Assembly (NCBI RefSeq): GCF_025947345.1
Contig: NZ_CP110011.1
Location: 4,975,001-5,039,000 of the forward strand
Direction of reading: 5' to 3'
Source: Flavobacterium sp. N502536
Lineage (GTDB): Bacteria; Bacteroidota; Bacteroidia; Flavobacteriales; Flavobacteriaceae
DNA length: 64,000 nt
Shown here: in pieces, positions 1 to 64,000 of the stretch
Numbering within the stretch: position 1 is the first letter of the stretch
Layout: each line of letters opens with the position of its first letter
Position numbers and translations under genes: made by a program
Notes under the pieces: model-generated
What the model was told of the DNA's origin: nothing
The model's input: only the letters and a program-made list of their open reading frames with translations
Database searches by the model: none

Positions 1-12
1 ATTCTAAAAAAG

Positions 13-86
13 TAGTCCCGGGCAGACTCGAACTGCCGACCCCTACATTATCAGTGTAGTACTCTAACCAGCTGAGCTACGAGACT
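13..86 (-). tRNA. tRNA-Ile (anticodon GAT)
   Basis: On the minus strand the segment folds as a complete cloverleaf. The seven-base acceptor stem AGTCTCG pairs with CGGGACT with one G-U pair. The anticodon stem CTACA/TGTAG encloses the loop CTGATAA, which gives anticodon GAT, and the T arm is GGCAG-TTCGAGT-CTGCC. CCA is not encoded. It lies just downstream of the 16S gene, the usual place for tRNA-Ile in a 16S-Ile-Ala-23S rRNA operon. The rest of that operon would lie beyond the left edge. Confidence 0.95.
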
Positions 87-212
87 CTGTTTTACTTAAT
101 TTTCATTTTTTTTTAAATTAACAGCAAGAGTAATTGAATTTAGCGATTCAGATCCTTTAAATAAACATCTTTTTTCCTTAACGTGCATTACTGCTAACAT
201 TTAAGGCTCTAG

Positions 213-1726
<1,514 letters not shown>

Positions 1727-1890
1727 ATATTTTTATATTATATTGCGATGTCGTCTCTATCGGTTCTTTGCGAATCTCTCGATTCCATTACTCTTATTCT
1801 TTTGTTTTAACATCTCTGTTAAAACGGCTGTCAATTCAATATGTCTACGAACGTGTCTTCTTGTGTTTGGCTTGTATTTCAAAGCGGGTG

Positions 1891-1921
1891 CAAAAGTAGA
1901 AAACTTATTTCTAAATGGCAA
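1891..1921 (-). promoter_or_regulatory. rRNA promoter P1 (proximal)
   Basis: On the minus strand the -7 element TACTTTTG (1891-1898) fits the Bacteroidota consensus TAnnTTTG. A TTG (1919-1921) lies 20 bases upstream, matching the -33 element. GCACCCGC follows the -7 box, as in the two distal copies. It faces the 16S gene about 165 bases downstream. Confidence 0.7.
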
Positions 1922-2014
1922 GAGTTTTTTGAAGTTTTTTTTAGAAAATTTCTTTTCGTTTTTACTTCTTTCTCCTTCCAATCTTTCAATGAGCTTCCCG
2001 TGTTTTGCGGGGTG

Positions 2015-2045
2015 CAAATGTAATATCCGTTTTCCATTCTCGCAA
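2015..2045 (-). promoter_or_regulatory. rRNA promoter P2 (middle)
   Basis: The minus strand carries TACATTTG (2015-2022) as the TAnnTTTG box, with TTG (2043-2045) 20 bases upstream. GCACCCC follows the box. Spacing and flanks match P1 and P3. Confidence 0.65.
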
Positions 2046-2135
2046 GCTTTTTTGAATTTTTATTTGAAAATTTCTTTTCGTTTTGATTCCTTTTCTTGCC
2101 AGTATTTCGGTGAACGTCTGTCGCTGTTGCGGGTG

Positions 2136-2165
2136 CAAAAGTAGACACTTTATTCACTTTTACAA
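2136..2165 (-). promoter_or_regulatory. rRNA promoter P3 (distal)
   Basis: The minus strand carries TACTTTTG (2136-2143) with TTG (2163-2165) 19 bases upstream. GCACCCGC follows the box. It is the farthest of three tandem promoters facing the 16S gene. Confidence 0.65.
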
Positions 2166-2335
2166 GCTTTTTACACAAGTATTTTTGATGTTTTTGAAAA
2201 CTTTTTGTTAACACTCTGATAACACCCCTTTTAGAATTTAATCTATTTTTAGTTTTGAAAGGTTTTTCTTTAGTGAATCTCTTTCAGGATAATCCCATCT
2301 TTCCAAACGCCCCGATTTTACTGGTCTCGCAAAAC

Positions 2336-2368
2336 AAACCCGACAGGTTTTGAAAACCTGTCGGGTTT
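2336..2368. repeat. Palindromic repeat, copy 1
   Basis: A perfect 16-bp inverted repeat (2336-2351 and 2353-2368) around one central base, with core CCCGACAGG/CCTGTCGGG. A near-identical palindrome lies at 2638-2669. The pair brackets a structured-RNA-like segment. It resembles palindromes dispersed between genes in Flavobacterium and could fold as a terminator hairpin on either strand. Confidence 0.75.
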
Positions 2369-2414
2369 AAAAGGACGCTGCGTTTTTGTTTTTTGGGTTG
2401 TTTTCTTTTGAAAA

Positions 2415-2498
2415 CCTATCCCCTAGCCCCGATAGAAGTGGAAATCCTTTTGCTTTTTCCTTTAAAAAGCAAAAGATTGTAGCGGATAGCGGGAGAGG
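2415..2498 (+). ncRNA. Flavo-1-like structured RNA element
   Basis: The plus strand reads CTAGCCCCGATAGAAGTGG, a hairpin with stem CTTTTGCTTTTT/AAAAAGCAAAAG, then TAGCGGATAGCGGG. This order of a CCCCGAT...GTGG block, a variable A/U hairpin and a GCGGAnAGCGGG block is what I recall of the Flavo-1 RNA motif of Flavobacteria. It lies between two palindromes. No plus-strand gene lies upstream, so its transcript is unknown. The 79-codon frame across it is not convincing. A covariance-model search would settle the family name. Confidence 0.5.
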
Positions 2499-2637
2499 GC
2501 TTCTCATTAACTTCAAATTCCAAATACCAAAATCCAAACTTGATGGCTTCGACTTCGCTCAGCCAGACAAAGGCTGCTCTTATTATATTTTCGCTCGGTT
2601 GGACAAAAATTACTCTTATATATAGGTAGACAAAAAT

Positions 2638-2669
2638 AAACCCGACAGGTTTTAGAAACCTGTCGGGTT
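2638..2669 (-). terminator. Palindromic repeat copy 2, likely terminator
   Basis: A 14-15 bp inverted repeat with a three-base loop (2653-2655), near-identical to the palindrome at 2336-2368. On the minus strand the hairpin is followed by TTTATTTTTG. It sits about 70 bases past the stop of the hydrolase gene ending at 2740, so it plausibly terminates that transcript. Confidence 0.6.
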
Positions 2670-2739
2670 GGTACTATATATAAGTAGGTATTTAATTTAA
2701 ACTATCGATAACTTCTATTCAATTACACTTCTTAAAACA

Positions 2740-3708
2740 TTAAGCGAGTCCTTTACAGGATTCGAAAAACTCGTAAGCTCTTTTCTCTACATAGGAATAC
2801 ATTGAATCGCGCAAAGGGAAAGCGCAGTGCCCTCCATATTTTGGAGTTTCCAGATAAACATATGCACTATCCTGAGCTATGGCCCTGGGGTAACATCTTT
2901 CGCCCAAAAATGGATCATCTAATGAATTAATGATTAAAACCGGAGTTGTAATGTTTTGAAGCGAAAATTCCGGAGAAACCCTCTGGTAGTAATCATCCCG
3001 GCTTGCAAAGCCATGTAGCGGTGCTGTAAAATACTGATCGACTTCATCAAATGACGAGATTTTATCAATCTGGTCACGGTTTATAAAATCGGGAAACTGT
3101 GCCGCTTTGTATTTTAGCTTTCTTTTAATGTCAATTGTAAAGTTCTTTAAATAGACTCTGTTAAAACCTTGCTTGAGTACAGCAGCACTAGTTGCAATAT
3201 GAGTTGGCACAGAAATAGAGACCGCTGCCTTTATACGTTTATCGATTTTTGTCCATCCCAGATAATTCAATAGCTGAACTCCTCCCATTGAATATCCGAT
3301 CAAATAAACATCTTCGAATTCTTTTTGAAGAACAAACTGCACTACTTCGTCAAGATCATCTACCGCACCGTGATGATAAAGTCTCGGAAGACGGTTCATC
3401 TCTCCTCCACAGGTACGGTTGTTCCATGCAAAAACAGAGAACCCCTTTTCCTGAAAATAAGCGGCACAGCTATTATTATACGTTCTGCGCGAATCACCCT
3501 CTAATCCATGGCATAAAATGACTGCTTTTTTAGAATCGTTTATAATAAAATCGATATTTATAAAGTCGCCGTCGCTTAACTCGTGTTTTTCTCTTGTATA
3601 ACCCGGAACTTCATACTTTTTAAACAAAGCAGCATAAATAGTAGAAATATGTCTGTTGCGATGAATAATAGAAGGCAAATTGTATTCTGATTGTTCAATT
3701 ATTGGCAT
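2740..3708 (-). CDS. Alpha/beta hydrolase, YheT family
   Basis: A 322-residue alpha/beta-hydrolase of the YheT/EMB8-like group, predicted to be a cytoplasmic esterase of unknown substrate. Visible marks are the oxyanion-region motif CHGLEG (about residue 66), the nucleophile elbow GYSMGG (Ser about 142), an acid in NSLDDPF (about 262) and the catalytic His in GGHCAFP (about 292). Length is normal for the family. A TAnnTTTG promoter lies 27 bases before the start and a hairpin terminator follows, so it is probably a single-gene transcript unrelated to the peptide cluster. Confidence 0.85.
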   Translation of the reverse strand: MPIIEQSEYNLPSIIHRNRHISTIYAALFKKYEVPGYTREKHELSDGDFINIDFIINDSKKAVILCHGLEGDSRRTYNNSCAAYFQEKGFSVFAWNNRTCGGEMNRLPRLYHHGAVDDLDEVVQFVLQKEFEDVYLIGYSMGGVQLLNYLGWTKIDKRIKAAVSISVPTHIATSAAVLKQGFNRVYLKNFTIDIKRKLKYKAAQFPDFINRDQIDKISSFDEVDQYFTAPLHGFASRDDYYQRVSPEFSLQNITTPVLIINSLDDPFLGERCYPRAIAQDSAYVYLETPKYGGHCAFPLRDSMYSYVEKRAYEFFESCKGLA

Positions 3709-3734
3709 GACAAAATGTTTTTTATGGTGCTATA

Positions 3735-3762
3735 CAAATCTAAGAAATCAATCCATATCAAA
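3735..3762 (-). promoter_or_regulatory. Putative promoter of the YheT-like gene
   Basis: The minus strand carries TAGATTTG (3735-3742), fitting TAnnTTTG, with TTTG (3759-3762) 16 bases upstream. The start codon at 3708 is 26 bases downstream of the box. The spacer is slightly short for the consensus. Confidence 0.5.
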
Positions 3763-3934
3763 CGTAATGCTGCCTTCTTTATTTCATTTTACACCATCAA
3801 AATAAGTTTGTTTAATGCTTGTTTGTTTTAAAATCCATAAATATTACTTTTCTTTTCTAAAGACCAGTTTAAACTTATGTACTCTGCAGTACAATTTATT
3901 CAGTGGCCTTAAATTATGGTACAGTTCACCTCAT

Positions 3935-4276
3935 TTACTTCAGTCCGATAAATTCACGAAATCCTTTTTGTTTTCTACTTGAAATTGGCAATGTCATATT
4001 GTTTGACATTTCACAGAAGAATCCTTCATTCTTTTTAATTCTGCAGATATGACTGACATTAACGATATAAGATTGATGAATTCTAAAAAAAATCTCGTCA
4101 TTAAGATCATCTTCATATTTGCCTAAATTCTGGCACGCAACATGTTCTTTTCCATCAAGTGTAAAAATGCTTGTGTATCTGCCATCCGCCACGCAACATA
4201 TAATTTGATCTACTTGAATAAAATCAACTTTATCAAAAGAAGAGATTAAAATATATTTTTTCTTTTTATTATCCAT
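3935..4276 (-). CDS. Stand-alone LytTR DNA-binding protein
   Basis: A 113-residue protein that is almost entirely a LytTR DNA-binding domain. Typical features are the DKVDFIQVDQI start strand, the DGRYTSIFTLDGKEH segment, and the FFRIHQSYIVNVSHI motif near residues 74-88. It has no receiver domain, unlike the usual LytR/AlgR response regulators, so it is either constitutive or controlled by another partner. Such single-domain LytTR proteins occur in Bacteroidota. Its targets cannot be read from the sequence. The 341 bases upstream (4277-4617) hold no gene and no clear promoter match. Confidence 0.8.
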   Translation of the reverse strand: MDNKKKKYILISSFDKVDFIQVDQIICCVADGRYTSIFTLDGKEHVACQNLGKYEDDLNDEIFFRIHQSYIVNVSHICRIKKNEGFFCEMSNNMTLPISSRKQKGFREFIGLK

Positions 4277-4617
4277 AAACTTATTTTATTAAACGGTTCA
4301 CAAATTAATCTAAACTCCTATCAACTCTGTTATTTCCAGAAGGGTAATTTTTCACATCTAATAAATTTCACAGGAGAAGACTCCACAAAACATACATGCT
4401 CCCTACACTACTTTTTGATAATAGTCATTGATATTTCTTACAAAAATAAAATATATTTACAAATGAGTACTTCTAATATAATAGATGGTTTAGTTTGCGT
4501 AACACCCGGCTTAAAATAGGTCATAAATGAAACTATTACTTATAGTGGGACAGTACTATTATGCACGCCAACTATAAAAATATAAAAGAAACAGTGTAGT
4601 TAAAGTTTAATTTTTAT

Positions 4618-5844
4618 TTATTCGCTTAGGTATAGATATCCGGTTTGTTTAGTATCTACCTGATCTTTGGTAACTGAAAGAATATAAAAATAAGTTCCGC
4701 TAGGGAGTTTTTCATTTCTTAAAAGAAGGTTTTTAACATTACAAAAACCATCAAAAACATTTTCTTTGGTGCCATATGCTGTAGTCTGAAATACTTTTAC
4801 TCCCCAACGATTGTATATTTCAACTTCGTTTTCGGTTCCCTCCAGCCCGTCAATTCTCAAGTATTCATTTAATCCATCGTTATTTGGAGAAATTGAATTG
4901 TATACTACAAAAGAGTTCGTTTTTTTAAATTTTGCAATAGTAAATACTCCTTCACCTGATATACTAGCAGGAGAAGAGACTGTTTTATCCTGAAGATTAA
5001 CTATTCCGCCTTGATCAACCCAAGCCTTTTTACTGTTATCCCAACGCACAATATGGATATCAGAAGGTGATTCGATAATCGTTGCAGGAGTCGTAGCTTC
5101 ATCCCAACTTAAAGTAATTATAATGTCGGAAGCAGCTCCTGCTTTTTTGACTGTCCAATACTCTTTGCTGTTTATAATTAGAATATTTTTTTCTTTATTT
5201 TTAAGAGGATATAAATTATCTGCATTCTCCAAAAAGTATTTTCCACTAAAGGCATCGGAATCTATTTTAAGAGCAGAAATCCCTACAGAACGGTACTTTA
5301 ATCTATCTCCAATAGGAAAGGTAAAGTCTTTATTTCCTATTTTCTTTACTTCACCATCTATAAAAGATTTATCACTTGCATTTAAACAACTTGAGCCGTT
5401 TTCAAAAATAACTATACCATCATATGCATCATCATCTATAATTCCTTCTTTAAAGTCGGCTGTACCGAAAATACTTAAATAATTAGAAACGTGAAAAGCA
5501 GCGCCCTTATCACTATTACTGTTTTTAAATTCTACATTATTCATTTCGATTGGGACAGATCCGGAAATATTCTGATATCCGGATTCTCCATACAATCGTA
5601 TTATACCTGAAGAATTACCACGATTAAAACTTACCAAACCACTATTGTTCAAATGGCTGTACAAAAAAAGTTCGCCATCATTAATTACAACACCTGTAGT
5701 AGTATTATCGAAAGCACCTATAGAACTTAACTGAGTATTTGGGGCGACAAAAAGCTCTCCTTTATTGATTGTTTGGGCAGAAACAAAATAAGGAAGTAAT
5801 AAAAGCAGCCCGCCTTTTAAATTTAATAATCTCATCTTAATCAT
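4618..5844 (-). CDS. Secreted protein with T9SS type-B sorting domain
   Basis: A 408-residue exported protein. It begins with a signal peptide ending around SAQT (residue 24). The last ~95 residues are a gliding-motility-associated / T9SS type-B C-terminal domain: SPNNDGLNEYLRI, YNRWGVKVF and LPSGTYFYIL are its hallmark segments, and the protein ends LYLSE. The middle is a beta-rich region with no family I recognise. It should be secreted by the type IX system and retained at the cell surface. It lies 43 bases downstream of the collagen-repeat gene in the same direction, so co-transcription is possible. MIKM offers two starts; the first was kept. Confidence 0.85.
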   Translation of the reverse strand: MIKMRLLNLKGGLLLLLPYFVSAQTINKGELFVAPNTQLSSIGAFDNTTTGVVINDGELFLYSHLNNSGLVSFNRGNSSGIIRLYGESGYQNISGSVPIEMNNVEFKNSNSDKGAAFHVSNYLSIFGTADFKEGIIDDDAYDGIVIFENGSSCLNASDKSFIDGEVKKIGNKDFTFPIGDRLKYRSVGISALKIDSDAFSGKYFLENADNLYPLKNKEKNILIINSKEYWTVKKAGAASDIIITLSWDEATTPATIIESPSDIHIVRWDNSKKAWVDQGGIVNLQDKTVSSPASISGEGVFTIAKFKKTNSFVVYNSISPNNDGLNEYLRIDGLEGTENEVEIYNRWGVKVFQTTAYGTKENVFDGFCNVKNLLLRNEKLPSGTYFYILSVTKDQVDTKQTGYLYLSE

Positions 5845-5887
5845 TTGTTATTTTACTTTAGCTCTCTATTCCATTTACTGACTTTAA

Positions 5888-8800
5888 TTAGTTGCGACTA
5901 ATCACATACCAATTCACTCCGTCTGACTGGATTACCCAGGCTTGAAAAGCAATATCAGCAACTAAACCTGCCACTCCATCAATCGTACTATTTGCAGGAC
6001 TAACGGTCACACTATTATTTGTGTTATCTATTTTTTTAATGTTGAATTTTTTACCTAACGCAGATGATGCCGATGGGATGGAAATCGTTACTGCCCCTGA
6101 ACCCGCATTAACCAAGATTGTTTCATCTGAAAGTGAGGCGGTATAATTGCTTGTTTTTGTTACAATTGCGGGTAGCATTTTAGCAGCAGATACCAGTTTC
6201 AATATTCCTGTTGTAGCATCAGCAAGTATAATATTGTCACTATTTAAAGTACTGGTAGATTGTAACCCCTGTAAAGCCAAAGTCTCATTAACAGTAGTGG
6301 TAACAATAGTAGCTCCTGTTAATTTCCCTCCTAGTTTTACTTCTCCGGCATTTACCGACAATCCATTAGAAACCTTTTCTAAAACATTTGCAGTAGACTT
6401 AACATTATTTACTTCTGAAGTTAAAACTCCTCCAGTTATACTTAATGTATTTGTTGTCGCATCTTTCATACTAATACTATTACTGTCTACTCCATTTATG
6501 GTTGACTTTAATGATCCACTTGAAATTGATAGCGCATTTGTATTTACAATTGCTGCACCTGTACTAGTATTACCGTTTATCATAATTGTAGCATTGTTTG
6601 CACTCGAACTATTGCTAAAAGTAATATTAGAAGCTCCGCTATCGCCTTTATCTCCCTTCGCTCCAGCTGCTCCGGCTAAACCTTGAATACCCTGGTCACC
6701 CTTATCACCCTTTGCTCCAGTAGCTCCGGCTACACCTTGGATACCCTGATCACCCTTATCGCCCTTTGCTCCAGTAGCTCCGGCTACACCTTGAATACCC
6801 TGGTCACCCTTATCACCCTTTGCTCCAGTAGCTCCGGCTACACCTTGGATACCCTGATCTCCCTTATCTCCTTTTGCTCCAGCTGCTCCGGCTAAACCCT
6901 GATCCCCCTTATCACCTTTTGCTCCAGCTGATCCGGCTGATCCAGCTAAACCTTGGATACCCTGATCTCCTTTATCGCCTTTTGCTCCGACAGATCCTGC
7001 TAAACCCTGAATACCTTGGTCACCTTTATCTCCTTTCGCTCCAGCTGCTCCGGCTAAACCTTGAATACCCTGGTCACCCTTATCACCCTTTGCTCCAGTA
7101 GCTCCGGCTACACCTTGGATACCCTGATCACCCTTATCGCCCTTTGCTCCAGCTACACCTTGAATACCTTGATCTCCTTTATTTCCTGCATCTCCTTTAT
7201 CTCCTTGGTCCCCTTGTAATCCGGCTGCTCCGGCAAAACCTTGCTCACCTTGCTCACCTTGGTCACCTTTATCTCCTTTGTCACCCTTTGCTCCAGCTGA
7301 TCCGGCTACACCTTGAATACCCTGATCTCCTTTGTCGCCTTTCGCAGCAGCTGATCCCGCTAAACCTTGGATACCCTGATCTCCCTTATCTCCTTTTGCT
7401 CCAGCTGTTCCGGCTACACCTTGAATTCCCTGATCTCCCTTATCTCCTTTCACACCAGATGCTCCGGTTAAACCTTGAATACCCTGGTCACCTTTATCTC
7501 CTTTTGCTCCAGCTGCTCCGGCTAATCCTTGAATACCCTGGTCACCTTTATCACCTTTTGTTCCAGTTGCTCCGGTTAAACCTTGAATACCTTGATCTCC
7601 TTTATCACCTTTCGCACCAGATGGTCCGGTTAAACCTTGAATACCCTGGTCACCTTTATCACCTTTATCACCTTTTGCTCCAGCTGTTCCGGCTACACCT
7701 TGAATTCCCTGATCTCCCTTATCTCCTTTCGCACCAGATGCTCCGGTTAAACCTTGAATACCCTGGTCACCTTTGTCTCCTTTTGCTCCAGATGCTCCAG
7801 CTAAACCTTGAATCCCCTGGTCTCCCTTATCTCCTTTTACTCCAGCTGATCCCGCTGCTCCAGATAAACCTTGAATACCTTGGTCACCTTTGTCTCCTTT
7901 TGCTCCAGATATTCCGGTTAAACCTTGAATTCCCTGATCTCCTTTGTCTCCTTTTGCTCCAGATGTTCCGGCTACACCTTGAATTCCCTGATCTCCCTTA
8001 TCACCCTTTGCTCCGGCTGATCCTTGAATACCTTGAATACCTTGCTCTCCTTTATCACCTTTCGCACCATCTGCTCCGGTTAAACCTTGAATACCCTGAT
8101 CTCCTTTATCGCCTTTTGCTCCTTTAGCTCCTTTTGCTCCGGCTAATCCTTGGTCTCCTTGATCTCCTTTTGCTCCGGCTAAACCTTGAACCCCTTGGTC
8201 TCCTTTATCACCCTTAGCACCAGCCGCTCCGGTTAAACCTTGAGCGCCCTGATCTCCTTTATCTCCTTTTGCACCATCTGCTCCGGTTAAACCTTGAATA
8301 CCTTGGTCTCCTTTATCTCCTTTTGTTCCAGCTGCTCCAGCTAAACCTTGGATACCTTGATCTCCTTTGTCTCCTTTTGCTCCGGTTAAACCTTGGTCTC
8401 CTTTATCTCCTTTCGCGCCAGCTGCTCCAGTTGATCCAGCCAAACCTTGGATACCTTGGTCACCTTTATCCCCCTTTGTTCCTTTATCACCCTTTACTCC
8501 TTTTGCTCCGGCTAATCCTTGAATACCTTGGTCTCCTTTATCACCCTTATCACCTTTGTCTCCTACAACTCCATTGATTTTAACCCAGTTTCGAGACTTT
8601 GAAGCCCATTCAGCATCACGGCCTGCAGCAGTGTTTTCTTTCCCAACATAGGCATAAATCGCTCCATTTGGGTCTTTTATAATCACATCCAATGTCGTAA
8701 TTGATCCTGCTTTTCCTAGTTCGCCTGCAGCTTCGGTAATACCATCAGCTCCATTTAAACCGCTTTTTCCGTTTATTGGAATCCACTTATCATTATTATC

Positions 8801-9220
8801 AGGATCTCGTACATAAAGTATTTTTGTTTTATTATCAATGTACATCGCTATGTTATCCCCCGGATATCCAATCTCTCCTTTATTTGCCGGAACACCAAAA
8901 CCATCAACTAAATTGACATTACCACTACTCTCTCCGGAAACTAAAATCCTATTCCATTTGTTATTATACCAATAGTAAAAACCAGGCGTAACATCAGAAA
9001 TCGTTTGAGTATTAAAAACTAATAAACTATTCTCGTTAACATTATCAATCGTTTTTTTATCTACTGTACTTAACAAAGGAACTCTAGGGATTAAAATCCC
9101 CTTATTATTAGATACGATATCTAACATTGTAGACGCATCTGGTTTTGAAGTACCAACACCTACTTGTCCATAAGTTACAGCACCTATAAGTAGCATTAAT
9201 GCGAGTAGATTCTTTCTCAT
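5888..9220 (-). CDS. Collagen-like triplet-repeat surface protein
   Basis: A 1110-residue exported protein. The N-terminus is a signal peptide (LLALMLLIGAVTYGQ) followed by the VGVGTxxPDASTMLDI opening common to flavobacterial surface proteins. Residues ~217-861 are an almost unbroken Gly-X-Y array of about 215 triplets, built from an 18-residue unit of the type GAKGDKGDQGIQGLAGAA. The C-terminal ~250 residues are a Ser/Thr/Asn-rich, tail-fibre-like region ending in a small beta domain. No T9SS sorting domain is evident. It probably forms a trimeric collagen-like stalk at the surface. Its function is unknown. Long open frames on the opposite strand are by-products of the repeat. Confidence 0.9.
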   Translation of the reverse strand: MRKNLLALMLLIGAVTYGQVGVGTSKPDASTMLDIVSNNKGILIPRVPLLSTVDKKTIDNVNENSLLVFNTQTISDVTPGFYYWYNNKWNRILVSGESSGNVNLVDGFGVPANKGEIGYPGDNIAMYIDNKTKILYVRDPDNNDKWIPINGKSGLNGADGITEAAGELGKAGSITTLDVIIKDPNGAIYAYVGKENTAAGRDAEWASKSRNWVKINGVVGDKGDKGDKGDQGIQGLAGAKGVKGDKGTKGDKGDQGIQGLAGSTGAAGAKGDKGDQGLTGAKGDKGDQGIQGLAGAAGTKGDKGDQGIQGLTGADGAKGDKGDQGAQGLTGAAGAKGDKGDQGVQGLAGAKGDQGDQGLAGAKGAKGAKGDKGDQGIQGLTGADGAKGDKGEQGIQGIQGSAGAKGDKGDQGIQGVAGTSGAKGDKGDQGIQGLTGISGAKGDKGDQGIQGLSGAAGSAGVKGDKGDQGIQGLAGASGAKGDKGDQGIQGLTGASGAKGDKGDQGIQGVAGTAGAKGDKGDKGDQGIQGLTGPSGAKGDKGDQGIQGLTGATGTKGDKGDQGIQGLAGAAGAKGDKGDQGIQGLTGASGVKGDKGDQGIQGVAGTAGAKGDKGDQGIQGLAGSAAAKGDKGDQGIQGVAGSAGAKGDKGDKGDQGEQGEQGFAGAAGLQGDQGDKGDAGNKGDQGIQGVAGAKGDKGDQGIQGVAGATGAKGDKGDQGIQGLAGAAGAKGDKGDQGIQGLAGSVGAKGDKGDQGIQGLAGSAGSAGAKGDKGDQGLAGAAGAKGDKGDQGIQGVAGATGAKGDKGDQGIQGVAGATGAKGDKGDQGIQGVAGATGAKGDKGDQGIQGLAGAAGAKGDKGDSGASNITFSNSSSANNATIMINGNTSTGAAIVNTNALSISSGSLKSTINGVDSNSISMKDATTNTLSITGGVLTSEVNNVKSTANVLEKVSNGLSVNAGEVKLGGKLTGATIVTTTVNETLALQGLQSTSTLNSDNIILADATTGILKLVSAAKMLPAIVTKTSNYTASLSDETILVNAGSGAVTISIPSASSALGKKFNIKKIDNTNNSVTVSPANSTIDGVAGLVADIAFQAWVIQSDGVNWYVISRN
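6640..8572. repeat. 54-bp tandem repeat encoding Gly-X-Y triplets
   Basis: About 1.9 kb of tandem DNA repeat with a 54-bp (18-codon) period, and 9-bp sub-periodicity from the triplets. Some neighbouring units, for example in 6660-6860, are nearly identical, while the flanks are more diverged. This suggests recent unit duplication. Length variation between strains and assembly collapse are both likely here. Confidence 0.9.
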
Positions 9221-9570
9221 TATTGTAAAGCATTTGTATTATATGCTACAAATATGTCGCTATATTTTTTCTAAATATTAGTAGAAGTAACAAGTATAGA
9301 ATTCTATGATATTTTCGAAGACAAAGAGATCATAATCGCTAAAACTTATGTTGTAAAATGGTTAATTGTTAATTATTAATTGTTAATGGTTTGTGGTTTG
9401 TGGTTGCATGCTTTACTTGAAAAAATCTATACTCTGATATTAAATAAAAAACCCGTATTGTAAAAGATAAATTTGGCGAGTATGAAGAATCATAAACAAG
9501 ATCTGAAGTATTGTACACAATATCTCAGTGCACAAAATTATAATGGGGTCTTTTGACCCTATTACAAAAA

Positions 9571-9607
9571 AAGAGAGGCTGTCAAATTTTATCTGACAGC
9601 CTCTCTT
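9571..9607 (-). terminator. Bidirectional rho-independent terminator
   Basis: A 14-bp perfect stem (9571-9584 and 9594-9607) with a nine-base loop. An A-run precedes it and a T-run follows it on the plus strand, so it can work in both directions. On the minus strand it lies about 155 bases past the stop of the S33 hydrolase, the last gene of the peptide cluster, and it marks the end of that transcript. The rest of 9221-9762 holds no gene, only short TTAATTGTTAAT repeats and a CAGATC-rich repeat near 9680-9705. Confidence 0.85.
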
Positions 9608-9762
9608 TTTTTTAAGAAACGTGCTTCTTTTTTTTCTTTTTTGCTCCTAAAAACTATACTTCTATAGAGCAATTTTTCTCTCGCAGATCAAGCAGATCAG
9701 GCAGATTTTTTATTTTTATTTTTTATTTTTTATTTTCTTAGCGCCGCTCAGGCTTCTGATAG

Positions 9763-11700
9763 CTAAAATAAAAATCCCCAATATTGGAAGTAAATACCAA
9801 TGAGCAATAGTGAAAACAAGATGGTAGCGACAACACCTGTATTGGAAATATGCTTGATTTTAAGCAGAAAGTACAGTATGCAAATGAGCGTAAATGCTAT
9901 AAAAATCCATTGCAATATGAAAAGGTAGTTAAACTGATCCGGTACTCCAAAAGCAAGGATGTAGAAGTTCAATTCGGCTGTACTGTTTACCGCCAAAACG
10001 AATCCGATAATGGTAAATATCCCTAGCAAAGAAGTTATTATGATCAGTGCCAGCAAAATTTTATCCGGTGTTTTTTCTTCTCTTTTTCTGATGAGGACGT
10101 AAGCAAATATGAAAATCGAAAGTAAAGCGATAATCAAAGCTGTGAAAAAAGGAGCAAAAAAGAGCAGATTGAATTCGTTTATACTGTTGGCAAAGTTCGA
10201 TATTCCGCCACTAATTTTTATGCCTGTAACAAAATGAACCTTATTGTCTGAATCCAGTTCTTTGGTGTCGGGTCTTTGAAATGGATTTTTTATAAATCTT
10301 TCGGCTATCTGAACGCCTACTATTGAAAAACCCGGAGTGTGACCAGAAATAGGAGCGTTTACCAAAAATGCATTCTTAAATCGTTCAAAGGTAATTTTAC
10401 CATTTAATGCCGGAGTGATGGGGTCAAAAGCACCAGCGAATACCAACACAGGAATAGTTAGCTTAGACAGGTTTGATAAATCATTTAGTCCTGATTGTTT
10501 GTTTGCTCCTAAATTCCATTTGTCACATACTACAAAATCTGATTTGTAAAAAGAGAGTCCTCCTTTTAATGCTTTGTAATTGCGGGCGTCTTTGTTAAAT
10601 TCTGAAATCGAATTGTTCGGGACCGCTTCGTTACAGCTTACACAATAATACTGTCCGTAATCTAAGCCCAGAGCTCCTGAAAAAGCAGCTACCAGCGAAC
10701 TTAAGGTGTTTTTGTTTCCTTTATTAAATTCGGATATTAATAGTGGGATTACTTCGATTAGTCTTTTTTGATATAGCGACTGCTGGATCGCAATCTTAAA
10801 ATCTTCCGCATTATAAGTAAACGTGCCACTCGAAATGATTCGATTATCGACTTTAACGGTAATTGGCTTTTTTTCTAATTTTTCAATGGTTTCGTAATAA
10901 GCTTCTTCCAGATTTGGGTATTGTTTGTTGCAATTAGGGTCGTTTTCGCAGGCAGTAAAAACTTTTTTAAGACTGCCCATATAGTTTGCAGTATTGTTAT
11001 TGTAATACTCGGAAATGTCTGAAATCGAAGAATCCAGCGTTAGTGATTTGATGTCCTGCGGAAAATCATTAGCATACACCTGAGCGGTATAGGTGCCATA
11101 AGAAACTCCATAAACATTCCATTTATCATAGTGCAAGGCGCTCTTTAAAGCGTTCAGATCTTTTACAATTGACTTACTGTTGTAGGCGCTTATGTCAATA
11201 TTTCTGTTTAACAAATCTTGCTTGCACTCTAATGAGGCGATTGTTTTTTGCTGCTCGTCCTGAGTACTGTTTTGATTTTTTGCCAGTATCTCTAAGAATT
11301 TTTTCCCCAGATCTGGGCAAAATTTTGGCAAAGAACGGCCGGTTCCTCTTACGTCAAATAAAACAATATCGCTGTTTTTTCGCAACGGATGGTCCAGCCA
11401 GGCCCATATTCCTTCAATACCTCCCGATCCCGGTCCGCCATCTATGTATACAACTGGATTTGAGTCTTTGCTTTTAGTGCTGCTCTTTAAAACCGCCACA
11501 GCAATTTTAACGGTTTTACCTGTTGGTTTGTCCCAGTTTTCAGGGACCGTCAAGTACCCCCATTCTATGTTTTCCTGAGAGAGTTGTTTATCTTCCGGAA
11601 AAAAAGTTTTTACTTTCTCTAATTTAAAAGCTTTTGTTTGTGCGAATGCAAAAGCGGGTACGATCAATACTAAAAAAAACAGGCTTAATACTTTTTTCAT
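9763..11700 (-). CDS. S33 alpha/beta hydrolase with C-terminal membrane segments
   Basis: A 645-residue exported hydrolase of the tripeptidyl-aminopeptidase/proline-iminopeptidase (S33) type. After a signal peptide (residues 1-20) come DGGPGSGG (about 87), the nucleophile elbow GVSYGT (Ser about 199), the acid in GAFDPITP (about 423) and the His in SGHTPG (about 452). Unusually, four hydrophobic segments follow after residue ~515, so the enzyme is probably membrane-anchored with its catalytic part in the periplasm. It starts 24 bases after the PPTase stop, which suggests a shared operon. It could trim a prodrug leader, degrade the peptide, or be a plain peptidase; the sequence does not decide. 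Confidence 0.8.
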   Translation of the reverse strand: MKKVLSLFFLVLIVPAFAFAQTKAFKLEKVKTFFPEDKQLSQENIEWGYLTVPENWDKPTGKTVKIAVAVLKSSTKSKDSNPVVYIDGGPGSGGIEGIWAWLDHPLRKNSDIVLFDVRGTGRSLPKFCPDLGKKFLEILAKNQNSTQDEQQKTIASLECKQDLLNRNIDISAYNSKSIVKDLNALKSALHYDKWNVYGVSYGTYTAQVYANDFPQDIKSLTLDSSISDISEYYNNNTANYMGSLKKVFTACENDPNCNKQYPNLEEAYYETIEKLEKKPITVKVDNRIISSGTFTYNAEDFKIAIQQSLYQKRLIEVIPLLISEFNKGNKNTLSSLVAAFSGALGLDYGQYYCVSCNEAVPNNSISEFNKDARNYKALKGGLSFYKSDFVVCDKWNLGANKQSGLNDLSNLSKLTIPVLVFAGAFDPITPALNGKITFERFKNAFLVNAPISGHTPGFSIVGVQIAERFIKNPFQRPDTKELDSDNKVHFVTGIKISGGISNFANSINEFNLLFFAPFFTALIIALLSIFIFAYVLIRKREEKTPDKILLALIIITSLLGIFTIIGFVLAVNSTAELNFYILAFGVPDQFNYLFILQWIFIAFTLICILYFLLKIKHISNTGVVATILFSLLLIGIYFQYWGFLF

Positions 11701-11724
11701 TTTGGTTTAATTAATGGGTTCGGT

Positions 11725-12363
11725 TTAAATTATAACTCTTTTCAGGTAGATTTCGCCGGCATCTGTTTTGAGCGAAATGTGGCATTTGTACTTTTCATCT
11801 ATTTTTACTTCGCTTAGATAGTATTTCTCTCCGTTGATTTCGGTGGTATTGTCTAAGACTTCAAATGATTTCAACGGTACTATTAGTCCATGTCCCTGAG
11901 CTTTTAAAACAGCTTCTTTTTGAGTCCAATACTCAAAAAAAGCTTCTTTTTTATTCTGAGACCGGGCAATTTTTGTCCATTCTATTTCTGTCATTTGCGG
12001 TTTAAAATCGGCGGTTTCAATATCGGTTATGATTTCAACATCAATACCAACTTCATGCTGATCGCTTAAGGCACAAACGACAATTTCGCCGGAATGTGAA
12101 ATATTAAAAAGCACTTGATTGTCTTCAAAATAGGGTTTGTTGTAAAAGGTTTGCAACAGCTGTTTTGCCCCTGGTTGCTTCTTGTAGGTTTCTTCAATTC
12201 CTTTAAACAGCAGTATTCGCCCTAAAAGCGACAATTGTGCATCTTGCCATCTTCGGTATCGTTTAATCTTTTCCTGATAATCGAGTGGAAATTGGGGTAA
12301 ATCATTCTGCAGTAAGCTTTGATGATTTTCCTCAGACAGGTAGGAGTAATAAATGTGAATCAA
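11725..12363 (-). CDS. Sfp-type 4'-phosphopantetheinyl transferase
   Basis: A 212-residue PPTase that moves the phosphopantetheine arm of CoA onto the active serine of carrier domains. The two signature motifs are present: VGIDVEI (about residue 107-113, Mg-binding Asp and Glu) and FFEYWTQKEAVLKAQG (about 137-152, the WxxKEAxxK motif). Length is typical of short Sfp/EntD-like enzymes. It lies 31 bases after the Gly-module NRPS and 24 before the S33 hydrolase. It very likely activates all the carrier domains of this cluster. Confidence 0.92.
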   Translation of the reverse strand: MIHIYYSYLSEENHQSLLQNDLPQFPLDYQEKIKRYRRWQDAQLSLLGRILLFKGIEETYKKQPGAKQLLQTFYNKPYFEDNQVLFNISHSGEIVVCALSDQHEVGIDVEIITDIETADFKPQMTEIEWTKIARSQNKKEAFFEYWTQKEAVLKAQGHGLIVPLKSFEVLDNTTEINGEKYYLSEVKIDEKYKCHISLKTDAGEIYLKRVII

Positions 12364-12394
12364 AAGTATTGGGGGATTTTAGTGGTTAAAACGC

Positions 12395-15300
12395 CTAAAA
12401 GTTAAAGTCAAAATCTGTTTCCTGGAGTTTGTTTGTACTCGCTAAAGGATATTCTATTTCTGATACTTTGAGTAAAGGGTTTTCTATTATTTGAGCTACT
12501 AAATTTTTAAAAGTAATCAGCAGAAACCGGATCGTAATTTCTTCATATTTGCTGCTGCCGTACGAAACGCTGATTTTCAGACTGTCTTCACTTTCGAAGA
12601 AATTAAAAAGCAAGGGGAATCGGCTGTAATTGGTATCGGCGGGTATGTATTTTAGTTCGGCATTGTCCATTTTTATGGTTTCCTGAAATGAAAAATCCGG
12701 ATTCTGATACGTTACCAGAACATCAAACAAGGTTTCTTTTTTGAGTTGCGGCAGAAGATCCTGATGTGTATTTATCAAAAGCATGTTGTCCTGCACTTGT
12801 TTTAAAAGCGCTAAAAAGCTCATACTTTCATTTAGCTGCGTACGAAGCGGCAGTGTTTTTACAAACATCCCAATCATGGTAGCGATATCGGCGATGTTTC
12901 TTCCCGAGTTTACGGTTCCGATTGCAATATCACTGTGATCATTAATTTTATAAATAAGCACATTCAAAAGCGAAATTATAATGTTATGCGGGGTGCTTTT
13001 TTGCTGCTGTGCCAATTGTTTCAGCGCTTTTGTCTCTTCTTTGGTAAACGCATCATAAAAATGTGCTCCGTTTTGCTGTTTATCATTGTGATTCCAATCG
13101 CTGTTAATCGTTTCTTTGATCGCATAACCCGCTAAATATTGCTGCCAAAATTCTAAAGAGGCTTTATCGTCTGCAGCGGTAGATAACCAGGCGGTATAAT
13201 CTTTGAACTGAATGCCTGTGTCTTTAATTATCGCATCGGGATGGTTGTACTTTTTAATAAATTCTTTGGTAAGATATTCTAATGAAACGCCATCCATAAT
13301 GATATGATGGGTACAAAATACTAACGAGGATGTGGTGTCGCTGGTGCGTACCAGCATCATTTTTAAAAGTAAATCCTGTTCTAAATCAAAAGGGGTTTCT
13401 ATGTATTGCTGAATAATTTCTGAAGCCTGTTCTTTTTTAGTTTCGATCTGAGTGATACTAAAGATGATATTTTCTTTTGGTTTAATTTTTTGAAAAACAG
13501 CTCCTTTGCTCTCTACAAAATTGGTGCGCAAGATCTCATTTTCAAGAATTAACTGAGATAAGGCATGGTTTATCTTATCCGGAAATACGGTTCCGTTAAT
13601 TTCAAAAACCGCTACCATATTGTAAGCGATTGATTTTTGAAGATCCTGACAGGCTACCCACAATTCCTGCTGTGAAGGCGTTATTTCAAAATCGGTTTTT
13701 AGAGATGTAAAAGGAATACCCGGTTTATTATTTGGTGTTAAAGTCGCTAAATGGCTGGCCATTACTCCAATTGTAGGATAATCGAAAATCGTTTTCAGGG
13801 TCACGTCGAACAATAAATTTTTGACTATTAATCCTGCCAGTTTCACTGCGTTTAACGAATGTCCTCCCAAAGCAAAAAAGTTCTCATTTGTACTTATTTC
13901 CTTTTTGCTGTTTAAAACTTCTTTCCAGTATTCTGAAAGTTTCTTTTCTAAAGGCGTATCCGCTGCTTTAAAATCGTCTCCTGTGTCAGTATGCTCAATG
14001 GCTCTTTGTGCCAGGTCCTTTCTGTCTATTTTTTGATTGGGCGTTAGTGGAAATTCATCCAAAAGAATAATTGTGTTGGGAATCATGTAGTACGGAAGAT
14101 TCATTTTTAAGGTAGTCACAATTGCTTTTGTGTCAATTGTTTCTTCTGTTTTTAGGACATACGCGACTAAAAAGGCTTCCTGCTGATTTCCTTTTTTTGC
14201 GATCACAACGGATTCTTTTATTCCTGAAATCTGATTCAAATGTGATTCTATGTCTCCCAATTCAATTCGGTACCCTCTAATCTTAACCTGATTGTCATTT
14301 CGGCCTAAAAATTCAATTTCTCCTTTATCATTCCAATGTCCGACATCGCCGGTTTCGTAGAGTAAACTGTCCGCTCGAAATGGATTTTTACTAAATTTTT
14401 CGCGAGTAAGTGCCTCATTTTTATAATAACCTTTTGCCAATCCGTCTCCGGCGATATAAATTGCTCCCGAAGTTCCTATGGGTTTAGGACTCAAAAAGGA
14501 ATCCAATATATAAATTTGGGTATTGTGGATGGGTTTTCCAATGTTTGAAGCCTCTTTTGAGTGTTCGAGTTTTTTTATACTGGACCAAATGGTTGTTTCT
14601 GTCGGGCCATACATGTTCCAGACTTCAAAATTGCTGTCGATTAATTTTTCGGCCAATGCTTCACTTAATAAGTCGCCGCCACAAAGTATTTTTAATCTTT
14701 TGTCTCCCTGCCAGTCTGCGTTGAACAGCATTTGATAAAAACTTGGTGTAGCCTGAATTATAGTTGGCCGGATCTCTTCTATTTTCTTGATGATAACAGT
14801 TGGATCTGCTAAAGTTTCCTGGCTCGCAATGTACAATGCGGCTCCTGACAACAGGGGTACAAAAAATTCTAAAATTGAAATATCAAAGGAGTAAGTTGTA
14901 ACCGAAAACCATACATCACCCGATCTAACTCCCGGCTCCTGCTGCATGCTGGTCAGGAAATTAAGCAAGGACTTATGCCCTATTTCAACTCCTTTTGGGT
15001 TGCCTGTTGAACCCGATGTATAAATGATATAAGCGGTGTCCTGAGGGGAAACACTTAGAGAGAGATTTTCTTCGGTTGCTGCTGTTGTTTCTAAGATGGT
15101 CTCTAAGGATATTATCTGTACCTCATCGCTGGAATTTAAACAGAAGCCATTTTCATTTATAAGTACGTTAACCTCGCTATTAGCAACAATATAGTTGAGT
15201 CTGTCTTCAGGGAATGTCGGATCCAGAGGAATGTACGATCTTCCCGCTTTCAATATGCCCAGTAAAACAATGACAATGTTTGCAGAACGTCCTAATAAAA

Positions 15301-16846
15301 CGGCAATTGGGGATTTATCCTCCTGCCCGTAAGTGTTTATTAGATATTTGGCTACCCGATCGGATACCTCATCAAGTTCTGTATAGGTATAGCTTTTATG
15401 ATCGTCTTTTAAAGCTTCTTTTGTACTGAATTTTACAACTTGTTCCCGAAATAAATCAAGTATAGTGCTGTCTTTTTGATAGTCTGCTTTTGTGGTATTG
15501 AATGTTTCGAGAACCTGACGTTTTTCATCATCTCCCAGATAATTTAGTTCTTTTACGATTTGATTAGGAGCTTCTAAAATGGCATGAATTAAATTTTCAA
15601 AATGATGGACTACCTGCGTAATCTGTGCCTCAGTGAAATAGTTTAAGTTGTAATCGAAGTCAATTTTCACCTCTTCATCTTCATCAAATTCTCTGATGTA
15701 AATGGCCAAAGCCACTCGCTCCGATTGGTGCGTTAACGGAATTACCTGTGTATGGGTATGAAGAAAATCATTTGAATAATTTTGTTTTTCATAAGAGAGG
15801 GTAATATTAAACAATCGCTCTTTCTCACTAAAAATATGAAGTCCCTGAATTAATTTCCCCAATGGAAATCTCTGATGGCGGTAATCGTGTCTTAATGTGT
15901 TTTTGATCGCTGTAATCAGATCTTCGAAAGTGGCATTAAAATCTATGGCAATTCTTAAAGGAGAAACTCCCATGAAAAGACCAACCGTTTTCTTGTAACT
16001 GAATTTACTTCTGTTTAAAACCGGCAACCCAATGGCAAAATCATTATTCTGGTGTTTTCTTCCAAAATAGGCATATAAAATGGCCAGAATCACATTAAAA
16101 GTAGAGCATTTGTAGTTTGCTGCCAGCTGGTTGAGCTGATTGTACACCTCTCTTTTTACAATTAATTCTTTACGATCGCTTTTATTGATTTGAATGTTGT
16201 CTTCTATTTTATCAAATAGATTTTGAGGCAGGGATTGAAATTTTTTAGTCCAGTATATTTTACCCTGCTCGTACGCTTCCGATTCCTGATAAGCCGCATC
16301 ATCGGCTGCGAAGTCCTTGTAACTAAAGGGATAGGTGCTCTTAATTTCCCCCTGTTCCAAAATCTCATTGTAGTTGTCTACCAGTCTCTGAAACATTAAG
16401 GAGGTTCCCCAACCATCCGTTATGATGTGATGGTACACTGAAAACAGGTAATGAAAGTTCTCCTGAACTTTAACCAGCGTAAAAACATGTAAAAGATGCC
16501 CTCCAAACAAGTCGAAAGGCTTTGCAAACTCCTGCTGCATGTATAAATTGGCTGTCTCGTAAGGCTCCTTCGATTGAGAAAAATCGACAAAACCCAAGGT
16601 CGAATTGTGCTCCTCGACTATTTTTATCTCAACGTTCTCACGTTCATTGGTCAGAATGCTTCTGTAGGAGTCGTGCTGATTGATCAGGGCAAGGTATGCC
16701 TGTTGAAATGCATCCCGGTTTATTTGACCTTTAATTTTTATTTTGGCCCCAATGTTATAGATAGGCTCATTGGGATATAGTAACTGCTCGAAATAAACAT
16801 CTTGTTGAGGAAGGGTAAGTTTCATTTTAAAATATTTTTTATGCAA
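12395..16846 (-). CDS. NRPS, C-A(Gly)-T-C
   Basis: A 1483-residue NRPS. C1 (~8-440) has YHHIITDGWG. The A domain (~460-960) has IYTSGSTGNPKG, YGPTETT, YETGD and NQKIDRK. The T domain has FFALGGHSLNA (Ser about 995). A second, C-terminal C domain (~1065-1480) has THHIIMDGVS. The pocket residues read D-I-L-Q-L-G-M-I-W-K, one change from the well-known Gly code DILQLGLIWK, so glycine is the likely substrate. A protein ending in a C domain must hand its product to a carrier on another protein or catalyse a terminal condensation. It lies downstream of the TE-bearing protein, so its place in the line is not colinear. Confidence 0.9.
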   Translation of the reverse strand: MHKKYFKMKLTLPQQDVYFEQLLYPNEPIYNIGAKIKIKGQINRDAFQQAYLALINQHDSYRSILTNERENVEIKIVEEHNSTLGFVDFSQSKEPYETANLYMQQEFAKPFDLFGGHLLHVFTLVKVQENFHYLFSVYHHIITDGWGTSLMFQRLVDNYNEILEQGEIKSTYPFSYKDFAADDAAYQESEAYEQGKIYWTKKFQSLPQNLFDKIEDNIQINKSDRKELIVKREVYNQLNQLAANYKCSTFNVILAILYAYFGRKHQNNDFAIGLPVLNRSKFSYKKTVGLFMGVSPLRIAIDFNATFEDLITAIKNTLRHDYRHQRFPLGKLIQGLHIFSEKERLFNITLSYEKQNYSNDFLHTHTQVIPLTHQSERVALAIYIREFDEDEEVKIDFDYNLNYFTEAQITQVVHHFENLIHAILEAPNQIVKELNYLGDDEKRQVLETFNTTKADYQKDSTILDLFREQVVKFSTKEALKDDHKSYTYTELDEVSDRVAKYLINTYGQEDKSPIAVLLGRSANIVIVLLGILKAGRSYIPLDPTFPEDRLNYIVANSEVNVLINENGFCLNSSDEVQIISLETILETTAATEENLSLSVSPQDTAYIIYTSGSTGNPKGVEIGHKSLLNFLTSMQQEPGVRSGDVWFSVTTYSFDISILEFFVPLLSGAALYIASQETLADPTVIIKKIEEIRPTIIQATPSFYQMLFNADWQGDKRLKILCGGDLLSEALAEKLIDSNFEVWNMYGPTETTIWSSIKKLEHSKEASNIGKPIHNTQIYILDSFLSPKPIGTSGAIYIAGDGLAKGYYKNEALTREKFSKNPFRADSLLYETGDVGHWNDKGEIEFLGRNDNQVKIRGYRIELGDIESHLNQISGIKESVVIAKKGNQQEAFLVAYVLKTEETIDTKAIVTTLKMNLPYYMIPNTIILLDEFPLTPNQKIDRKDLAQRAIEHTDTGDDFKAADTPLEKKLSEYWKEVLNSKKEISTNENFFALGGHSLNAVKLAGLIVKNLLFDVTLKTIFDYPTIGVMASHLATLTPNNKPGIPFTSLKTDFEITPSQQELWVACQDLQKSIAYNMVAVFEINGTVFPDKINHALSQLILENEILRTNFVESKGAVFQKIKPKENIIFSITQIETKKEQASEIIQQYIETPFDLEQDLLLKMMLVRTSDTTSSLVFCTHHIIMDGVSLEYLTKEFIKKYNHPDAIIKDTGIQFKDYTAWLSTAADDKASLEFWQQYLAGYAIKETINSDWNHNDKQQNGAHFYDAFTKEETKALKQLAQQQKSTPHNIIISLLNVLIYKINDHSDIAIGTVNSGRNIADIATMIGMFVKTLPLRTQLNESMSFLALLKQVQDNMLLINTHQDLLPQLKKETLFDVLVTYQNPDFSFQETIKMDNAELKYIPADTNYSRFPLLFNFFESEDSLKISVSYGSSKYEEITIRFLLITFKNLVAQIIENPLLKVSEIEYPLASTNKLQETDFDFNF

Positions 16847-17003
16847 TTAGAATTAAGTGATATCATGTCTCGCCTCAGAAATGAAACGAAATGAGTTTTC
16901 CAATTTGGAACCTAAAAAGAATGATTTTGTGGGGGTGGGTTTGATAGACGAAGCGTCTAATTGTATTAGACATATTTCGCTCCTATGGATGCTACACACA
17001 TGT

Positions 17004-17220
17004 CGCTCCTACGGAGCATAACCAAATTGGTCTTCGTGGTACAAATAAAAAAAATCCGTATCCATCCGCGTTTTCGCGTTAGCGAATCCGCATAATCCGC
17101 GTGCCTATACACATTTTGCTCCTACGGAGCTTGACCTAAATTGTTCTCGCGGTACAAATAAAAAAAAATCCGTATCCATCCGCGTTTTCGCGTTAGCGAA
17201 TCCGTGTAATCCGCGTGCCA
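17004..17220. repeat. Two ~103-bp direct repeats
   Basis: Copies at 17004-17106 and 17118-17220 share GCTCCTACGGAGC (a small hairpin), a GGTACAAATAAAAAAAA stretch and ATCCGTATCCATCCGCGTTT with the following TCGCGTTAGCGAATCCG palindrome, with few differences. A third GCTCCTATGGATGC fragment lies at 16979. They fill most of the 404-base gap between the exporter and the Gly-module NRPS. I see no gene in this gap. They look like dispersed flavobacterial intergenic repeats. Confidence 0.75.
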
Positions 17221-17250
17221 TATTCATGACATTATTGTGTTGAACATGAT

Positions 17251-18885
17251 CTAAGCCCAGAATAATTCTTTGCTGTATTCTTTTGATTTGTCGACTGTTA
17301 CCTCGGCATCAATTTTACCGTAGTTGAATTTTAAAATTCGGTCTGCCAGATGAAAATAGGCGTCATCGTGTGTTACTGCGATAATTGTTTTTCCTTCTGC
17401 TTTTAATTTTGGGATGAGTTCTTCATAAAAAAACTTTCTGAAATACGGGTCCTGATCGGCAGCCCATTCGTCTAAAACCAAAATTGGCTTTTTCTCCATC
17501 AAAGCAAAGATTAATGACATTCTTTTACTTTGTCCTTTCGAAAATTTCCTTCTGGCAGAGCTTTCTTTATCGTCTAAAATAACCTGATCCAGCTTCATCA
17601 TTTCCAGTAACTGTTTGTATTCGAGATTGTTTTCAACGGTGTATTCTTCATAGTTGTGAGAGAATATATGATCATCGGTAAATACAGCCGCTATTAAATT
17701 TTGATTTTCCTGACTGGATTCGATTTCTTTTCCGTTTAAAAGCATTTCTCCTTTAGAAGGTGTGTACAGTCCGGTAAATGTGTTAATGAAGGTACTTTTC
17801 CCGGAACCATTTCCACCCACAATAAAAATGGTTTCTCCTTCTTTTATGGTCAGATCTATCGGACCTAATGCAAACACACTATCGTTGGAGTCACTATTGT
17901 ATGAAAAATGTATGTCTCTGAATTCAATACTTTCAAACGAAGTATGCTGTATTTCCGGTTGTGGTTTTGCATCTTCATGCACTTCAAAGTCTTTTAAGAA
18001 ATCTTTGATTCTTTTGTTGGCTACAATAAAACGGGTATAAGTTTGCTGTAGATTTATGAGATTGTTTATAGGGCCTGAGATAAACAAAACAATGACCACA
18101 TAGGCAATAACATCGGACTGGCTTAACAATCCCCAGCCTGGCAATACGAACAAAATAGTTGCAATAATGGCATACAAACCATACTGGCTAATCAGATTGA
18201 TCGACAAAAAGATGTAACTGATTTTAAAGTCCAGTTCTCCGGCCTGATCCCGATTGGGTTTTAAAAATTTGTTCATTAAATTCTCCGTTCTGAAAAAGCT
18301 CAATTTTAGTTTTTTGAACCCTTTCATTACGTCATCCACATACATATAATAATCATCGTTGTATTCTCTGAGGCTGGTTACTTTTTTAGACATAGAGTTT
18401 ATAACCACCAGATAAGAGGCTGCCACTGCAATGATTAATGCCACAACAATAAGAGCTGAACTTATAGAAATGGTAAACATGTAGATCAAACAAAGCACTA
18501 ACATTAAAACAGAATTCACGGTATGCGTTACCGTATAAGGCAAAAGCCCGAATACTCTCAGGTCTTCAACGACAGTGAAAAAACGCTGTGAACCCAGATT
18601 TTCCAATTTTATAAGTGAGGTCTGAAGAATTTTTGAAAATATTATTTTTTCATTATCGTACAACATTTTAAAAGAAAACTCATTGAGTCCCTTTTGAAAA
18701 ATGATGTTCAACAAGTAGGTGTAGACAACAATTGCAAAAAAAACCATTCCGGTATAATCCGTCATAAACGACTTATTACCAGACAGGGCGTTGTTTATAA
18801 TGTACACTATTCCGAAACTAAGAATTGTATTTGGCAAAGCATAGGCCGCCAGAAGAATTGTATTTTTTAGTGATATTTTAAACAT
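17251..18885 (-). CDS. SyrD/PvdE-type cyclic-peptide ABC exporter
   Basis: A 544-residue half-transporter of the cyclic-peptide export family (SyrD, PvdE). The N-terminal ~300 residues hold about six membrane segments. The ATPase part has Walker A GGNGSGKST (about 360), signature FSKGQSKR (about 448) and Walker B PILVLDEWAADQDP (about 467-480). The DEWAADQDPxFR wording is typical of this family. It probably moves the finished or precursor peptide across the inner membrane into the periplasm. Its neighbours are an outer-membrane barrel upstream and the Gly-module NRPS downstream. Confidence 0.9.
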   Translation of the reverse strand: MFKISLKNTILLAAYALPNTILSFGIVYIINNALSGNKSFMTDYTGMVFFAIVVYTYLLNIIFQKGLNEFSFKMLYDNEKIIFSKILQTSLIKLENLGSQRFFTVVEDLRVFGLLPYTVTHTVNSVLMLVLCLIYMFTISISSALIVVALIIAVAASYLVVINSMSKKVTSLREYNDDYYMYVDDVMKGFKKLKLSFFRTENLMNKFLKPNRDQAGELDFKISYIFLSINLISQYGLYAIIATILFVLPGWGLLSQSDVIAYVVIVLFISGPINNLINLQQTYTRFIVANKRIKDFLKDFEVHEDAKPQPEIQHTSFESIEFRDIHFSYNSDSNDSVFALGPIDLTIKEGETIFIVGGNGSGKSTFINTFTGLYTPSKGEMLLNGKEIESSQENQNLIAAVFTDDHIFSHNYEEYTVENNLEYKQLLEMMKLDQVILDDKESSARRKFSKGQSKRMSLIFALMEKKPILVLDEWAADQDPYFRKFFYEELIPKLKAEGKTIIAVTHDDAYFHLADRILKFNYGKIDAEVTVDKSKEYSKELFWA

Positions 18886-19022
18886 CTTAAAAGTTTTTTT
18901 GTTGTGGTTTATAAAGTCATAAGGAGATGATACCCTTTTTAGGTATGGATTCTGAAATTATTTTGAAAATGAAATTCTAAAGAAATAGTAGCAGGCCGTC
19001 TTGCTGCAGAGGAAATACTCTA

Positions 19023-21509
19023 TTATTTAATTCTGTTCTTCTCGGTATCGATACTGTTATTTTCTCTTTCCTGAGTGGTGATTTTATCTCCAAAATTATA
19101 CGTAAACGATACTCTCACCTGTCTCGTATTCCATAAAGTCTTATAGTCTGCCGTTGTATTAACCAGATTATTAATTATTCCTTTGTTGATATAGGTTCTA
19201 AAAATATCCATACCTATTAATTTGATTGAACTTCTGCTAGAAAGTTTTTTACTGACGGTTATATCCAGAAACCAATAAGGATCTATAGAAAACTGAGCCA
19301 CATAGGCTTTGCTTACGTATCGACTGAAGAGTTCAACATTATAGTCGTTCTTTAGTTTTATTTGCAATACGGGATCGATTCTGAAATTGTAGCCATAACT
19401 GTGCAGTTTGCCTCCAAAGAAATTGCTCTTAGTATCGGTGTAGGACAGTTGAGCATTTGTAGAAAACGTTAGCCATGAGGCAAGATTAAAAGTGGAGCTC
19501 ACACTAAGATTGCTTACCTGGGTATCGCCTATATTTCCGGGCATACTGTAATAGGTATTGTTTAAAATTTCTATGGTTTCCATAATCTGATCGTTAATTT
19601 TACTGTAGGCCAGCGTAACGTTCAGCAGGCTTTTATGGGCAAAAGAAGCTTCGACTGAATTGGTAATGGACGGTTTCAGATTGGGATTTCCTTTGTAAAA
19701 AGTTAGTTTATCTAACTGGATAACCACGGGATTAAGATCCTGATAATACGGTCTGTCGATTCTTTTTCCGTAATTGATTCCTACGGTATTATTCGCTAAA
19801 GAATCCAGCTTATAAGACAGATAGACGGTCGGGAAAAAATTATCATAGCTGGTTTTGGTTTTCATTCTGGGCTTTATTTCGTTTCCTAACTGATCGCCCA
19901 CAATTTTCACACTTTCATATCGAAGTCCTAACTGCATCGAGAGTCTGTCAAAATTGGTGTTGGAACTCGCGTATAAAGCTGTTATCTTTTCGTCGTACAA
20001 AAATTTATTATTCTGATTTAAGTTTGGAGTCGTATTACCGTTTACGATATCAAAATATTTACTTTCATTATTGGTTCTGATGTTACTGTATTTAAATCCG
20101 GTCTGTAAATTTGTTTTCTTAGTCAGCTGATTCGAATAATCTGCCTTTCCCGCATAAATATTAACCTTAGAAGCCGCTCCTCCTACGAGCATATCGGAAT
20201 AATTTTTACTTGCATCCGAAAACACGATCGAATTTTTAAATTCCTGATAGGGGAAAGAATCGTATAGTAAATAATCGAAATTGGCACTAACATCGCTCTT
20301 TTCATTCAGCTTATGTGTGACGTTAAAATTTGTGGCACTGTTTACCGATTTACTGTCGGAGTCCCCTAGTGTTTTTACAATTGAATCCATGGCCTGGGTT
20401 TTGTTGTAGAGATAATTTCGACCATCGTCGATATCATTCCCATTCCAGATCTGACTATCTGTGGAGAATCCGATAACAGTATTTTTTGAAAGATTGTAAT
20501 CTGCACCAAATCTGAGGTTGGTCACTATAGCATCTCCTACATTATTGGTTTCCTGTCTGCTGTAACTGCCTGTTTCTGTAAAGTTTCTATTGATGAAGAG
20601 ATTCTGAAAACGTTTTTTGTAACCAATGTTTCCACTTAAAAAAAGGTTGTACTTCTCTTTTTTCTTATTCAAATCAAAGGTGGTGTTGTACTCGGTAAAT
20701 TTATGCTGTCTCAATCCCACTACTACGCTTCCGTTTTCTCCTTCTTTTTTGCTCTTTTTTAGTTTGATGTTGATCACTCCCCCATTTCCTGCCGCTTCAT
20801 ATTTGGCAGGCGGGTTGGTCATTATTTCAATTTTGTCGATGTTATCTGAAGCCAGTCCGCTTAAATAACTTTCAAGTTGTGCTCCCGACAGGTACGTTGG
20901 ACGGTCGTCGATAAAAATCGTAGTATTTGCTTTTCCATTCAAACTTACCACTCCCTGCTCGCTTATACTGGTTCCGGGTGCTTTCTTTAACAATTCTAAA
21001 GCCGTAATTCCACTGTTTGATTCTAAAGCGTCTACATTTAAAATAGTACGGTCGATCTTAGTCTCAATGAACTTTTTCTTTTTAACGATTACAACTTCTT
21101 TTAAATTTTCCTTTTTTATGGTCTTAAGCAATTCTATAGGCAAAAGTTGTTTTTTGTTGTCTTCTTTTATTGTAATAATTTCACTTTTAAAAGTCTTGTA
21201 GTCATCATGAACAATTTTAATTCTGTATTTCCCGTTCTTCAGATTTATAAAATTAAACTCTCCTTTGTTTTCAGACAATTCACTTTTTATTAAGGTTTCC
21301 TGTTCCTCATTCAACAAAAGAATTGTTGCAAAAATGACAGGCTCTTTGTTTTCAGCATCGATAACAGTTCCTGAAATTGATGAAGTTGAAACTTGCTTGT
21401 ATATCGAATTATCTGGTGTTTTTGAATTTTGTCCGTATGTTGAATTGCATAGAAAAATAAACACACACAGCAAACCGATATAATTTATATGCATATAATT
21501 GTATTTCAT
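19023..21509 (-). CDS. TonB-receptor-like outer-membrane beta-barrel protein
   Basis: An 828-residue outer-membrane protein with a signal peptide ending around STYGQ (residue 27). A carboxypeptidase-regulatory-like beta domain (ISGTVIDAENKEPVIFATILL, about 44-130) and a TonB-receptor plug follow (LELLKKAPGTSI, FIDDRPTYLSG, KIEIMTNPPAKYEAAGNGGVINI, about 170-255). The rest is a barrel ending in an aromatic-rich strand region and a short charged tail. It belongs to the 'outer membrane beta-barrel family' group of Bacteroidota. In this setting it could export or take up the peptide, or its metal-bound form. It might also be an unrelated neighbour, since it sits in gaps of 137 and 190 bases. Confidence 0.85.
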   Translation of the reverse strand: MKYNYMHINYIGLLCVFIFLCNSTYGQNSKTPDNSIYKQVSTSSISGTVIDAENKEPVIFATILLLNEEQETLIKSELSENKGEFNFINLKNGKYRIKIVHDDYKTFKSEIITIKEDNKKQLLPIELLKTIKKENLKEVVIVKKKKFIETKIDRTILNVDALESNSGITALELLKKAPGTSISEQGVVSLNGKANTTIFIDDRPTYLSGAQLESYLSGLASDNIDKIEIMTNPPAKYEAAGNGGVINIKLKKSKKEGENGSVVVGLRQHKFTEYNTTFDLNKKKEKYNLFLSGNIGYKKRFQNLFINRNFTETGSYSRQETNNVGDAIVTNLRFGADYNLSKNTVIGFSTDSQIWNGNDIDDGRNYLYNKTQAMDSIVKTLGDSDSKSVNSATNFNVTHKLNEKSDVSANFDYLLYDSFPYQEFKNSIVFSDASKNYSDMLVGGAASKVNIYAGKADYSNQLTKKTNLQTGFKYSNIRTNNESKYFDIVNGNTTPNLNQNNKFLYDEKITALYASSNTNFDRLSMQLGLRYESVKIVGDQLGNEIKPRMKTKTSYDNFFPTVYLSYKLDSLANNTVGINYGKRIDRPYYQDLNPVVIQLDKLTFYKGNPNLKPSITNSVEASFAHKSLLNVTLAYSKINDQIMETIEILNNTYYSMPGNIGDTQVSNLSVSSTFNLASWLTFSTNAQLSYTDTKSNFFGGKLHSYGYNFRIDPVLQIKLKNDYNVELFSRYVSKAYVAQFSIDPYWFLDITVSKKLSSRSSIKLIGMDIFRTYINKGIINNLVNTTADYKTLWNTRQVRVSFTYNFGDKITTQERENNSIDTEKNRIK

Positions 21510-21699
21510 TCTTTTTTAAATGTATTTTTTAAGATTAACTGTGAGAATGACATCAAGTAGTCTCAAGCTCTTTTTTTGATTGATAATTTTTATGGAATAG
21601 AAAAGATCTACAGTCTTTGAACGTATTGAAGCGATAGTCCATTCTAAATTTAAGGAGTATGCTAAAACAGGAACCGCTGATAAGGCGTAAAGACTCTGC

Positions 21700-22065
21700 T
21701 TATTTTGCTTTGTAATTTTTGCAGATGTTCCACTTCGTGTTCTTCCCGATATATTTATTTTTATACCTCAATTGTACTGCCGACTCTTGTCTCACGCCGT
21801 TTATGATAAACTCTTTGTCGTTGAGTAAATACGATAACTTGCCAGTGCTTTTGGTTGCCAGTTTTTCTTTTACAATTTGGTTGCTGATTTCTTCAATGAG
21901 CTTTTCAACATTATTTACGTCAGCTGATTCTTTTATAGATTGTCCGGTAATGCCTGTGATCGTAAGTTGATTTTCCACCTGTTCTTTTTTCTTATTTTGT
22001 GCTATGCTGCTAGCGGAGATGAATAATATTAGGATAGCGGCAATTAGCGTTTTGGTTGTTTTCAT
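21700..22065 (-). CDS. Small secreted protein of unknown function
   Basis: A 121-residue protein with a clear signal peptide (LIAAILILFISASSIAQ). The mature part is short, charged and Lys-rich, with a segment resembling 'LLNDKEFIINGVRQ' found in small periplasmic proteins of Flavobacteria. I do not recognise a family. It lies between the outer-membrane barrel and the thioesterase, with gaps of 190 and 250 bases, so its link to the cluster is uncertain. Confidence 0.7.
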   Translation of the reverse strand: MKTTKTLIAAILILFISASSIAQNKKKEQVENQLTITGITGQSIKESADVNNVEKLIEEISNQIVKEKLATKSTGKLSYLLNDKEFIINGVRQESAVQLRYKNKYIGKNTKWNICKNYKAK

Positions 22066-22106
22066 AATTTTTAGTTTTTATACGGTTGGGATAGTTAGCG
22101 GTTCTT

Positions 22107-22235
22107 TGTGTGTGTGTTTCTCCCGCAGATCTTGCAGATCTTGCAGATTTTTTAATCTTTCAATCTTTTAATCTGTGGCGATTGTTAAACACATAGAAAC
22201 ATAGTTTTTCTGGCTGAAATTAAGGCGTTTCACTT
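22107..22235. repeat. Dispersed intergenic repeat, copy A
   Basis: Contains CTCCCGCAGATCTTGCAGAT followed by a segment (22174-22212) that recurs at 33844-33882 with one mismatch over 39 bases, then GCGTTTCAC. A CGCAGATC...GCAGATC...GCAGATTTTTT part also occurs near 9680-9705. These are flavobacterial-type intergenic repeats. No gene is visible in this 250-base gap. Confidence 0.65.
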
Positions 22236-22315
22236 TTAATAAAACACAAAGCTTAATGTGAGAGAAACGTAGTTTTTTTGATATACTTTTCACATCTCAC
22301 AGTCTACATATCACC

Positions 22316-23023
22316 TTACTGATAGTTCAGACTCGCACATTCATCAAAACTGGTTTCAAAAATCTTAATCAGATTATCTCCATTATTGAGTATGAAAAAA
22401 TGGTTTCCTTTGAGTACGTAGGAACTAAATCCCGAAGCAGTATGTTTTTTCCAGTTGTTGATTCGGTCTACGTATTTTTCTGAGTTCCCCATTATGGCTA
22501 CTATCGGAGATTTTACGACCGTATTTTCAATAAAAAAATCTTGTTCTACTATTTTAAAATCGGCTCTAAGTATCGGTAATACAAAATCTAACAGCTCTTT
22601 GCTTTGCAGCAATTCATCAGATATCCCTCCCAATTCGGTGAGCATATTGACGAAATCATCCCGATCCAGATCAGATCGGTCGTTGTCGCTTGTGATTCCG
22701 GGTCCGGCGTTGCCGCTTACAATAAGACATTGGGGCGGAGTGTTGTTTTTCTCCAATAAATCGGTTACCCCCAAACCTAAAGAGGAACCTAAACTGTGCC
22801 CGTAAATGATAAATGGATTGCCATTAAGCTGCGCTGTTATTTGCGAAAAGATATCCTGAATGGCCTCCTTATAAGAAGTAAGTAATTTTTCTTTGATTCT
22901 TTTTCCTCTGCCTGGAAGCTCTACCGGTATCATTTCAAAATCGGTGTAAGCTGACTTCAGAAATTCAAAGGAGTATATGCTACCACCGGCAAAGTGCAGT
23001 AAGAATAGTTGCTTTTTTTTCAT
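22316..23023 (-). CDS. Type II (editing) thioesterase
   Basis: A 235-residue alpha/beta-hydrolase of the GrsT/SrfA-D group. It opens with LFLLHFAGGS, has the nucleophile elbow YGHSLGSS (Ser about 77), and has the catalytic His in GNHFFI (about 207). Such enzymes clear mis-primed or stalled acyl groups from carrier domains. It is free-standing and lies next to the CmlA-like gene (gap 88 bases), in addition to the integrated TE at the end of the large NRPS. Confidence 0.9.
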   Translation of the reverse strand: MKKKQLFLLHFAGGSIYSFEFLKSAYTDFEMIPVELPGRGKRIKEKLLTSYKEAIQDIFSQITAQLNGNPFIIYGHSLGSSLGLGVTDLLEKNNTPPQCLIVSGNAGPGITSDNDRSDLDRDDFVNMLTELGGISDELLQSKELLDFVLPILRADFKIVEQDFFIENTVVKSPIVAIMGNSEKYVDRINNWKKHTASGFSSYVLKGNHFFILNNGDNLIKIFETSFDECASLNYQ

Positions 23024-23111
23024 TTGGTTATTTGGTTTTGGTCAGAACCTTCTTTTAAAAAATCAAAAGAAGGTTTTTAGCTCCGTTAAGATGTCAGAAA
23101 TTTACTTAAAA

Positions 23112-24740
23112 TTAATTAATTACCAATTCTTTTTTTAACTCGTAATCGTATAACAATTCTTTTTCTCCAAATAAACGTTCCGCGACGATTCCTTTTTCGG
23201 CACAGTGGTTTATTAATCGGTTGGATTCAATAATGGCCAGCGATTCTTCGGTGTATTTGATACTGCTTATAAATTCCAGCCATGGCTCCATTCCCATTGC
23301 GTAGACATAAGCTTCTTTTGGATTAAAAATGTCTACCAACGATAACCCTCTATCACTATCACAGCCAGCCAAGCGTCTCGACTGATCGTCTTCTCTGTTA
23401 ATCGGTTCTGTCATTAGGCAGCCGTAAAGCCAACTTAAAGGCGCGCCGGCACACTCCATTCCTAAAAACAAGACATCAACATCGCCTTTAACTCTGTGAA
23501 TGTGTTCGTATAATCTCGGTTCCATTACTCTTGAATCGGCAACAAACAAAAAGCTCAGCTCGTTTATGGCCACATGGAAACATGATTTGGCTCTGATGTT
23601 AAGATCGCTATGTTCTCCTGTAAACGGAAGCCCGGTAATGGTACAATTTTCAAATTTTATCTCTTCCAGTTCGTCAATTTCGATGACGTTTTTAAATCCG
23701 ATACTTTGAAACGCTAATTTGATACTAGGGTCCTGAAGTGCTCCGCTGGTGGTTACCGGTACGATCAGGTTTTTAATTTTATGTCTCAACGGCAGCAGGG
23801 TTTCCAATACGATATGATCCTGGTGATTGTGCGTAATCAATACATAATCAATTACGTCCGGAAGGTCAATATCTGAAAAATGCTCAACGGTAGATTCATA
23901 TCCGTAATAACTAATCAAAGGGTCTACAAGGATACTCACATCTTTGGTTTCGATCAAAATACAGGCATGTCCCAGATAACGCATTCTGGCTTTGTCACCC
24001 GTATATTTTTGATAGGCAGGATGTTCTTTTTTAGTAAAGAAAGTTTTAAACAGCTCCATTTGCTCTTCCTTAACGCCCAGTTCTTCTGCAACGGCTTCTA
24101 TAGATCCCGGATTTCTTTTCATTCTGCTTAACGTATCAATTCCTTTATGGTCAAACGGAATATCCAACTGTAATACATTTGGCTCTTCCAACTGCGGTGT
24201 GCTCAAACAAAAAGGGCGTTCGTCGTTTAGTGTTTCCCATAAGGAAATAGATTGCGACTGTTTGGAATAAAAAGGACTGTTGTATAATAAGGATTCGAAA
24301 AAACGATACGAAGGATGATTGTTTAAATCGTAAACCAATTCTACATATCCTTTTAATATTTCCGGAACTTCTTTGTACAAAGGCTCCAATGAAGCTCCTT
24401 TTGCTTTTGCTTTAAGAAGTTGGTCCAATTCTTTTATCGCGTCTGATAATTGTATGGCGTTGGCCTGTTTATTAAGAATTTCAGCTTTTAGTTCCTTTAC
24501 TTCCTCTACTCTTCTGGTTTCATAATCCATAAAAGGGCCTCCCAGCATTTTCGGATTTTTTACGGCAGCCTCATGAATCGCAGGGGCCTGAATATAAGAA
24601 TTCATAATTTTTAAATGTCTTTCAACAATATTCATTGCAGCTGTTGCAGGCGATATTAAGTGTGTCCATGCGTACCATTTATCTACCAGTGGTCCAATAA
24701 TTACATTTGGTTTAAAGTAATATTTTTCAGTGTTTTCCAT
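23112..24740 (-). CDS. CmlA-like diiron beta-hydroxylase (1)
   Basis: A 542-residue protein with the two-part layout of CmlA: an N-terminal ~240-residue dimerisation-type domain and a C-terminal metallo-beta-lactamase fold. CmlA-family enzymes use a non-haem diiron centre and O2 to beta-hydroxylate aminoacyl groups held on carrier domains. Candidate ligands are THNHQDH (about 302-307), Glu in GEHSD (about 376) and Asp in VADSR (about 400). Their spacing is close to that I recall for CmlA. It starts 27 bases after the large NRPS. The substrate is unknown. It cannot be Hpg, which has no free beta-CH2. Confidence 0.85.
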   Translation of the reverse strand: MENTEKYYFKPNVIIGPLVDKWYAWTHLISPATAAMNIVERHLKIMNSYIQAPAIHEAAVKNPKMLGGPFMDYETRRVEEVKELKAEILNKQANAIQLSDAIKELDQLLKAKAKGASLEPLYKEVPEILKGYVELVYDLNNHPSYRFFESLLYNSPFYSKQSQSISLWETLNDERPFCLSTPQLEEPNVLQLDIPFDHKGIDTLSRMKRNPGSIEAVAEELGVKEEQMELFKTFFTKKEHPAYQKYTGDKARMRYLGHACILIETKDVSILVDPLISYYGYESTVEHFSDIDLPDVIDYVLITHNHQDHIVLETLLPLRHKIKNLIVPVTTSGALQDPSIKLAFQSIGFKNVIEIDELEEIKFENCTITGLPFTGEHSDLNIRAKSCFHVAINELSFLFVADSRVMEPRLYEHIHRVKGDVDVLFLGMECAGAPLSWLYGCLMTEPINREDDQSRRLAGCDSDRGLSLVDIFNPKEAYVYAMGMEPWLEFISSIKYTEESLAIIESNRLINHCAEKGIVAERLFGEKELLYDYELKKELVIN

Positions 24741-24767
24741 TATAAAAGTTAATTAGTTTTACGATTT

Positions 24768-27700
24768 TTAGTTGGTTTCTATGCTTGTTTTCTGAATGCT
24801 ATTTTTGAAGATTTCAACATACTTGTCAAAATTTTTCTCGCTAAAGGCTTCCCAGTGTGTACCCGACAGGTAATGATGCGTTAATTCGCCAGTTGTATAC
24901 TCTTTCCAATTGTGCATGTTACTTCTCAATTCGTTTTCACCCGATTCAAGGACATGTATCGCACTCGAAATTTTCCCCTGAAGGCTGTATTGGTTGTCAA
25001 GGAGCAAATTGTTTTTCAGAAAAGATAAAACACTCGCTTTCTGGTCTGTGCTCAAGCCTGTAATCTTCTGATATTCCTTAAGCAGCCAATCGGCCTGTGC
25101 ATCAATATCTTCCTCGTTGTCCTGGAGTCCGATGATCGAAATCGGTCTGTCTACCAAAACTAATTCGATGGCATCGTACTGTTTTTCGAGTTCTTTGACT
25201 ACTTCAAAGGCAATTGCGGCACCCATTGAATACCCCAGAATCACAAACGGCTGATTGCTCTGACGTTTTTTAATTTCTTCGCTGAAATAGCCGGCCATTT
25301 CTTCAATAGACTGGCAAAATTTTTCCTGAGGTTCCAATCCTTTGTATTGCAGTCCTATTGAGTTAAAATGGCTGCTTAGTGCTTTTGCCAAAGGATGATA
25401 CAAAATCGAATTACCCAGAATTGGTGGTATAAAATAAATGGTGTTTGGATGATTGCCCACGTGTAAATCGATCAATGCAGACGCTGCTGTTTTTTTACCC
25501 TGAGCCAGTTCTCTGATGGTTGGCGCATTGTAAAGGTCTTTGATCGAAATTTCCAACCCTAGTTTTCTTCTTAACATAGACTGTAGCTTAATCGCTTTAA
25601 GGCTGTATCCGCCAATTTCAAAAAAGTTGTCCAGCACACTGATTTCCTTTTTTTCTAAAATGTCCTGCCAGATCTGAAGGATTGTGTTTTCGGTTTCGTT
25701 TTCCGGAGCAACAAGCGATCTGATAACATCCGTTTTGTGTATTTCTATGGCTAACAATTTGTTTCGGTCTACTTTTCTGCTTTTTGTGAGCGGAATTTCT
25801 TCTACAGGAATAAAATACGACGGGATCATGAAGTAAGGCAAAACACTTTTTAGTTTGGTTCTGATGTTTCTTACGTCAAAATGTTCGTCCGGAACCAGAT
25901 ACGCCACGACTTCTTTTTCTCCTAATTTGTTTGTCTTAGCCAGTACCGCAACCGAAGTTGTTATTTTTTGCTGAAGAAATGCATTTTCAATTTCGCCCAA
26001 TTCAATTCGGTAACCTCTAATTTTTACCTGATCGTCGGCTCTGCCAAAAAACTGAATGTTACCATCCGGCAGCCAGCAGCATAAATCACCTGTCTTGTAT
26101 AAAGTCTCCCCTTTTGCAAAAGGATTAGGAACAAAACGTTCTTTGGTGAGTGTTTCCTGATTGATGTATCCTCTCGAAACGCCTATTCCTCCGATAAACA
26201 TTTCACCAACAACTCCTGTTTTTACTAATTGCGAAGCGCTGTCTAAAATGTAAATGGCTGTGTTCTCAATCGGACTTCCGATTGGCAGACGGTTCAGCTC
26301 TTTATCGTTCTCTTTGTCGTAGGCATAAATAGTCGAAGACACGGTGGTTTCGGTAGGCCCATAAGAGTTGTAGAAGTCAGTGTGAGCGGCCCATTTTCTG
26401 GCTAGGTTTATGGAACATTCTTCACCTCCAACCACAACTCTGTTTAAATGGTACTTATTAGGGATTACATTTTCCAGATACGTTGGTGTTACATCGATAT
26501 GTGTAATTTCTTTTTGCATCAAAAGCTCTGCAAATTTTTCATTGTCCAACAGGTCTTCTTTATCACATAACACCAAAGTGGCTCCGCTTGCCAATGCCAC
26601 AAAAATTTGTTCTACCGAAGCATCAAAGACATAATTGGAAAAAGCTAAAATCTTCTCTTCTTTCTGTATGTTATATCTTTTGATTAATGATTTTGCAAGA
26701 TTGACCACTCCTTTATGTTCGATAAAAACTCCTTTTGGATTTCCAGTTGTTCCGGAGGTGTAAATACTGTATATTAAAGAGTTTGGCGTAAGATTGGCGT
26801 CGGTTTTCGCTGTACTTTCTTCGGCAATGCTGTCCCATTCTTTATCCATTACAATAGTTCTTGGAAAAGATTCCTGAGAAAAGTTTTCTAAAACAGCCTG
26901 TTTGGAAAGCAGGGCTTTGGCTGCTGTATCTTTTAAGATAAAATCAATTCTTTGCTGTGGATACCCCTCGTCTAAAGGAACGTAGGCTGCTCCGGCTTTT
27001 ATGATCCCAAAAATTGAAATGAGCATTTCGACAGAACGATCAATTAATATCGCTACAAAATCTTCATTACCTATTCCTTGTTTTCTTAGATAATGTCCTA
27101 GCTGATTTGACTTTTGATCGAGTTCTGCATAACTAATGTTTAGACCATTATGGTACAATGCCGGATAATGAGGATTTAGCGCTACCTGCTCCGCAAACAA
27201 TTCTAATACGGTTTGCTTGTTGTTTTCGGCTATTGATTTACCCTCGTTTTGAGTTAAATAGCTTTCTTTTTCCGAATTGGATAAGTGATCCAGTTCTTTT
27301 AAAGAGACTTCCGGATGCTCCACAAGGTGTTTGAAAACTTTTTTGTAAACCGACTCGATTTCAGACAGTTCAATTTTATTGATCAGTTCTCTGGTTTGGG
27401 CAAAATCAAATAAGGCTGCATTATTGGTATTGTTAACGGTAAAATCAAGATAGGTATTGGTCGCTCCTTTTCCGTTTAATACCAATTCCTGATTGCCTAA
27501 ATTCGATGCTTTTTGCTCCTTCAGCTGTTCTTCTAAAGCATCATAAGAGTAAAAGTCGACATAATTGAAGATGATATCAAAGAATGGGTTGTTCGTACCT
27601 TTAATTTCATTGTTCACCGCAGCGATATTGGCCAAACTCATATCGGAAAAATTACTTACTTCAACAAGTTTTTGCTTTACTAACAACAGTAAATTTTCGC

Positions 27701-30700
27701 CGCTTATGGTTCTGTCCACTTCCAGTCTGAAAGGGATCGTATTTAGAAAACAGCCTAACATTTCATCGGAATCCGGCAGAGCGGGTCTGGTGTTTACGAC
27801 TAAACCAATTGTGATATCATTGCCATAGGTGTATAGTTTTATGGTGTAAATTAAAGCGCTCAAAGCCAGCTCTTTTAATCGGATGCCATAGGCTGTTTTT
27901 AAAGCATCGATCTTTGATAACGTTTCTTTCTCAAAACCAAACAGTTTAAAATCTTCTACTTCTTTTTCGGTAAATAAGTTCACCCTGTTATAGTCGTTTA
28001 ATTCATTCGACCAAAATGTGGTAATCTCTTCTTTTCGTTTGTCTTCGAGCTGATAAAGAATATAATCTTTGTGGCTCGATCTTAATTTAGCCGGTTTAAA
28101 CGAAGGGGTATCGATTAGTTTAAGGTACACATTATTAATCTCGGTCAATAATAACGAATCGCTCCAGCCGTCTATAATCGCATGATGACATTGAGAAACA
28201 AAAACAATGGTGTCGTTGCCTATATTAAAAGCAGCCATTCTAAACAATGGTGCCTGGCTTACATCAAATGGGTTCAGCAGTTCTGACTGAAGGAAGTCTG
28301 CAATGACTTTTTCCTGTTCTTTTAAAGATCCCAAATGCGACAAATGCTGATAAAAAACAGGCAGTTCAACCTGTTTGTATACGATTTGAACTTCCTGATC
28401 GTAATCGTGTAAATTAAATGCCGTTCTAAGAATTTCATGCTTTTCGGTCATCAATTGCATCGCCTGTCTGAAAACCGTAATGTCAAAATCCTGAAATTGT
28501 CTGGAGTTAATCATTTGATCGTGATACACGCTTGCTCCTTCGTATTTCAACGACTCGTAGATCATTCCTTTCTGAATATCACTCATTGGGTAAACGTCTT
28601 CTACTCTATCAGCCTCACTTTCGTTTAAAGATTCTAAAACGCTGTTTCTGATCCAATCCATCGATTGTCTGGCCTGATCTTTTACTCCTGCAACTGCTGC
28701 TTTTTTTACGGCAATTGATGTTCTGTTATTTGTTATAAAATCCGATAACTGAGCAATGCAATCGTTAGTATAAACGTCGGAAATGGTAATTTCTAATTGC
28801 ATTTCGTTGTAAATGCCATTGACAATCTTTAGTACTTTGATCGAGTCGCCTCCTAAATCAAAAAAGCGATCTTTTACGCCTATTTTCTTTTTGTCCAGAA
28901 CGGTTTCCCAGATCTTTACTAAGGTTATCTCCTGTTCGGTTTGCGGCGCTACATATTCTTCTCCGATTCTGCTTTCGGCATCTCCAATTTCGAGTAAAGC
29001 CTTAGTATCTATTTTTCCATTTGGTGTTTGTGGAAATGCAGCAACTGTAACAAAATGAGCCGGTACAGCATAAGCCGGTACTATATTTTTTAAATAGTTT
29101 TTGAGATCTGAAAGGTTTAAGGTTTCATCGGCTAACAAATAAGCGTACAGTTCGTTATCACCTGCTTTATTTTCTTTTGTTAAAATAACTGCAGCTTCTA
29201 CAAACTGGTACTGTTCAACAGCATATTGTATTTCGCCCAATTCGATACGATATCCTCTTACTTTTACCTGATTGTCTTTTCGACCTAAAAATTCGATCTC
29301 TCCGGCTGAATTCCATCTGCCCAAATCGCCTGTTTTATACATCAAACCAGCTGGGTTAAATGGGTCTTTTACAAATTTTTGCTGAGTCAGTTCAGGATTG
29401 TTTAAATATCCTTTGGTAACTCCATTCCCTCCAATGTGTAATTCGCCAATAACACCAAGCGGTACCAGTTCTTCTTTTTCATTTAAAATATAAATATGGG
29501 TGTTGGCAATTGGTTTTCCGATCGTCGCTGTTACCGGTTTTCCTTCTTCATATTTGTGAACGCTACTCCAAACCGAGCATTCCGTTGGACCGTACTCGTT
29601 AAACAAATCGCAACCCGATTTTCCTATAGGGCTGTTAAAATGCTCTTCGATCAAACTTATCGGGCAGGTTTCACCGGCTACGGTAACTTGCTCTAAAGAA
29701 GCTTCTTTGTCTGACAAGGCTTTCAATAACAATTTATAGTAAGAAGGAACCGTCAATAAATGGCTTACTTTTTCGGTTGCGATAAGGTCGGCGATGAAAT
29801 TTACATTGGCAATGTCCGAAGTACTCGTGATACACAATGTACCTCCGGTGGTCAATGTGCTGAAGATTCCCGCTACTGAACTGTCAAACGCGACAGAGGA
29901 CAGTAATAAGAAGCTTTTTATTGGCGAATAGGTGTTGCTTCTTGGGGCCAACGAATGCTGCAAGTTACCGTGTGTTACCATAACTCCTTTTGGATTTCCT
30001 GTAGAACCCGAAGTGTAAATGATGTAAGCCAAATGCTCCGGTAAAACAGTTGTTTCAGGAGTCGTTACCGGATTGGTCAAGCTGTCCAGCTGTACATCCA
30101 TTGCAAATATTCCCCCCTCATAATAGGACAGGTCAAATAAATAATCGGATTGGGTGAGCAATACTTTTACATTGGTGTCTTTGAGGATGTACTCTTTTCG
30201 GGAAACCGGGTAATCAGGATCTATAGGCACGTAAGCGGCTCCTGCTTTTAATATTGCTAAAATTCCAATAAATACAGATTCGGAACGATCGAGCATAATT
30301 CCAACAAAATCATTTGACTTCAGTTGATATTCTTCCAGTAAAAAATGGGCCAGCTGATTGGAACGCTCATTCAGTTCAAGGTAACTTAATTGTTTTCCTT
30401 CAAAAGATATTGCTGTGGCTTCCGGATTTTTTTCTGTCTGCTCTTTTATCATTTCTACAACGGTCTTCGATTGGTCATAGCTAAAAGTTTCTGCATTAAA
30501 TTGAAGCAAATGCTGTTGTTCTTCTTTTAATAACCATTTTAATTCCAGTATCGGCTGGTTAGTATTTTCTAATACTGCTGTTAATAACTGTTCCAGATGA
30601 TTTCCGAATTGTTCTATTCTTTGGGAATCAAATACATCGCTGTTGTAAATAATGCTGGTGGCTAAGCCCTGAGGTGCTTCTGTAAAGTTAAAAACCAAAT

Positions 30701-33700
30701 CGAATACACTCGAATCCGGTAATTTTCCCTGATATTCGTTTACCGATAAATTCTCCATCCCTTTGGAACCAGATCCTTGTTGGTTTTGAACAATAACCTG
30801 CACATCAAACAACGGATTACGGCTCATATCCCTCGGAATATTTAAAGACGAAACGAGGTCATCAAAAGGATACAACTGGTGTTCGTGTGCTCCGAGAACC
30901 ACTTTTTTTACATTGGATACGATGTCATTAAAACTGTCTTCTTTCGAAAAATTCGTTCTTAGGGCTAAAGTGTTCACGTAAAAACCAATTTGATTTTCTA
31001 AATCGGCGTGGTCTCTGCCCGCAATAGGACTTCCAATTACAATATCTTCCTGATGGGTGTAGTGGTAAAATAAAACATTAACGGCACTTAACAATCCCAT
31101 AAATAAGGTGGCTTCCTGTGTTTTCAGAAGTTCCTTAAATTTGTTTGTCAGCGTTTCAGAAATTAAGGTATGGTGTACTCCCCCATTGTATGTTTTTATA
31201 AACGGACGCTGTTTTCCTCCTGATAAATCTAAAGTAGGTAAATCGCCTTTAAACTGTTCGAGCCAATAGGCTTTATGCAGTTCCAATCTGAAACCACTAA
31301 GCTCTGTAAGCTGCCAGGACGAATAGTCTTTGTATTGAATCGGCAACTCACTTAATTCTGACGGAACCCCGGTTACAAGGCTGTTGTAGAGCTGTAACAA
31401 CTCCTTTACAATTATTTCGATCGACCAGGCATCGCTAATGATGTGGTGGATTACAGTGCTAAATACCCAACGCTTTTCGGATTGTTTGTAGATACTGGCT
31501 TTTAACAATGTCCCTGCAGACAAATCAAAAGGAGCCGACAAGTCTTCGAACAGATGCTTTTCGAGTACCGATTCGTCTGTGTTGCTCAGGTCTATATTTT
31601 TAATCGTAAAAAAGGTGTCTTCGGGTGCGATGACATACTGCAGTACTTCTTTTTGATCGTTTTCTTTAAAACTGGTACGTAAAATTTCATGACGTTCGAT
31701 TAACTGCAAAAACGCAGTTTCTAAAGCATTTATATCGAGTTCTCCTTCAAAAACATAAGCTCCCGACATGTTGTAAGCAATATTGGCCTCCTGCTGCTGA
31801 CTCAAGATCCACAAACGACGCTGCATCACCGAAAGCGGGTACCCATTTTGTTTCTCCAATACCGGAATTTCTTTATAATCCACCTGTTGTTCTTTGGCGA
31901 TCAGCTCGTATTGCCCCGCTAAACTGGTGTGGATAAACAGGTCTTTTAGCTGAAGTTTTACACGGAATTCTTTATGGATTTTACTAATGAGTTTGGAAGC
32001 TTTTAAACTGTGTCCACCCAAATCGAAGAAATTGTCTTCCATGCTGATGTGTGAGATTCCTAAAACCTCTTCCCACAATCCGGCTAATGCTTTTTCAAGC
32101 GGAGTTGAAGGATAGGTGTAGGTGATCTCCTCATCTGAAATCGTTACCTCAGAGGATTGTATTTGAGAAGGTGCTGCTTTTCTGCTCACTTTCAATGGAA
32201 GAAAACCAATTTCTTCAGCAGGATTCTGAACCACTGCCGCCAAAGTGTTTTCTAAATCTTTTAGAAAATCCAAAGCTGTTGCTCCGGTAAAAATATCGGT
32301 GTTGTATTCTAATTCAACCGTTAATGCTCCTGCTTTTTCTATAAAGGTGAAGGTTAAATCGTATTTACTCACTCCTCCGTTCAGCAAATCATTATACGAC
32401 AACGCTGCATTCTCCTCTTCGTTCTGATATTCATTCTGAATGTCAATCATCACATCAAATAACGCACTACGACTAAGGTCTCTCTTCAGGTTCAGATGAT
32501 TCACTAATTCATCAAAAGGATAATTCTGATTTTCAATTGCGTTTAATGTTATGCTTTTATTTTTCTGAAAAATCTCTTCAAAAGAATTCGCTGGTCCAAA
32601 CTGTGTTCTAAGTGCCAGCGTGTTGACATAAAACCCAATCTGGTCGGCCATATCTTTGTGTGTTCTGCCCGATACCGGACTTCCTACGATAAAATCCTCC
32701 TGTGCGGTATATTTATGCAATAGTACATTTATCAAACTGAGACAACCTGTAAACAAAGTTCCCTCTCCTTCTTTACAAAAGGATTTTAATTTTTGGTATA
32801 AAGCAGCCGGTATATCCTGTTGGATGACATTTCCGTTATAACTCATAATCGCTGGACGCGGGTGGTCTCCAAAATGAGAAAGAACAGGCAGCTCGCCTTC
32901 AAGATTTGTCAGCCAGTAATTTTTTTCTTTATTAAAAACCTCAGCTGCTAATTGTTTTTGCTGCCATACAGCATAGTCTTTGTACTGAATTTGTAAAGGG
33001 GTGCTCAAAGCTGTTTCGCCCTTTCTTCTGGCGTCATAGTTTTTAAGCAGTTCCTTAATCATGATCCCAATAGACCAGCCATCGCTGATAATATGGTGCA
33101 TGTTGTAGGCAAACACAAATTTGGTGTCGGTAATTTTTATAAGAACTCCTTTGAATAACGGCCCTTTTTCAAGATCAAAAATGGTGTTGTTTACCCCAAT
33201 CAGTATTTCATTTAGTTTATCCTCATCACTATCGACGTCGATTTGCTGAAAAGGGAATTCAAAATCTTCGGGAGCGATTACAAACTGTCGGACTTCTTCC
33301 TCTTCTACTGCCTTGAAAACGGTTCTTAAAACCTCGTGACGATGAATCAAATCACGAATAGCCAACATAAAAGCAACAGCATCCAATGCTTCATCAATAA
33401 CCTGAATCCCGGGAATATTATAAGAGAAATTTGCTTTATCAATCTGGCTTAGTACCCACAGCCTGAGCTGAGAAGAAGATAACGGGTAATGTTCACTTTT
33501 GGGCGCAGCGGGAATAGAATTGTTTTCATGATCCTGATCTTTCGCATATTTATTAACCAGCTCAATTAATTCTTCCTTTTTTGATTTAATTTCATTTAGT
33601 AGTGCTTCATTTAAAACGCCTTTTGGAGCTTTAACATCAAGATTATTGTTGATTACTTTTACGGTAACTTTAAGTTTTTTCAGCTTTGTAAATAATTCGT

Positions 33701-33707
33701 AGCCCAT
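24768..33707 (-). CDS. NRPS, dock-C-T-C-A-T-C-A-T-TE (terminal)
   Basis: A 2979-residue terminal NRPS. In order: a TubC-type docking segment (1-58); C1 (MHHIISDGWS); T1 (FFDLGGHSLKA, Ser ~565) with no A domain between them; C2 (HHIISDAWS); A2 (~1075-1560); T2 (FFDLGGDSIKV, Ser ~1620); C3 (CHHAIIDGWS), which opens VYPMSDIQKGM; A3 (~2140-2630); T3 (FFEIGGYSLKA, Ser ~2701); TE (~2740-2979, GYSMG ~2826, His in SGTHWEAF). The A2 pocket reads D-S-A-L-T-A-E-V-W-K, which I cannot assign. A3 reads D-A-E-D-V-G-S-V-S-K; its two acidic residues suggest a basic amino acid such as Lys. T1 must be loaded in trans. The TE releases the chain. Confidence 0.92.
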   Translation of the reverse strand: MGYELFTKLKKLKVTVKVINNNLDVKAPKGVLNEALLNEIKSKKEELIELVNKYAKDQDHENNSIPAAPKSEHYPLSSSQLRLWVLSQIDKANFSYNIPGIQVIDEALDAVAFMLAIRDLIHRHEVLRTVFKAVEEEEVRQFVIAPEDFEFPFQQIDVDSDEDKLNEILIGVNNTIFDLEKGPLFKGVLIKITDTKFVFAYNMHHIISDGWSIGIMIKELLKNYDARRKGETALSTPLQIQYKDYAVWQQKQLAAEVFNKEKNYWLTNLEGELPVLSHFGDHPRPAIMSYNGNVIQQDIPAALYQKLKSFCKEGEGTLFTGCLSLINVLLHKYTAQEDFIVGSPVSGRTHKDMADQIGFYVNTLALRTQFGPANSFEEIFQKNKSITLNAIENQNYPFDELVNHLNLKRDLSRSALFDVMIDIQNEYQNEEENAALSYNDLLNGGVSKYDLTFTFIEKAGALTVELEYNTDIFTGATALDFLKDLENTLAAVVQNPAEEIGFLPLKVSRKAAPSQIQSSEVTISDEEITYTYPSTPLEKALAGLWEEVLGISHISMEDNFFDLGGHSLKASKLISKIHKEFRVKLQLKDLFIHTSLAGQYELIAKEQQVDYKEIPVLEKQNGYPLSVMQRRLWILSQQQEANIAYNMSGAYVFEGELDINALETAFLQLIERHEILRTSFKENDQKEVLQYVIAPEDTFFTIKNIDLSNTDESVLEKHLFEDLSAPFDLSAGTLLKASIYKQSEKRWVFSTVIHHIISDAWSIEIIVKELLQLYNSLVTGVPSELSELPIQYKDYSSWQLTELSGFRLELHKAYWLEQFKGDLPTLDLSGGKQRPFIKTYNGGVHHTLISETLTNKFKELLKTQEATLFMGLLSAVNVLFYHYTHQEDIVIGSPIAGRDHADLENQIGFYVNTLALRTNFSKEDSFNDIVSNVKKVVLGAHEHQLYPFDDLVSSLNIPRDMSRNPLFDVQVIVQNQQGSGSKGMENLSVNEYQGKLPDSSVFDLVFNFTEAPQGLATSIIYNSDVFDSQRIEQFGNHLEQLLTAVLENTNQPILELKWLLKEEQQHLLQFNAETFSYDQSKTVVEMIKEQTEKNPEATAISFEGKQLSYLELNERSNQLAHFLLEEYQLKSNDFVGIMLDRSESVFIGILAILKAGAAYVPIDPDYPVSRKEYILKDTNVKVLLTQSDYLFDLSYYEGGIFAMDVQLDSLTNPVTTPETTVLPEHLAYIIYTSGSTGNPKGVMVTHGNLQHSLAPRSNTYSPIKSFLLLSSVAFDSSVAGIFSTLTTGGTLCITSTSDIANVNFIADLIATEKVSHLLTVPSYYKLLLKALSDKEASLEQVTVAGETCPISLIEEHFNSPIGKSGCDLFNEYGPTECSVWSSVHKYEEGKPVTATIGKPIANTHIYILNEKEELVPLGVIGELHIGGNGVTKGYLNNPELTQQKFVKDPFNPAGLMYKTGDLGRWNSAGEIEFLGRKDNQVKVRGYRIELGEIQYAVEQYQFVEAAVILTKENKAGDNELYAYLLADETLNLSDLKNYLKNIVPAYAVPAHFVTVAAFPQTPNGKIDTKALLEIGDAESRIGEEYVAPQTEQEITLVKIWETVLDKKKIGVKDRFFDLGGDSIKVLKIVNGIYNEMQLEITISDVYTNDCIAQLSDFITNNRTSIAVKKAAVAGVKDQARQSMDWIRNSVLESLNESEADRVEDVYPMSDIQKGMIYESLKYEGASVYHDQMINSRQFQDFDITVFRQAMQLMTEKHEILRTAFNLHDYDQEVQIVYKQVELPVFYQHLSHLGSLKEQEKVIADFLQSELLNPFDVSQAPLFRMAAFNIGNDTIVFVSQCHHAIIDGWSDSLLLTEINNVYLKLIDTPSFKPAKLRSSHKDYILYQLEDKRKEEITTFWSNELNDYNRVNLFTEKEVEDFKLFGFEKETLSKIDALKTAYGIRLKELALSALIYTIKLYTYGNDITIGLVVNTRPALPDSDEMLGCFLNTIPFRLEVDRTISGENLLLLVKQKLVEVSNFSDMSLANIAAVNNEIKGTNNPFFDIIFNYVDFYSYDALEEQLKEQKASNLGNQELVLNGKGATNTYLDFTVNNTNNAALFDFAQTRELINKIELSEIESVYKKVFKHLVEHPEVSLKELDHLSNSEKESYLTQNEGKSIAENNKQTVLELFAEQVALNPHYPALYHNGLNISYAELDQKSNQLGHYLRKQGIGNEDFVAILIDRSVEMLISIFGIIKAGAAYVPLDEGYPQQRIDFILKDTAAKALLSKQAVLENFSQESFPRTIVMDKEWDSIAEESTAKTDANLTPNSLIYSIYTSGTTGNPKGVFIEHKGVVNLAKSLIKRYNIQKEEKILAFSNYVFDASVEQIFVALASGATLVLCDKEDLLDNEKFAELLMQKEITHIDVTPTYLENVIPNKYHLNRVVVGGEECSINLARKWAAHTDFYNSYGPTETTVSSTIYAYDKENDKELNRLPIGSPIENTAIYILDSASQLVKTGVVGEMFIGGIGVSRGYINQETLTKERFVPNPFAKGETLYKTGDLCCWLPDGNIQFFGRADDQVKIRGYRIELGEIENAFLQQKITTSVAVLAKTNKLGEKEVVAYLVPDEHFDVRNIRTKLKSVLPYFMIPSYFIPVEEIPLTKSRKVDRNKLLAIEIHKTDVIRSLVAPENETENTILQIWQDILEKKEISVLDNFFEIGGYSLKAIKLQSMLRRKLGLEISIKDLYNAPTIRELAQGKKTAASALIDLHVGNHPNTIYFIPPILGNSILYHPLAKALSSHFNSIGLQYKGLEPQEKFCQSIEEMAGYFSEEIKKRQSNQPFVILGYSMGAAIAFEVVKELEKQYDAIELVLVDRPISIIGLQDNEEDIDAQADWLLKEYQKITGLSTDQKASVLSFLKNNLLLDNQYSLQGKISSAIHVLESGENELRSNMHNWKEYTTGELTHHYLSGTHWEAFSEKNFDKYVEIFKNSIQKTSIETN

Positions 33708-33793
33708 AATTATGTTTTTTGGTTTAAACTAATTTGTATTGCGTATGATTGATATTTGGTTAGGTGTGGATTGAATTTTATTAATCTGTATTG

Positions 33794-33905
33794 GGGTGTG
33801 TTTTTCTCTCGCAGATTGTGCAGATCTGGCAGATTTTTCTTTTTGTGACGATTGTTAAACACATAGAAACATAGTTTTTCTGTATTGAGCTAATGCGTTT
33901 CACAT
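33794..33905. repeat. Dispersed intergenic repeat, copy B
   Basis: Shares with copy A (22107-22235) a CTCGCAGAT...GCAGAT block and the 39-base segment at 33844-33882 (one mismatch), followed by GCGTTTCAC. It lies in the 271-base gap before the large NRPS gene. Confidence 0.65.
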
Positions 33906-33923
33906 TTCACATTTTCACATTTC

Positions 33924-33969
33924 CTCATTATCTCATTATCTCATTATCTCATTATCTCATTATCTCATT
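33924..33969. repeat. 8-bp tandem repeat, about 5.7 copies
   Basis: CTCATTAT is repeated five times without error and then runs into CTCATT, just 9 bases past the stop of the FAD oxidase gene and about 220 bases before the start of the large NRPS. Such tracts change length by slippage. It is too short and too simple for a CRISPR. Confidence 0.85.
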
Positions 33970-33978
33970 CCCAGCGAC

Positions 33979-35355
33979 TTAATTGATTATACTATTTTTA
34001 TCAAATAATGCCTTGATATCCTTCATGATATTGATATGGTGGTGCGACATGGCTTCTTCTAAATAGGGAAGGTTAATTTTTCCTATGCCGTGCTCTCCTG
34101 ATATTGTGCCTCCCAGTTCCAGCGCTTTTAAGAAAATGGCTTTCACCCAAATCGCCAGCTGATCTTCCCACTCTTTTTTACTGGTTTGTTTGTCTTGAAA
34201 AATATTTACATGAAAATTTCCATTGCCTACATGTCCAAAAACGGTGTATTCGAAATCATACTTTTTTGCAATCCCGGCAATTGAGCGGTACATTTCATCA
34301 ATTTTAGAACGGGGTACCACAATGTCTATGTCTCTAAAAAACACGTGATGTATGACGGCTTCTCCCACTTTAGAGCGCATTTCCCATAACGCTTTCACGC
34401 CATTTTGGGTATCTGCCATACTGATTTCTTCCTGGGTATAGTCCGCGATAAATTCGCTAATCTGAATGGCTTGTTCCATTAGTTTATCGGAAGCGGTTCC
34501 TTCCAGTTCGATCCATAAAAGACCTTTAGTAGTCTCGTGATTCCATTGTTTTTTATCGAGAAATTCCGAAGCCAGCTTTACTCCGGTCTGGTCAATAAAT
34601 TCGATACTTGAAGCCTCATATCCTTTTGCAAAAAATTGCTGCACGCATTCAAACAGCTTTTCTATTTTAGAAAAAGGAATCATCAAAAGCAGTTCTTTTG
34701 CAGGAGGGACTAATTTTAAGACTACTTTGGTAATGATACCCAGCGTTCCTTCGCTTCCGGTAAACAGTTGGGTCAGGTTATAACCGGTTGCGTTTTTAGT
34801 TACATTTTTTCCTGTCCAAATAATGGTTCCGTCGGGCAAAACAATTTCAAGATTGATTACGTAATCTTTAGTCGTGCCGTATTTCAATGATTTTGGGCTG
34901 CCACTAGATACGGCTATATTACCGCCAATAAAACAGGCATTGGCACTGCTGATGTTTTGCGGAAAATTCAAACCTTCGTTTAATACCGCAGTACGTAAAT
35001 CCTGAGTGATGACTCCTGACTCTGCTGTAACAGTCCTGTCTATTTTATTGATTTCGATAATTTTATTTAAACGTTCCAGCGAAAGTATCAGACCATTCGT
35101 TTCAGACAATGCACCTCTGCTGACTCCTGTACCACCGCCTCTCACGGTGATACTGGTCTTTGTTTCATTACAGATTTTAAGGATTTTTGAAATCTCTTTT
35201 TCGTCTTTCGGAAGGATTACTGCCGAAGGTATTTTCTCTTCATCAGAAGTACAGTCTCTGGAATAATTGTATAATCGTTCAGCATTGGTGAGTACATACT
35301 CACGTCCCACTATCTGAATTATAGCATTTATAATATCTGTCTGGCAACCTGTCAT
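33979..35355 (-). CDS. FAD-linked 2-hydroxyacid oxidase, likely hydroxymandelate oxidase
   Basis: A 458-residue flavoprotein of the GlcD / D-lactate dehydrogenase type (VAO fold). The FAD-binding segment includes VRGGGTGVSRGA (about 72-83) and the GSEGTLGIITKV motif. The C-terminal oxidase domain has FGHVGNGNFHVN (about 375-386) and SGEHGIGKINLPYLE (about 423). It lies 5 bases after the hydroxymandelate-synthase-like gene. By position it should turn 4-hydroxymandelate into 4-hydroxyphenylglyoxylate, the middle step of Hpg synthesis. In actinobacteria that step uses an unrelated FMN enzyme (Hmo), so this would be a replacement. The role is inferred; the fold is clear. Confidence 0.85.
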   Translation of the reverse strand: MTGCQTDIINAIIQIVGREYVLTNAERLYNYSRDCTSDEEKIPSAVILPKDEKEISKILKICNETKTSITVRGGGTGVSRGALSETNGLILSLERLNKIIEINKIDRTVTAESGVITQDLRTAVLNEGLNFPQNISSANACFIGGNIAVSSGSPKSLKYGTTKDYVINLEIVLPDGTIIWTGKNVTKNATGYNLTQLFTGSEGTLGIITKVVLKLVPPAKELLLMIPFSKIEKLFECVQQFFAKGYEASSIEFIDQTGVKLASEFLDKKQWNHETTKGLLWIELEGTASDKLMEQAIQISEFIADYTQEEISMADTQNGVKALWEMRSKVGEAVIHHVFFRDIDIVVPRSKIDEMYRSIAGIAKKYDFEYTVFGHVGNGNFHVNIFQDKQTSKKEWEDQLAIWVKAIFLKALELGGTISGEHGIGKINLPYLEEAMSHHHINIMKDIKALFDKNSIIN

Positions 35356-35360
35356 CGGGA

Positions 35361-36479
35361 TTATATTTTATTTGAAAGCGTTAATTCTTCTTCCATTGCT
35401 TCAAACAGCGCATAGATGTTGTCTAAGCCAAATCCCTGATAATCATTAACTCTTTGTACAATTTCATAAAAAAATGTAGCTCTGTCGCCTATCGGAGTGG
35501 TGAAGATCTGGAAGAGTAAGGCTCCTTCCAAAACATCACATAAGATTCCGTGCTTTTTTAATGGTTCTACATCCAATTCAGGATATTTTGCTGCTAGTTT
35601 TTCGTAGTAAGAATCCGGGTATCTGGTAAATTTCACACCAGACTCTCTCAGTGCTTTCACCGATTTAATGATGTTGTTGGATTCAAAAGCGATATGCTGT
35701 ATCCCTGTTCCGTAGTTTTGATCGATAAACAATTGTACCTGGTTTTTTACCCCATGTTCCGGTTCAACCAAAACGTTATTGATGCTTTTGTTACCCGATT
35801 GTAGCACTTTCAATAACATCCCGATTTTCTTTTCGCCTTTCACTTTTCTTTCGTCAAATTCGACTACCGTTTTCGAAAGGAAGATGTTGTTAAAATACTT
35901 TTCCCAAAGATTGATTTCATTAAGTCTTAAAGCACAGGCCACATGGTCAATTTTTTGCAAGCCGGTATCTTCTCCTTCAAAATTCCATTCGCTCTGTACG
36001 TTTTTATATCCCGGAAGAAAATCTCCGTTGTAATTGTCATAGTTGACCAATACGATTTCGTTGTCATCAAACATTTTTAAAGACGCCTGTTCTACAAAAC
36101 CATTTTCATCCGATGTTAAATGCGGATGCTCTACCGGTATCGCTCCGTTTTTCATAGCTCTTGCAAAAAAGTCCTTCACATTATCAACGTTTATGGCCAT
36201 TCGCTTGATACCGTTTCCATGAAGGTCAACAAACGAAACTATTTTGTAAGAGCTGGGCTGTGATGCAGAAGTGATCACCAGTTTGATATCATTTTTAACG
36301 ATATAGTACGAACATCTGTCTAAAACACCCGTTTCCGGCCCCGCATAAGCGATAACTTCAAAACCTAATGCTTTCACGTGCCAGAATACGACCATCTTGG
36401 CCATACCTACGTAATACTCGACAAAATCATACTCCATATTAAAAAAATCAGATACGATAATTTCATTGTTGTTTTCCAT
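35361..36479 (-). CDS. hmaS: 4-hydroxymandelate synthase (HPPD-like Fe(II) dioxygenase)
   Basis: A 372-residue two-domain VOC dioxygenase of the HPPD/HmaS family. Iron ligands are His in KIDHVAC (about 178), His in GIQHIAF (about 260) and Glu in FFYEIVQ (about 337). The C-terminal helix GFGLDNIYALFEAMEEE is typical. HPPD makes homogentisate; HmaS makes 4-hydroxymandelate from the same 4-hydroxyphenylpyruvate. Two points favour HmaS: the HPPD-conserved INEP is VLVEP here, losing the Asn, and the gene sits between the aminotransferase (12 bases) and the oxidase (5 bases) of an Hpg cassette beside two Hpg-coded A domains. A catabolic HPPD remains possible but unlikely. Confidence 0.82.
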   Translation of the reverse strand: MENNNEIIVSDFFNMEYDFVEYYVGMAKMVVFWHVKALGFEVIAYAGPETGVLDRCSYYIVKNDIKLVITSASQPSSYKIVSFVDLHGNGIKRMAINVDNVKDFFARAMKNGAIPVEHPHLTSDENGFVEQASLKMFDDNEIVLVNYDNYNGDFLPGYKNVQSEWNFEGEDTGLQKIDHVACALRLNEINLWEKYFNNIFLSKTVVEFDERKVKGEKKIGMLLKVLQSGNKSINNVLVEPEHGVKNQVQLFIDQNYGTGIQHIAFESNNIIKSVKALRESGVKFTRYPDSYYEKLAAKYPELDVEPLKKHGILCDVLEGALLFQIFTTPIGDRATFFYEIVQRVNDYQGFGLDNIYALFEAMEEELTLSNKI

Positions 36480-36491
36480 TTTTATAGTTTT

Positions 36492-37810
36492 TTATTGGTT
36501 AGTTACTTTTGATTTGATGAACTCAGACAATCTTTCAATTCCGTTTTTTATCTCTTCCCGGGTGACATTACTAAAAGCCAGTCGCAATTCGTTTTCGCCT
36601 CCCTGGTTCATGTAGAAAAAAGACATGGGGGTAAAAATGACTTTATTCGTTTCTGCACAGGCAATAACGTCTTGTTTTGTTACTCTGAAAGGCACTTTAA
36701 GGATCAGGAAGAAACCTCCGGCTGGCAGATTCCAACTGATATTTTCGGCCCAAAAATGGGTTTCCTTATTGAAAAAATGACTCAGACTTTCTAAAAGCTG
36801 GTTCCTTTTTTCTTTCATCCCGGCCCTCTTTTCTGTATTTAAAGTTTCAAGCGAAAATGCATTTTTCAATAACAAACCGCCAAACATGGCCTGCATGATC
36901 GATGGGGTGTTTACGGTGACATATCCTTTTGTTTTGGCCATTAAATCGCTTAGGGCTATACTTTTTTCGTTTACTTTCACTTTTTGTGTGACCACCATTA
37001 AACACAGGCGTAAGGAAGGATATATGGTTTTGGAAAGCGATCGCAAATAGATCACACTGTTGTTTTGATCCAATGATTTTAAGGTGGGCATTTTAGCATT
37101 TTCATAATAAAAATCGCCATAGGCATTGTCTTCGAAAAGCACAAAATCATACACACGGGCCAACTCTAAAAGACGATGTCTGTTGGTTAAAGACATGCTG
37201 TTTCCTGTAGGGTTCTGAAAATCGGGGATGACATAGACAATTTTTACTTTTTTGCCTTTTTCCTGATAGTCCAGTATTTTTTCTTCGATTGCCTGTATGG
37301 AGGATTCATCGGATATAACAGGAATGGTATCAATCGCATAATCATTGATTTTAGCAAAATGTGTTACCCCGATATAAGCCGGATCTTCGACCAAAATCAC
37401 ATCATTTTCGCGGTTGCATAAAGTCGTGATTCCAATGGCGATTGCTTCTTGTGCGCCTACCGTTATGAGGATATCTTCTGGGTTTGCTTTTATGGCTTCA
37501 TCAACTGATAAATATTTTGCTACTTCTTCATTGATGATGCCTTTAGTTCGGTTGTACTGCCCCAAATTTTCTAACACTATATTTTCGGAAAGACCTTTTT
37601 CCCGGCATTGTTTTTTACAAAATGATCCAGGCATTCAGAGAATTGATCGATCTTGAAATAGTTAGCGTCTGGCCTTCCCGAAGCAAACGAAATGGCGTCA
37701 GGGTATTGCAGCTGAACTTCGTTCAGAAATCCCATCACATCTTCGCCCATAGCAAACAACAATGGATTTACCACATCAAACGACGGTTGTGAAATCATTT
37801 TTTCAATCAT
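36492..37810 (-). CDS. hpgT: PLP aminotransferase, HpgT-like, frameshifted
   Basis: A fold-type I aminotransferase of about 438 residues in two frames: the first ~70 codons (37810 to ~37600) and the rest (~37597 to 36492). Joined at the A5 run (37596-37600 on the plus strand), the protein reads NNAGKK-GLSENIV without loss. PLP-binding marks are EDNAYGDF (~222) and the Schiff-base Lys in LRSLSKTIYPS (~258). It would make Hpg from 4-hydroxyphenylglyoxylate, with Tyr as the donor in known systems. It leads the three-gene cassette, 54 bases after the monooxygenase NRPS. One missing A (sequencing error or mutation) explains the break. As written, the protein would stop after 77 residues. Confidence 0.8.
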
Positions 37811-37864
37811 CTCTGAATTTTTTAAAAGGTTATTGGTTTTTATTTTTAGAAAAAAAGGGCTGTA

Positions 37865-40800
37865 TTAAATGTTGAATTTTTCGTACTCCACTTCGTCAAG
37901 CTCCTCCGTTTGTGTTATTATTTTTTCGATCTCAACCGCAAAAGAGGTTATGGTAAGATTGTGCAATAAGGTCAAAGCTGTAGGCGTTACCCCAAACTGT
38001 TTGTAAATCTCGTTTTTCATTTTTGCCAGCTTTAAACTGCTTCCTCCCAGAAAAAAGAAATTATCGTTGACGCTTATTTCTTCAAGTTTTAACAGCGCTT
38101 TCCAGATCTCGGTAAGCTTGCTTTCTGTTTCATTTCTGGCAGCTACAAAAGTTCTTTGCACAGTTGTTTTATCATTTTTAAGCAGACGTAATTTTTTGGT
38201 ATCTGCTTTACCGTTTACCGTTACCGGAATTTCCTTTATGCGAATAAAGTTTTCAGGAATCATGTAGTCGGGTAAATCGTTTTTCAGGAATTCTCTTAAG
38301 GCTGTAAAGTCTATTTCTTCATCACTTTTAAGGTATCCGGTAAGTTCTTTCTCTCCGTTTTCAGCTGCGTTCAATAACACTATTGCTTCTTTTACTGCCG
38401 GATGCTGCTCTATTGTATTTTCGATTTCTTTCAAATCAATACGATAGCCTCTTATTTTGATCTGACTGCTTTTTCGGCCTAGGTATTTCAAGGTTCCGTC
38501 TGGCAGCCATTTTACTAAATCGCCTGTTTTGTAGAGTAAAGCCCCCATTTCAGGATCGATAGTATTCGGAACAAACGCTGCTTCTGAAAGCAATTTATCT
38601 TTAAAATACCCCGATGCAAGTCCGCTTCCTGCGATGTAAAGCTCTCCAACAGCACCTTCGGGCATTAGCCTTTTTTCTTCCGACAAAACATACAATGCCG
38701 TTTTGTCTATAGGTCTTCCAATGTTTACAAGATCGTCCTGTTGCAGAAATTGTACACTTGAAATGATTGCGGTTTCTGTTGGCCCATAAAGATTCCAGAT
38801 TCCTGTACCGCTTAGCTGTACCAGTTTGTTTTTCAGCTGTTGCTCCAAATCTTCTCCTGCGGCCAGCACAACAAGCTTTTCTGTGTTTTTCCAGCCTGTA
38901 TCCAAAAGCATTTTCCATCTTGTAGGTGTGGTAAGCATATGACTTACTGTATTTTTTTTCAGAAAATCATTCAGCTGGTAAATGTCATTTGACTCCTGTT
39001 CGTTGGTCAGTACAACCTGTCCTCCAACGGTTAACGGCAGAAAAATTTCCAATAGTGAAATGTCAAAGATCAAAGGAGTTACCGCCACAAACTTTGTTGT
39101 AGCCTCTAAGGCCAGCTTTTGAACTAATGAAACCATTACATTACTAAATGAGCCGTGATGGATCATTACGCCTTTTGGCTCTCCTGTTGATCCGGAAGTA
39201 AAAATGACATAAGCCAGATCATTCGGATTTAGGGTTACAGTTTCGAAACTATTCTCTGAGGTATCAGGAATTTTATTAATATCGATTTTCTCTATTTCCG
39301 CAGAAAAAAGATGCAGGTTCTCTTTTTGAGCCACCACCAATTCAGGGTTTACTTTGGCTATAATTCGGGTAATTCTTTGTTTTGGATAAGTGGAATCAAT
39401 GGGTAAAAAAGCTGCTCCGGCCATCATAATCCCCAAAATACCTACTAACTGATCGGCAGAACGGTTGATGCACAATGGAATGATCGTGCCTTTGCCCGCT
39501 CCTTTTGATTGTAAATGTCGGGCCAGATTTTCTGCTTTTTGATACAACGCTTCATAAGATAGTGAAGTCGTGCTATCGGAAACGGCAGTCTTAGTAGGAT
39601 GCAAAAGATATTGTTCTTTAAAAAGCGCTGCTACCGACTGCTCTGTATTTTTATTTTGCCCCTCGTTTTGGGCTTCATTCCCCTCTTTTTTTAGCGCATT
39701 AAAAGAATCTTTTAATTTCGTAATTCGCGGCAATCCCTCAAGCGCACTGGTTTTATCAATACCAAAATCGATCAAACATGCGATCTCATCAACTCCTGCT
39801 TGTACCGCTTTATGGAGTATTGGAAAACTGCTTTCTACAGTCCCGATAAGGCTGCTTTCTTTAAAATATTTGGTAACCGAAAAATCTAACAATTCTTCAA
39901 CGGATTGATCCGTTATGCTTTTAAGTACAGGATCATTTCCGCTTTCTAAAACATCTTTGCCACTCATTTCAAGAGACTTTAGCAAATATTTTTTCATAGA
40001 AGGTCTTGCTTTTTCCTGTGCTTCTTCTACCGTTTCATCCAGGTAAGTGTGTAACATGAGTACCACTCTGTCGCCACCTTTTTTATGATTGTGCTGTTGG
40101 TAGGCCTTTCGGTATACCGCAATTTTTTCTTCTAAATCTGCAAATCCGCTATTCAACAATCCGGTTAAAATTCCGGCTCCTATTTCACCTGCTTTTTGAT
40201 AGGTTTCTACATTTGCTGTACAGGCAATCCAAACAGGAAGATCTTTACGCACGGGCTTTGGCAATATTTTAAAAGATTTTTCGATAGCGTCAATTCCTTT
40301 AAAATTTACCGAATTCCCTTTCCAAAGCGAACGAACATCTTCTATGGTTTGGATTAAAACCTTTTTTCGGTCTTTAAAATTTTCAGGATAAAAAACAAAG
40401 TCATTCGCGTTCCATCCCGAGGCAAAACAAATACCTGCTCTTCCTCCCGAAATATTATCAACTACCGACCATTCTTCCGCTATTCGGATAGGATGGTGAA
40501 GTCCTGCCACTACGCTTCCTGACCGGATACCTACATTTTTAGTTCTTGCTGCTAATGCCGCCCCTAAAACACTCGGATTCGGAAAAGGTCCGCCAAAATC
40601 ATTAAAATGACGTTCGGGTGTCCAAATCGCGCTATAACCATTCAGATCTGCGTAAGCCGCTCCTACCATTAGTATTTCGTACTGGTTTTCTTCGGTTCCG
40701 GTATTTCCAAAATAATAAAGTCCGAAATCTAACGTTCCGTGACTATCATCAGCTGATTCCTCTGCCAAAACAGTACCTGATTCATTTCTGCTCCATGCGG

Positions 40801-42385
40801 TAATTTTTTTATGTTCAACAGGATCGATACTTTCCAGAACGCTTATCGCAACACTATCGTCGGTGATGGTTTTCGTCATTAAATACTCCAAATGATCGGC
40901 CAGACGTTTGATGGTTTCTTCGCGATAGATTCGGGAGTTGTATTCGATTTCATAAAAAAGGTTTCCTTCTTTTGATTCCGCAAAATTAAAAGTAAGATCA
41001 TAGGCGGAGTAGCCTTCCTTAAGCTCAGCAAATTCAGCCACTTTTAATCCCCCCGGAAGAAAATCATGTTCTAAAGAATGGGAGTCAAAGTTTTGCAGGA
41101 CCACAAATACATCAAATATGGTGTTTCTGCCCGGATCTCTTTCTACCTGAAGCTGATTTACGATTTCTTCAAAAGGATATTCTCTGTTTTCGTAGGCGTT
41201 GAAGGCATTGGTATTCACAATATTGAACAGTTCCTTAAACGTATGGTGGCCCTCAAAACGGGTTCGCAACGCTATTGTATCGGCATAAAAACCGATCTGT
41301 TCCTCTAGTTCAGAAAAATCTCTGCCGTAAACCGGAAATCCAAGAATAATGTCTTTCTGTTCGCTAAACTTGTAAAACAACAAATTAAACAAAGTCATCA
41401 ATCCGGTAAACAAGGTTCCGCCTTCGTTTCGGCAATAGGCCTTAAACGGTTTTACCGATTCGACATTGATTAAACGTCTTAGCATCCCCACTTCTGAGTT
41501 TCTGACTGCGGGTCTCGCATAGTCTTCCGGCAACTGAAGTAAAGGCAATTCACCGCCCAGCTGGTTGATCCAATAGGCTTTTTCTTTGCTTAAATCGATC
41601 GTCTCAAAACGCTTGCTTTTCCATACCGCCACATCTTTATATTGAATTCTGAGCGCCGGTAAGAAATCCTCGGTCTGCAATACTTCGGCTTTATAAAAAA
41701 AGAATAAATCCCGCATCAGTATGTTAAACGACCTGCTATCGCAAATAATATGGTGGATGATGATGTAAAACAACCATTTATCGTTCTCTAAACGAATTAA
41801 GTAAAACTTGAATAAAGGGCCGATTTGTAACTCAAAAGGGATTCCCCTTTCCTCTTTCATGAACTTGACTAATCTTTCTTCGGAGGTGTCCTGACCTCTG
41901 AAATCAATGTGACTGATTTTAAAATTTAGTTCTTCGGTGCTTTTAATCCATTGGCATATTTCACCACTTTCATTTTCGGCAAAAACAGTTCTAAGACTTT
42001 CGTGTCTGGAAATCAATTTCTGGCTGGCTTTCTCAAGTGCCGCTCTGTCCAATTCTCCTTCAAACTGAAAACTTTTAGACATGTTGTAGGCATAGTTGTC
42101 GCCCCAGTTGTGACTTACAATCCATGATCTTGTCTGCGAAGGCGTCAGTGGATAATACTTAAGATCCGCTGGTGCCAAAGGTATGCTTGCTTCCGTTTTG
42201 TTTTCCTGCTGCTGTTGTTGTTTTAAATAGTCAACAATTTCAGCTTTACGCACTTTTATTTGCTGTAAAACGGCCTCTGAAATTTCTTCAGCTGTATACG
42301 AAATGGCCAGATTATCATCAGCTAATTGAACGCTAATATTTTCTTCTGCTAGATAATTCAGGAACTGTAGTGTATTCATAATCAA
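37865..42385 (-). CDS. NRPS, dock-C-luciferase-like monooxygenase-A-T
   Basis: A 1506-residue NRPS. After a docking segment (1-60) comes a C domain (~75-510) whose active-site motif is HHIICDSRS, with Ser for the usual Gly. Residues ~548-890 are a flavin-dependent luciferase-like monooxygenase of the natural-product type (DFGLYYFGN, ERHFNDFGGPFPNPS, SGSVVAGLHHPIRIAEEWSV, ASGWN). It is placed between C and A. The A domain (~915-1400) has IFTSGSTGEPKG and YGPTETA, with pocket D-I-L-L-L-A-L-I-I-K, which I cannot assign. The T domain has FFLGGSSLKLAK. It follows the PKS protein and so should act on the chain after the C2 extension. Confidence 0.92.
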   Translation of the reverse strand: MIMNTLQFLNYLAEENISVQLADDNLAISYTAEEISEAVLQQIKVRKAEIVDYLKQQQQQENKTEASIPLAPADLKYYPLTPSQTRSWIVSHNWGDNYAYNMSKSFQFEGELDRAALEKASQKLISRHESLRTVFAENESGEICQWIKSTEELNFKISHIDFRGQDTSEERLVKFMKEERGIPFELQIGPLFKFYLIRLENDKWLFYIIIHHIICDSRSFNILMRDLFFFYKAEVLQTEDFLPALRIQYKDVAVWKSKRFETIDLSKEKAYWINQLGGELPLLQLPEDYARPAVRNSEVGMLRRLINVESVKPFKAYCRNEGGTLFTGLMTLFNLLFYKFSEQKDIILGFPVYGRDFSELEEQIGFYADTIALRTRFEGHHTFKELFNIVNTNAFNAYENREYPFEEIVNQLQVERDPGRNTIFDVFVVLQNFDSHSLEHDFLPGGLKVAEFAELKEGYSAYDLTFNFAESKEGNLFYEIEYNSRIYREETIKRLADHLEYLMTKTITDDSVAISVLESIDPVEHKKITAWSRNESGTVLAEESADDSHGTLDFGLYYFGNTGTEENQYEILMVGAAYADLNGYSAIWTPERHFNDFGGPFPNPSVLGAALAARTKNVGIRSGSVVAGLHHPIRIAEEWSVVDNISGGRAGICFASGWNANDFVFYPENFKDRKKVLIQTIEDVRSLWKGNSVNFKGIDAIEKSFKILPKPVRKDLPVWIACTANVETYQKAGEIGAGILTGLLNSGFADLEEKIAVYRKAYQQHNHKKGGDRVVLMLHTYLDETVEEAQEKARPSMKKYLLKSLEMSGKDVLESGNDPVLKSITDQSVEELLDFSVTKYFKESSLIGTVESSFPILHKAVQAGVDEIACLIDFGIDKTSALEGLPRITKLKDSFNALKKEGNEAQNEGQNKNTEQSVAALFKEQYLLHPTKTAVSDSTTSLSYEALYQKAENLARHLQSKGAGKGTIIPLCINRSADQLVGILGIMMAGAAFLPIDSTYPKQRITRIIAKVNPELVVAQKENLHLFSAEIEKIDINKIPDTSENSFETVTLNPNDLAYVIFTSGSTGEPKGVMIHHGSFSNVMVSLVQKLALEATTKFVAVTPLIFDISLLEIFLPLTVGGQVVLTNEQESNDIYQLNDFLKKNTVSHMLTTPTRWKMLLDTGWKNTEKLVVLAAGEDLEQQLKNKLVQLSGTGIWNLYGPTETAIISSVQFLQQDDLVNIGRPIDKTALYVLSEEKRLMPEGAVGELYIAGSGLASGYFKDKLLSEAAFVPNTIDPEMGALLYKTGDLVKWLPDGTLKYLGRKSSQIKIRGYRIDLKEIENTIEQHPAVKEAIVLLNAAENGEKELTGYLKSDEEIDFTALREFLKNDLPDYMIPENFIRIKEIPVTVNGKADTKKLRLLKNDKTTVQRTFVAARNETESKLTEIWKALLKLEEISVNDNFFFLGGSSLKLAKMKNEIYKQFGVTPTALTLLHNLTITSFAVEIEKIITQTEELDEVEYEKFNI

Positions 42386-42483
42386 TTCGATTTAAATAAA
42401 TAGAGTAAGGTGTCCTAAGATTTTTTTTTGACTCAGAACGACGGGGCTAAAGGGTTAAAAAGGTACTTTTATGCGATGTTTGG

Positions 42484-45195
42484 CTAAATGGTAATCGTTT
42501 TTACTTCCTGATATTGTTTGCTGGCAATAGCTTCGATGGTTTCGGTTAGTTCTCTTACGGAGCTGTGTTCCATAAAATCCATCAGCGATAATTCGACCTG
42601 CAGTTCGTTTTTAATTTTGTTCAGGATTAACATTCCTTTGAGGGAATCGCAACCAATTTCGAAAAGGTCTTTGTCCGGATCTACTTTATCTTCTCCCAGA
42701 AATTCAACAAATACAGAATGCACAATTTCTGAGGTGGTTTCCTTTTTCTTCTGTGGGACATTCACTTTCAGAGCAACTTCGATTTTTTCCTCTTTCTGAT
42801 TAAAAAAAGTAAAATTTTCGGATGTTAAGTTTACCACGTGCGGATAGTCGTTTTTCTCAAATTCATAAACCGGCAGGGATGTTTTTGCGGGATGATTGTC
42901 ATGATAGGTTTTTTCCCAATCGATATTTTCTCCCGACAGCCATAGGTTTTTTAATGTATTTTTTAAGATGTCATCAGCAGTAACGGTTTGATCCGTTGGT
43001 GCTAAAGAAATCGAGATACGGCTTTTTTCTTCAAAATTTTCAGTTGGAAGGGTCTCTAAAAACTGCGCCAGCTTTGTACTGGCACTCATTTCCAAAACAA
43101 CGGATGAGTTGTACTGCAGAATATCCGTAAAAGATAACGGTGCGTTAATTTCTATGTTTCTGTCCTTTACCCAATATTTTACAGGAGTCAAAGTTCCTTC
43201 TTTTATAACGATGTCTTTGGCTGCCTGTACAAAAGCAATCTGAGCGGGCTGTTGGCTTAATTCGTTTTCATCGTACAACATCATCTCGATTACTTCTTTG
43301 AGTTGCAATATTCCGGAAACACAGGCGGCAGTATATTCGCCTGTTCCAACACCTGCGGTATACTGAATGCGTATCCCGTATTCTTTCCATAGGTTGGCTA
43401 AAGTATAACCGGACAACAATACAAATACTTTGGCAAGGGTTTTATCTGTTGATTTGCCCGTAGCCGCTGTTTCCTTCATCCACTTTTTAAGATCATACGC
43501 ACCCAATTCCAGTGGTGCTATATTTTGGTCCATTTTACTTCTAAAGCCGCTATTTTCCTGATATAGATCACTATAAAACCGAATATCACTGTCGTTGATA
43601 TGAGGAAAGAATACCACTATCGTTTTCTTCTTTTCGTCGGTTTTGTTTGTCTTTTCTTCATTGACTAAAAGAGCAACCTGTCTTGCTAATTCCTCTTTAT
43701 TTTTGGCGCTTATTGCCGCTCTGTAAGCGAATTGTTTTTTTCCTGTCTGCAGTGTATAAGCTACTTCCTCCAGCGCAATATCTTTTTCATTTTTTAGAAA
43801 TTGCTTAAATTTCAAAAGGTAGTTTTGAAGTGAATTCTTTGATTTGGCCGAAAAAAGGAAGAGCTGGGAGGTTTCTTCTACAGTACTTTTATTTTTATGC
43901 GGAGCTTCTTCCAAAACCAGATGGACGTTTGTTCCTCCTATTCCAAAGGAACTTACTCCTGCGCGAAGAGGCGCATTATTTACCGACTCCCATTTGTGAA
44001 GCTCTTTTTTGACATAAAAAGGACCTTCGTTAAAATTGATTTTCGGATTTGGATCGTTGTAATTTATGGTTCCCGGTATCTGGCGGTATTTTAAGCTAAG
44101 GGCTGTTTTTATCAAACCTACCACTCCTGCTGCTGTATCGGTATGTCCAATATTGTTTTTTACCGAACCCAGCAAACAGTTCTGTTCTGTATTGTTTTCA
44201 AAAGCCATATTAAGTGCTTCCACTTCAATCGGGTCGCCTAAGGTGGTACCTGTTCCGTGTGCTTCTACATAACTCACGCTATCAGGAGATATTCCGGCCA
44301 TTTTATGCGCCAGTCTGATACATTCCATTTCTCCCTCCACACTTGGCGCTGTATAGCCTACTTTTCGGTTTCCGTCGTTATTGGCCGCGCTTCCTTTGAT
44401 TACAGCATAAATATGGTCCTTATCTTCTATGGCCTTTTCCAGCTGTTTCAGCACGACAATCCCAACGCCTTCGCTGCCTATGGTTCCGCTGGCCTCTTTA
44501 TCAAATGCTCTGCAATGTCCGTCTTTTGAATAAATAAATCCTTCTTTGTATTCGTAACCTGAGCGGGGTTCCAGCATTAAAGAAACTCCTCCGGCCAACG
44601 CTATTTTCGCTTCTCCGAACAGCAGTCCGCGGCAAGCCAAATGAACGGCAGAAAGTGAAGTCGAACAAGCCGTATTAATAGAAAATGAAGGGCCTTGTAA
44701 ATTTAACTTGTGAGAGGTTAAAGTGGGTAAATGGTCTTTGTTTGTAATAAAATCAAGTGTCAGATTATCTAATTTACTGCTATCGCTATTCAGAGCAACA
44801 TGTGCTTTCCACGGAGTGTCATCACCACCGCCCACATAAATACTTATAGCCGATTCAGACAAACATCCCGCATCTTCGAGAGCTTCCCAAGCCGATTGCA
44901 AAAACAAACGGTGTACCGGACTCATTAATGCTGCCTCATAAGGTGTAAATCCGAAAAAGGCGGCATCAAAACTTCCTTTGTTCGCTATTTCTGCCAGAAC
45001 CGGAATGTGTAAATTCGTGTCGGTTTCCTTTTTAATATAGCCTCTCTCGAGAAGTTCTTCTTCTGATAAGGTGTAAACAGACTCTTGTCCTTTCGAAATA
45101 TTGTTCCAAAACGTTCTCCAGTCATTTGCTCCAGGCACGTGACATGACATTCCTATTATTGCAATTTCTAAACCTGTATTATCGTTTGCTGCCAT
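42484..45195 (-). CDS. PKS module, KS-AT(inactive)-ACP
   Basis: A 903-residue modular PKS protein. The KS (~8-425) has an intact triad: Cys in NTACSTSLS (~174), His in VEAHGTGTTLGDP (~312) and His in KNNIGHTDTAAG (~349). Residues ~500-790 are a degraded acyltransferase: the GHSxGE elbow reads GVGTGEYTAAC (~615), so the catalytic Ser is Gly. The usual post-AT stretch follows (LPVYEF). The ACP has IGCDSLKG (Ser ~850). No KR, DH or ER is present, so a beta-keto group should remain. The malonyl unit must come from another AT. The protein lies between the second Hpg module (27 bases) and the monooxygenase NRPS (98 bases). Confidence 0.92.
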   Translation of the reverse strand: MAANDNTGLEIAIIGMSCHVPGANDWRTFWNNISKGQESVYTLSEEELLERGYIKKETDTNLHIPVLAEIANKGSFDAAFFGFTPYEAALMSPVHRLFLQSAWEALEDAGCLSESAISIYVGGGDDTPWKAHVALNSDSSKLDNLTLDFITNKDHLPTLTSHKLNLQGPSFSINTACSTSLSAVHLACRGLLFGEAKIALAGGVSLMLEPRSGYEYKEGFIYSKDGHCRAFDKEASGTIGSEGVGIVVLKQLEKAIEDKDHIYAVIKGSAANNDGNRKVGYTAPSVEGEMECIRLAHKMAGISPDSVSYVEAHGTGTTLGDPIEVEALNMAFENNTEQNCLLGSVKNNIGHTDTAAGVVGLIKTALSLKYRQIPGTINYNDPNPKINFNEGPFYVKKELHKWESVNNAPLRAGVSSFGIGGTNVHLVLEEAPHKNKSTVEETSQLFLFSAKSKNSLQNYLLKFKQFLKNEKDIALEEVAYTLQTGKKQFAYRAAISAKNKEELARQVALLVNEEKTNKTDEKKKTIVVFFPHINDSDIRFYSDLYQENSGFRSKMDQNIAPLELGAYDLKKWMKETAATGKSTDKTLAKVFVLLSGYTLANLWKEYGIRIQYTAGVGTGEYTAACVSGILQLKEVIEMMLYDENELSQQPAQIAFVQAAKDIVIKEGTLTPVKYWVKDRNIEINAPLSFTDILQYNSSVVLEMSASTKLAQFLETLPTENFEEKSRISISLAPTDQTVTADDILKNTLKNLWLSGENIDWEKTYHDNHPAKTSLPVYEFEKNDYPHVVNLTSENFTFFNQKEEKIEVALKVNVPQKKKETTSEIVHSVFVEFLGEDKVDPDKDLFEIGCDSLKGMLILNKIKNELQVELSLMDFMEHSSVRELTETIEAIASKQYQEVKTITI

Positions 45196-45222
45196 TTGAA
45201 TTTACTTTATTGAGATACTCCC

Positions 45223-48200
45223 TTAATTTATTTGCTGTTTCTTTTTTAAAATTGACATCGTCTGCTGTACGATGTCAACAGATTTCAAATTTTTCTCGTC
45301 TGCTTCTTCAAGAACCGGTTCTATATCCTGTGTGATATGATTGACAAGTGCTTCGATAGTACTAAACTTAAAGGCATTGAGTACTTTTAAGTTGATATCC
45401 AGTTCTTTGTTAACCATTCGTACCATTTTCATGAGAGAAATCGAATTGCCTCCTACTTCAAAAAAAGGATCTTGTATGCCGATATTTTCATTACAGAGGA
45501 TGGTTTTCCAGACGTTCAGTATTTTTGCTTCCAACTCGGTTTTAGGCAAAGTATATTGTTCGCTTTTAGCCGTTTGCCTGCCTAAAGTCAATAAAGCTTT
45601 GGTATTTGTTTTTCCGTTGATCAGAGTTGGAAATTCTTCCACCCACACTATTTTTGAAGGAATCATGTATGCAGGCAGTTTTTGCTGCAGCTGATTTCTC
45701 AATTCTCTTTGGTCCAGTTTTTCAGGCCCCGTGTAAAAAGCGACTATTCTTTTTTGATCTTCTCTTTGGTTATCCGCTAAAACGATCGCCTTTTTAATTT
45801 TTTGCTGTTCCTGAAATACGGCTTCGATTTCACCAAGTTCTATGCGGTATCCGTTCAATTTAATCTGACTGTCTTTTCGGCCTATAAATTCCAGAACTCC
45901 ATTAAAATGCCAGCGGGCTAAATCGCCTGTTTTATACAATTTTTTTCTTGAGAAAAAATCTATCCTGAAAACTTCTCTTCCGCCACCTTCATGGTTTAAA
46001 TATCCCTCTGCTACCTGTTCGCCGGCAATACAAATTTCTCCGGGAACTCCTATGGGCACCAGATTATTTGCCGAATCCAGCAGGTATATTTTAGAACCTT
46101 TGTTAGGGGTTCCTATCAGCTGTGGATTGTAACGTTTTTGTTGATGCAAATAAGTTTGTCCCGTTACAAAAATGGTTCCCTCAGTAGGGCCGTACAACAC
46201 ATGAATAGAAGCATTACGAAATACCTTTGACAAATCTTCCAGCGTTTGGTTGGAAGAAGCTTCTCCTCCCATAAATACCTTTGTGATATGTGAAAAGCGA
46301 TCTGCAATGTCGAAATCAATAATATAATCGAGCAGCTGTCTCATTAAAACCGGTACCGCATGAAATGCATTGATCTTTTCGATTTCCTGGTTCAAAAACG
46401 CAAGATCCTGTATGGTCTCTGTACTTAATACTGTGATGGTACCGCCTATTGTTAAAGGATAAAAAACTTCAAAGAAAAAAATATCAAAGGAGTTTGAGGC
46501 TAAAACAGGAAAATGTGCTGTGGCAGCTGTTCCAAATTTTTTTCGGCAATTGGCCAAAAGCACACTGAAATTCTGATGTGTCACCATAACCCCTTTTGGC
46601 TTTCCGGTTGACCCTGAGGTATAGATGGTGTAAGCAATTTGGGAAGGCTTAATTTCTCTGTTTAGGGCAGCGTCATTCTGAGTAGAGTTTTCAAATTCTT
46701 TGATGTTATTTTCATTCACTACCAGTACACACTGACTGCTTTCGGTTATGATTTTTTTTCTTTCTTCTGGAAAATGAGTATCAATCGGAACATAAACAGC
46801 GCCTAGTTTAAAAATGGCTAAAATGGTTACGATTAGCATTTCTGACCGCTCTAACTCAACCGCAACAAAATCATGCTCTTTAATTCCATAACTATCAATA
46901 AGATAATGTCCAAGTTTGTTGCTTTTTTCGTCTAATTCCTGATAACTAAGGGATTCTGTGTTGTACTTTACCGCCGTTTTATTTGGATTTTTTAAGACCT
47001 GCTTAGAGAAATAACTGATGATAGTATGGCTCGCCGAAATATCAAAAGTCTCTCTGTTGAAATCAAAAAATAAGCGGTTTCTTTCTTCTCCTGCTACCAA
47101 ATCAATTTCAGAAAATAAACTATCCGGATTTTCGAGAACCTGAGTATAGAGGTGCTCAAAACATTTTTTTAAGTTTTCTATAAATTCAGGACTGTATTTT
47201 TGTGCATTGTACGTAAACCTCAGCAAAGTATCAATACCCGGAACTATAGCCAGTGAAAAATTATAATTGGTCTTTTCAAATGCTTCTACGGCTACTACTT
47301 TTAAGGCATCCTGAGCCGAATTAATTAACTCTTCCTCTAAATATTCCTGTGCCGGATAATTTTCGTAAACCACCAAAGTATCAAATAACTGCTGTCCCAA
47401 ATTACTCTTTGACTGTATCTCTGCCAGTTGAATATAATGATTTGGAATACTCTCTATGGCTTCTTTTTGAGTAGCGATCAGGATATTTCTTAGGGTTGCC
47501 GCCGCATCAAATTTTATCCGTACCGGAATTGTATTGATAAAAAGCCCCAGCATTTCCTCTATTCGGTCTACTTCTGAAGGTCGACCTGAAACGACACTCC
47601 CAAAAACAACATCCTCGGTATCATTGTATTTTGCCAGCAGCATTCCCCAAATGGTCTGAAAAAAAATATTTTCGGTAATCCCTAATTTTTGGCAGAGTGC
47701 TGTAACCGCCTCTTTATTTTTTCGGGACAGGGTATGAATTGTTTTAACTTCTGTTTCCTCCTCCTTTTGATTTTCGGGGTTAAAAAACGGTATTCCGGTG
47801 TTGGTTTCAAATCCCGAAAGATAGTCCTCCCAATAGGCTGCTATGCTTTTTTTATCGAGCTGCATCAGCCACTTGCTGTAGGCCGAATTGCTTGGCGCTG
47901 GCGATAATTGAACGGCATGACCAGCCAATAAACATTTGTAAACGTAAAAAAAATCTTTTATCAATATCCCGGCACTCCAGCCGTCTAAAATAATGTGATG
48001 GTAACTCCAGATAAACTCAAAAACATCCTCCTGCAGTTTAATAACGGTAAGCCTTATTTGTGAGCCTTTGTTTAGGTTAAATCCTTTTTCGCGATCTGAT
48101 TTTTTGAAATTTTCAAGCGAAAAATTTTTATTGGCACTCTCATCCTGGTAATTAAAGCCAGAAGGAACACTTTCAAGTACTACTTGTAAAATATCATTTA

Positions 48201-48399
48201 CTGTTGTATTGTTAAAACAAGTTCTTAGTGCATCATGTCTCGACACCAAAAAATCAAATGTTTGATGTAATAACTCAACCTCAACTTTCCCGTAGATGTG
48301 GTAGCAGGACTGTTCAAAATACTCCTTGTCTGAGATTTGCCAGCGAAAAAAAATTCCCTCCTGTAAAGGGTTTAGTGCATATATTTCTTTTATTTTCAT
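45223..48399 (-). CDS. NRPS, C-A(Hpg)-T
   Basis: A 1058-residue single-module NRPS without a docking segment. The C domain (~5-430) opens IYALNPLQEGIFF and has YHHIILDGWS. The A domain (~450-940) has IYTSGSTGKPKG and YGPTEGT, and its pocket reads D-I-F-H-F-G-L-I-F-K. This is close to the Hpg code DIFHLGLLCK of glycopeptide NRPSs, with the first four residues, Gly and Leu the same. The T domain has FFEVGGNSISL (Ser ~986). The pocket is identical to that of the first A domain in the upstream protein. It should add the second Hpg, which the KS then extends. Confidence 0.92.
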   Translation of the reverse strand: MKIKEIYALNPLQEGIFFRWQISDKEYFEQSCYHIYGKVEVELLHQTFDFLVSRHDALRTCFNNTTVNDILQVVLESVPSGFNYQDESANKNFSLENFKKSDREKGFNLNKGSQIRLTVIKLQEDVFEFIWSYHHIILDGWSAGILIKDFFYVYKCLLAGHAVQLSPAPSNSAYSKWLMQLDKKSIAAYWEDYLSGFETNTGIPFFNPENQKEEETEVKTIHTLSRKNKEAVTALCQKLGITENIFFQTIWGMLLAKYNDTEDVVFGSVVSGRPSEVDRIEEMLGLFINTIPVRIKFDAAATLRNILIATQKEAIESIPNHYIQLAEIQSKSNLGQQLFDTLVVYENYPAQEYLEEELINSAQDALKVVAVEAFEKTNYNFSLAIVPGIDTLLRFTYNAQKYSPEFIENLKKCFEHLYTQVLENPDSLFSEIDLVAGEERNRLFFDFNRETFDISASHTIISYFSKQVLKNPNKTAVKYNTESLSYQELDEKSNKLGHYLIDSYGIKEHDFVAVELERSEMLIVTILAIFKLGAVYVPIDTHFPEERKKIITESSQCVLVVNENNIKEFENSTQNDAALNREIKPSQIAYTIYTSGSTGKPKGVMVTHQNFSVLLANCRKKFGTAATAHFPVLASNSFDIFFFEVFYPLTIGGTITVLSTETIQDLAFLNQEIEKINAFHAVPVLMRQLLDYIIDFDIADRFSHITKVFMGGEASSNQTLEDLSKVFRNASIHVLYGPTEGTIFVTGQTYLHQQKRYNPQLIGTPNKGSKIYLLDSANNLVPIGVPGEICIAGEQVAEGYLNHEGGGREVFRIDFFSRKKLYKTGDLARWHFNGVLEFIGRKDSQIKLNGYRIELGEIEAVFQEQQKIKKAIVLADNQREDQKRIVAFYTGPEKLDQRELRNQLQQKLPAYMIPSKIVWVEEFPTLINGKTNTKALLTLGRQTAKSEQYTLPKTELEAKILNVWKTILCNENIGIQDPFFEVGGNSISLMKMVRMVNKELDINLKVLNAFKFSTIEALVNHITQDIEPVLEEADEKNLKSVDIVQQTMSILKKKQQIN

Positions 48400-48460
48400 A
48401 GATTAATTACGGTTCGATTTTAAGGGGCTTTCGATTTAAGGGTTAGGTTTTTCTATTGCA

Positions 48461-51400
48461 TCATATGGTGATATTCTCGCTTTCAACATCTTCCAGTTCT
48501 TCGTTATTGACCCAAACCATATTATCAATTTCGTTGGATAAACTGGCTACGGTTGGATGGTTAAACAGTTCGGACAGGCTAAGTTTGATTTCAAATTCGT
48601 TGTGGATCAGGTTGAACATTTTGACGGCTTTTAGGCTGTGTCCGCCGAGGTCAAAAAAGTTATCCGACAAGCCTATTTTTTCGATTTCTAAAACGTCTTC
48701 CCATATTTTAGCCAGTGCTTTTTCAGTGGCTGTGGCGGGTTCGATATAGGCGGCACGCTCGGTTTCTAAAAGGGTAACTTCCGGAAGTCTGGCTCTGTCT
48801 ACTTTTCCATTGATGTTTAACGGAAATTCGTCTAAAAAGGCAAAATGACTTGGAATCATGTATTTCGGCAACTGGGCTCTCAGCCAGTTTTTCAGGGAGC
48901 TGCTTTCGATTTCTCTATCGGCCACCAGATAGGCTACTAAATTTTTCTCTCCAGACGCACTGTCGCTTATGACAACCAAAGCGGAATCTATGGCCTCATG
49001 CGAGCATAAGATGTTTTCGATTTCTCCGAGTTCTATTCGATAACCGCGCAATTTTACCTGATTGTCTTTTCGTCCGATAAATTCGATCGTATTGTTGGCC
49101 GTCCATCTTCCTAAATCACCGGTTTTATAAAGTCTTTCCTGTGTATTATAAGGGTTTGTTATGAATTTGGAATGGGTTAGTTCGGCATTGTTCAAATACC
49201 CTCTGGCAAGACCATCACCTCCTACACATATTTCACCAATCGCTCCTTTCGGCACTAACTGATGATTTTTATCCATCAGATAAACGGTACTGTTGCTTAT
49301 TGGGACACCTATCGGAACAGTAGTTTTTATTGGCAAGTCAATGGTATGGGTTAGTGAAAATGTTGTGTTTTCAGTTGGCCCATATCCATTGACAACTACT
49401 AATTCAGGGTAAGTGGTTTTCAGTTTCGTGATATGATGGGGAGATAAAACATCACCTCCGCATACTATAGTTTTCAGATTTTTAAATAAGATGAGGTTTT
49501 CGTCTACCAGCTGATGCAGCCAGCCTGCGGTGAGCCACATGATGGTTACGTTTTGGTTTGCCACAACTTCGTTCATCCCTCTTACCGACAGCAGGGTATT
49601 TTCGTCGCAAATGACCAGGGTTCCCCCGTTTAAAAGCATTCCCCAATACTCAAAAGTAGTGGCGTCGAAGGAAAATGCACCGGTAGCCAATAGTACTTCT
49701 GCTCCCGTAAGGTTTATAAAATTGGTATTTTTGACCAATCGTACAACGCTTTGCTGTTCGATTAAAACGCCTTTGGGTTCGCCGGTAGAACCTGAGGTAT
49801 ACATGACATAAGCCAAATCATTTGCTTTCGCATACTTGCTTTCAAACTGAGCCGAATACTCGTGCTGCGTTTTTACAAATTCTTCGATCAAATCAACCCG
49901 AATCAAACATTCGGCATTGGCATCTTTAATGATGTAACTGATTCGTTCCTGAGGATAATCGGCCGCGATTGGGACGTAAGCACAACCCGATTTCAGAAGG
50001 GCTAAAATGCTTATGATCTGCCATTCGCTTTTTGGCAAATAAACTGCTGCCAAATCGCCCGTCAGGTTGCAATTTTCTTCTAAATAATTGGCAAGTTGAT
50101 TGGCAATAGTATTGAGTTCCTGATAACTGTACTTTTTCTCTTTATAGACCAAAGCTGTTTTTTCAGGGGTCAATTTGACTTGTTTTTCAAACAGTTCTAT
50201 AATAGACGACTCTTTTGGGTAATGGGTTTGATGACCGCTCAATTCTTTTAGCAAATGCTCTTTTTCAGCAGCTGTCAAACAATCAATCGCGCTTATTTTC
50301 TGGTCGGCCTGAGTGCTGATCTGCAATAGGATCTGCTCTAAATGATGCAATAATGAGGTGATTTTTTGAGCAGAAAACACATCGCTATTGTACTGTAAGG
50401 ATACGGTAAGTGTGTTGGCTGTTATTAAAAAATCAAAGGTCAGATCAAACTTGGCATTGATACCGTTTCCTATTGCATCAATAATGGTATCAATACGCGC
50501 TGCATCTTCTTTTGGGTTGTTTTCTTCTCTGGCGGTAACGACAATGTCAAACAGCGGGTTTCTGCTGGCATCGTATTTAATGTTTAAAAGACTGATTAAC
50601 TCATCAAGCGGAAATTTTTGATGTTCTTTGGCCTGAATGACATTCTCTTTTACTTGTTTTAAAATATCTAAGAAGGAGGCATTATCCTCTAAATGTGTAC
50701 GTAACGGAATTGTGTTGGCGTAAAAACCTATTTGATCAAACAATTCAGGATAATCACGGTTTACGATCGGGCTTCCAGTAATGATGTCCTGATCGCCGGT
50801 ATTTTTATAGATTAAAACATTGGCTGCTGCCAAAAAGACCATGAAGAGCGAAACTTCCTGACGGTCGCACAAGCTGTTTAGTTCTTTTAGGACACTGCCT
50901 TCCAAAACTTTAGAAATTACCCCTCCGTTATGTGTTTTAATATTAGGCCTTTTTTGGTCTCCCAATTCACTCAAAATCGGTAAATTGCCTTCAAATTGTT
51001 TGAGCCAGTATTCTTTATCTGCTGCAATGGCATCGCTTTTAATGGTGCTCTGCTCCCAGGTTGCATAGTCTTTAAATTGTACAGCCAAAGGCGGTAAAAC
51101 AACTTCTTTTCCTTCATTGTACTTTTCATACAAAGCATACAACTCTTTTACAAAAACATCTGTAGACCAGCCATCAAAAATGATGTGGTGGAAAAGAATG
51201 CTCACGATCCATTGGTCGTCTTTGGCACTTATCAATCCAACCTTCATCAATGGAGGTGTTTCTAAGTCAAAAGAGACATCGCCAGTTGCTGCAAGTGCCT
51301 GTTGTAAATTTTTTTCTAAGGTTCCGCTGTTGCGCAAATCCAGATACTCAATTTCTAACGGATCTAGTTTTTCTACCGGAACGATTATTTGTCTCGGTTC

Positions 51401-54400
51401 TCCGTTTTCATTGGTAACAAAAGCGGTTCTTAATATTTCATGTCGCTCTATTAAATGCTGCAATGCCTTAGTAAAAGGCGCAATGTTTACCGCCGCATTT
51501 TTAACATCTATGATTCTAATATTGTATGCTTTATTGGCCTGTGTATCTATCGAACAGATATTCCACATTCTGTATTGAGAAGAAGACAAAGGATAACTCG
51601 CTGCTATTGCTGCGGGAGGAATCGATACCGTATAACCATTCAAAGAGCTGTCAATAAAGAGCGCCTGTTCTTTTATGGTCGGATGGGTATAAATTTCCTT
51701 GATGTTGAGGTGGATTCCAAAATTCACAAAAATTTGATTGGACAGTTTAATCATTTTTAAACTGTGTCCGCCCAGATGGAAAAAGTTATCCTCAATTCCA
51801 ATCGTTTTTCGATCGAGAATGCGCTGCCATATTTCGGTCAGTTTTATTTCGGTTTCGGTTACTGCCCCAATGTATTCGGTTTCTTTTACCGTGTTGATCT
51901 GCAACGGATGCGGCAGTTTTTTGGCATCTATTTTTCCGTTTACGGTTAGCGGAATTTCTTCCAGTTGTATGTAATAATCCGGGATCATAAAAGAAGGCAG
52001 TATTCCTTTCAGAAAAAGAGCCAGCTCCTGTGGTGCCAGTTGTTTTTTGGCTTTTAAATAGGCTACAATTTCTTTTTCTTCTCCTGATACTGTGATTGTT
52101 TTGGCAATAGCAAAATCGACATGCTCATTTGATAAGAGTGCATTTTCTATTTCTTCTAACTCTATTCGATATCCTCTTACTTTAACCTGATTGTCTTTTC
52201 GGCCTACAAATTCTATTTTACCATTTGGAAGTCTTTTCACCATATCTCCCGTTCTGTACAGCTTTTCATCTGTCTTGAAAGGATTTACGATAAATTTTTC
52301 GGCGGTTATTTCGACTTTATTCAAATAACCTCTTGTGACCTGATTTCCTGAAATACACAATTCACCAATGCTAAAATAAGGGCATAATTTTAAATGATCA
52401 TCTAATACATAGGTTGCATTATGAGCATTGCTTTTTCCGATTACTGCATTTGGAAATTGTTTTACACCTGGCAGATAACTTTCAGATGTGATAAAAATAG
52501 ATCCTTCGGTTGGTCCGTAAAGTACATTGATGACAGCATTTGTAAATACTTCTCTAATTTCTTCGAGTATCCCCACCGGTATTTTATCCCCTCCAATAAA
52601 TATAGACTCTATATGCTGGTATAGTTGTTCGCTTTTATTGGTTTTAATGTGATCGATAACGGCTCTCATCAGGGTTGGCACGGCATGAAAACTATTGGTG
52701 TGGCTAAGAATTTTCGTGAGCTCACCCATGTCTTTTATTTCCTCATTGGGTACCATAACCACTTTTCCTCCTGCCAATAAAGGGTGGAATAATTCGAAAA
52801 GAAAAATATCAAACGAATTGGAAGCCAGTAAAGGCATTGAAGGCTTTTGAGAAATGACAAAATTGTCTTTAGTGTTGACCAATAAAGCGCAAATGTTGCT
52901 GTGTTCCACCAATACTCCTTTTGGTTTTCCTGTTGATCCCGAAGTATAAATAAGATAAGCCAGATCTGAAGGTGCAATTGTTACCGCTGATGCCGCTGCC
53001 GCTGTTTTTGGAGTTGCTTTGAAACGGTTGATAAAATCGTCGTCGATAATAATCCCGCAATTGGTGTCTTCCAGTATATAATCTACCCGGTCCTGTGGCA
53101 AATTGATGTGCAGGGGAACATATACAGCACCGGCTTTTAAAATTCCCAACAAGGCCACCACAAGCCAGTCGCTTCGGTCCAGCTGCAATGCTATAAAATC
53201 TCCTAAACCAACGTTATGTTCCACTTTAAGGAAGGCTGCAAACTGATCTGCAATTGCATTTAATGCTGCAAAGCTGTACTGCTCTTCACCATAAACCAGA
53301 GCAATATTATTCTGATTTTCGGCTACCGCATTTTCAAACAACTCCACCAAAGTATATTCGGGAGAAGTTTCATTCAGTCCATCATGTCCGGATAACGACA
53401 ATACGGCTTCTTTTTCGGATTCTTTTAAAAGTTCTATTTCTGAAACCGGAAGGTCAAAATTGGCCACTACCGAGTTTAAAACCTGCTCAAAATGATCCTT
53501 AAGATAGGTTATGCTGCTATTTTCATATTTTTCAGCATTAAAAGTAAAACGGATGCTGATGTCTTTTCCCGGAATAATAGCGAGTGAAAAGTCATAGTTT
53601 TCACCTTCATAAAATTCGGTTTCTAAAAGCGTAATGTTTGTTTTTTCGTTTTCGGCCAATTCACTGGTTATGGCTTCGGCAGCAGCATAGTTTTCAAAAA
53701 CGATGATATGATCAAATAACGGCTGATTGCCATTAACACCAAGCTGTATTTCGCTAATCGAATTGTAATGGTACGGCAGACTTTTGATCGCCTGCTCCTG
53801 TGTTTGCAACAGGATTTGTTTTACTGTAGTCTGATGGTCGAATGAAATTCGCACCGGAATTGTATTGATAAAAAGTCCGATAATATTGGCCACATCATAA
53901 ATTTCTGCGGGCCTACCCGATACCACTCCACCAAAAACTACGTCGTTTGTATTGTTGTATTTGGCTAATAAAATTCCCCAGACGGTCTGAAAAAAGACAT
54001 TCTCGGTAATACCGTTTTGCTGGCAAAAAGTACCAAGCTGCTCTCTTAAGTCTCCGCTAACGGTATAAAAAACTTCTCCCGGGCTATAGGCATCCGTGTT
54101 CTTTTTTGGAAATGGCAAAGTGTTTATGCCCTGAAAGTCCTCTAAATACTGGTTCCAATATTGTAATGATTTTGCTTTGTCGTTTTTCATTAACCATTTC
54201 ACATAATCTGAATAGGAAGTGACTTTAGGCAAAATGTTTGTTTTCCCCTGAACCAATCCTTCGTATAAAGCAAAAAACTCACCAATCAAAATGCCAATGC
54301 ACCAGCCATCCATAATAATGTGGTGGTGGCTCCATATCAATTCATACTGATTCTCATTTGTTTTTACTACCGTAAGACGCATTTGTGAACCTGTACTAAG

Positions 54401-54724
54401 GTCAAAACTCTTTGCAATATCCTGCTCTTTTACGGATGCTACAGTCTCGTTCGAATTTTGAGTAATGTCCAGATAGGTAAAATTGGACGGAACCTCATTT
54501 TGAACAATTTGTAAAAGATCTTCCCCTACATTATCGCGGAAACAAGTTCTCAGCACATCGTGTCTTGCAATCAGCTGATCGTAACTTTCTTTGAGATAAT
54601 GAAGGTCAAGTTCGGCCTGTATTTTATAAGACGATTGTTCGAAATACATGGATTTAGAAAGTTTCCAATGGAAATAAATTCCTTCCTGCAATGGTGTTAA
54701 CGGGTATATATCTTTAATTTTCAT
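48461..54724 (-). CDS. NRPS, C-A(Hpg)-T-C-A(Val)-T
   Basis: A 2087-residue two-module NRPS. C1 opens YPLTPLQEGIYFH, as in C domains that accept a D-residue, and has HHHIIMDGWC; this fits the E domain at the end of the upstream protein. A1 (~445-940) has pocket D-I-F-H-F-G-L-I-F-K, an Hpg-like code. T1 has FFHLGGHSLKM (Ser ~985). C2 has FHHIIFDGWS. A2 (~1490-1980) has pocket D-A-F-W-V-G-G-T-F-K, one conservative change from the Val code DAFWIGGTFK. T2 has FFDLGGHSLKA (Ser ~2028). It should add Hpg and then Val. The gap to the upstream NRPS is 19 bases. Confidence 0.93.
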   Translation of the reverse strand: MKIKDIYPLTPLQEGIYFHWKLSKSMYFEQSSYKIQAELDLHYLKESYDQLIARHDVLRTCFRDNVGEDLLQIVQNEVPSNFTYLDITQNSNETVASVKEQDIAKSFDLSTGSQMRLTVVKTNENQYELIWSHHHIIMDGWCIGILIGEFFALYEGLVQGKTNILPKVTSYSDYVKWLMKNDKAKSLQYWNQYLEDFQGINTLPFPKKNTDAYSPGEVFYTVSGDLREQLGTFCQQNGITENVFFQTVWGILLAKYNNTNDVVFGGVVSGRPAEIYDVANIIGLFINTIPVRISFDHQTTVKQILLQTQEQAIKSLPYHYNSISEIQLGVNGNQPLFDHIIVFENYAAAEAITSELAENEKTNITLLETEFYEGENYDFSLAIIPGKDISIRFTFNAEKYENSSITYLKDHFEQVLNSVVANFDLPVSEIELLKESEKEAVLSLSGHDGLNETSPEYTLVELFENAVAENQNNIALVYGEEQYSFAALNAIADQFAAFLKVEHNVGLGDFIALQLDRSDWLVVALLGILKAGAVYVPLHINLPQDRVDYILEDTNCGIIIDDDFINRFKATPKTAAAASAVTIAPSDLAYLIYTSGSTGKPKGVLVEHSNICALLVNTKDNFVISQKPSMPLLASNSFDIFLFELFHPLLAGGKVVMVPNEEIKDMGELTKILSHTNSFHAVPTLMRAVIDHIKTNKSEQLYQHIESIFIGGDKIPVGILEEIREVFTNAVINVLYGPTEGSIFITSESYLPGVKQFPNAVIGKSNAHNATYVLDDHLKLCPYFSIGELCISGNQVTRGYLNKVEITAEKFIVNPFKTDEKLYRTGDMVKRLPNGKIEFVGRKDNQVKVRGYRIELEEIENALLSNEHVDFAIAKTITVSGEEKEIVAYLKAKKQLAPQELALFLKGILPSFMIPDYYIQLEEIPLTVNGKIDAKKLPHPLQINTVKETEYIGAVTETEIKLTEIWQRILDRKTIGIEDNFFHLGGHSLKMIKLSNQIFVNFGIHLNIKEIYTHPTIKEQALFIDSSLNGYTVSIPPAAIAASYPLSSSQYRMWNICSIDTQANKAYNIRIIDVKNAAVNIAPFTKALQHLIERHEILRTAFVTNENGEPRQIIVPVEKLDPLEIEYLDLRNSGTLEKNLQQALAATGDVSFDLETPPLMKVGLISAKDDQWIVSILFHHIIFDGWSTDVFVKELYALYEKYNEGKEVVLPPLAVQFKDYATWEQSTIKSDAIAADKEYWLKQFEGNLPILSELGDQKRPNIKTHNGGVISKVLEGSVLKELNSLCDRQEVSLFMVFLAAANVLIYKNTGDQDIITGSPIVNRDYPELFDQIGFYANTIPLRTHLEDNASFLDILKQVKENVIQAKEHQKFPLDELISLLNIKYDASRNPLFDIVVTAREENNPKEDAARIDTIIDAIGNGINAKFDLTFDFLITANTLTVSLQYNSDVFSAQKITSLLHHLEQILLQISTQADQKISAIDCLTAAEKEHLLKELSGHQTHYPKESSIIELFEKQVKLTPEKTALVYKEKKYSYQELNTIANQLANYLEENCNLTGDLAAVYLPKSEWQIISILALLKSGCAYVPIAADYPQERISYIIKDANAECLIRVDLIEEFVKTQHEYSAQFESKYAKANDLAYVMYTSGSTGEPKGVLIEQQSVVRLVKNTNFINLTGAEVLLATGAFSFDATTFEYWGMLLNGGTLVICDENTLLSVRGMNEVVANQNVTIMWLTAGWLHQLVDENLILFKNLKTIVCGGDVLSPHHITKLKTTYPELVVVNGYGPTENTTFSLTHTIDLPIKTTVPIGVPISNSTVYLMDKNHQLVPKGAIGEICVGGDGLARGYLNNAELTHSKFITNPYNTQERLYKTGDLGRWTANNTIEFIGRKDNQVKLRGYRIELGEIENILCSHEAIDSALVVISDSASGEKNLVAYLVADREIESSSLKNWLRAQLPKYMIPSHFAFLDEFPLNINGKVDRARLPEVTLLETERAAYIEPATATEKALAKIWEDVLEIEKIGLSDNFFDLGGHSLKAVKMFNLIHNEFEIKLSLSELFNHPTVASLSNEIDNMVWVNNEELEDVESENITI

Positions 54725-54743
54725 GGTTTTTTGACTAGTACGG

Positions 54744-57700
54744 TTATAGCATTTTGTTCAATTCCTCCAGACTGCTTAAATCCAGCCCTTTGTAGGTAAA
54801 ATCAACAGGGGTTAAATGAGTTTCTTTTTCTTCGGAAAGACCCGAAATCAAATGTTCCAGTTCTGTTTTATACGCTTCTTTTAAGTTTTCTATGGTTTCG
54901 TTTTTGAAGTAATGGGGATTAAATGAAAGCATGAGCTGAAGCTGACCGTTGATTAAGATTCCTGATATATCGAGTGTTCCGGTTCTTTCGGTATCCGCCG
55001 CGATTTCCTTTCCTTTGGCGATATCGGTAAATTGAAATAACTGGTCTTTTTTCTCCGATTTCCCTAAATCAAAATCGCCCAGGTAGTTGAAAGAAACATC
55101 GGCTTTTATGTTTAAATCACAGCCTTTTAGGTATTTTAAGATCCCGAATCCAATGCCTTTATTCGGAATTCGATGCAGCGTTTCTTTTACTTCTATGAGC
55201 TGATGAATGTTATCGTGTTTCTTTTTAAGCGCAATCAATACCGGATAGATTGTCGTAAACCAACCCACGGTTCGGGTTACATCTGTGTCTGAGCTGATGT
55301 CTTCTCTTCCGTGGCCTTCCAGTTGAATGGCTACATTTTCTATATTGAAATTTTTACCTATTGCCAGCGATAAGGCTGTAATCAAAACATCGTTTATGGT
55401 GGTTTTATACGCTTTGTGTGATTCTGTCAGCAATTTTTCAGTAGTGTTTTGATCCAACTGAAATACTTTTGTTTCAAAATCTTTATACAAATTGACACCC
55501 TGATACTCAAAATCTTTAGGAAGTTCTGAGGTATTAAATTGTGCTGTTTCGTTTATCGATGACCAGTACACTTCCTCTTCCATCATCGTCATTGAATTGG
55601 CATATTCCAATTGTTTTTCCTGCCAGTATTTTAAAGAGTGTGTTTTTAAAGGCAATTCTAATGCTGTTCCGGCTTCGTATTGTGCGTACAATTCCATTAA
55701 ATCTTCCAGAATAATTCTCCAGGAAACCCCGTCAACCACTAAGTGATGCGAAAGCAACAGCAAATAATCGGCATCCTCTTTTTTTAAGAGAACTGCTTTA
55801 AACAAAGGGCCTTTTTCTAAATTGAAAGAAGATTGATGCTGCTCGCAAATTGCATTGAATTCAGCATCGGCAACATTGGAATGCACATTCAGACTAAATT
55901 CAAAACCTTCATTTTTAACTTCCTGAATCCAGTGACCATTTTCCTCTTTGAATACTGTTCTTAAGGCATCATGATGCGCAGTTAGTTTTTGAAAAATTTG
56001 TGTCAGTCCTTCTTCAGACAATCGCTTTACTGATTTTAATACAATCGACTGATTAAAATGATTTTTATTTCCGGAGGTCTCTTCAAAGAAATATTTCTGA
56101 ATGGGTGTAAGCGGAATGGTTCCTTCTACCGCAGTCTGGTCTATTTCTTCCTTGACCAATTTTACGTGCAGCGCCAGTTCCTGTATAACGGTATACTGCA
56201 TAATATCCTGTACCGTCAGTACAAAACCAATTTGTTTTAGTTTAGAAATAATTTGAATGGCTTTGATAGAATCGCCTCCCAAGGCAAAAAAATCGGCTGT
56301 AACACTTACATTTTCTTTTTGCAATATTTGCTGAAATACATGTACCAGAGCAGCTTCAATTTCGTTTCCGGCTGGTATATAAGCGTCTTTGTGTAGGGAC
56401 TCTTTGTTGGCCAAAAGCAACAGGGCCTTTTTATCTACTTTACCGTTTGGCAATAACGGAAATTCACCCGATTGTGTGTAAGTCCCTGGGATTGCGTATA
56501 CCGGTAATTGTTCTTTCAGATGTTTTTTCAGATCGTCGATATTGAGTGTGGTACGGGTTAAAATATGTCCTACCAAAGCCTCTTCGCTATAGGTTACCAC
56601 TGCTCCGTCGATGTCTTTGAAATTTAACAGGGCATTTTCAATTTCTCCCAGTTCCAGACGATTTCCTCTGATTTTGATTTGATTGTCTTTTCGGCCTAAA
56701 AACTCAATATTGCCATCTGAAAATCTTTTCCCTAAATCCCCCGTTTTGTACATTTTAGTTCCGGGTTCAAACGGATTGTTTATAAATTTTTCTTTGGTAA
56801 GTTCGGGGTTGTTTAAATACCCGCTCGATAATCCTTTACCGGCAATATGAAGTTCGCCGATAAGCCCGTCAACTGCCAATTCATTGTTCTCGTTTAAAAT
56901 ATAAACCGAACTGTTTGCAATGGGTTTTCCGATTGAAGGAATAAACTCCTGCCCTTGCTCATATACATAATAACTGGCCCAAACCGTACATTCGGTAGGT
57001 CCGTATTCATTAAAAAGTTTACAGTTTTTTAGGGTTGCAACACTCTGATGTAAATCAACCAGTCCTTTTGTGCATTCTTCTCCCGCTACAATAACCGTTT
57101 TTAATGTATGGGTACGCTCTTCCAATTCGCTAAGCAACAATTGATAGTAGGAAGGAACGGTAAGCAAATGAGAAACCTCTTCGTCCACAATAAGATCGAC
57201 TATGGTATGGATGTCCGAAACTCTGATTTTCGGTGCAAAAACCAATTTTGCTCCGCCTGCAATGGTGCCGAAAATTCCGGCGATCGAACTGTCAAATGAG
57301 ATGGAAGACAGTAATAAAAATGCTGTTGCATCCGGATACGTATCAAGTCTGGCAATGGTCGAAAACATTAAATTTCCATGATCTATCACCACTCCTTTTG
57401 CATTACCTGTAGATCCTGAAGTATAAATTACATAAGCGGCATCAGCAGGATTTACCTGCACTTCCAGAGTGGCATTTTCTGTTCCAAGAGCATCCATCTG
57501 AATGTCTGTGGCAAAAAATTCACCCGTATAAAAGTCGAGATCAAAAAGATACTCCGATTGTGTGAGCAGGACGTTTAACTTACTGTCCTGAATAATATGC
57601 TGAATTCTTTGTTTTGGATATTCCGGATCTATTGGCACATAGGCACTTCCCGTTTTTAAAATTCCTAAAATGCACACTAATACATTTTCAGAATTGTTGA

Positions 57701-59480
57701 TCATTAGTCCGATAAAATCGTTCTTTTTAAGGCTATGATTGGCCAGCAAATAATTGGCCAGTCGGTTCGATTGCTCGTCTAATTCTTTATAGGTCAGCTT
57801 TTTGTTTTTAAAGGCCAGTGCGATCGCTTCGGGCTTTTTTTGTAGCTGTTCTTTAAATAAATCCAGTATTGTTTTTCCGTGATCGTAAGAAAGGAAATCC
57901 CCTTTGGAAATTTGCAAAAGCGCTTCTTTTTGCTGCGCTTCGATATGTTCTAATTTATAGATTTGTTCGTCAGGATTGTTTACAATTGAGTTCATGATGA
58001 CCGTAACATGACCGGCGATCTGCTCTACGATTTTTGCTGAAAAAACATCGGTATTGTACTGAATGTTCAACACCAAGTTGTCCTTTTCTTTGTAGAAACT
58101 AAAAACCATATCAAATCGGCTGGTCGCTAATTTTTCTTCAAATTCATAAGCCCACACTTTCAGGCCTTCCAGACTTTCGCTTTTTTTAGAGTTGTCATTT
58201 TCTCCGTAAATGACCTGAACGTCAAAAAGAGGGTTTCTGCTCGGATCTCTTTTTAAGTTTAACTCTTTTACGAGTGTAGCAAAAGGAAACATTTGATGTT
58301 CGTAAGCCCCAAGTACCTGCTTTTTGGTATAATCCAGCAATTCTAAAAAAGTGTTTTCTTTTTTAAACTGCATTCGCATGGCCAGCGTATTTCCGTAATA
58401 CCCTATCTGGTTTTGCAAATCGGCATCTTCCCTGCCGGAAACCGGAGTTCCGATGATGATATCCTCCTGAGTCGAAAATTTATACAACAACGTATTGATT
58501 ACGGCTGTCAATCCCATAAACATGGTAGCGCCATTTTCTCTGATCAGTTTTTCAACTGCTTCTGATAATTTTGCATCGATTTTCTTTTCTACAGTACCGC
58601 CATTGAAGGTTTGCAGTATCGGTCTTTTTTTATCGACCGGCATGGTCAGAACCGGTAGTTCTCCGCTGAACTCCTTAAGCCAGTAGGTCTTAAGCTCTTC
58701 GTATTTTTTGCCAGTAAGCTGTTCGTTTTCCCAGTGGGCATAATCCTTATATTGGATTCTTAAAGCATTTAGATTGTTGGCTCTGTTTTGCTTTTTCGAA
58801 TTGTATAATTCCAATATTTCCCCAATAAAAATATTCATCGAAACAGCATCCACAATGATGTGATGAATGGTGTAAATAAAGGCCCATTTGTTTGGTTCTA
58901 ACTGGTAAAGCTTTGTTTTAAAAAGTGGTCCTTTGGATAAGTGAAAAGGAATTACAGCATCCTTAGCGATTTGTTCTTTTAAAATTTCATCCGCATTTGC
59001 AGTATTTTGTAAATCAGCATATTCAATCGAAAAATCAATCGCTTCGATCGCTTTAACCACCTGATTGGCGCCTCCGTTTCCATCTTCTTCAAAGACAGTT
59101 CTCAAACTTTCATGACGCACTACTACTTCCTTGAGAGATTCATTTAAAGTATTTTGATCCAGTGTTCCTTCAAAAATATATCCTCCTACAGAGTTGTAGG
59201 CCACATTTCCTTTTTCGGACTGACTTAAAATCCAAAGTCTTAATTGTGAAGAAGACAGCCCGTATTTTGCATCCGGATTGCTGTCAATTTTAGGAATGAC
59301 TCCCGCTTTGTCGTACTTGTATTGGTTAATAAAACTAATTAAATCGGCTTTGTTTCTTTTAATTTCGTCAATAATATCGGGAGTTAACGCACCCGTAGGC
59401 GCTTTAATGTCAAGATTATCGTCTTTTACGTCAATATGAATGTTCTGTTCTTTTAGTTTTAAATATAAATCTGATACCAT
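54744..59480 (-). CDS. NRPS, dock-C-A-T-E (D-amino-acid module)
   Basis: A 1578-residue NRPS. A TubC-type docking segment (1-55) is followed by C (~70-500; IHHIIVDAVS, with Ala for Gly), A (~530-1010), T (FFALGGDSIKA, Ser ~1069) and a full epimerisation domain (~1120-1540). E-domain marks are HHLVVDGVSWR (~1248), EGHGRE, TRTVGWFTTIYP and FNYLG. The GGDS form of T is the one usually found before E. The A pocket reads D-S-A-L-I-A-E-V-W-K, almost the same as A2 of the terminal NRPS; I cannot assign its substrate. It should add a D-residue. A CmlA-like gene lies 63 bases upstream. Confidence 0.92.
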   Translation of the reverse strand: MVSDLYLKLKEQNIHIDVKDDNLDIKAPTGALTPDIIDEIKRNKADLISFINQYKYDKAGVIPKIDSNPDAKYGLSSSQLRLWILSQSEKGNVAYNSVGGYIFEGTLDQNTLNESLKEVVVRHESLRTVFEEDGNGGANQVVKAIEAIDFSIEYADLQNTANADEILKEQIAKDAVIPFHLSKGPLFKTKLYQLEPNKWAFIYTIHHIIVDAVSMNIFIGEILELYNSKKQNRANNLNALRIQYKDYAHWENEQLTGKKYEELKTYWLKEFSGELPVLTMPVDKKRPILQTFNGGTVEKKIDAKLSEAVEKLIRENGATMFMGLTAVINTLLYKFSTQEDIIIGTPVSGREDADLQNQIGYYGNTLAMRMQFKKENTFLELLDYTKKQVLGAYEHQMFPFATLVKELNLKRDPSRNPLFDVQVIYGENDNSKKSESLEGLKVWAYEFEEKLATSRFDMVFSFYKEKDNLVLNIQYNTDVFSAKIVEQIAGHVTVIMNSIVNNPDEQIYKLEHIEAQQKEALLQISKGDFLSYDHGKTILDLFKEQLQKKPEAIALAFKNKKLTYKELDEQSNRLANYLLANHSLKKNDFIGLMINNSENVLVCILGILKTGSAYVPIDPEYPKQRIQHIIQDSKLNVLLTQSEYLFDLDFYTGEFFATDIQMDALGTENATLEVQVNPADAAYVIYTSGSTGNAKGVVIDHGNLMFSTIARLDTYPDATAFLLLSSISFDSSIAGIFGTIAGGAKLVFAPKIRVSDIHTIVDLIVDEEVSHLLTVPSYYQLLLSELEERTHTLKTVIVAGEECTKGLVDLHQSVATLKNCKLFNEYGPTECTVWASYYVYEQGQEFIPSIGKPIANSSVYILNENNELAVDGLIGELHIAGKGLSSGYLNNPELTKEKFINNPFEPGTKMYKTGDLGKRFSDGNIEFLGRKDNQIKIRGNRLELGEIENALLNFKDIDGAVVTYSEEALVGHILTRTTLNIDDLKKHLKEQLPVYAIPGTYTQSGEFPLLPNGKVDKKALLLLANKESLHKDAYIPAGNEIEAALVHVFQQILQKENVSVTADFFALGGDSIKAIQIISKLKQIGFVLTVQDIMQYTVIQELALHVKLVKEEIDQTAVEGTIPLTPIQKYFFEETSGNKNHFNQSIVLKSVKRLSEEGLTQIFQKLTAHHDALRTVFKEENGHWIQEVKNEGFEFSLNVHSNVADAEFNAICEQHQSSFNLEKGPLFKAVLLKKEDADYLLLLSHHLVVDGVSWRIILEDLMELYAQYEAGTALELPLKTHSLKYWQEKQLEYANSMTMMEEEVYWSSINETAQFNTSELPKDFEYQGVNLYKDFETKVFQLDQNTTEKLLTESHKAYKTTINDVLITALSLAIGKNFNIENVAIQLEGHGREDISSDTDVTRTVGWFTTIYPVLIALKKKHDNIHQLIEVKETLHRIPNKGIGFGILKYLKGCDLNIKADVSFNYLGDFDLGKSEKKDQLFQFTDIAKGKEIAADTERTGTLDISGILINGQLQLMLSFNPHYFKNETIENLKEAYKTELEHLISGLSEEKETHLTPVDFTYKGLDLSSLEELNKML

Positions 59481-59543
59481 AAGATGAATTATTAAAGGAA
59501 ATAAATTGATATTAGTTTTTGTGTGGGAAGGATTAAATCGGAG

Positions 59544-61160
59544 TTAGTACGATAACACGCTTTGTTTAAACAGTTCTTTTTCGGCAAATAATCTTTCGGC
59601 GACGATGCCCCTGTTTTGGCAATCTTTGATTAACATATTGGATTGTACGATTGGGTTGGATTCGTCTGTATATTCAACATCCAAAATGTGTCGCACCCAC
59701 GGTTCTTCTCCCATGGCGTATACATAGACTTCTTTGACATTAAAGCAGTTGACCATCTTGATTCCTTCCTCATAATTACTGCCTCTTCCTCTTCGGCTGA
59801 AATCTTTTTCGCGTTCCTGTTTAGTGGTAAAAATAGGTCCGTAAACCCAGGAAGCAGGGGCTCCGTCGCATTCCATTCCCATAAACAAAACATCGACATC
59901 ACCGATAATTTCATGCACATGTTCGTACAATTCAGGCGACTGATTGCAGGAGTCTGCCACTGCCAATAGCGAGTAACCGTCTAATTCGACGTGATACGAA
60001 AGTTTGCTGTTGATGTGAATGTCGTGGTGTTCTCCGATAAATGGAATTCCTGTAATTTTTATACCATCGATAGCCGAAATGGTTTGCAGTTCTTCTAATT
60101 CGATAATGTTTTCGAAGCCCAGGTTTCGCAGCAATAAATTCAATGATGGGTCCTGTATGGCTCCGCCTATGCTTTTTCCAACTACTATGTGTTTTACTTT
60201 GTGTCTGATTTGCAGCATCGTTTCCATCAATATGTGGTCGTGATGCCCGTGTGTGATGAGTACATAATCTATTTCGTCCGGCAAATCGTCATACGTAAAT
60301 CGGGATACATCCGATTCGTAGGTGTAACTCAAAACCGGATCGAGCACGATAGAGTGTTCTTTGGTTTCGATCAGGATACAGGCATGTCCGAAGTATCGGA
60401 TACGCATGCTGTCTCCGGTATATTTTTCATATTTTTTAGGTTCCTGTGTGGTAAACAAATCTTTAAACAGTGCTTCATCGTTTTTATCAATGTTCAGCAG
60501 GTTCGCAATGTATTCGAAAGTTTGAGGCTCACGTTTCATCTTAAACAATTCGTCGATTTGTTTCGATTTAAAAGGCAATTTTAGTTCCAGTGCCGCCTCC
60601 AGGTTAGATAATCTTGGCGTAGAGAAAATAAAAGGTCTGTCTGCATCCTTATTAATTAAAGACAGTTTCACCGTTTGAAAGGATTCTACATAATACGGAC
60701 TTGCATAAATCAGCGGTTCGTAAAACCTAAAGTCGGGTCTGTGATGTCTGTCATAATACAATTCGACATACCCTCTGATTGCCGAAGGAACTTCTTTGTA
60801 AAGCGGCTGCATTAAATGTCCGGTGGCTTTTTTCTTCAGCAGTTTATCCAGTTCTTTTACGGCATCTGTAAATTCAAAAAGCGGCGCTGCCATTTGTTTT
60901 GTTCTTTCGAGCAGGGCGGCTACTTCGTCAACGTGTTTTTTATCTAAATCTATAAAAGGGCCTCCTCTAAACGCAGGGTCTTTTACGGCTGTCTCATGTA
61001 TCACAGGATCGTTTATATACGATTCCATAATCGGAATGTAGCGGTTCACCACGTTAAATCCCGTAAGGATTGGCGGTATAATATGATGCCATGCGTACCA
61101 ATTTGAAATTAACGGTTCGACCTGTACGTTATTTTTCAGATATATTTTTTGAGTAGCCAT
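59544..61160 (-). CDS. CmlA-like diiron beta-hydroxylase (2)
   Basis: A 538-residue paralogue of the hydroxylase at 23112-24740, with the same N-terminal domain and metallo-beta-lactamase fold. Candidate metal ligands are THGHHDH (about 303-308), Glu in GEHHD (about 375) and Asp in VADSC (about 401). The start was set at MATQKIYLKNN because this aligns with the start of the paralogue; the open frame extends to 61244 but its first 28 codons look non-coding. It lies between two NRPS genes (gaps 37 and 63 bases). It should hydroxylate an aminoacyl-carrier intermediate, perhaps of the C-A-T-E module next to it. Confidence 0.85.
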   Translation of the reverse strand: MATQKIYLKNNVQVEPLISNWYAWHHIIPPILTGFNVVNRYIPIMESYINDPVIHETAVKDPAFRGGPFIDLDKKHVDEVAALLERTKQMAAPLFEFTDAVKELDKLLKKKATGHLMQPLYKEVPSAIRGYVELYYDRHHRPDFRFYEPLIYASPYYVESFQTVKLSLINKDADRPFIFSTPRLSNLEAALELKLPFKSKQIDELFKMKREPQTFEYIANLLNIDKNDEALFKDLFTTQEPKKYEKYTGDSMRIRYFGHACILIETKEHSIVLDPVLSYTYESDVSRFTYDDLPDEIDYVLITHGHHDHILMETMLQIRHKVKHIVVGKSIGGAIQDPSLNLLLRNLGFENIIELEELQTISAIDGIKITGIPFIGEHHDIHINSKLSYHVELDGYSLLAVADSCNQSPELYEHVHEIIGDVDVLFMGMECDGAPASWVYGPIFTTKQEREKDFSRRGRGSNYEEGIKMVNCFNVKEVYVYAMGEEPWVRHILDVEYTDESNPIVQSNMLIKDCQNRGIVAERLFAEKELFKQSVLSY

Positions 61161-61197
61161 TTCAATAGATTTTATAGTTTTAAAAAATGTAGTTTGG

Positions 61198-64000
61198 TTA
61201 TATAGAGATATTTTCAAAGTCATCACTAATAGTGACTTCAGCATTTACGAGTTGTGCTTTCTTGATTTCACCGGCCATTGCTTCTAAAGTAGCATTGTTG
61301 AAAATCGAAATAAGGTCGAGCTTTGCGTTAAATTCCGTTTTTATTCTGGTGATCAGATAAGTGGCTTTTAAACTGTGACCGCCTATTTTAAAAAAGTCAT
61401 CCAGTACCCCCACCTGATCCACTTCCAAAACTTCTTCCCACAAAGCAGCAAGTTTACTTTCTACCTCATCGCGGGGTGCCAGATAGTTTCTCGAAAAGTT
61501 TTCGGTTAGTGACTTGTTCTGTAAAAGTTTCTTTTTGTCTATTTTTCCATTTAGGGTAAGCGGAAATTCTTTTAAACTTATAAAGTGAGACGGAATCATA
61601 TATTCCGGCAGTTTGTCTTCTAAAAATTCTTTAATATCATCTGTATCTGAAACCGAATCGGGAGTCAGTACAAAAAAGGCAACGGTTTCCTTAATCCCTA
61701 AACTGTCTTCTTTGACTACTACCACAGCATCTTCGATCGCTTCGTGTTGTTTGATGACGGTTTCTATTTCGCCCAGTTCAATTCTAAAGCCTCTCACTTT
61801 TACCTGATCGTCATTTCGTCCGGCATATTCAATCGCACCATTAGCAAGCCATTTTCCTAAATCACCGGTTTTGTATAATTTTTCACCTTCGGCAAAAGGA
61901 TTGTTTATAAACTTTTGATGTGTCATTTCAGGATTGTTCAGATAGCCCTGGGCTAAACCGGCTCCGCTTACATAAATTTCACCGATGGCGCCAAACGGAA
62001 GCAATTTTTCATCAGTTCCCAGTATGTAAATTTTGGTGTTGGCAATCGGGAATCCTATCGGAACATTTGCTTGTTCCTGTAACGAATCGTTTCCGTCGAT
62101 CTTATAAATGGTAGCGCAAATACTGGTTTCTGTAGGACCGTAAGCATTAAAGCAAGTTCCGCCATAGGTCAGGTATTTTTTTACTTCTTCTACAGGAGCC
62201 GCTTCTCCAGCGGTTACGAGCTTTTTTAAATTTTTAATTTTATCGAGCTGTACTAATTTTAAATACGACGGAGAAATGGTGGCAAAATTAATAGCATGCT
62301 CCTCGATGTAATTTTCTAATTCTTCGGTGTCTTTTTTTAGCTCATCCGTTATGAGGTGTAATTCTCCACCCGAAGCCAAAACGGTGAATATTTCAGAAAT
62401 GGAAGCATCAAACGAAAAGGAAGCTAACTGAAGCGCTCTTTCTTTGTTTTCATTTCCAAAAATTTCGATCTGCGACAAAATGGTATTCGCAATCGCAGCG
62501 TGTTGTATCGCCACTCCTTTCGGGTTACCTGTTGAACCGGAGGTGTAAATAAGATAAGCCAGGTCATCCGGATTGCTGTCAGCTGTATCTAAAACACTGC
62601 TGTAAAGCTTTTCCATCGATCTGAAATCGTAAATTTCATCGGAATCAATAACCAGTTTACAATCGCTGTTTTCAATAATATAATCAATTCGTTCCTCCGG
62701 ATAAGCGATGTCGATTGGTACATAAACTCCTCCACTTTTTAAAATGGCCAATAACGAAATGACATTCCACTCGCTTCGGTTTAATTTAACACCAACAAAT
62801 TCATTTGGTTTTACACCGTATTTTTTCTTTAAATAATTCCCCAGCTTGTTGGATACTTCATCCAGTTCCTGATAGGTTATTTTTTATCTTCAAAAACAAT
62901 TGCTGTTTGTTCCGGCGTTTTTGCTGCCTGTTTGGTAAACAACTCTGTTAAGGTTTTCGGCTCTGCGCTATAATCTCTATCGGTTTTATTAAAAACATGA
63001 AGCAGTAAGTTTTCTTCTTCGGCATTCAGGAAAGACAAGGCAGCCAGGCTTTGATCGGTATTTAAAATTACCTGATTCAGCAGTACTTTTAAGTTGGCGA
63101 TCAGTCGTACAATGGTTTCGCGAACATACAAGCCCGATTTGTATTCAATTTTACCTTCTAACTGTCCTTCGCTTTCGATGAAGTTGAATACTAAGTCAAA
63201 CAAACATTTTTTCAGGGTTACCTCATTGTATTCTGCAATTTGCAGGTTTTCTATTTCGAGTGTCTGTTTGTCGGCCTCAATAGCATTGTCTCTTAACACA
63301 AACCATACATCAAATAATGGGTGTCTGTTACGACTCATTTGCAAATCTAAATTGAGCACCAGTTCATCAAAAGCAACCATTTGATTTTCCTGTGCATCGA
63401 TAACACTTTGCTCTACTTTGTGTAGTAAATGGGTAAAATCGTTATTTTCGTCGAATACCGTTCGCAATGGAACCGTGTTGATATAAAGTCCAATCTGGTC
63501 TTCTAAATCGGTATGGATTCTGCCTCCTATGGGTGTTCCTACGGTAATATCCTGTTGCTGGGTATATTTGTACAATAAGGTTTTAACGAGAGCCAAAAGT
63601 CCGGTAAAAACCGTGACTCCGTGACTCGCACAAAAGTTTTTGAATTTTGAAAGGGTTTCTTTTTCAATAATAAAATCAACCGAATCTCCCTGATAAGCAT
63701 TGATTGCTGCTCTTGATTTATCAGTAGGAAAGTCTAGTACAGGTACTTCGCCTTCAAACTTTTTTAACCAATGCTGTAACTGATTTTTATAATCCTCTGT
63801 TTGAAACTGATCGGTTTGCCATTGCGCATAATCTTTGTACTGAATTTTTAAATCGGGAGCCGTTACCGCCTTTCCTTTGGCCAGCGTTTGGTAATGGGAT
63901 ACAAACTCTTTGGTCAGGATGTTCATCGACAATCCATCACTGATAATATGGTGCATGACAAACGAAAATATCCATTGATCGTCTTGTAGCTGATACAATT
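61198..64000 (-). CDS. NRPS, ...C-A(aromatic)-T, frameshifted and cut by edge
   Basis: The 3' part of an NRPS whose 5' end lies beyond 64000. The visible C domain begins just before MHHIISDGLS and is followed by A and T. The frame breaks in the A domain: after FEDKK a stop occurs at 62877-62879, and adding one A to the A6 run (62880-62885 on the plus strand) restores KKITYQELDEVSNKLG through to the downstream frame. The A pocket reads D-A-S-T-V-A-A-I-C-K, close to Phe/Tyr codes. The T domain has FFKIGGHSLKA. As written, translation ends early in the A domain; a sequencing error is the simplest cause. Confidence 0.88.

Follow-up and report, generated by a model that had tools for sequence, protein, structure and literature searches.

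A Flavobacterium NRPS-PKS cluster with a putative Hpg supply cassette and a luciferase-like monooxygenase that may oxidize a C2 unit

Hydroxyphenylglycine (Hpg) is a rare peptide building block, known above all from the vancomycin-type antibiotics. What does a Flavobacterium NRPS-PKS cluster with a putative Hpg supply cassette assemble, and where did its Hpg pathway come from? We analyzed a 64-kb stretch of DNA (the window) from Flavobacterium sp. N502536, which contains most of a cluster of ~70 kb encoded on a single strand; the cluster extends beyond the window and across both ends of the contig (NZ_CP110011.1). An earlier note on this DNA had listed an Hpg cassette, two Hpg-like A domains, a PKS module, two CmlA-like hydroxylases, a D-module and a TE beside a flavobacterial-type 16S gene. 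All of these parts were located between 9763 and 64000 on the minus strand, which carries every gene of the cluster described below, and RNA matches placed a bacterial 16S at 213-1726 and a Flavo-1 RNA at 2421-2500. Domains, codes, motifs and synteny were read from the sequence, and from these we infer substrates, protein order, the β-hydroxylation target, LLM chemistry and ABC export. The reading we favor, with a probability of roughly 0.6, is a single NRPS-PKS line making a peptide of ~14-15 residues that contains two Hpg and a C2 unit oxidized at its α carbon by a luciferase-like monooxygenase (LLM).

N7 starts outside the window with TubC_N-C-A(DVWHISLIDK, Ser-type)-T-C, and its 3' part, with the second C domain, lies at 62877..64000 (Pfam, domain map). 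A frameshift near 62.8-62.9 kb splits N7 from its last A(DASTVAAICK, Tyr-type)-T (61198..62751; Pfam, reading frames), and another near 37.6 kb truncates the N terminus of HpgT. Both proteins are single frames in F. tructae, where HpgT has 445 aa, and the frameshifts in the N502536 genome might be real. The next modules, assigned from codes and domain maps, are those of N6, TubC_N-C-A(DSALIAEVWK)-T-E (54744..59480), which is the D-module with the E motif HHLVVDGVSWRI; N5, C-A(DIFHFGLIFK, Hpg-type)-T-C-A(DAFWVGGTFK, Val-type)-T (48461..54724); and N4, C-A-T (45223..48399), whose Hpg-type code is identical to that of N5 and whose A domain has the linear gramicidin synthase LgrA as its best solved relative. 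They are followed by the PKS module (KS-AT-ACP, 42484..45195), N3 (TubC_N-C-LLM-A(DILLLALIIK)-T, 37865..42385; Pfam, TIGR04020) and N2, TubC_N-C-T-C-A(DSALTAEVWK)-T-C-A(DAEDVGSVSK, Lys-like)-T-TE (24768..33707; Pfam, domain map). The T motifs of N2 are LGGHS, LGGDS and IGGYS, and its closing TE carries GYSMG. Residue assignments follow what we take to be the published codes; a literature search for one such code, DIFHLGLLCK, found no paper.

The order proposed earlier (aromatic, D-X, Hpg, Val, Hpg, C2, X, ?, X, basic) matches these codes, with the A-less C-T module of N2 at the position marked '?', but it describes no more than the 3' portion of the line. The aromatic residue is not the first one: upstream of it, outside the window, come Ser-, Val- and Ile-like modules and two of Ala type. 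In F. tructae the related cluster is unbroken and comprises 14 A domains, a single A-less module and a single PKS module.

N1, C-A(DILQLGMIWK, Gly-type)-T-C (12395..16846; Pfam and code), probably initiates the line. It ends in a C domain, and the first upstream NRPS opens with what is left of one, a degenerate C-terminal half (a weak match of 23.7 bits, under the Pfam cut-off). The first C domain of N1 matched TycC (97 bits), SrfA-C (88), 7c1k (86) and 8f7f (86) in a PDB search, the last two presumably starter C domains, so that its starter type is not clear. N1 was also considered as an in-trans loader of the A-less module of N2; we rejected this as its main role because N1 also occurs in clusters whose counterpart of that module carries an A domain, as in HSC-32F16, F. 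geliluteum and G454. In the proposed order, N1 would start the chain with (acyl?)-Gly, followed by Ala-Ala-(Ile-like)-Val-Ser-(β-OH-)Tyr-D-X-Hpg-Val-Hpg. After the PKS step, N3 and N2 would add X-(?)-X-Lys, and the TE would release the chain, probably by cyclizing it.

Several further genes accompany the line. The two CmlA-like diiron β-hydroxylases (59544..61244, PF18456 E=4.5e-82; 23112..24740, E=1.6e-96) have PF18456 and metallo-lactamase domains in common with the CmlA type. A type II thioesterase (22316..23023, PF00975), a small ORF with no Pfam match (21700..22065) and an outer membrane β-barrel receptor (19023..21509; PF14905 above cut-off, PF07715 plug slightly below) precede a predicted cyclic-peptide-type ABC exporter (17251..18885; TIGR01194, 301.8 bits against a cut-off of 286.2), which may export the product. 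Beyond N1 lie a 4'-phosphopantetheinyl transferase (11725..12363, PF01648) and the final cluster gene, an α/β hydrolase (9763..11700, PF00561/PF08386) found in the same position in F. tructae, HSC-32F16, F. geliluteum and G454.

Between N3 and N2 sits the Hpg supply cassette: an HpgT-like class I/II aminotransferase (36492..37634, PF00155), an HmaS-like, HPPD-like putative 4-hydroxymandelate synthase (35361..36479) and a GlcD/D-lactate dehydrogenase-type FAD oxidase (33979..35355, PF01565 and PF02913). The HmaS-like protein carries Ile in the motif GLDNI, whereas the HPPD of the same genome has Phe in GAGNF. In our tree set, this site was I/V in all 29 non-actinobacterial and all 13 actinobacterial HmaS rows, and F in 19/19 HPPD rows. 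We take a change from F to I as the rule separating the two enzymes, drawing also on the sequences of solved proteins. Our sample of genome loci was the best 80 of 535, of which 17 were close Bacteroidota relatives; at these, HpgT (its substrate predicted from sequence) adjoined HmaS in 17/17, NRPS DNA in 17/17 and the FAD oxidase in 12/17. Six HmaS-bearing clusters gave 83 codes, of which 18 were DIFH, against 0 of 45 in those NRPS stretches of the fetched DNA that lack HmaS. That residues distinguishing HMS from HPPD exist is stated in PMC3720870.

An HPPD variant with another use, alongside DIFH pockets that accept another residue such as Tyr, could explain why the HmaS-like protein scored 276.9 bits against an NCBIfam HPPD model with a cut-off of 277, and why its family profile matches HPPD structures better than HmaS 2r5v. 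We regard this as very unlikely given the Ile at the discriminating site, the constant HpgT neighbor and a separate HPPD gene at 1464767, only 37% identical to the HmaS-like protein; a Tyr-type code, moreover, is already present elsewhere in the same line. The HPPD/HmaS site, together with synteny and code co-occurrence, gives good support to Hpg supply by the cassette and also supports the Hpg-type pockets assigned earlier. The HPPD-derived HmaS would convert 4-hydroxyphenylpyruvate to 4-hydroxymandelate, the GlcD-type enzyme would oxidize this, and HpgT would transaminate the product to Hpg.

The actinobacterial HmaS-Hmo-HpgT cassettes of vancomycin, teicoplanin and ramoplanin (PMC6677016) follow the same three-step logic, and the HmaS Ile signature is common to both. 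The Flavobacterium cassette differs in two respects. In place of the FMN-dependent 4-hydroxymandelate oxidase (Hmo) it has a GlcD-like protein with FAD_binding_4 and FAD-oxidase_C domains, whose best solved relatives are LctD and a glycolate oxidase and which scored 341 bits against TIGR00387, under the equivalog cut-off of 567.9; catalysis of the Hmo reaction by this enzyme is possible. Furthermore, both trees place its HmaS-like protein in a distinct clade within the HPPDs, separate from the HmaS of actinobacteria. Because of these two differences, the Bacteroidota pathway may have been assembled independently of the actinobacterial one.

Transfer from a single HmaS ancestor shared with the actinobacterial enzyme is, in our estimate, improbable. 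Long branches are present in both tree sets, and a joint HmaS clade was not rejected (p-AU 0.094) once distant rows were dropped and the diagnostic site was masked. On the full set, however, the joint clade had an AU p of 0.002, the HmaS-like clade was nested in Ignavibacteriota-type HPPDs with support 100/100, and the oxidase belongs to another family. The earlier view that Hpg peptides are classically actinobacterial is too narrow, in that close HmaS, HpgT and NRPS loci occur in Bacteroidota. The HmaS-like protein has 391 homologs; among the 120 listed, the 12 rows with a named organism were all Bacteroidota. A literature search that covered few subscription journals gave no paper on Bacteroidota Hpg biosynthesis among the matches listed.

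The PKS module retains the KS motifs TACSTSL, EAHGTGT and NIGHT and the ACP motif GCDS, while its acyltransferase has GVGTGE in place of GHSxGE and has lost the nucleophilic Ser. This Ser is absent in all six AT-bearing C-LLM clusters (window, F. tructae, G761, HSC-32F16, F. geliluteum and G454), and the AT is deleted in a seventh, IP29b. GHSxGE is kept at L009 and L014, HmaS loci with a KS in which no LLM was seen. The module thus resembles a trans-AT system, though the cluster holds no dedicated trans-AT gene; a search of the genome found one stand-alone AT outside the cluster, at 2601358, and three matches within larger frames elsewhere. For PKSs that lack an AT, loading in trans is well documented.

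If loss of the AT had instead killed the module, no C2 unit would be added and the KS would merely hand the chain on. The missing nucleophile and the deletion in IP29b fit such a loss, but all seven clusters retain the module itself along with its KS Cys motif and its ACP Ser, and with trans loading as a known remedy we consider a dead module unlikely. (In HSC-32F16, F. geliluteum and G454, a pattern search gave no match to the third of the KS motifs.) In the favored reading the module is active: malonyl-ACP would be loaded in trans, with the only stand-alone AT of the genome, which is FabD-like, as the candidate, and the KS would extend the second Hpg by one C2 unit. There is no KR, so we propose that a β-ketone is left.

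The LLM domain (39710..40726) sits between C and A of N3, in the module after the PKS. It belongs to TIGR04020, the MupA/Atu3671 LLM family (418.9 bits, cut-off 244.45), and, by sequence, its nearest solved relative is 6ket, named PuwE (315.9 bits). In 7/7 mapped clusters a C-LLM gene directly follows the KS gene, although the C-LLM module differs in its A code between them (DILLLALIIK, DILLMALIIK, DIFHYGLIFK, DIMQLGLIWK). One protein, P0260, fuses KS-AT-T-C-LLM-A-T. Loss of the AT is no prerequisite for C-LLM function, because P0260 and the fused P0262 keep an intact AT motif. The C motif of N3, HHIICDSRS, was considered as a mark of a C domain after a KS and rejected, as P0260 and P0262 have HHIISDGWS.

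Mox domains inside the Gly A domains of myxobacterial lines act on their own module's residue. The N3 LLM might do likewise, leaving a plain β-keto amide, because most LLM relatives lie in A domains and some are paired with formyltransferase domains without a KS (P0343 and P0345 among them). Among the best 120 relatives, 82 of 121 LLM domains directly follow A-domain sequence, and one of these belongs to a protein with a KS, P0294 (KS-AT-T-C-A-LLM-A); in G211 the LLM lies within a Gly-type A domain ahead of a KS. The constant C-LLM-A order after the KS despite changing A codes, together with the P0260 fusion, argues against this, and we rate own-residue oxidation as a substantial but lesser possibility. 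The C2 unit remains our preferred target: the LLM would oxidize its α carbon to an α-hydroxy-β-keto amide, and a second oxidation could give a vicinal tricarbonyl, 2,3-dioxo-4-amino-4-(4-hydroxyphenyl)butanoyl.

Two known systems are comparable. As described in PMC4219810, puwainaphycin PuwE (Cylindrospermum) carries an LLM homologous to that of N3 at the junction of a plain PKS extension with an NRPS module, and the 2-hydroxy group is assigned to the monooxygenase at that position. PuwE works on a fatty acyl chain and has an aminotransferase domain, which Pfam did not find in the PKS or N3; the Flavobacterium LLM follows a C domain, and its proposed substrate is an Hpg-ended peptide. The elastase inhibitors YM-47141/47142 are Bacteroidota cyclic depsipeptides with an α-oxidized amino acid plus C2 unit, and YM-47141, from Flexibacter, contains 2,3-dioxo-4-amino-6-methylheptanoic acid (PMC8954713). 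By analogy this would be a Leu-C2 unit oxidized at the α carbon, whereas the predicted Flavobacterium residue is Hpg; its C2 unit possibly carries the same vicinal tricarbonyl. No paper on YM-47141 biosynthetic genes stood out among the matches listed in a literature search. A phylum-wide LLM search gave 3 of 395 genomes above cut-off, with Leu-KS-C-LLM absent in N502536, G211 and the G250 fragment, and LLM terms were not found in PMC5698493.

Taken as a whole, the claim that Bacteroidota invented the Hpg pathway separately and that the AT-dead PKS and C-LLM yield an Hpg-derived vicinal tricarbonyl, a group that traps serine proteases, is tentative and less likely than not. If true, the KS and C-LLM logic would also account for YM-47141 biosynthesis, offering a testable gene-to-chemistry link for oxidized amino acid-C2 units of Bacteroidota peptides. 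The cassette would extend the chemistry of Hpg to another large phylum, through what may be a separate pathway assembly, and provide a second HmaS lineage for study of the one-residue switch from HPPD to HmaS. Formadicins are nocardicin-like monocyclic β-lactams, hence Hpg-derived, and they too come from a Bacteroidota genus, Flexibacter. Within Flavobacterium, BGC298 is reportedly a disease-suppressive NRPS-PKS. The HmaS-like gene was found in 6 of 398 sampled Flavobacterium genomes, a patchy distribution within the genus that is compatible with a strain-specific weapon or signal.

The genome of Flavobacterium sp. N502536 is a single contig of 5,052,333 bases, with the window at positions 4,975,001 to 5,039,000. 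A bacterial 16S gene (window 213-1726) and a Flavo-1 RNA (2421-2500) identify the host as Flavobacterium. Encoded on the minus strand, the cluster runs from 9763 past the window edge at 64000 to the contig end and continues at the opposite contig end (L002, to 5085), where its reading frames are broken. Two frameshifts within the window, one between the NRPS protein N7 and its last A-T and one at the N-terminus of the Hpg aminotransferase-like protein (HpgT), may be sequencing errors or real. In F. tructae, the cluster is unbroken on one contig (NZ_MUHH01000018.1), where it covers 70.3 kb (positions 7851-78173 in the sequence retrieved), and the module order of the line was taken from this copy. 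The window copy matches this order wherever it is readable. The NRPS-PKS assembly line noticed earlier is real.

The first F. tructae protein reads half-C-A(DLYNNALTYK)-T-C-A(DLYNNALTYK)-T-C, the second half-C-A(DGFFLGVTFK)-T-C-A(DAFWLGGTFK)-T, and the third C-A(DVWHISLIDK)-T-C-A(DASTVAAICK)-T, followed by a CmlA-like protein. C-A(DSALIAEVWK)-T-E comes next, then C-A(DIFHFGLIFK)-T-C-A(DAFWLGGTFK)-T, C-A(DIFHFGLIFK)-T, KS-AT-T, and C-LLM-A(DILLMALIIK)-T, where LLM is a luciferase-like monooxygenase domain. HpgT, a 4-hydroxymandelate synthase-like protein (HmaS), and an FAD oxidase follow, then C-T-C-A(DSALTAEVWK)-T-C-A(DAEDVGSVSK)-T-TE, and finally CmlA, TEII, a receptor, an ABC exporter, N1, a PPTase, and a hydrolase. 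Following published codes, we take the codes in line order to specify Ala, Ala, Ile-like, Val, Ser, Tyr, no assignment, Hpg, Val, Hpg, two without assignment, and Lys-like; the codes without a residue are DSAL[IT]AEVWK and DILL[LM]ALIIK. In F. tructae, a pattern search found no HHxxxD motif in the C domain that separates the Ala-type A domains, while its window counterpart carries HHAIGDGWS.

With respect to Hpg supply, the HmaS family profile fits HPPD structures better (up to 240 bits) than the A. orientalis HmaS 2r5v (172 bits); the window protein scores 276.9 bits against the NCBIfam HPPD model, with a cut-off of 277. At the distinguishing site, the solved HmaS 2r5v and the two closest PDB relatives (7yvv and 3zgj, deposited as HPPD) have NI, and the HPPD 1t47 has NF. 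The window protein reads GLDNI against GAGNF in the genome's own HPPD (at 1,464,767), which would mark it as an HmaS. Across a 61-row set, I or V occupies this site in 29/29 non-actinobacterial HmaS-like and 13/13 actinobacterial HmaS rows, and F in all 19 HPPD rows. Some match occurs in 357 of 398 sampled Flavobacterium genomes; six are at 85-100% identity, and the remaining matches, among those listed, are HPPDs at 36-39%. Named loci with 99-100% identical HmaS are F. tructae CCUG 60100 (L005), MAG nzgw149 (L004), and UGB4466 (L008), all titled Flavobacterium.

We kept 80 of 535 loci. In the 17 closest (L004-L020; Bacteroidota, with some near-duplicates among them), HpgT adjoins HmaS with NRPS DNA in the flank in 17/17, and the FAD oxidase is present in 12/17. 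L009, L010, L011, L013, and L020 are HmaS-HpgT-NRPS loci without the oxidase in the flank; the L013 sequence stops about 400 bases past HmaS, so the gene may be cut off there; for the remaining four, the oxidation may fall to a different enzyme. Two Acidobacteriota loci (L022 and L025) have an HmaS-like protein with Val at the diagnostic site and NRPS genes alongside, with no HpgT or oxidase match in the flank. The F. tructae HmaS is 99% identical to that of the window and neighboring cluster genes 81-89%, which hints at recombination or strong constraint.

Pocket codes extracted by script place DIFH in 18 of 83 complete codes from six HmaS-bearing clusters (the window with L001 and L002, F. 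tructae, HSC-32F16, F. geliluteum, G454, and IP29b) and in 0 of 45 from fetched NRPS stretches without HmaS (a second cluster at 3.01-3.09 Mb, the genome G211, and four F. tructae stretches); the sets are not independent, as orthology links the window with F. tructae and the second cluster with parts of F. tructae, and both F. tructae and the own genome carry HmaS elsewhere. DIFH codes also occur in five further mapped HmaS loci (G761, L012, L014, L015, and L018) and were not seen in ten others, all short-flanked. The earlier note's Hpg reading is therefore well supported by the HmaS site, the HpgT adjacency, and the DIFH distribution. Among solved structures, an LgrA A domain is by far the closest to the A domain of N4 (476 bits; next molecule 340). 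This is the second A domain of LgrA, which takes Gly, so the pocket for Hpg may have evolved out of one for Gly.

With respect to origin, 24 Bacteroidota-type HmaS rows group with five others (three Acidobacteriota, one Moraxellaceae, and one Microscillaceae) in a single clade (100/100), which is nested among HPPDs from Ignavibacteriota and similar phyla, apart from actinobacterial HmaS. A constraint uniting all HmaS rows was rejected with the full set (p-AU 0.002); with seven distant or partial rows dropped and the diagnostic residue masked, the groups stayed apart and their union was not rejected (p-AU 0.094). Both trees carry flags for long branches and an unusual composition of the actinobacterial rows, and the only actinobacterial HPPD was partial. 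The window oxidase is a GlcD/D-lactate dehydrogenase relative, whereas the described Hmo is FMN-dependent (PMC6677016). Together, the separation of the HmaS groups and the different oxidase family favor, without proving, a separate assembly of the Hpg pathway. Two features would be of interest to specialists: this second lineage of HmaS, paired with a foreign oxidase, and the AT-dead KS and C-LLM core.

In that core, the KS Cys motif and ACP Ser are preserved in seven clusters. The AT motif reads GVGTGE in the window, GVGIGE in F. tructae and G761, and GQNIGE in HSC-32F16, F. geliluteum, and G454; IP29b has lost the AT by deletion. The pattern search did not find the third KS motif in HSC-32F16, F. 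geliluteum, or G454. Intact AT motifs occur in the genome's second cluster (GHSTGE) and in both G211 PKS modules (GHSLGE). Two HmaS loci that have a KS, with no LLM in the stretch covered, read GHSLGE (L009) and GHSIGE (L014). After the KS, all seven clusters continue with C-LLM-A-T, its A code variable, and HpgT-HmaS-oxidase. The LLM belongs to TIGR04020. Agrobacterium fabrubactins (Atu3671 line) reportedly carry an alpha-hydroxy-beta-keto acid. The solved protein closest to the LLM is PuwE, a homologous monooxygenase likewise set between PKS and NRPS modules, to which PMC4219810 attributes the 2-hydroxy group of puwainaphycin after a plain PKS extension. YM-47141 of Flexibacter bears a fully oxidized Leu-C2 unit (PMC8954713). 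Given the KS and C-LLM order and these parallels, we propose that the line would form an Hpg-C2 unit, oxidized at the alpha carbon by the LLM. Several points weigh against this proposal: the LLM family is a large one, with 4284 proteins (E <= 0.001); the best 120 of these contain 121 LLM domains, of which 82 sit within an A domain and may act on their own residue; and both layouts occur among KS-bearing proteins (C-LLM-A in P0260, with its AT motif intact; C-A-LLM-A in P0294). Another Flavobacterium line (G211:C1:4323991-4329447, L155) has an LLM inside a Gly-type A domain immediately ahead of a KS.

N1 (12395-16846, minus strand) reads C-A(DILQLGMIWK, Gly-type)-T-C, its terminal C domain having nothing behind it. 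The first upstream protein has an apparent degenerate C-terminal half of a C domain ahead of its A domain, with weak matches (23.7 bits in the window genome, under the Pfam cut-off; 10.8 and 6.5 bits in F. tructae with a custom profile), and the half-C of the second protein is clearer (42.7 bits). First-protein N-termini of F. tructae, HSC-32F16, F. geliluteum, G454, and G211 are mutually similar (E 1e-158 to 1e-16), and that of the second F. tructae protein matches the first (E 2e-11); the IP29b first-protein N-terminus had no match in this comparison. Within the line, a full C domain ends one protein and a half-C opens the next. Four clusters carry an N1-like protein (F. tructae, HSC-32F16, F. 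geliluteum, and G454), as do a second NRPS stretch of F. tructae and two Kordia loci. The fetched part of IP29b yielded none, and its first frame begins with an A-like domain of a different kind. We infer that N1 initiates the line; comparison with solved structures did not clearly mark its first C domain as a starter type, so the chain may or may not be acylated.

Immediately upstream of the first NRPS gene lies a NusG-family paralogue (L002:5336-5845, minus strand; PF02357), with a 93% copy at the equivalent place in F. tructae. Two further paralogues (46%) stand right ahead of NRPS genes in the genome's second cluster, and tblastn found none in the HSC-32F16, F. geliluteum, G454, IP29b, or G211 stretches. 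Such a protein may serve giant operons as an antiterminator. The second NRPS-PKS cluster (3,020,000-3,088,000; L084-L087) also includes CmlA and the intact AT motif. At 4,886,000-4,899,500, more AT and partial C-domain matches within large frames perhaps represent a third PKS-type locus. Finally, the window holds a 1110-aa frame with four collagen-like stretches (5888-9220) adjoining a CHU_C type IX secretion protein (4618-5844).
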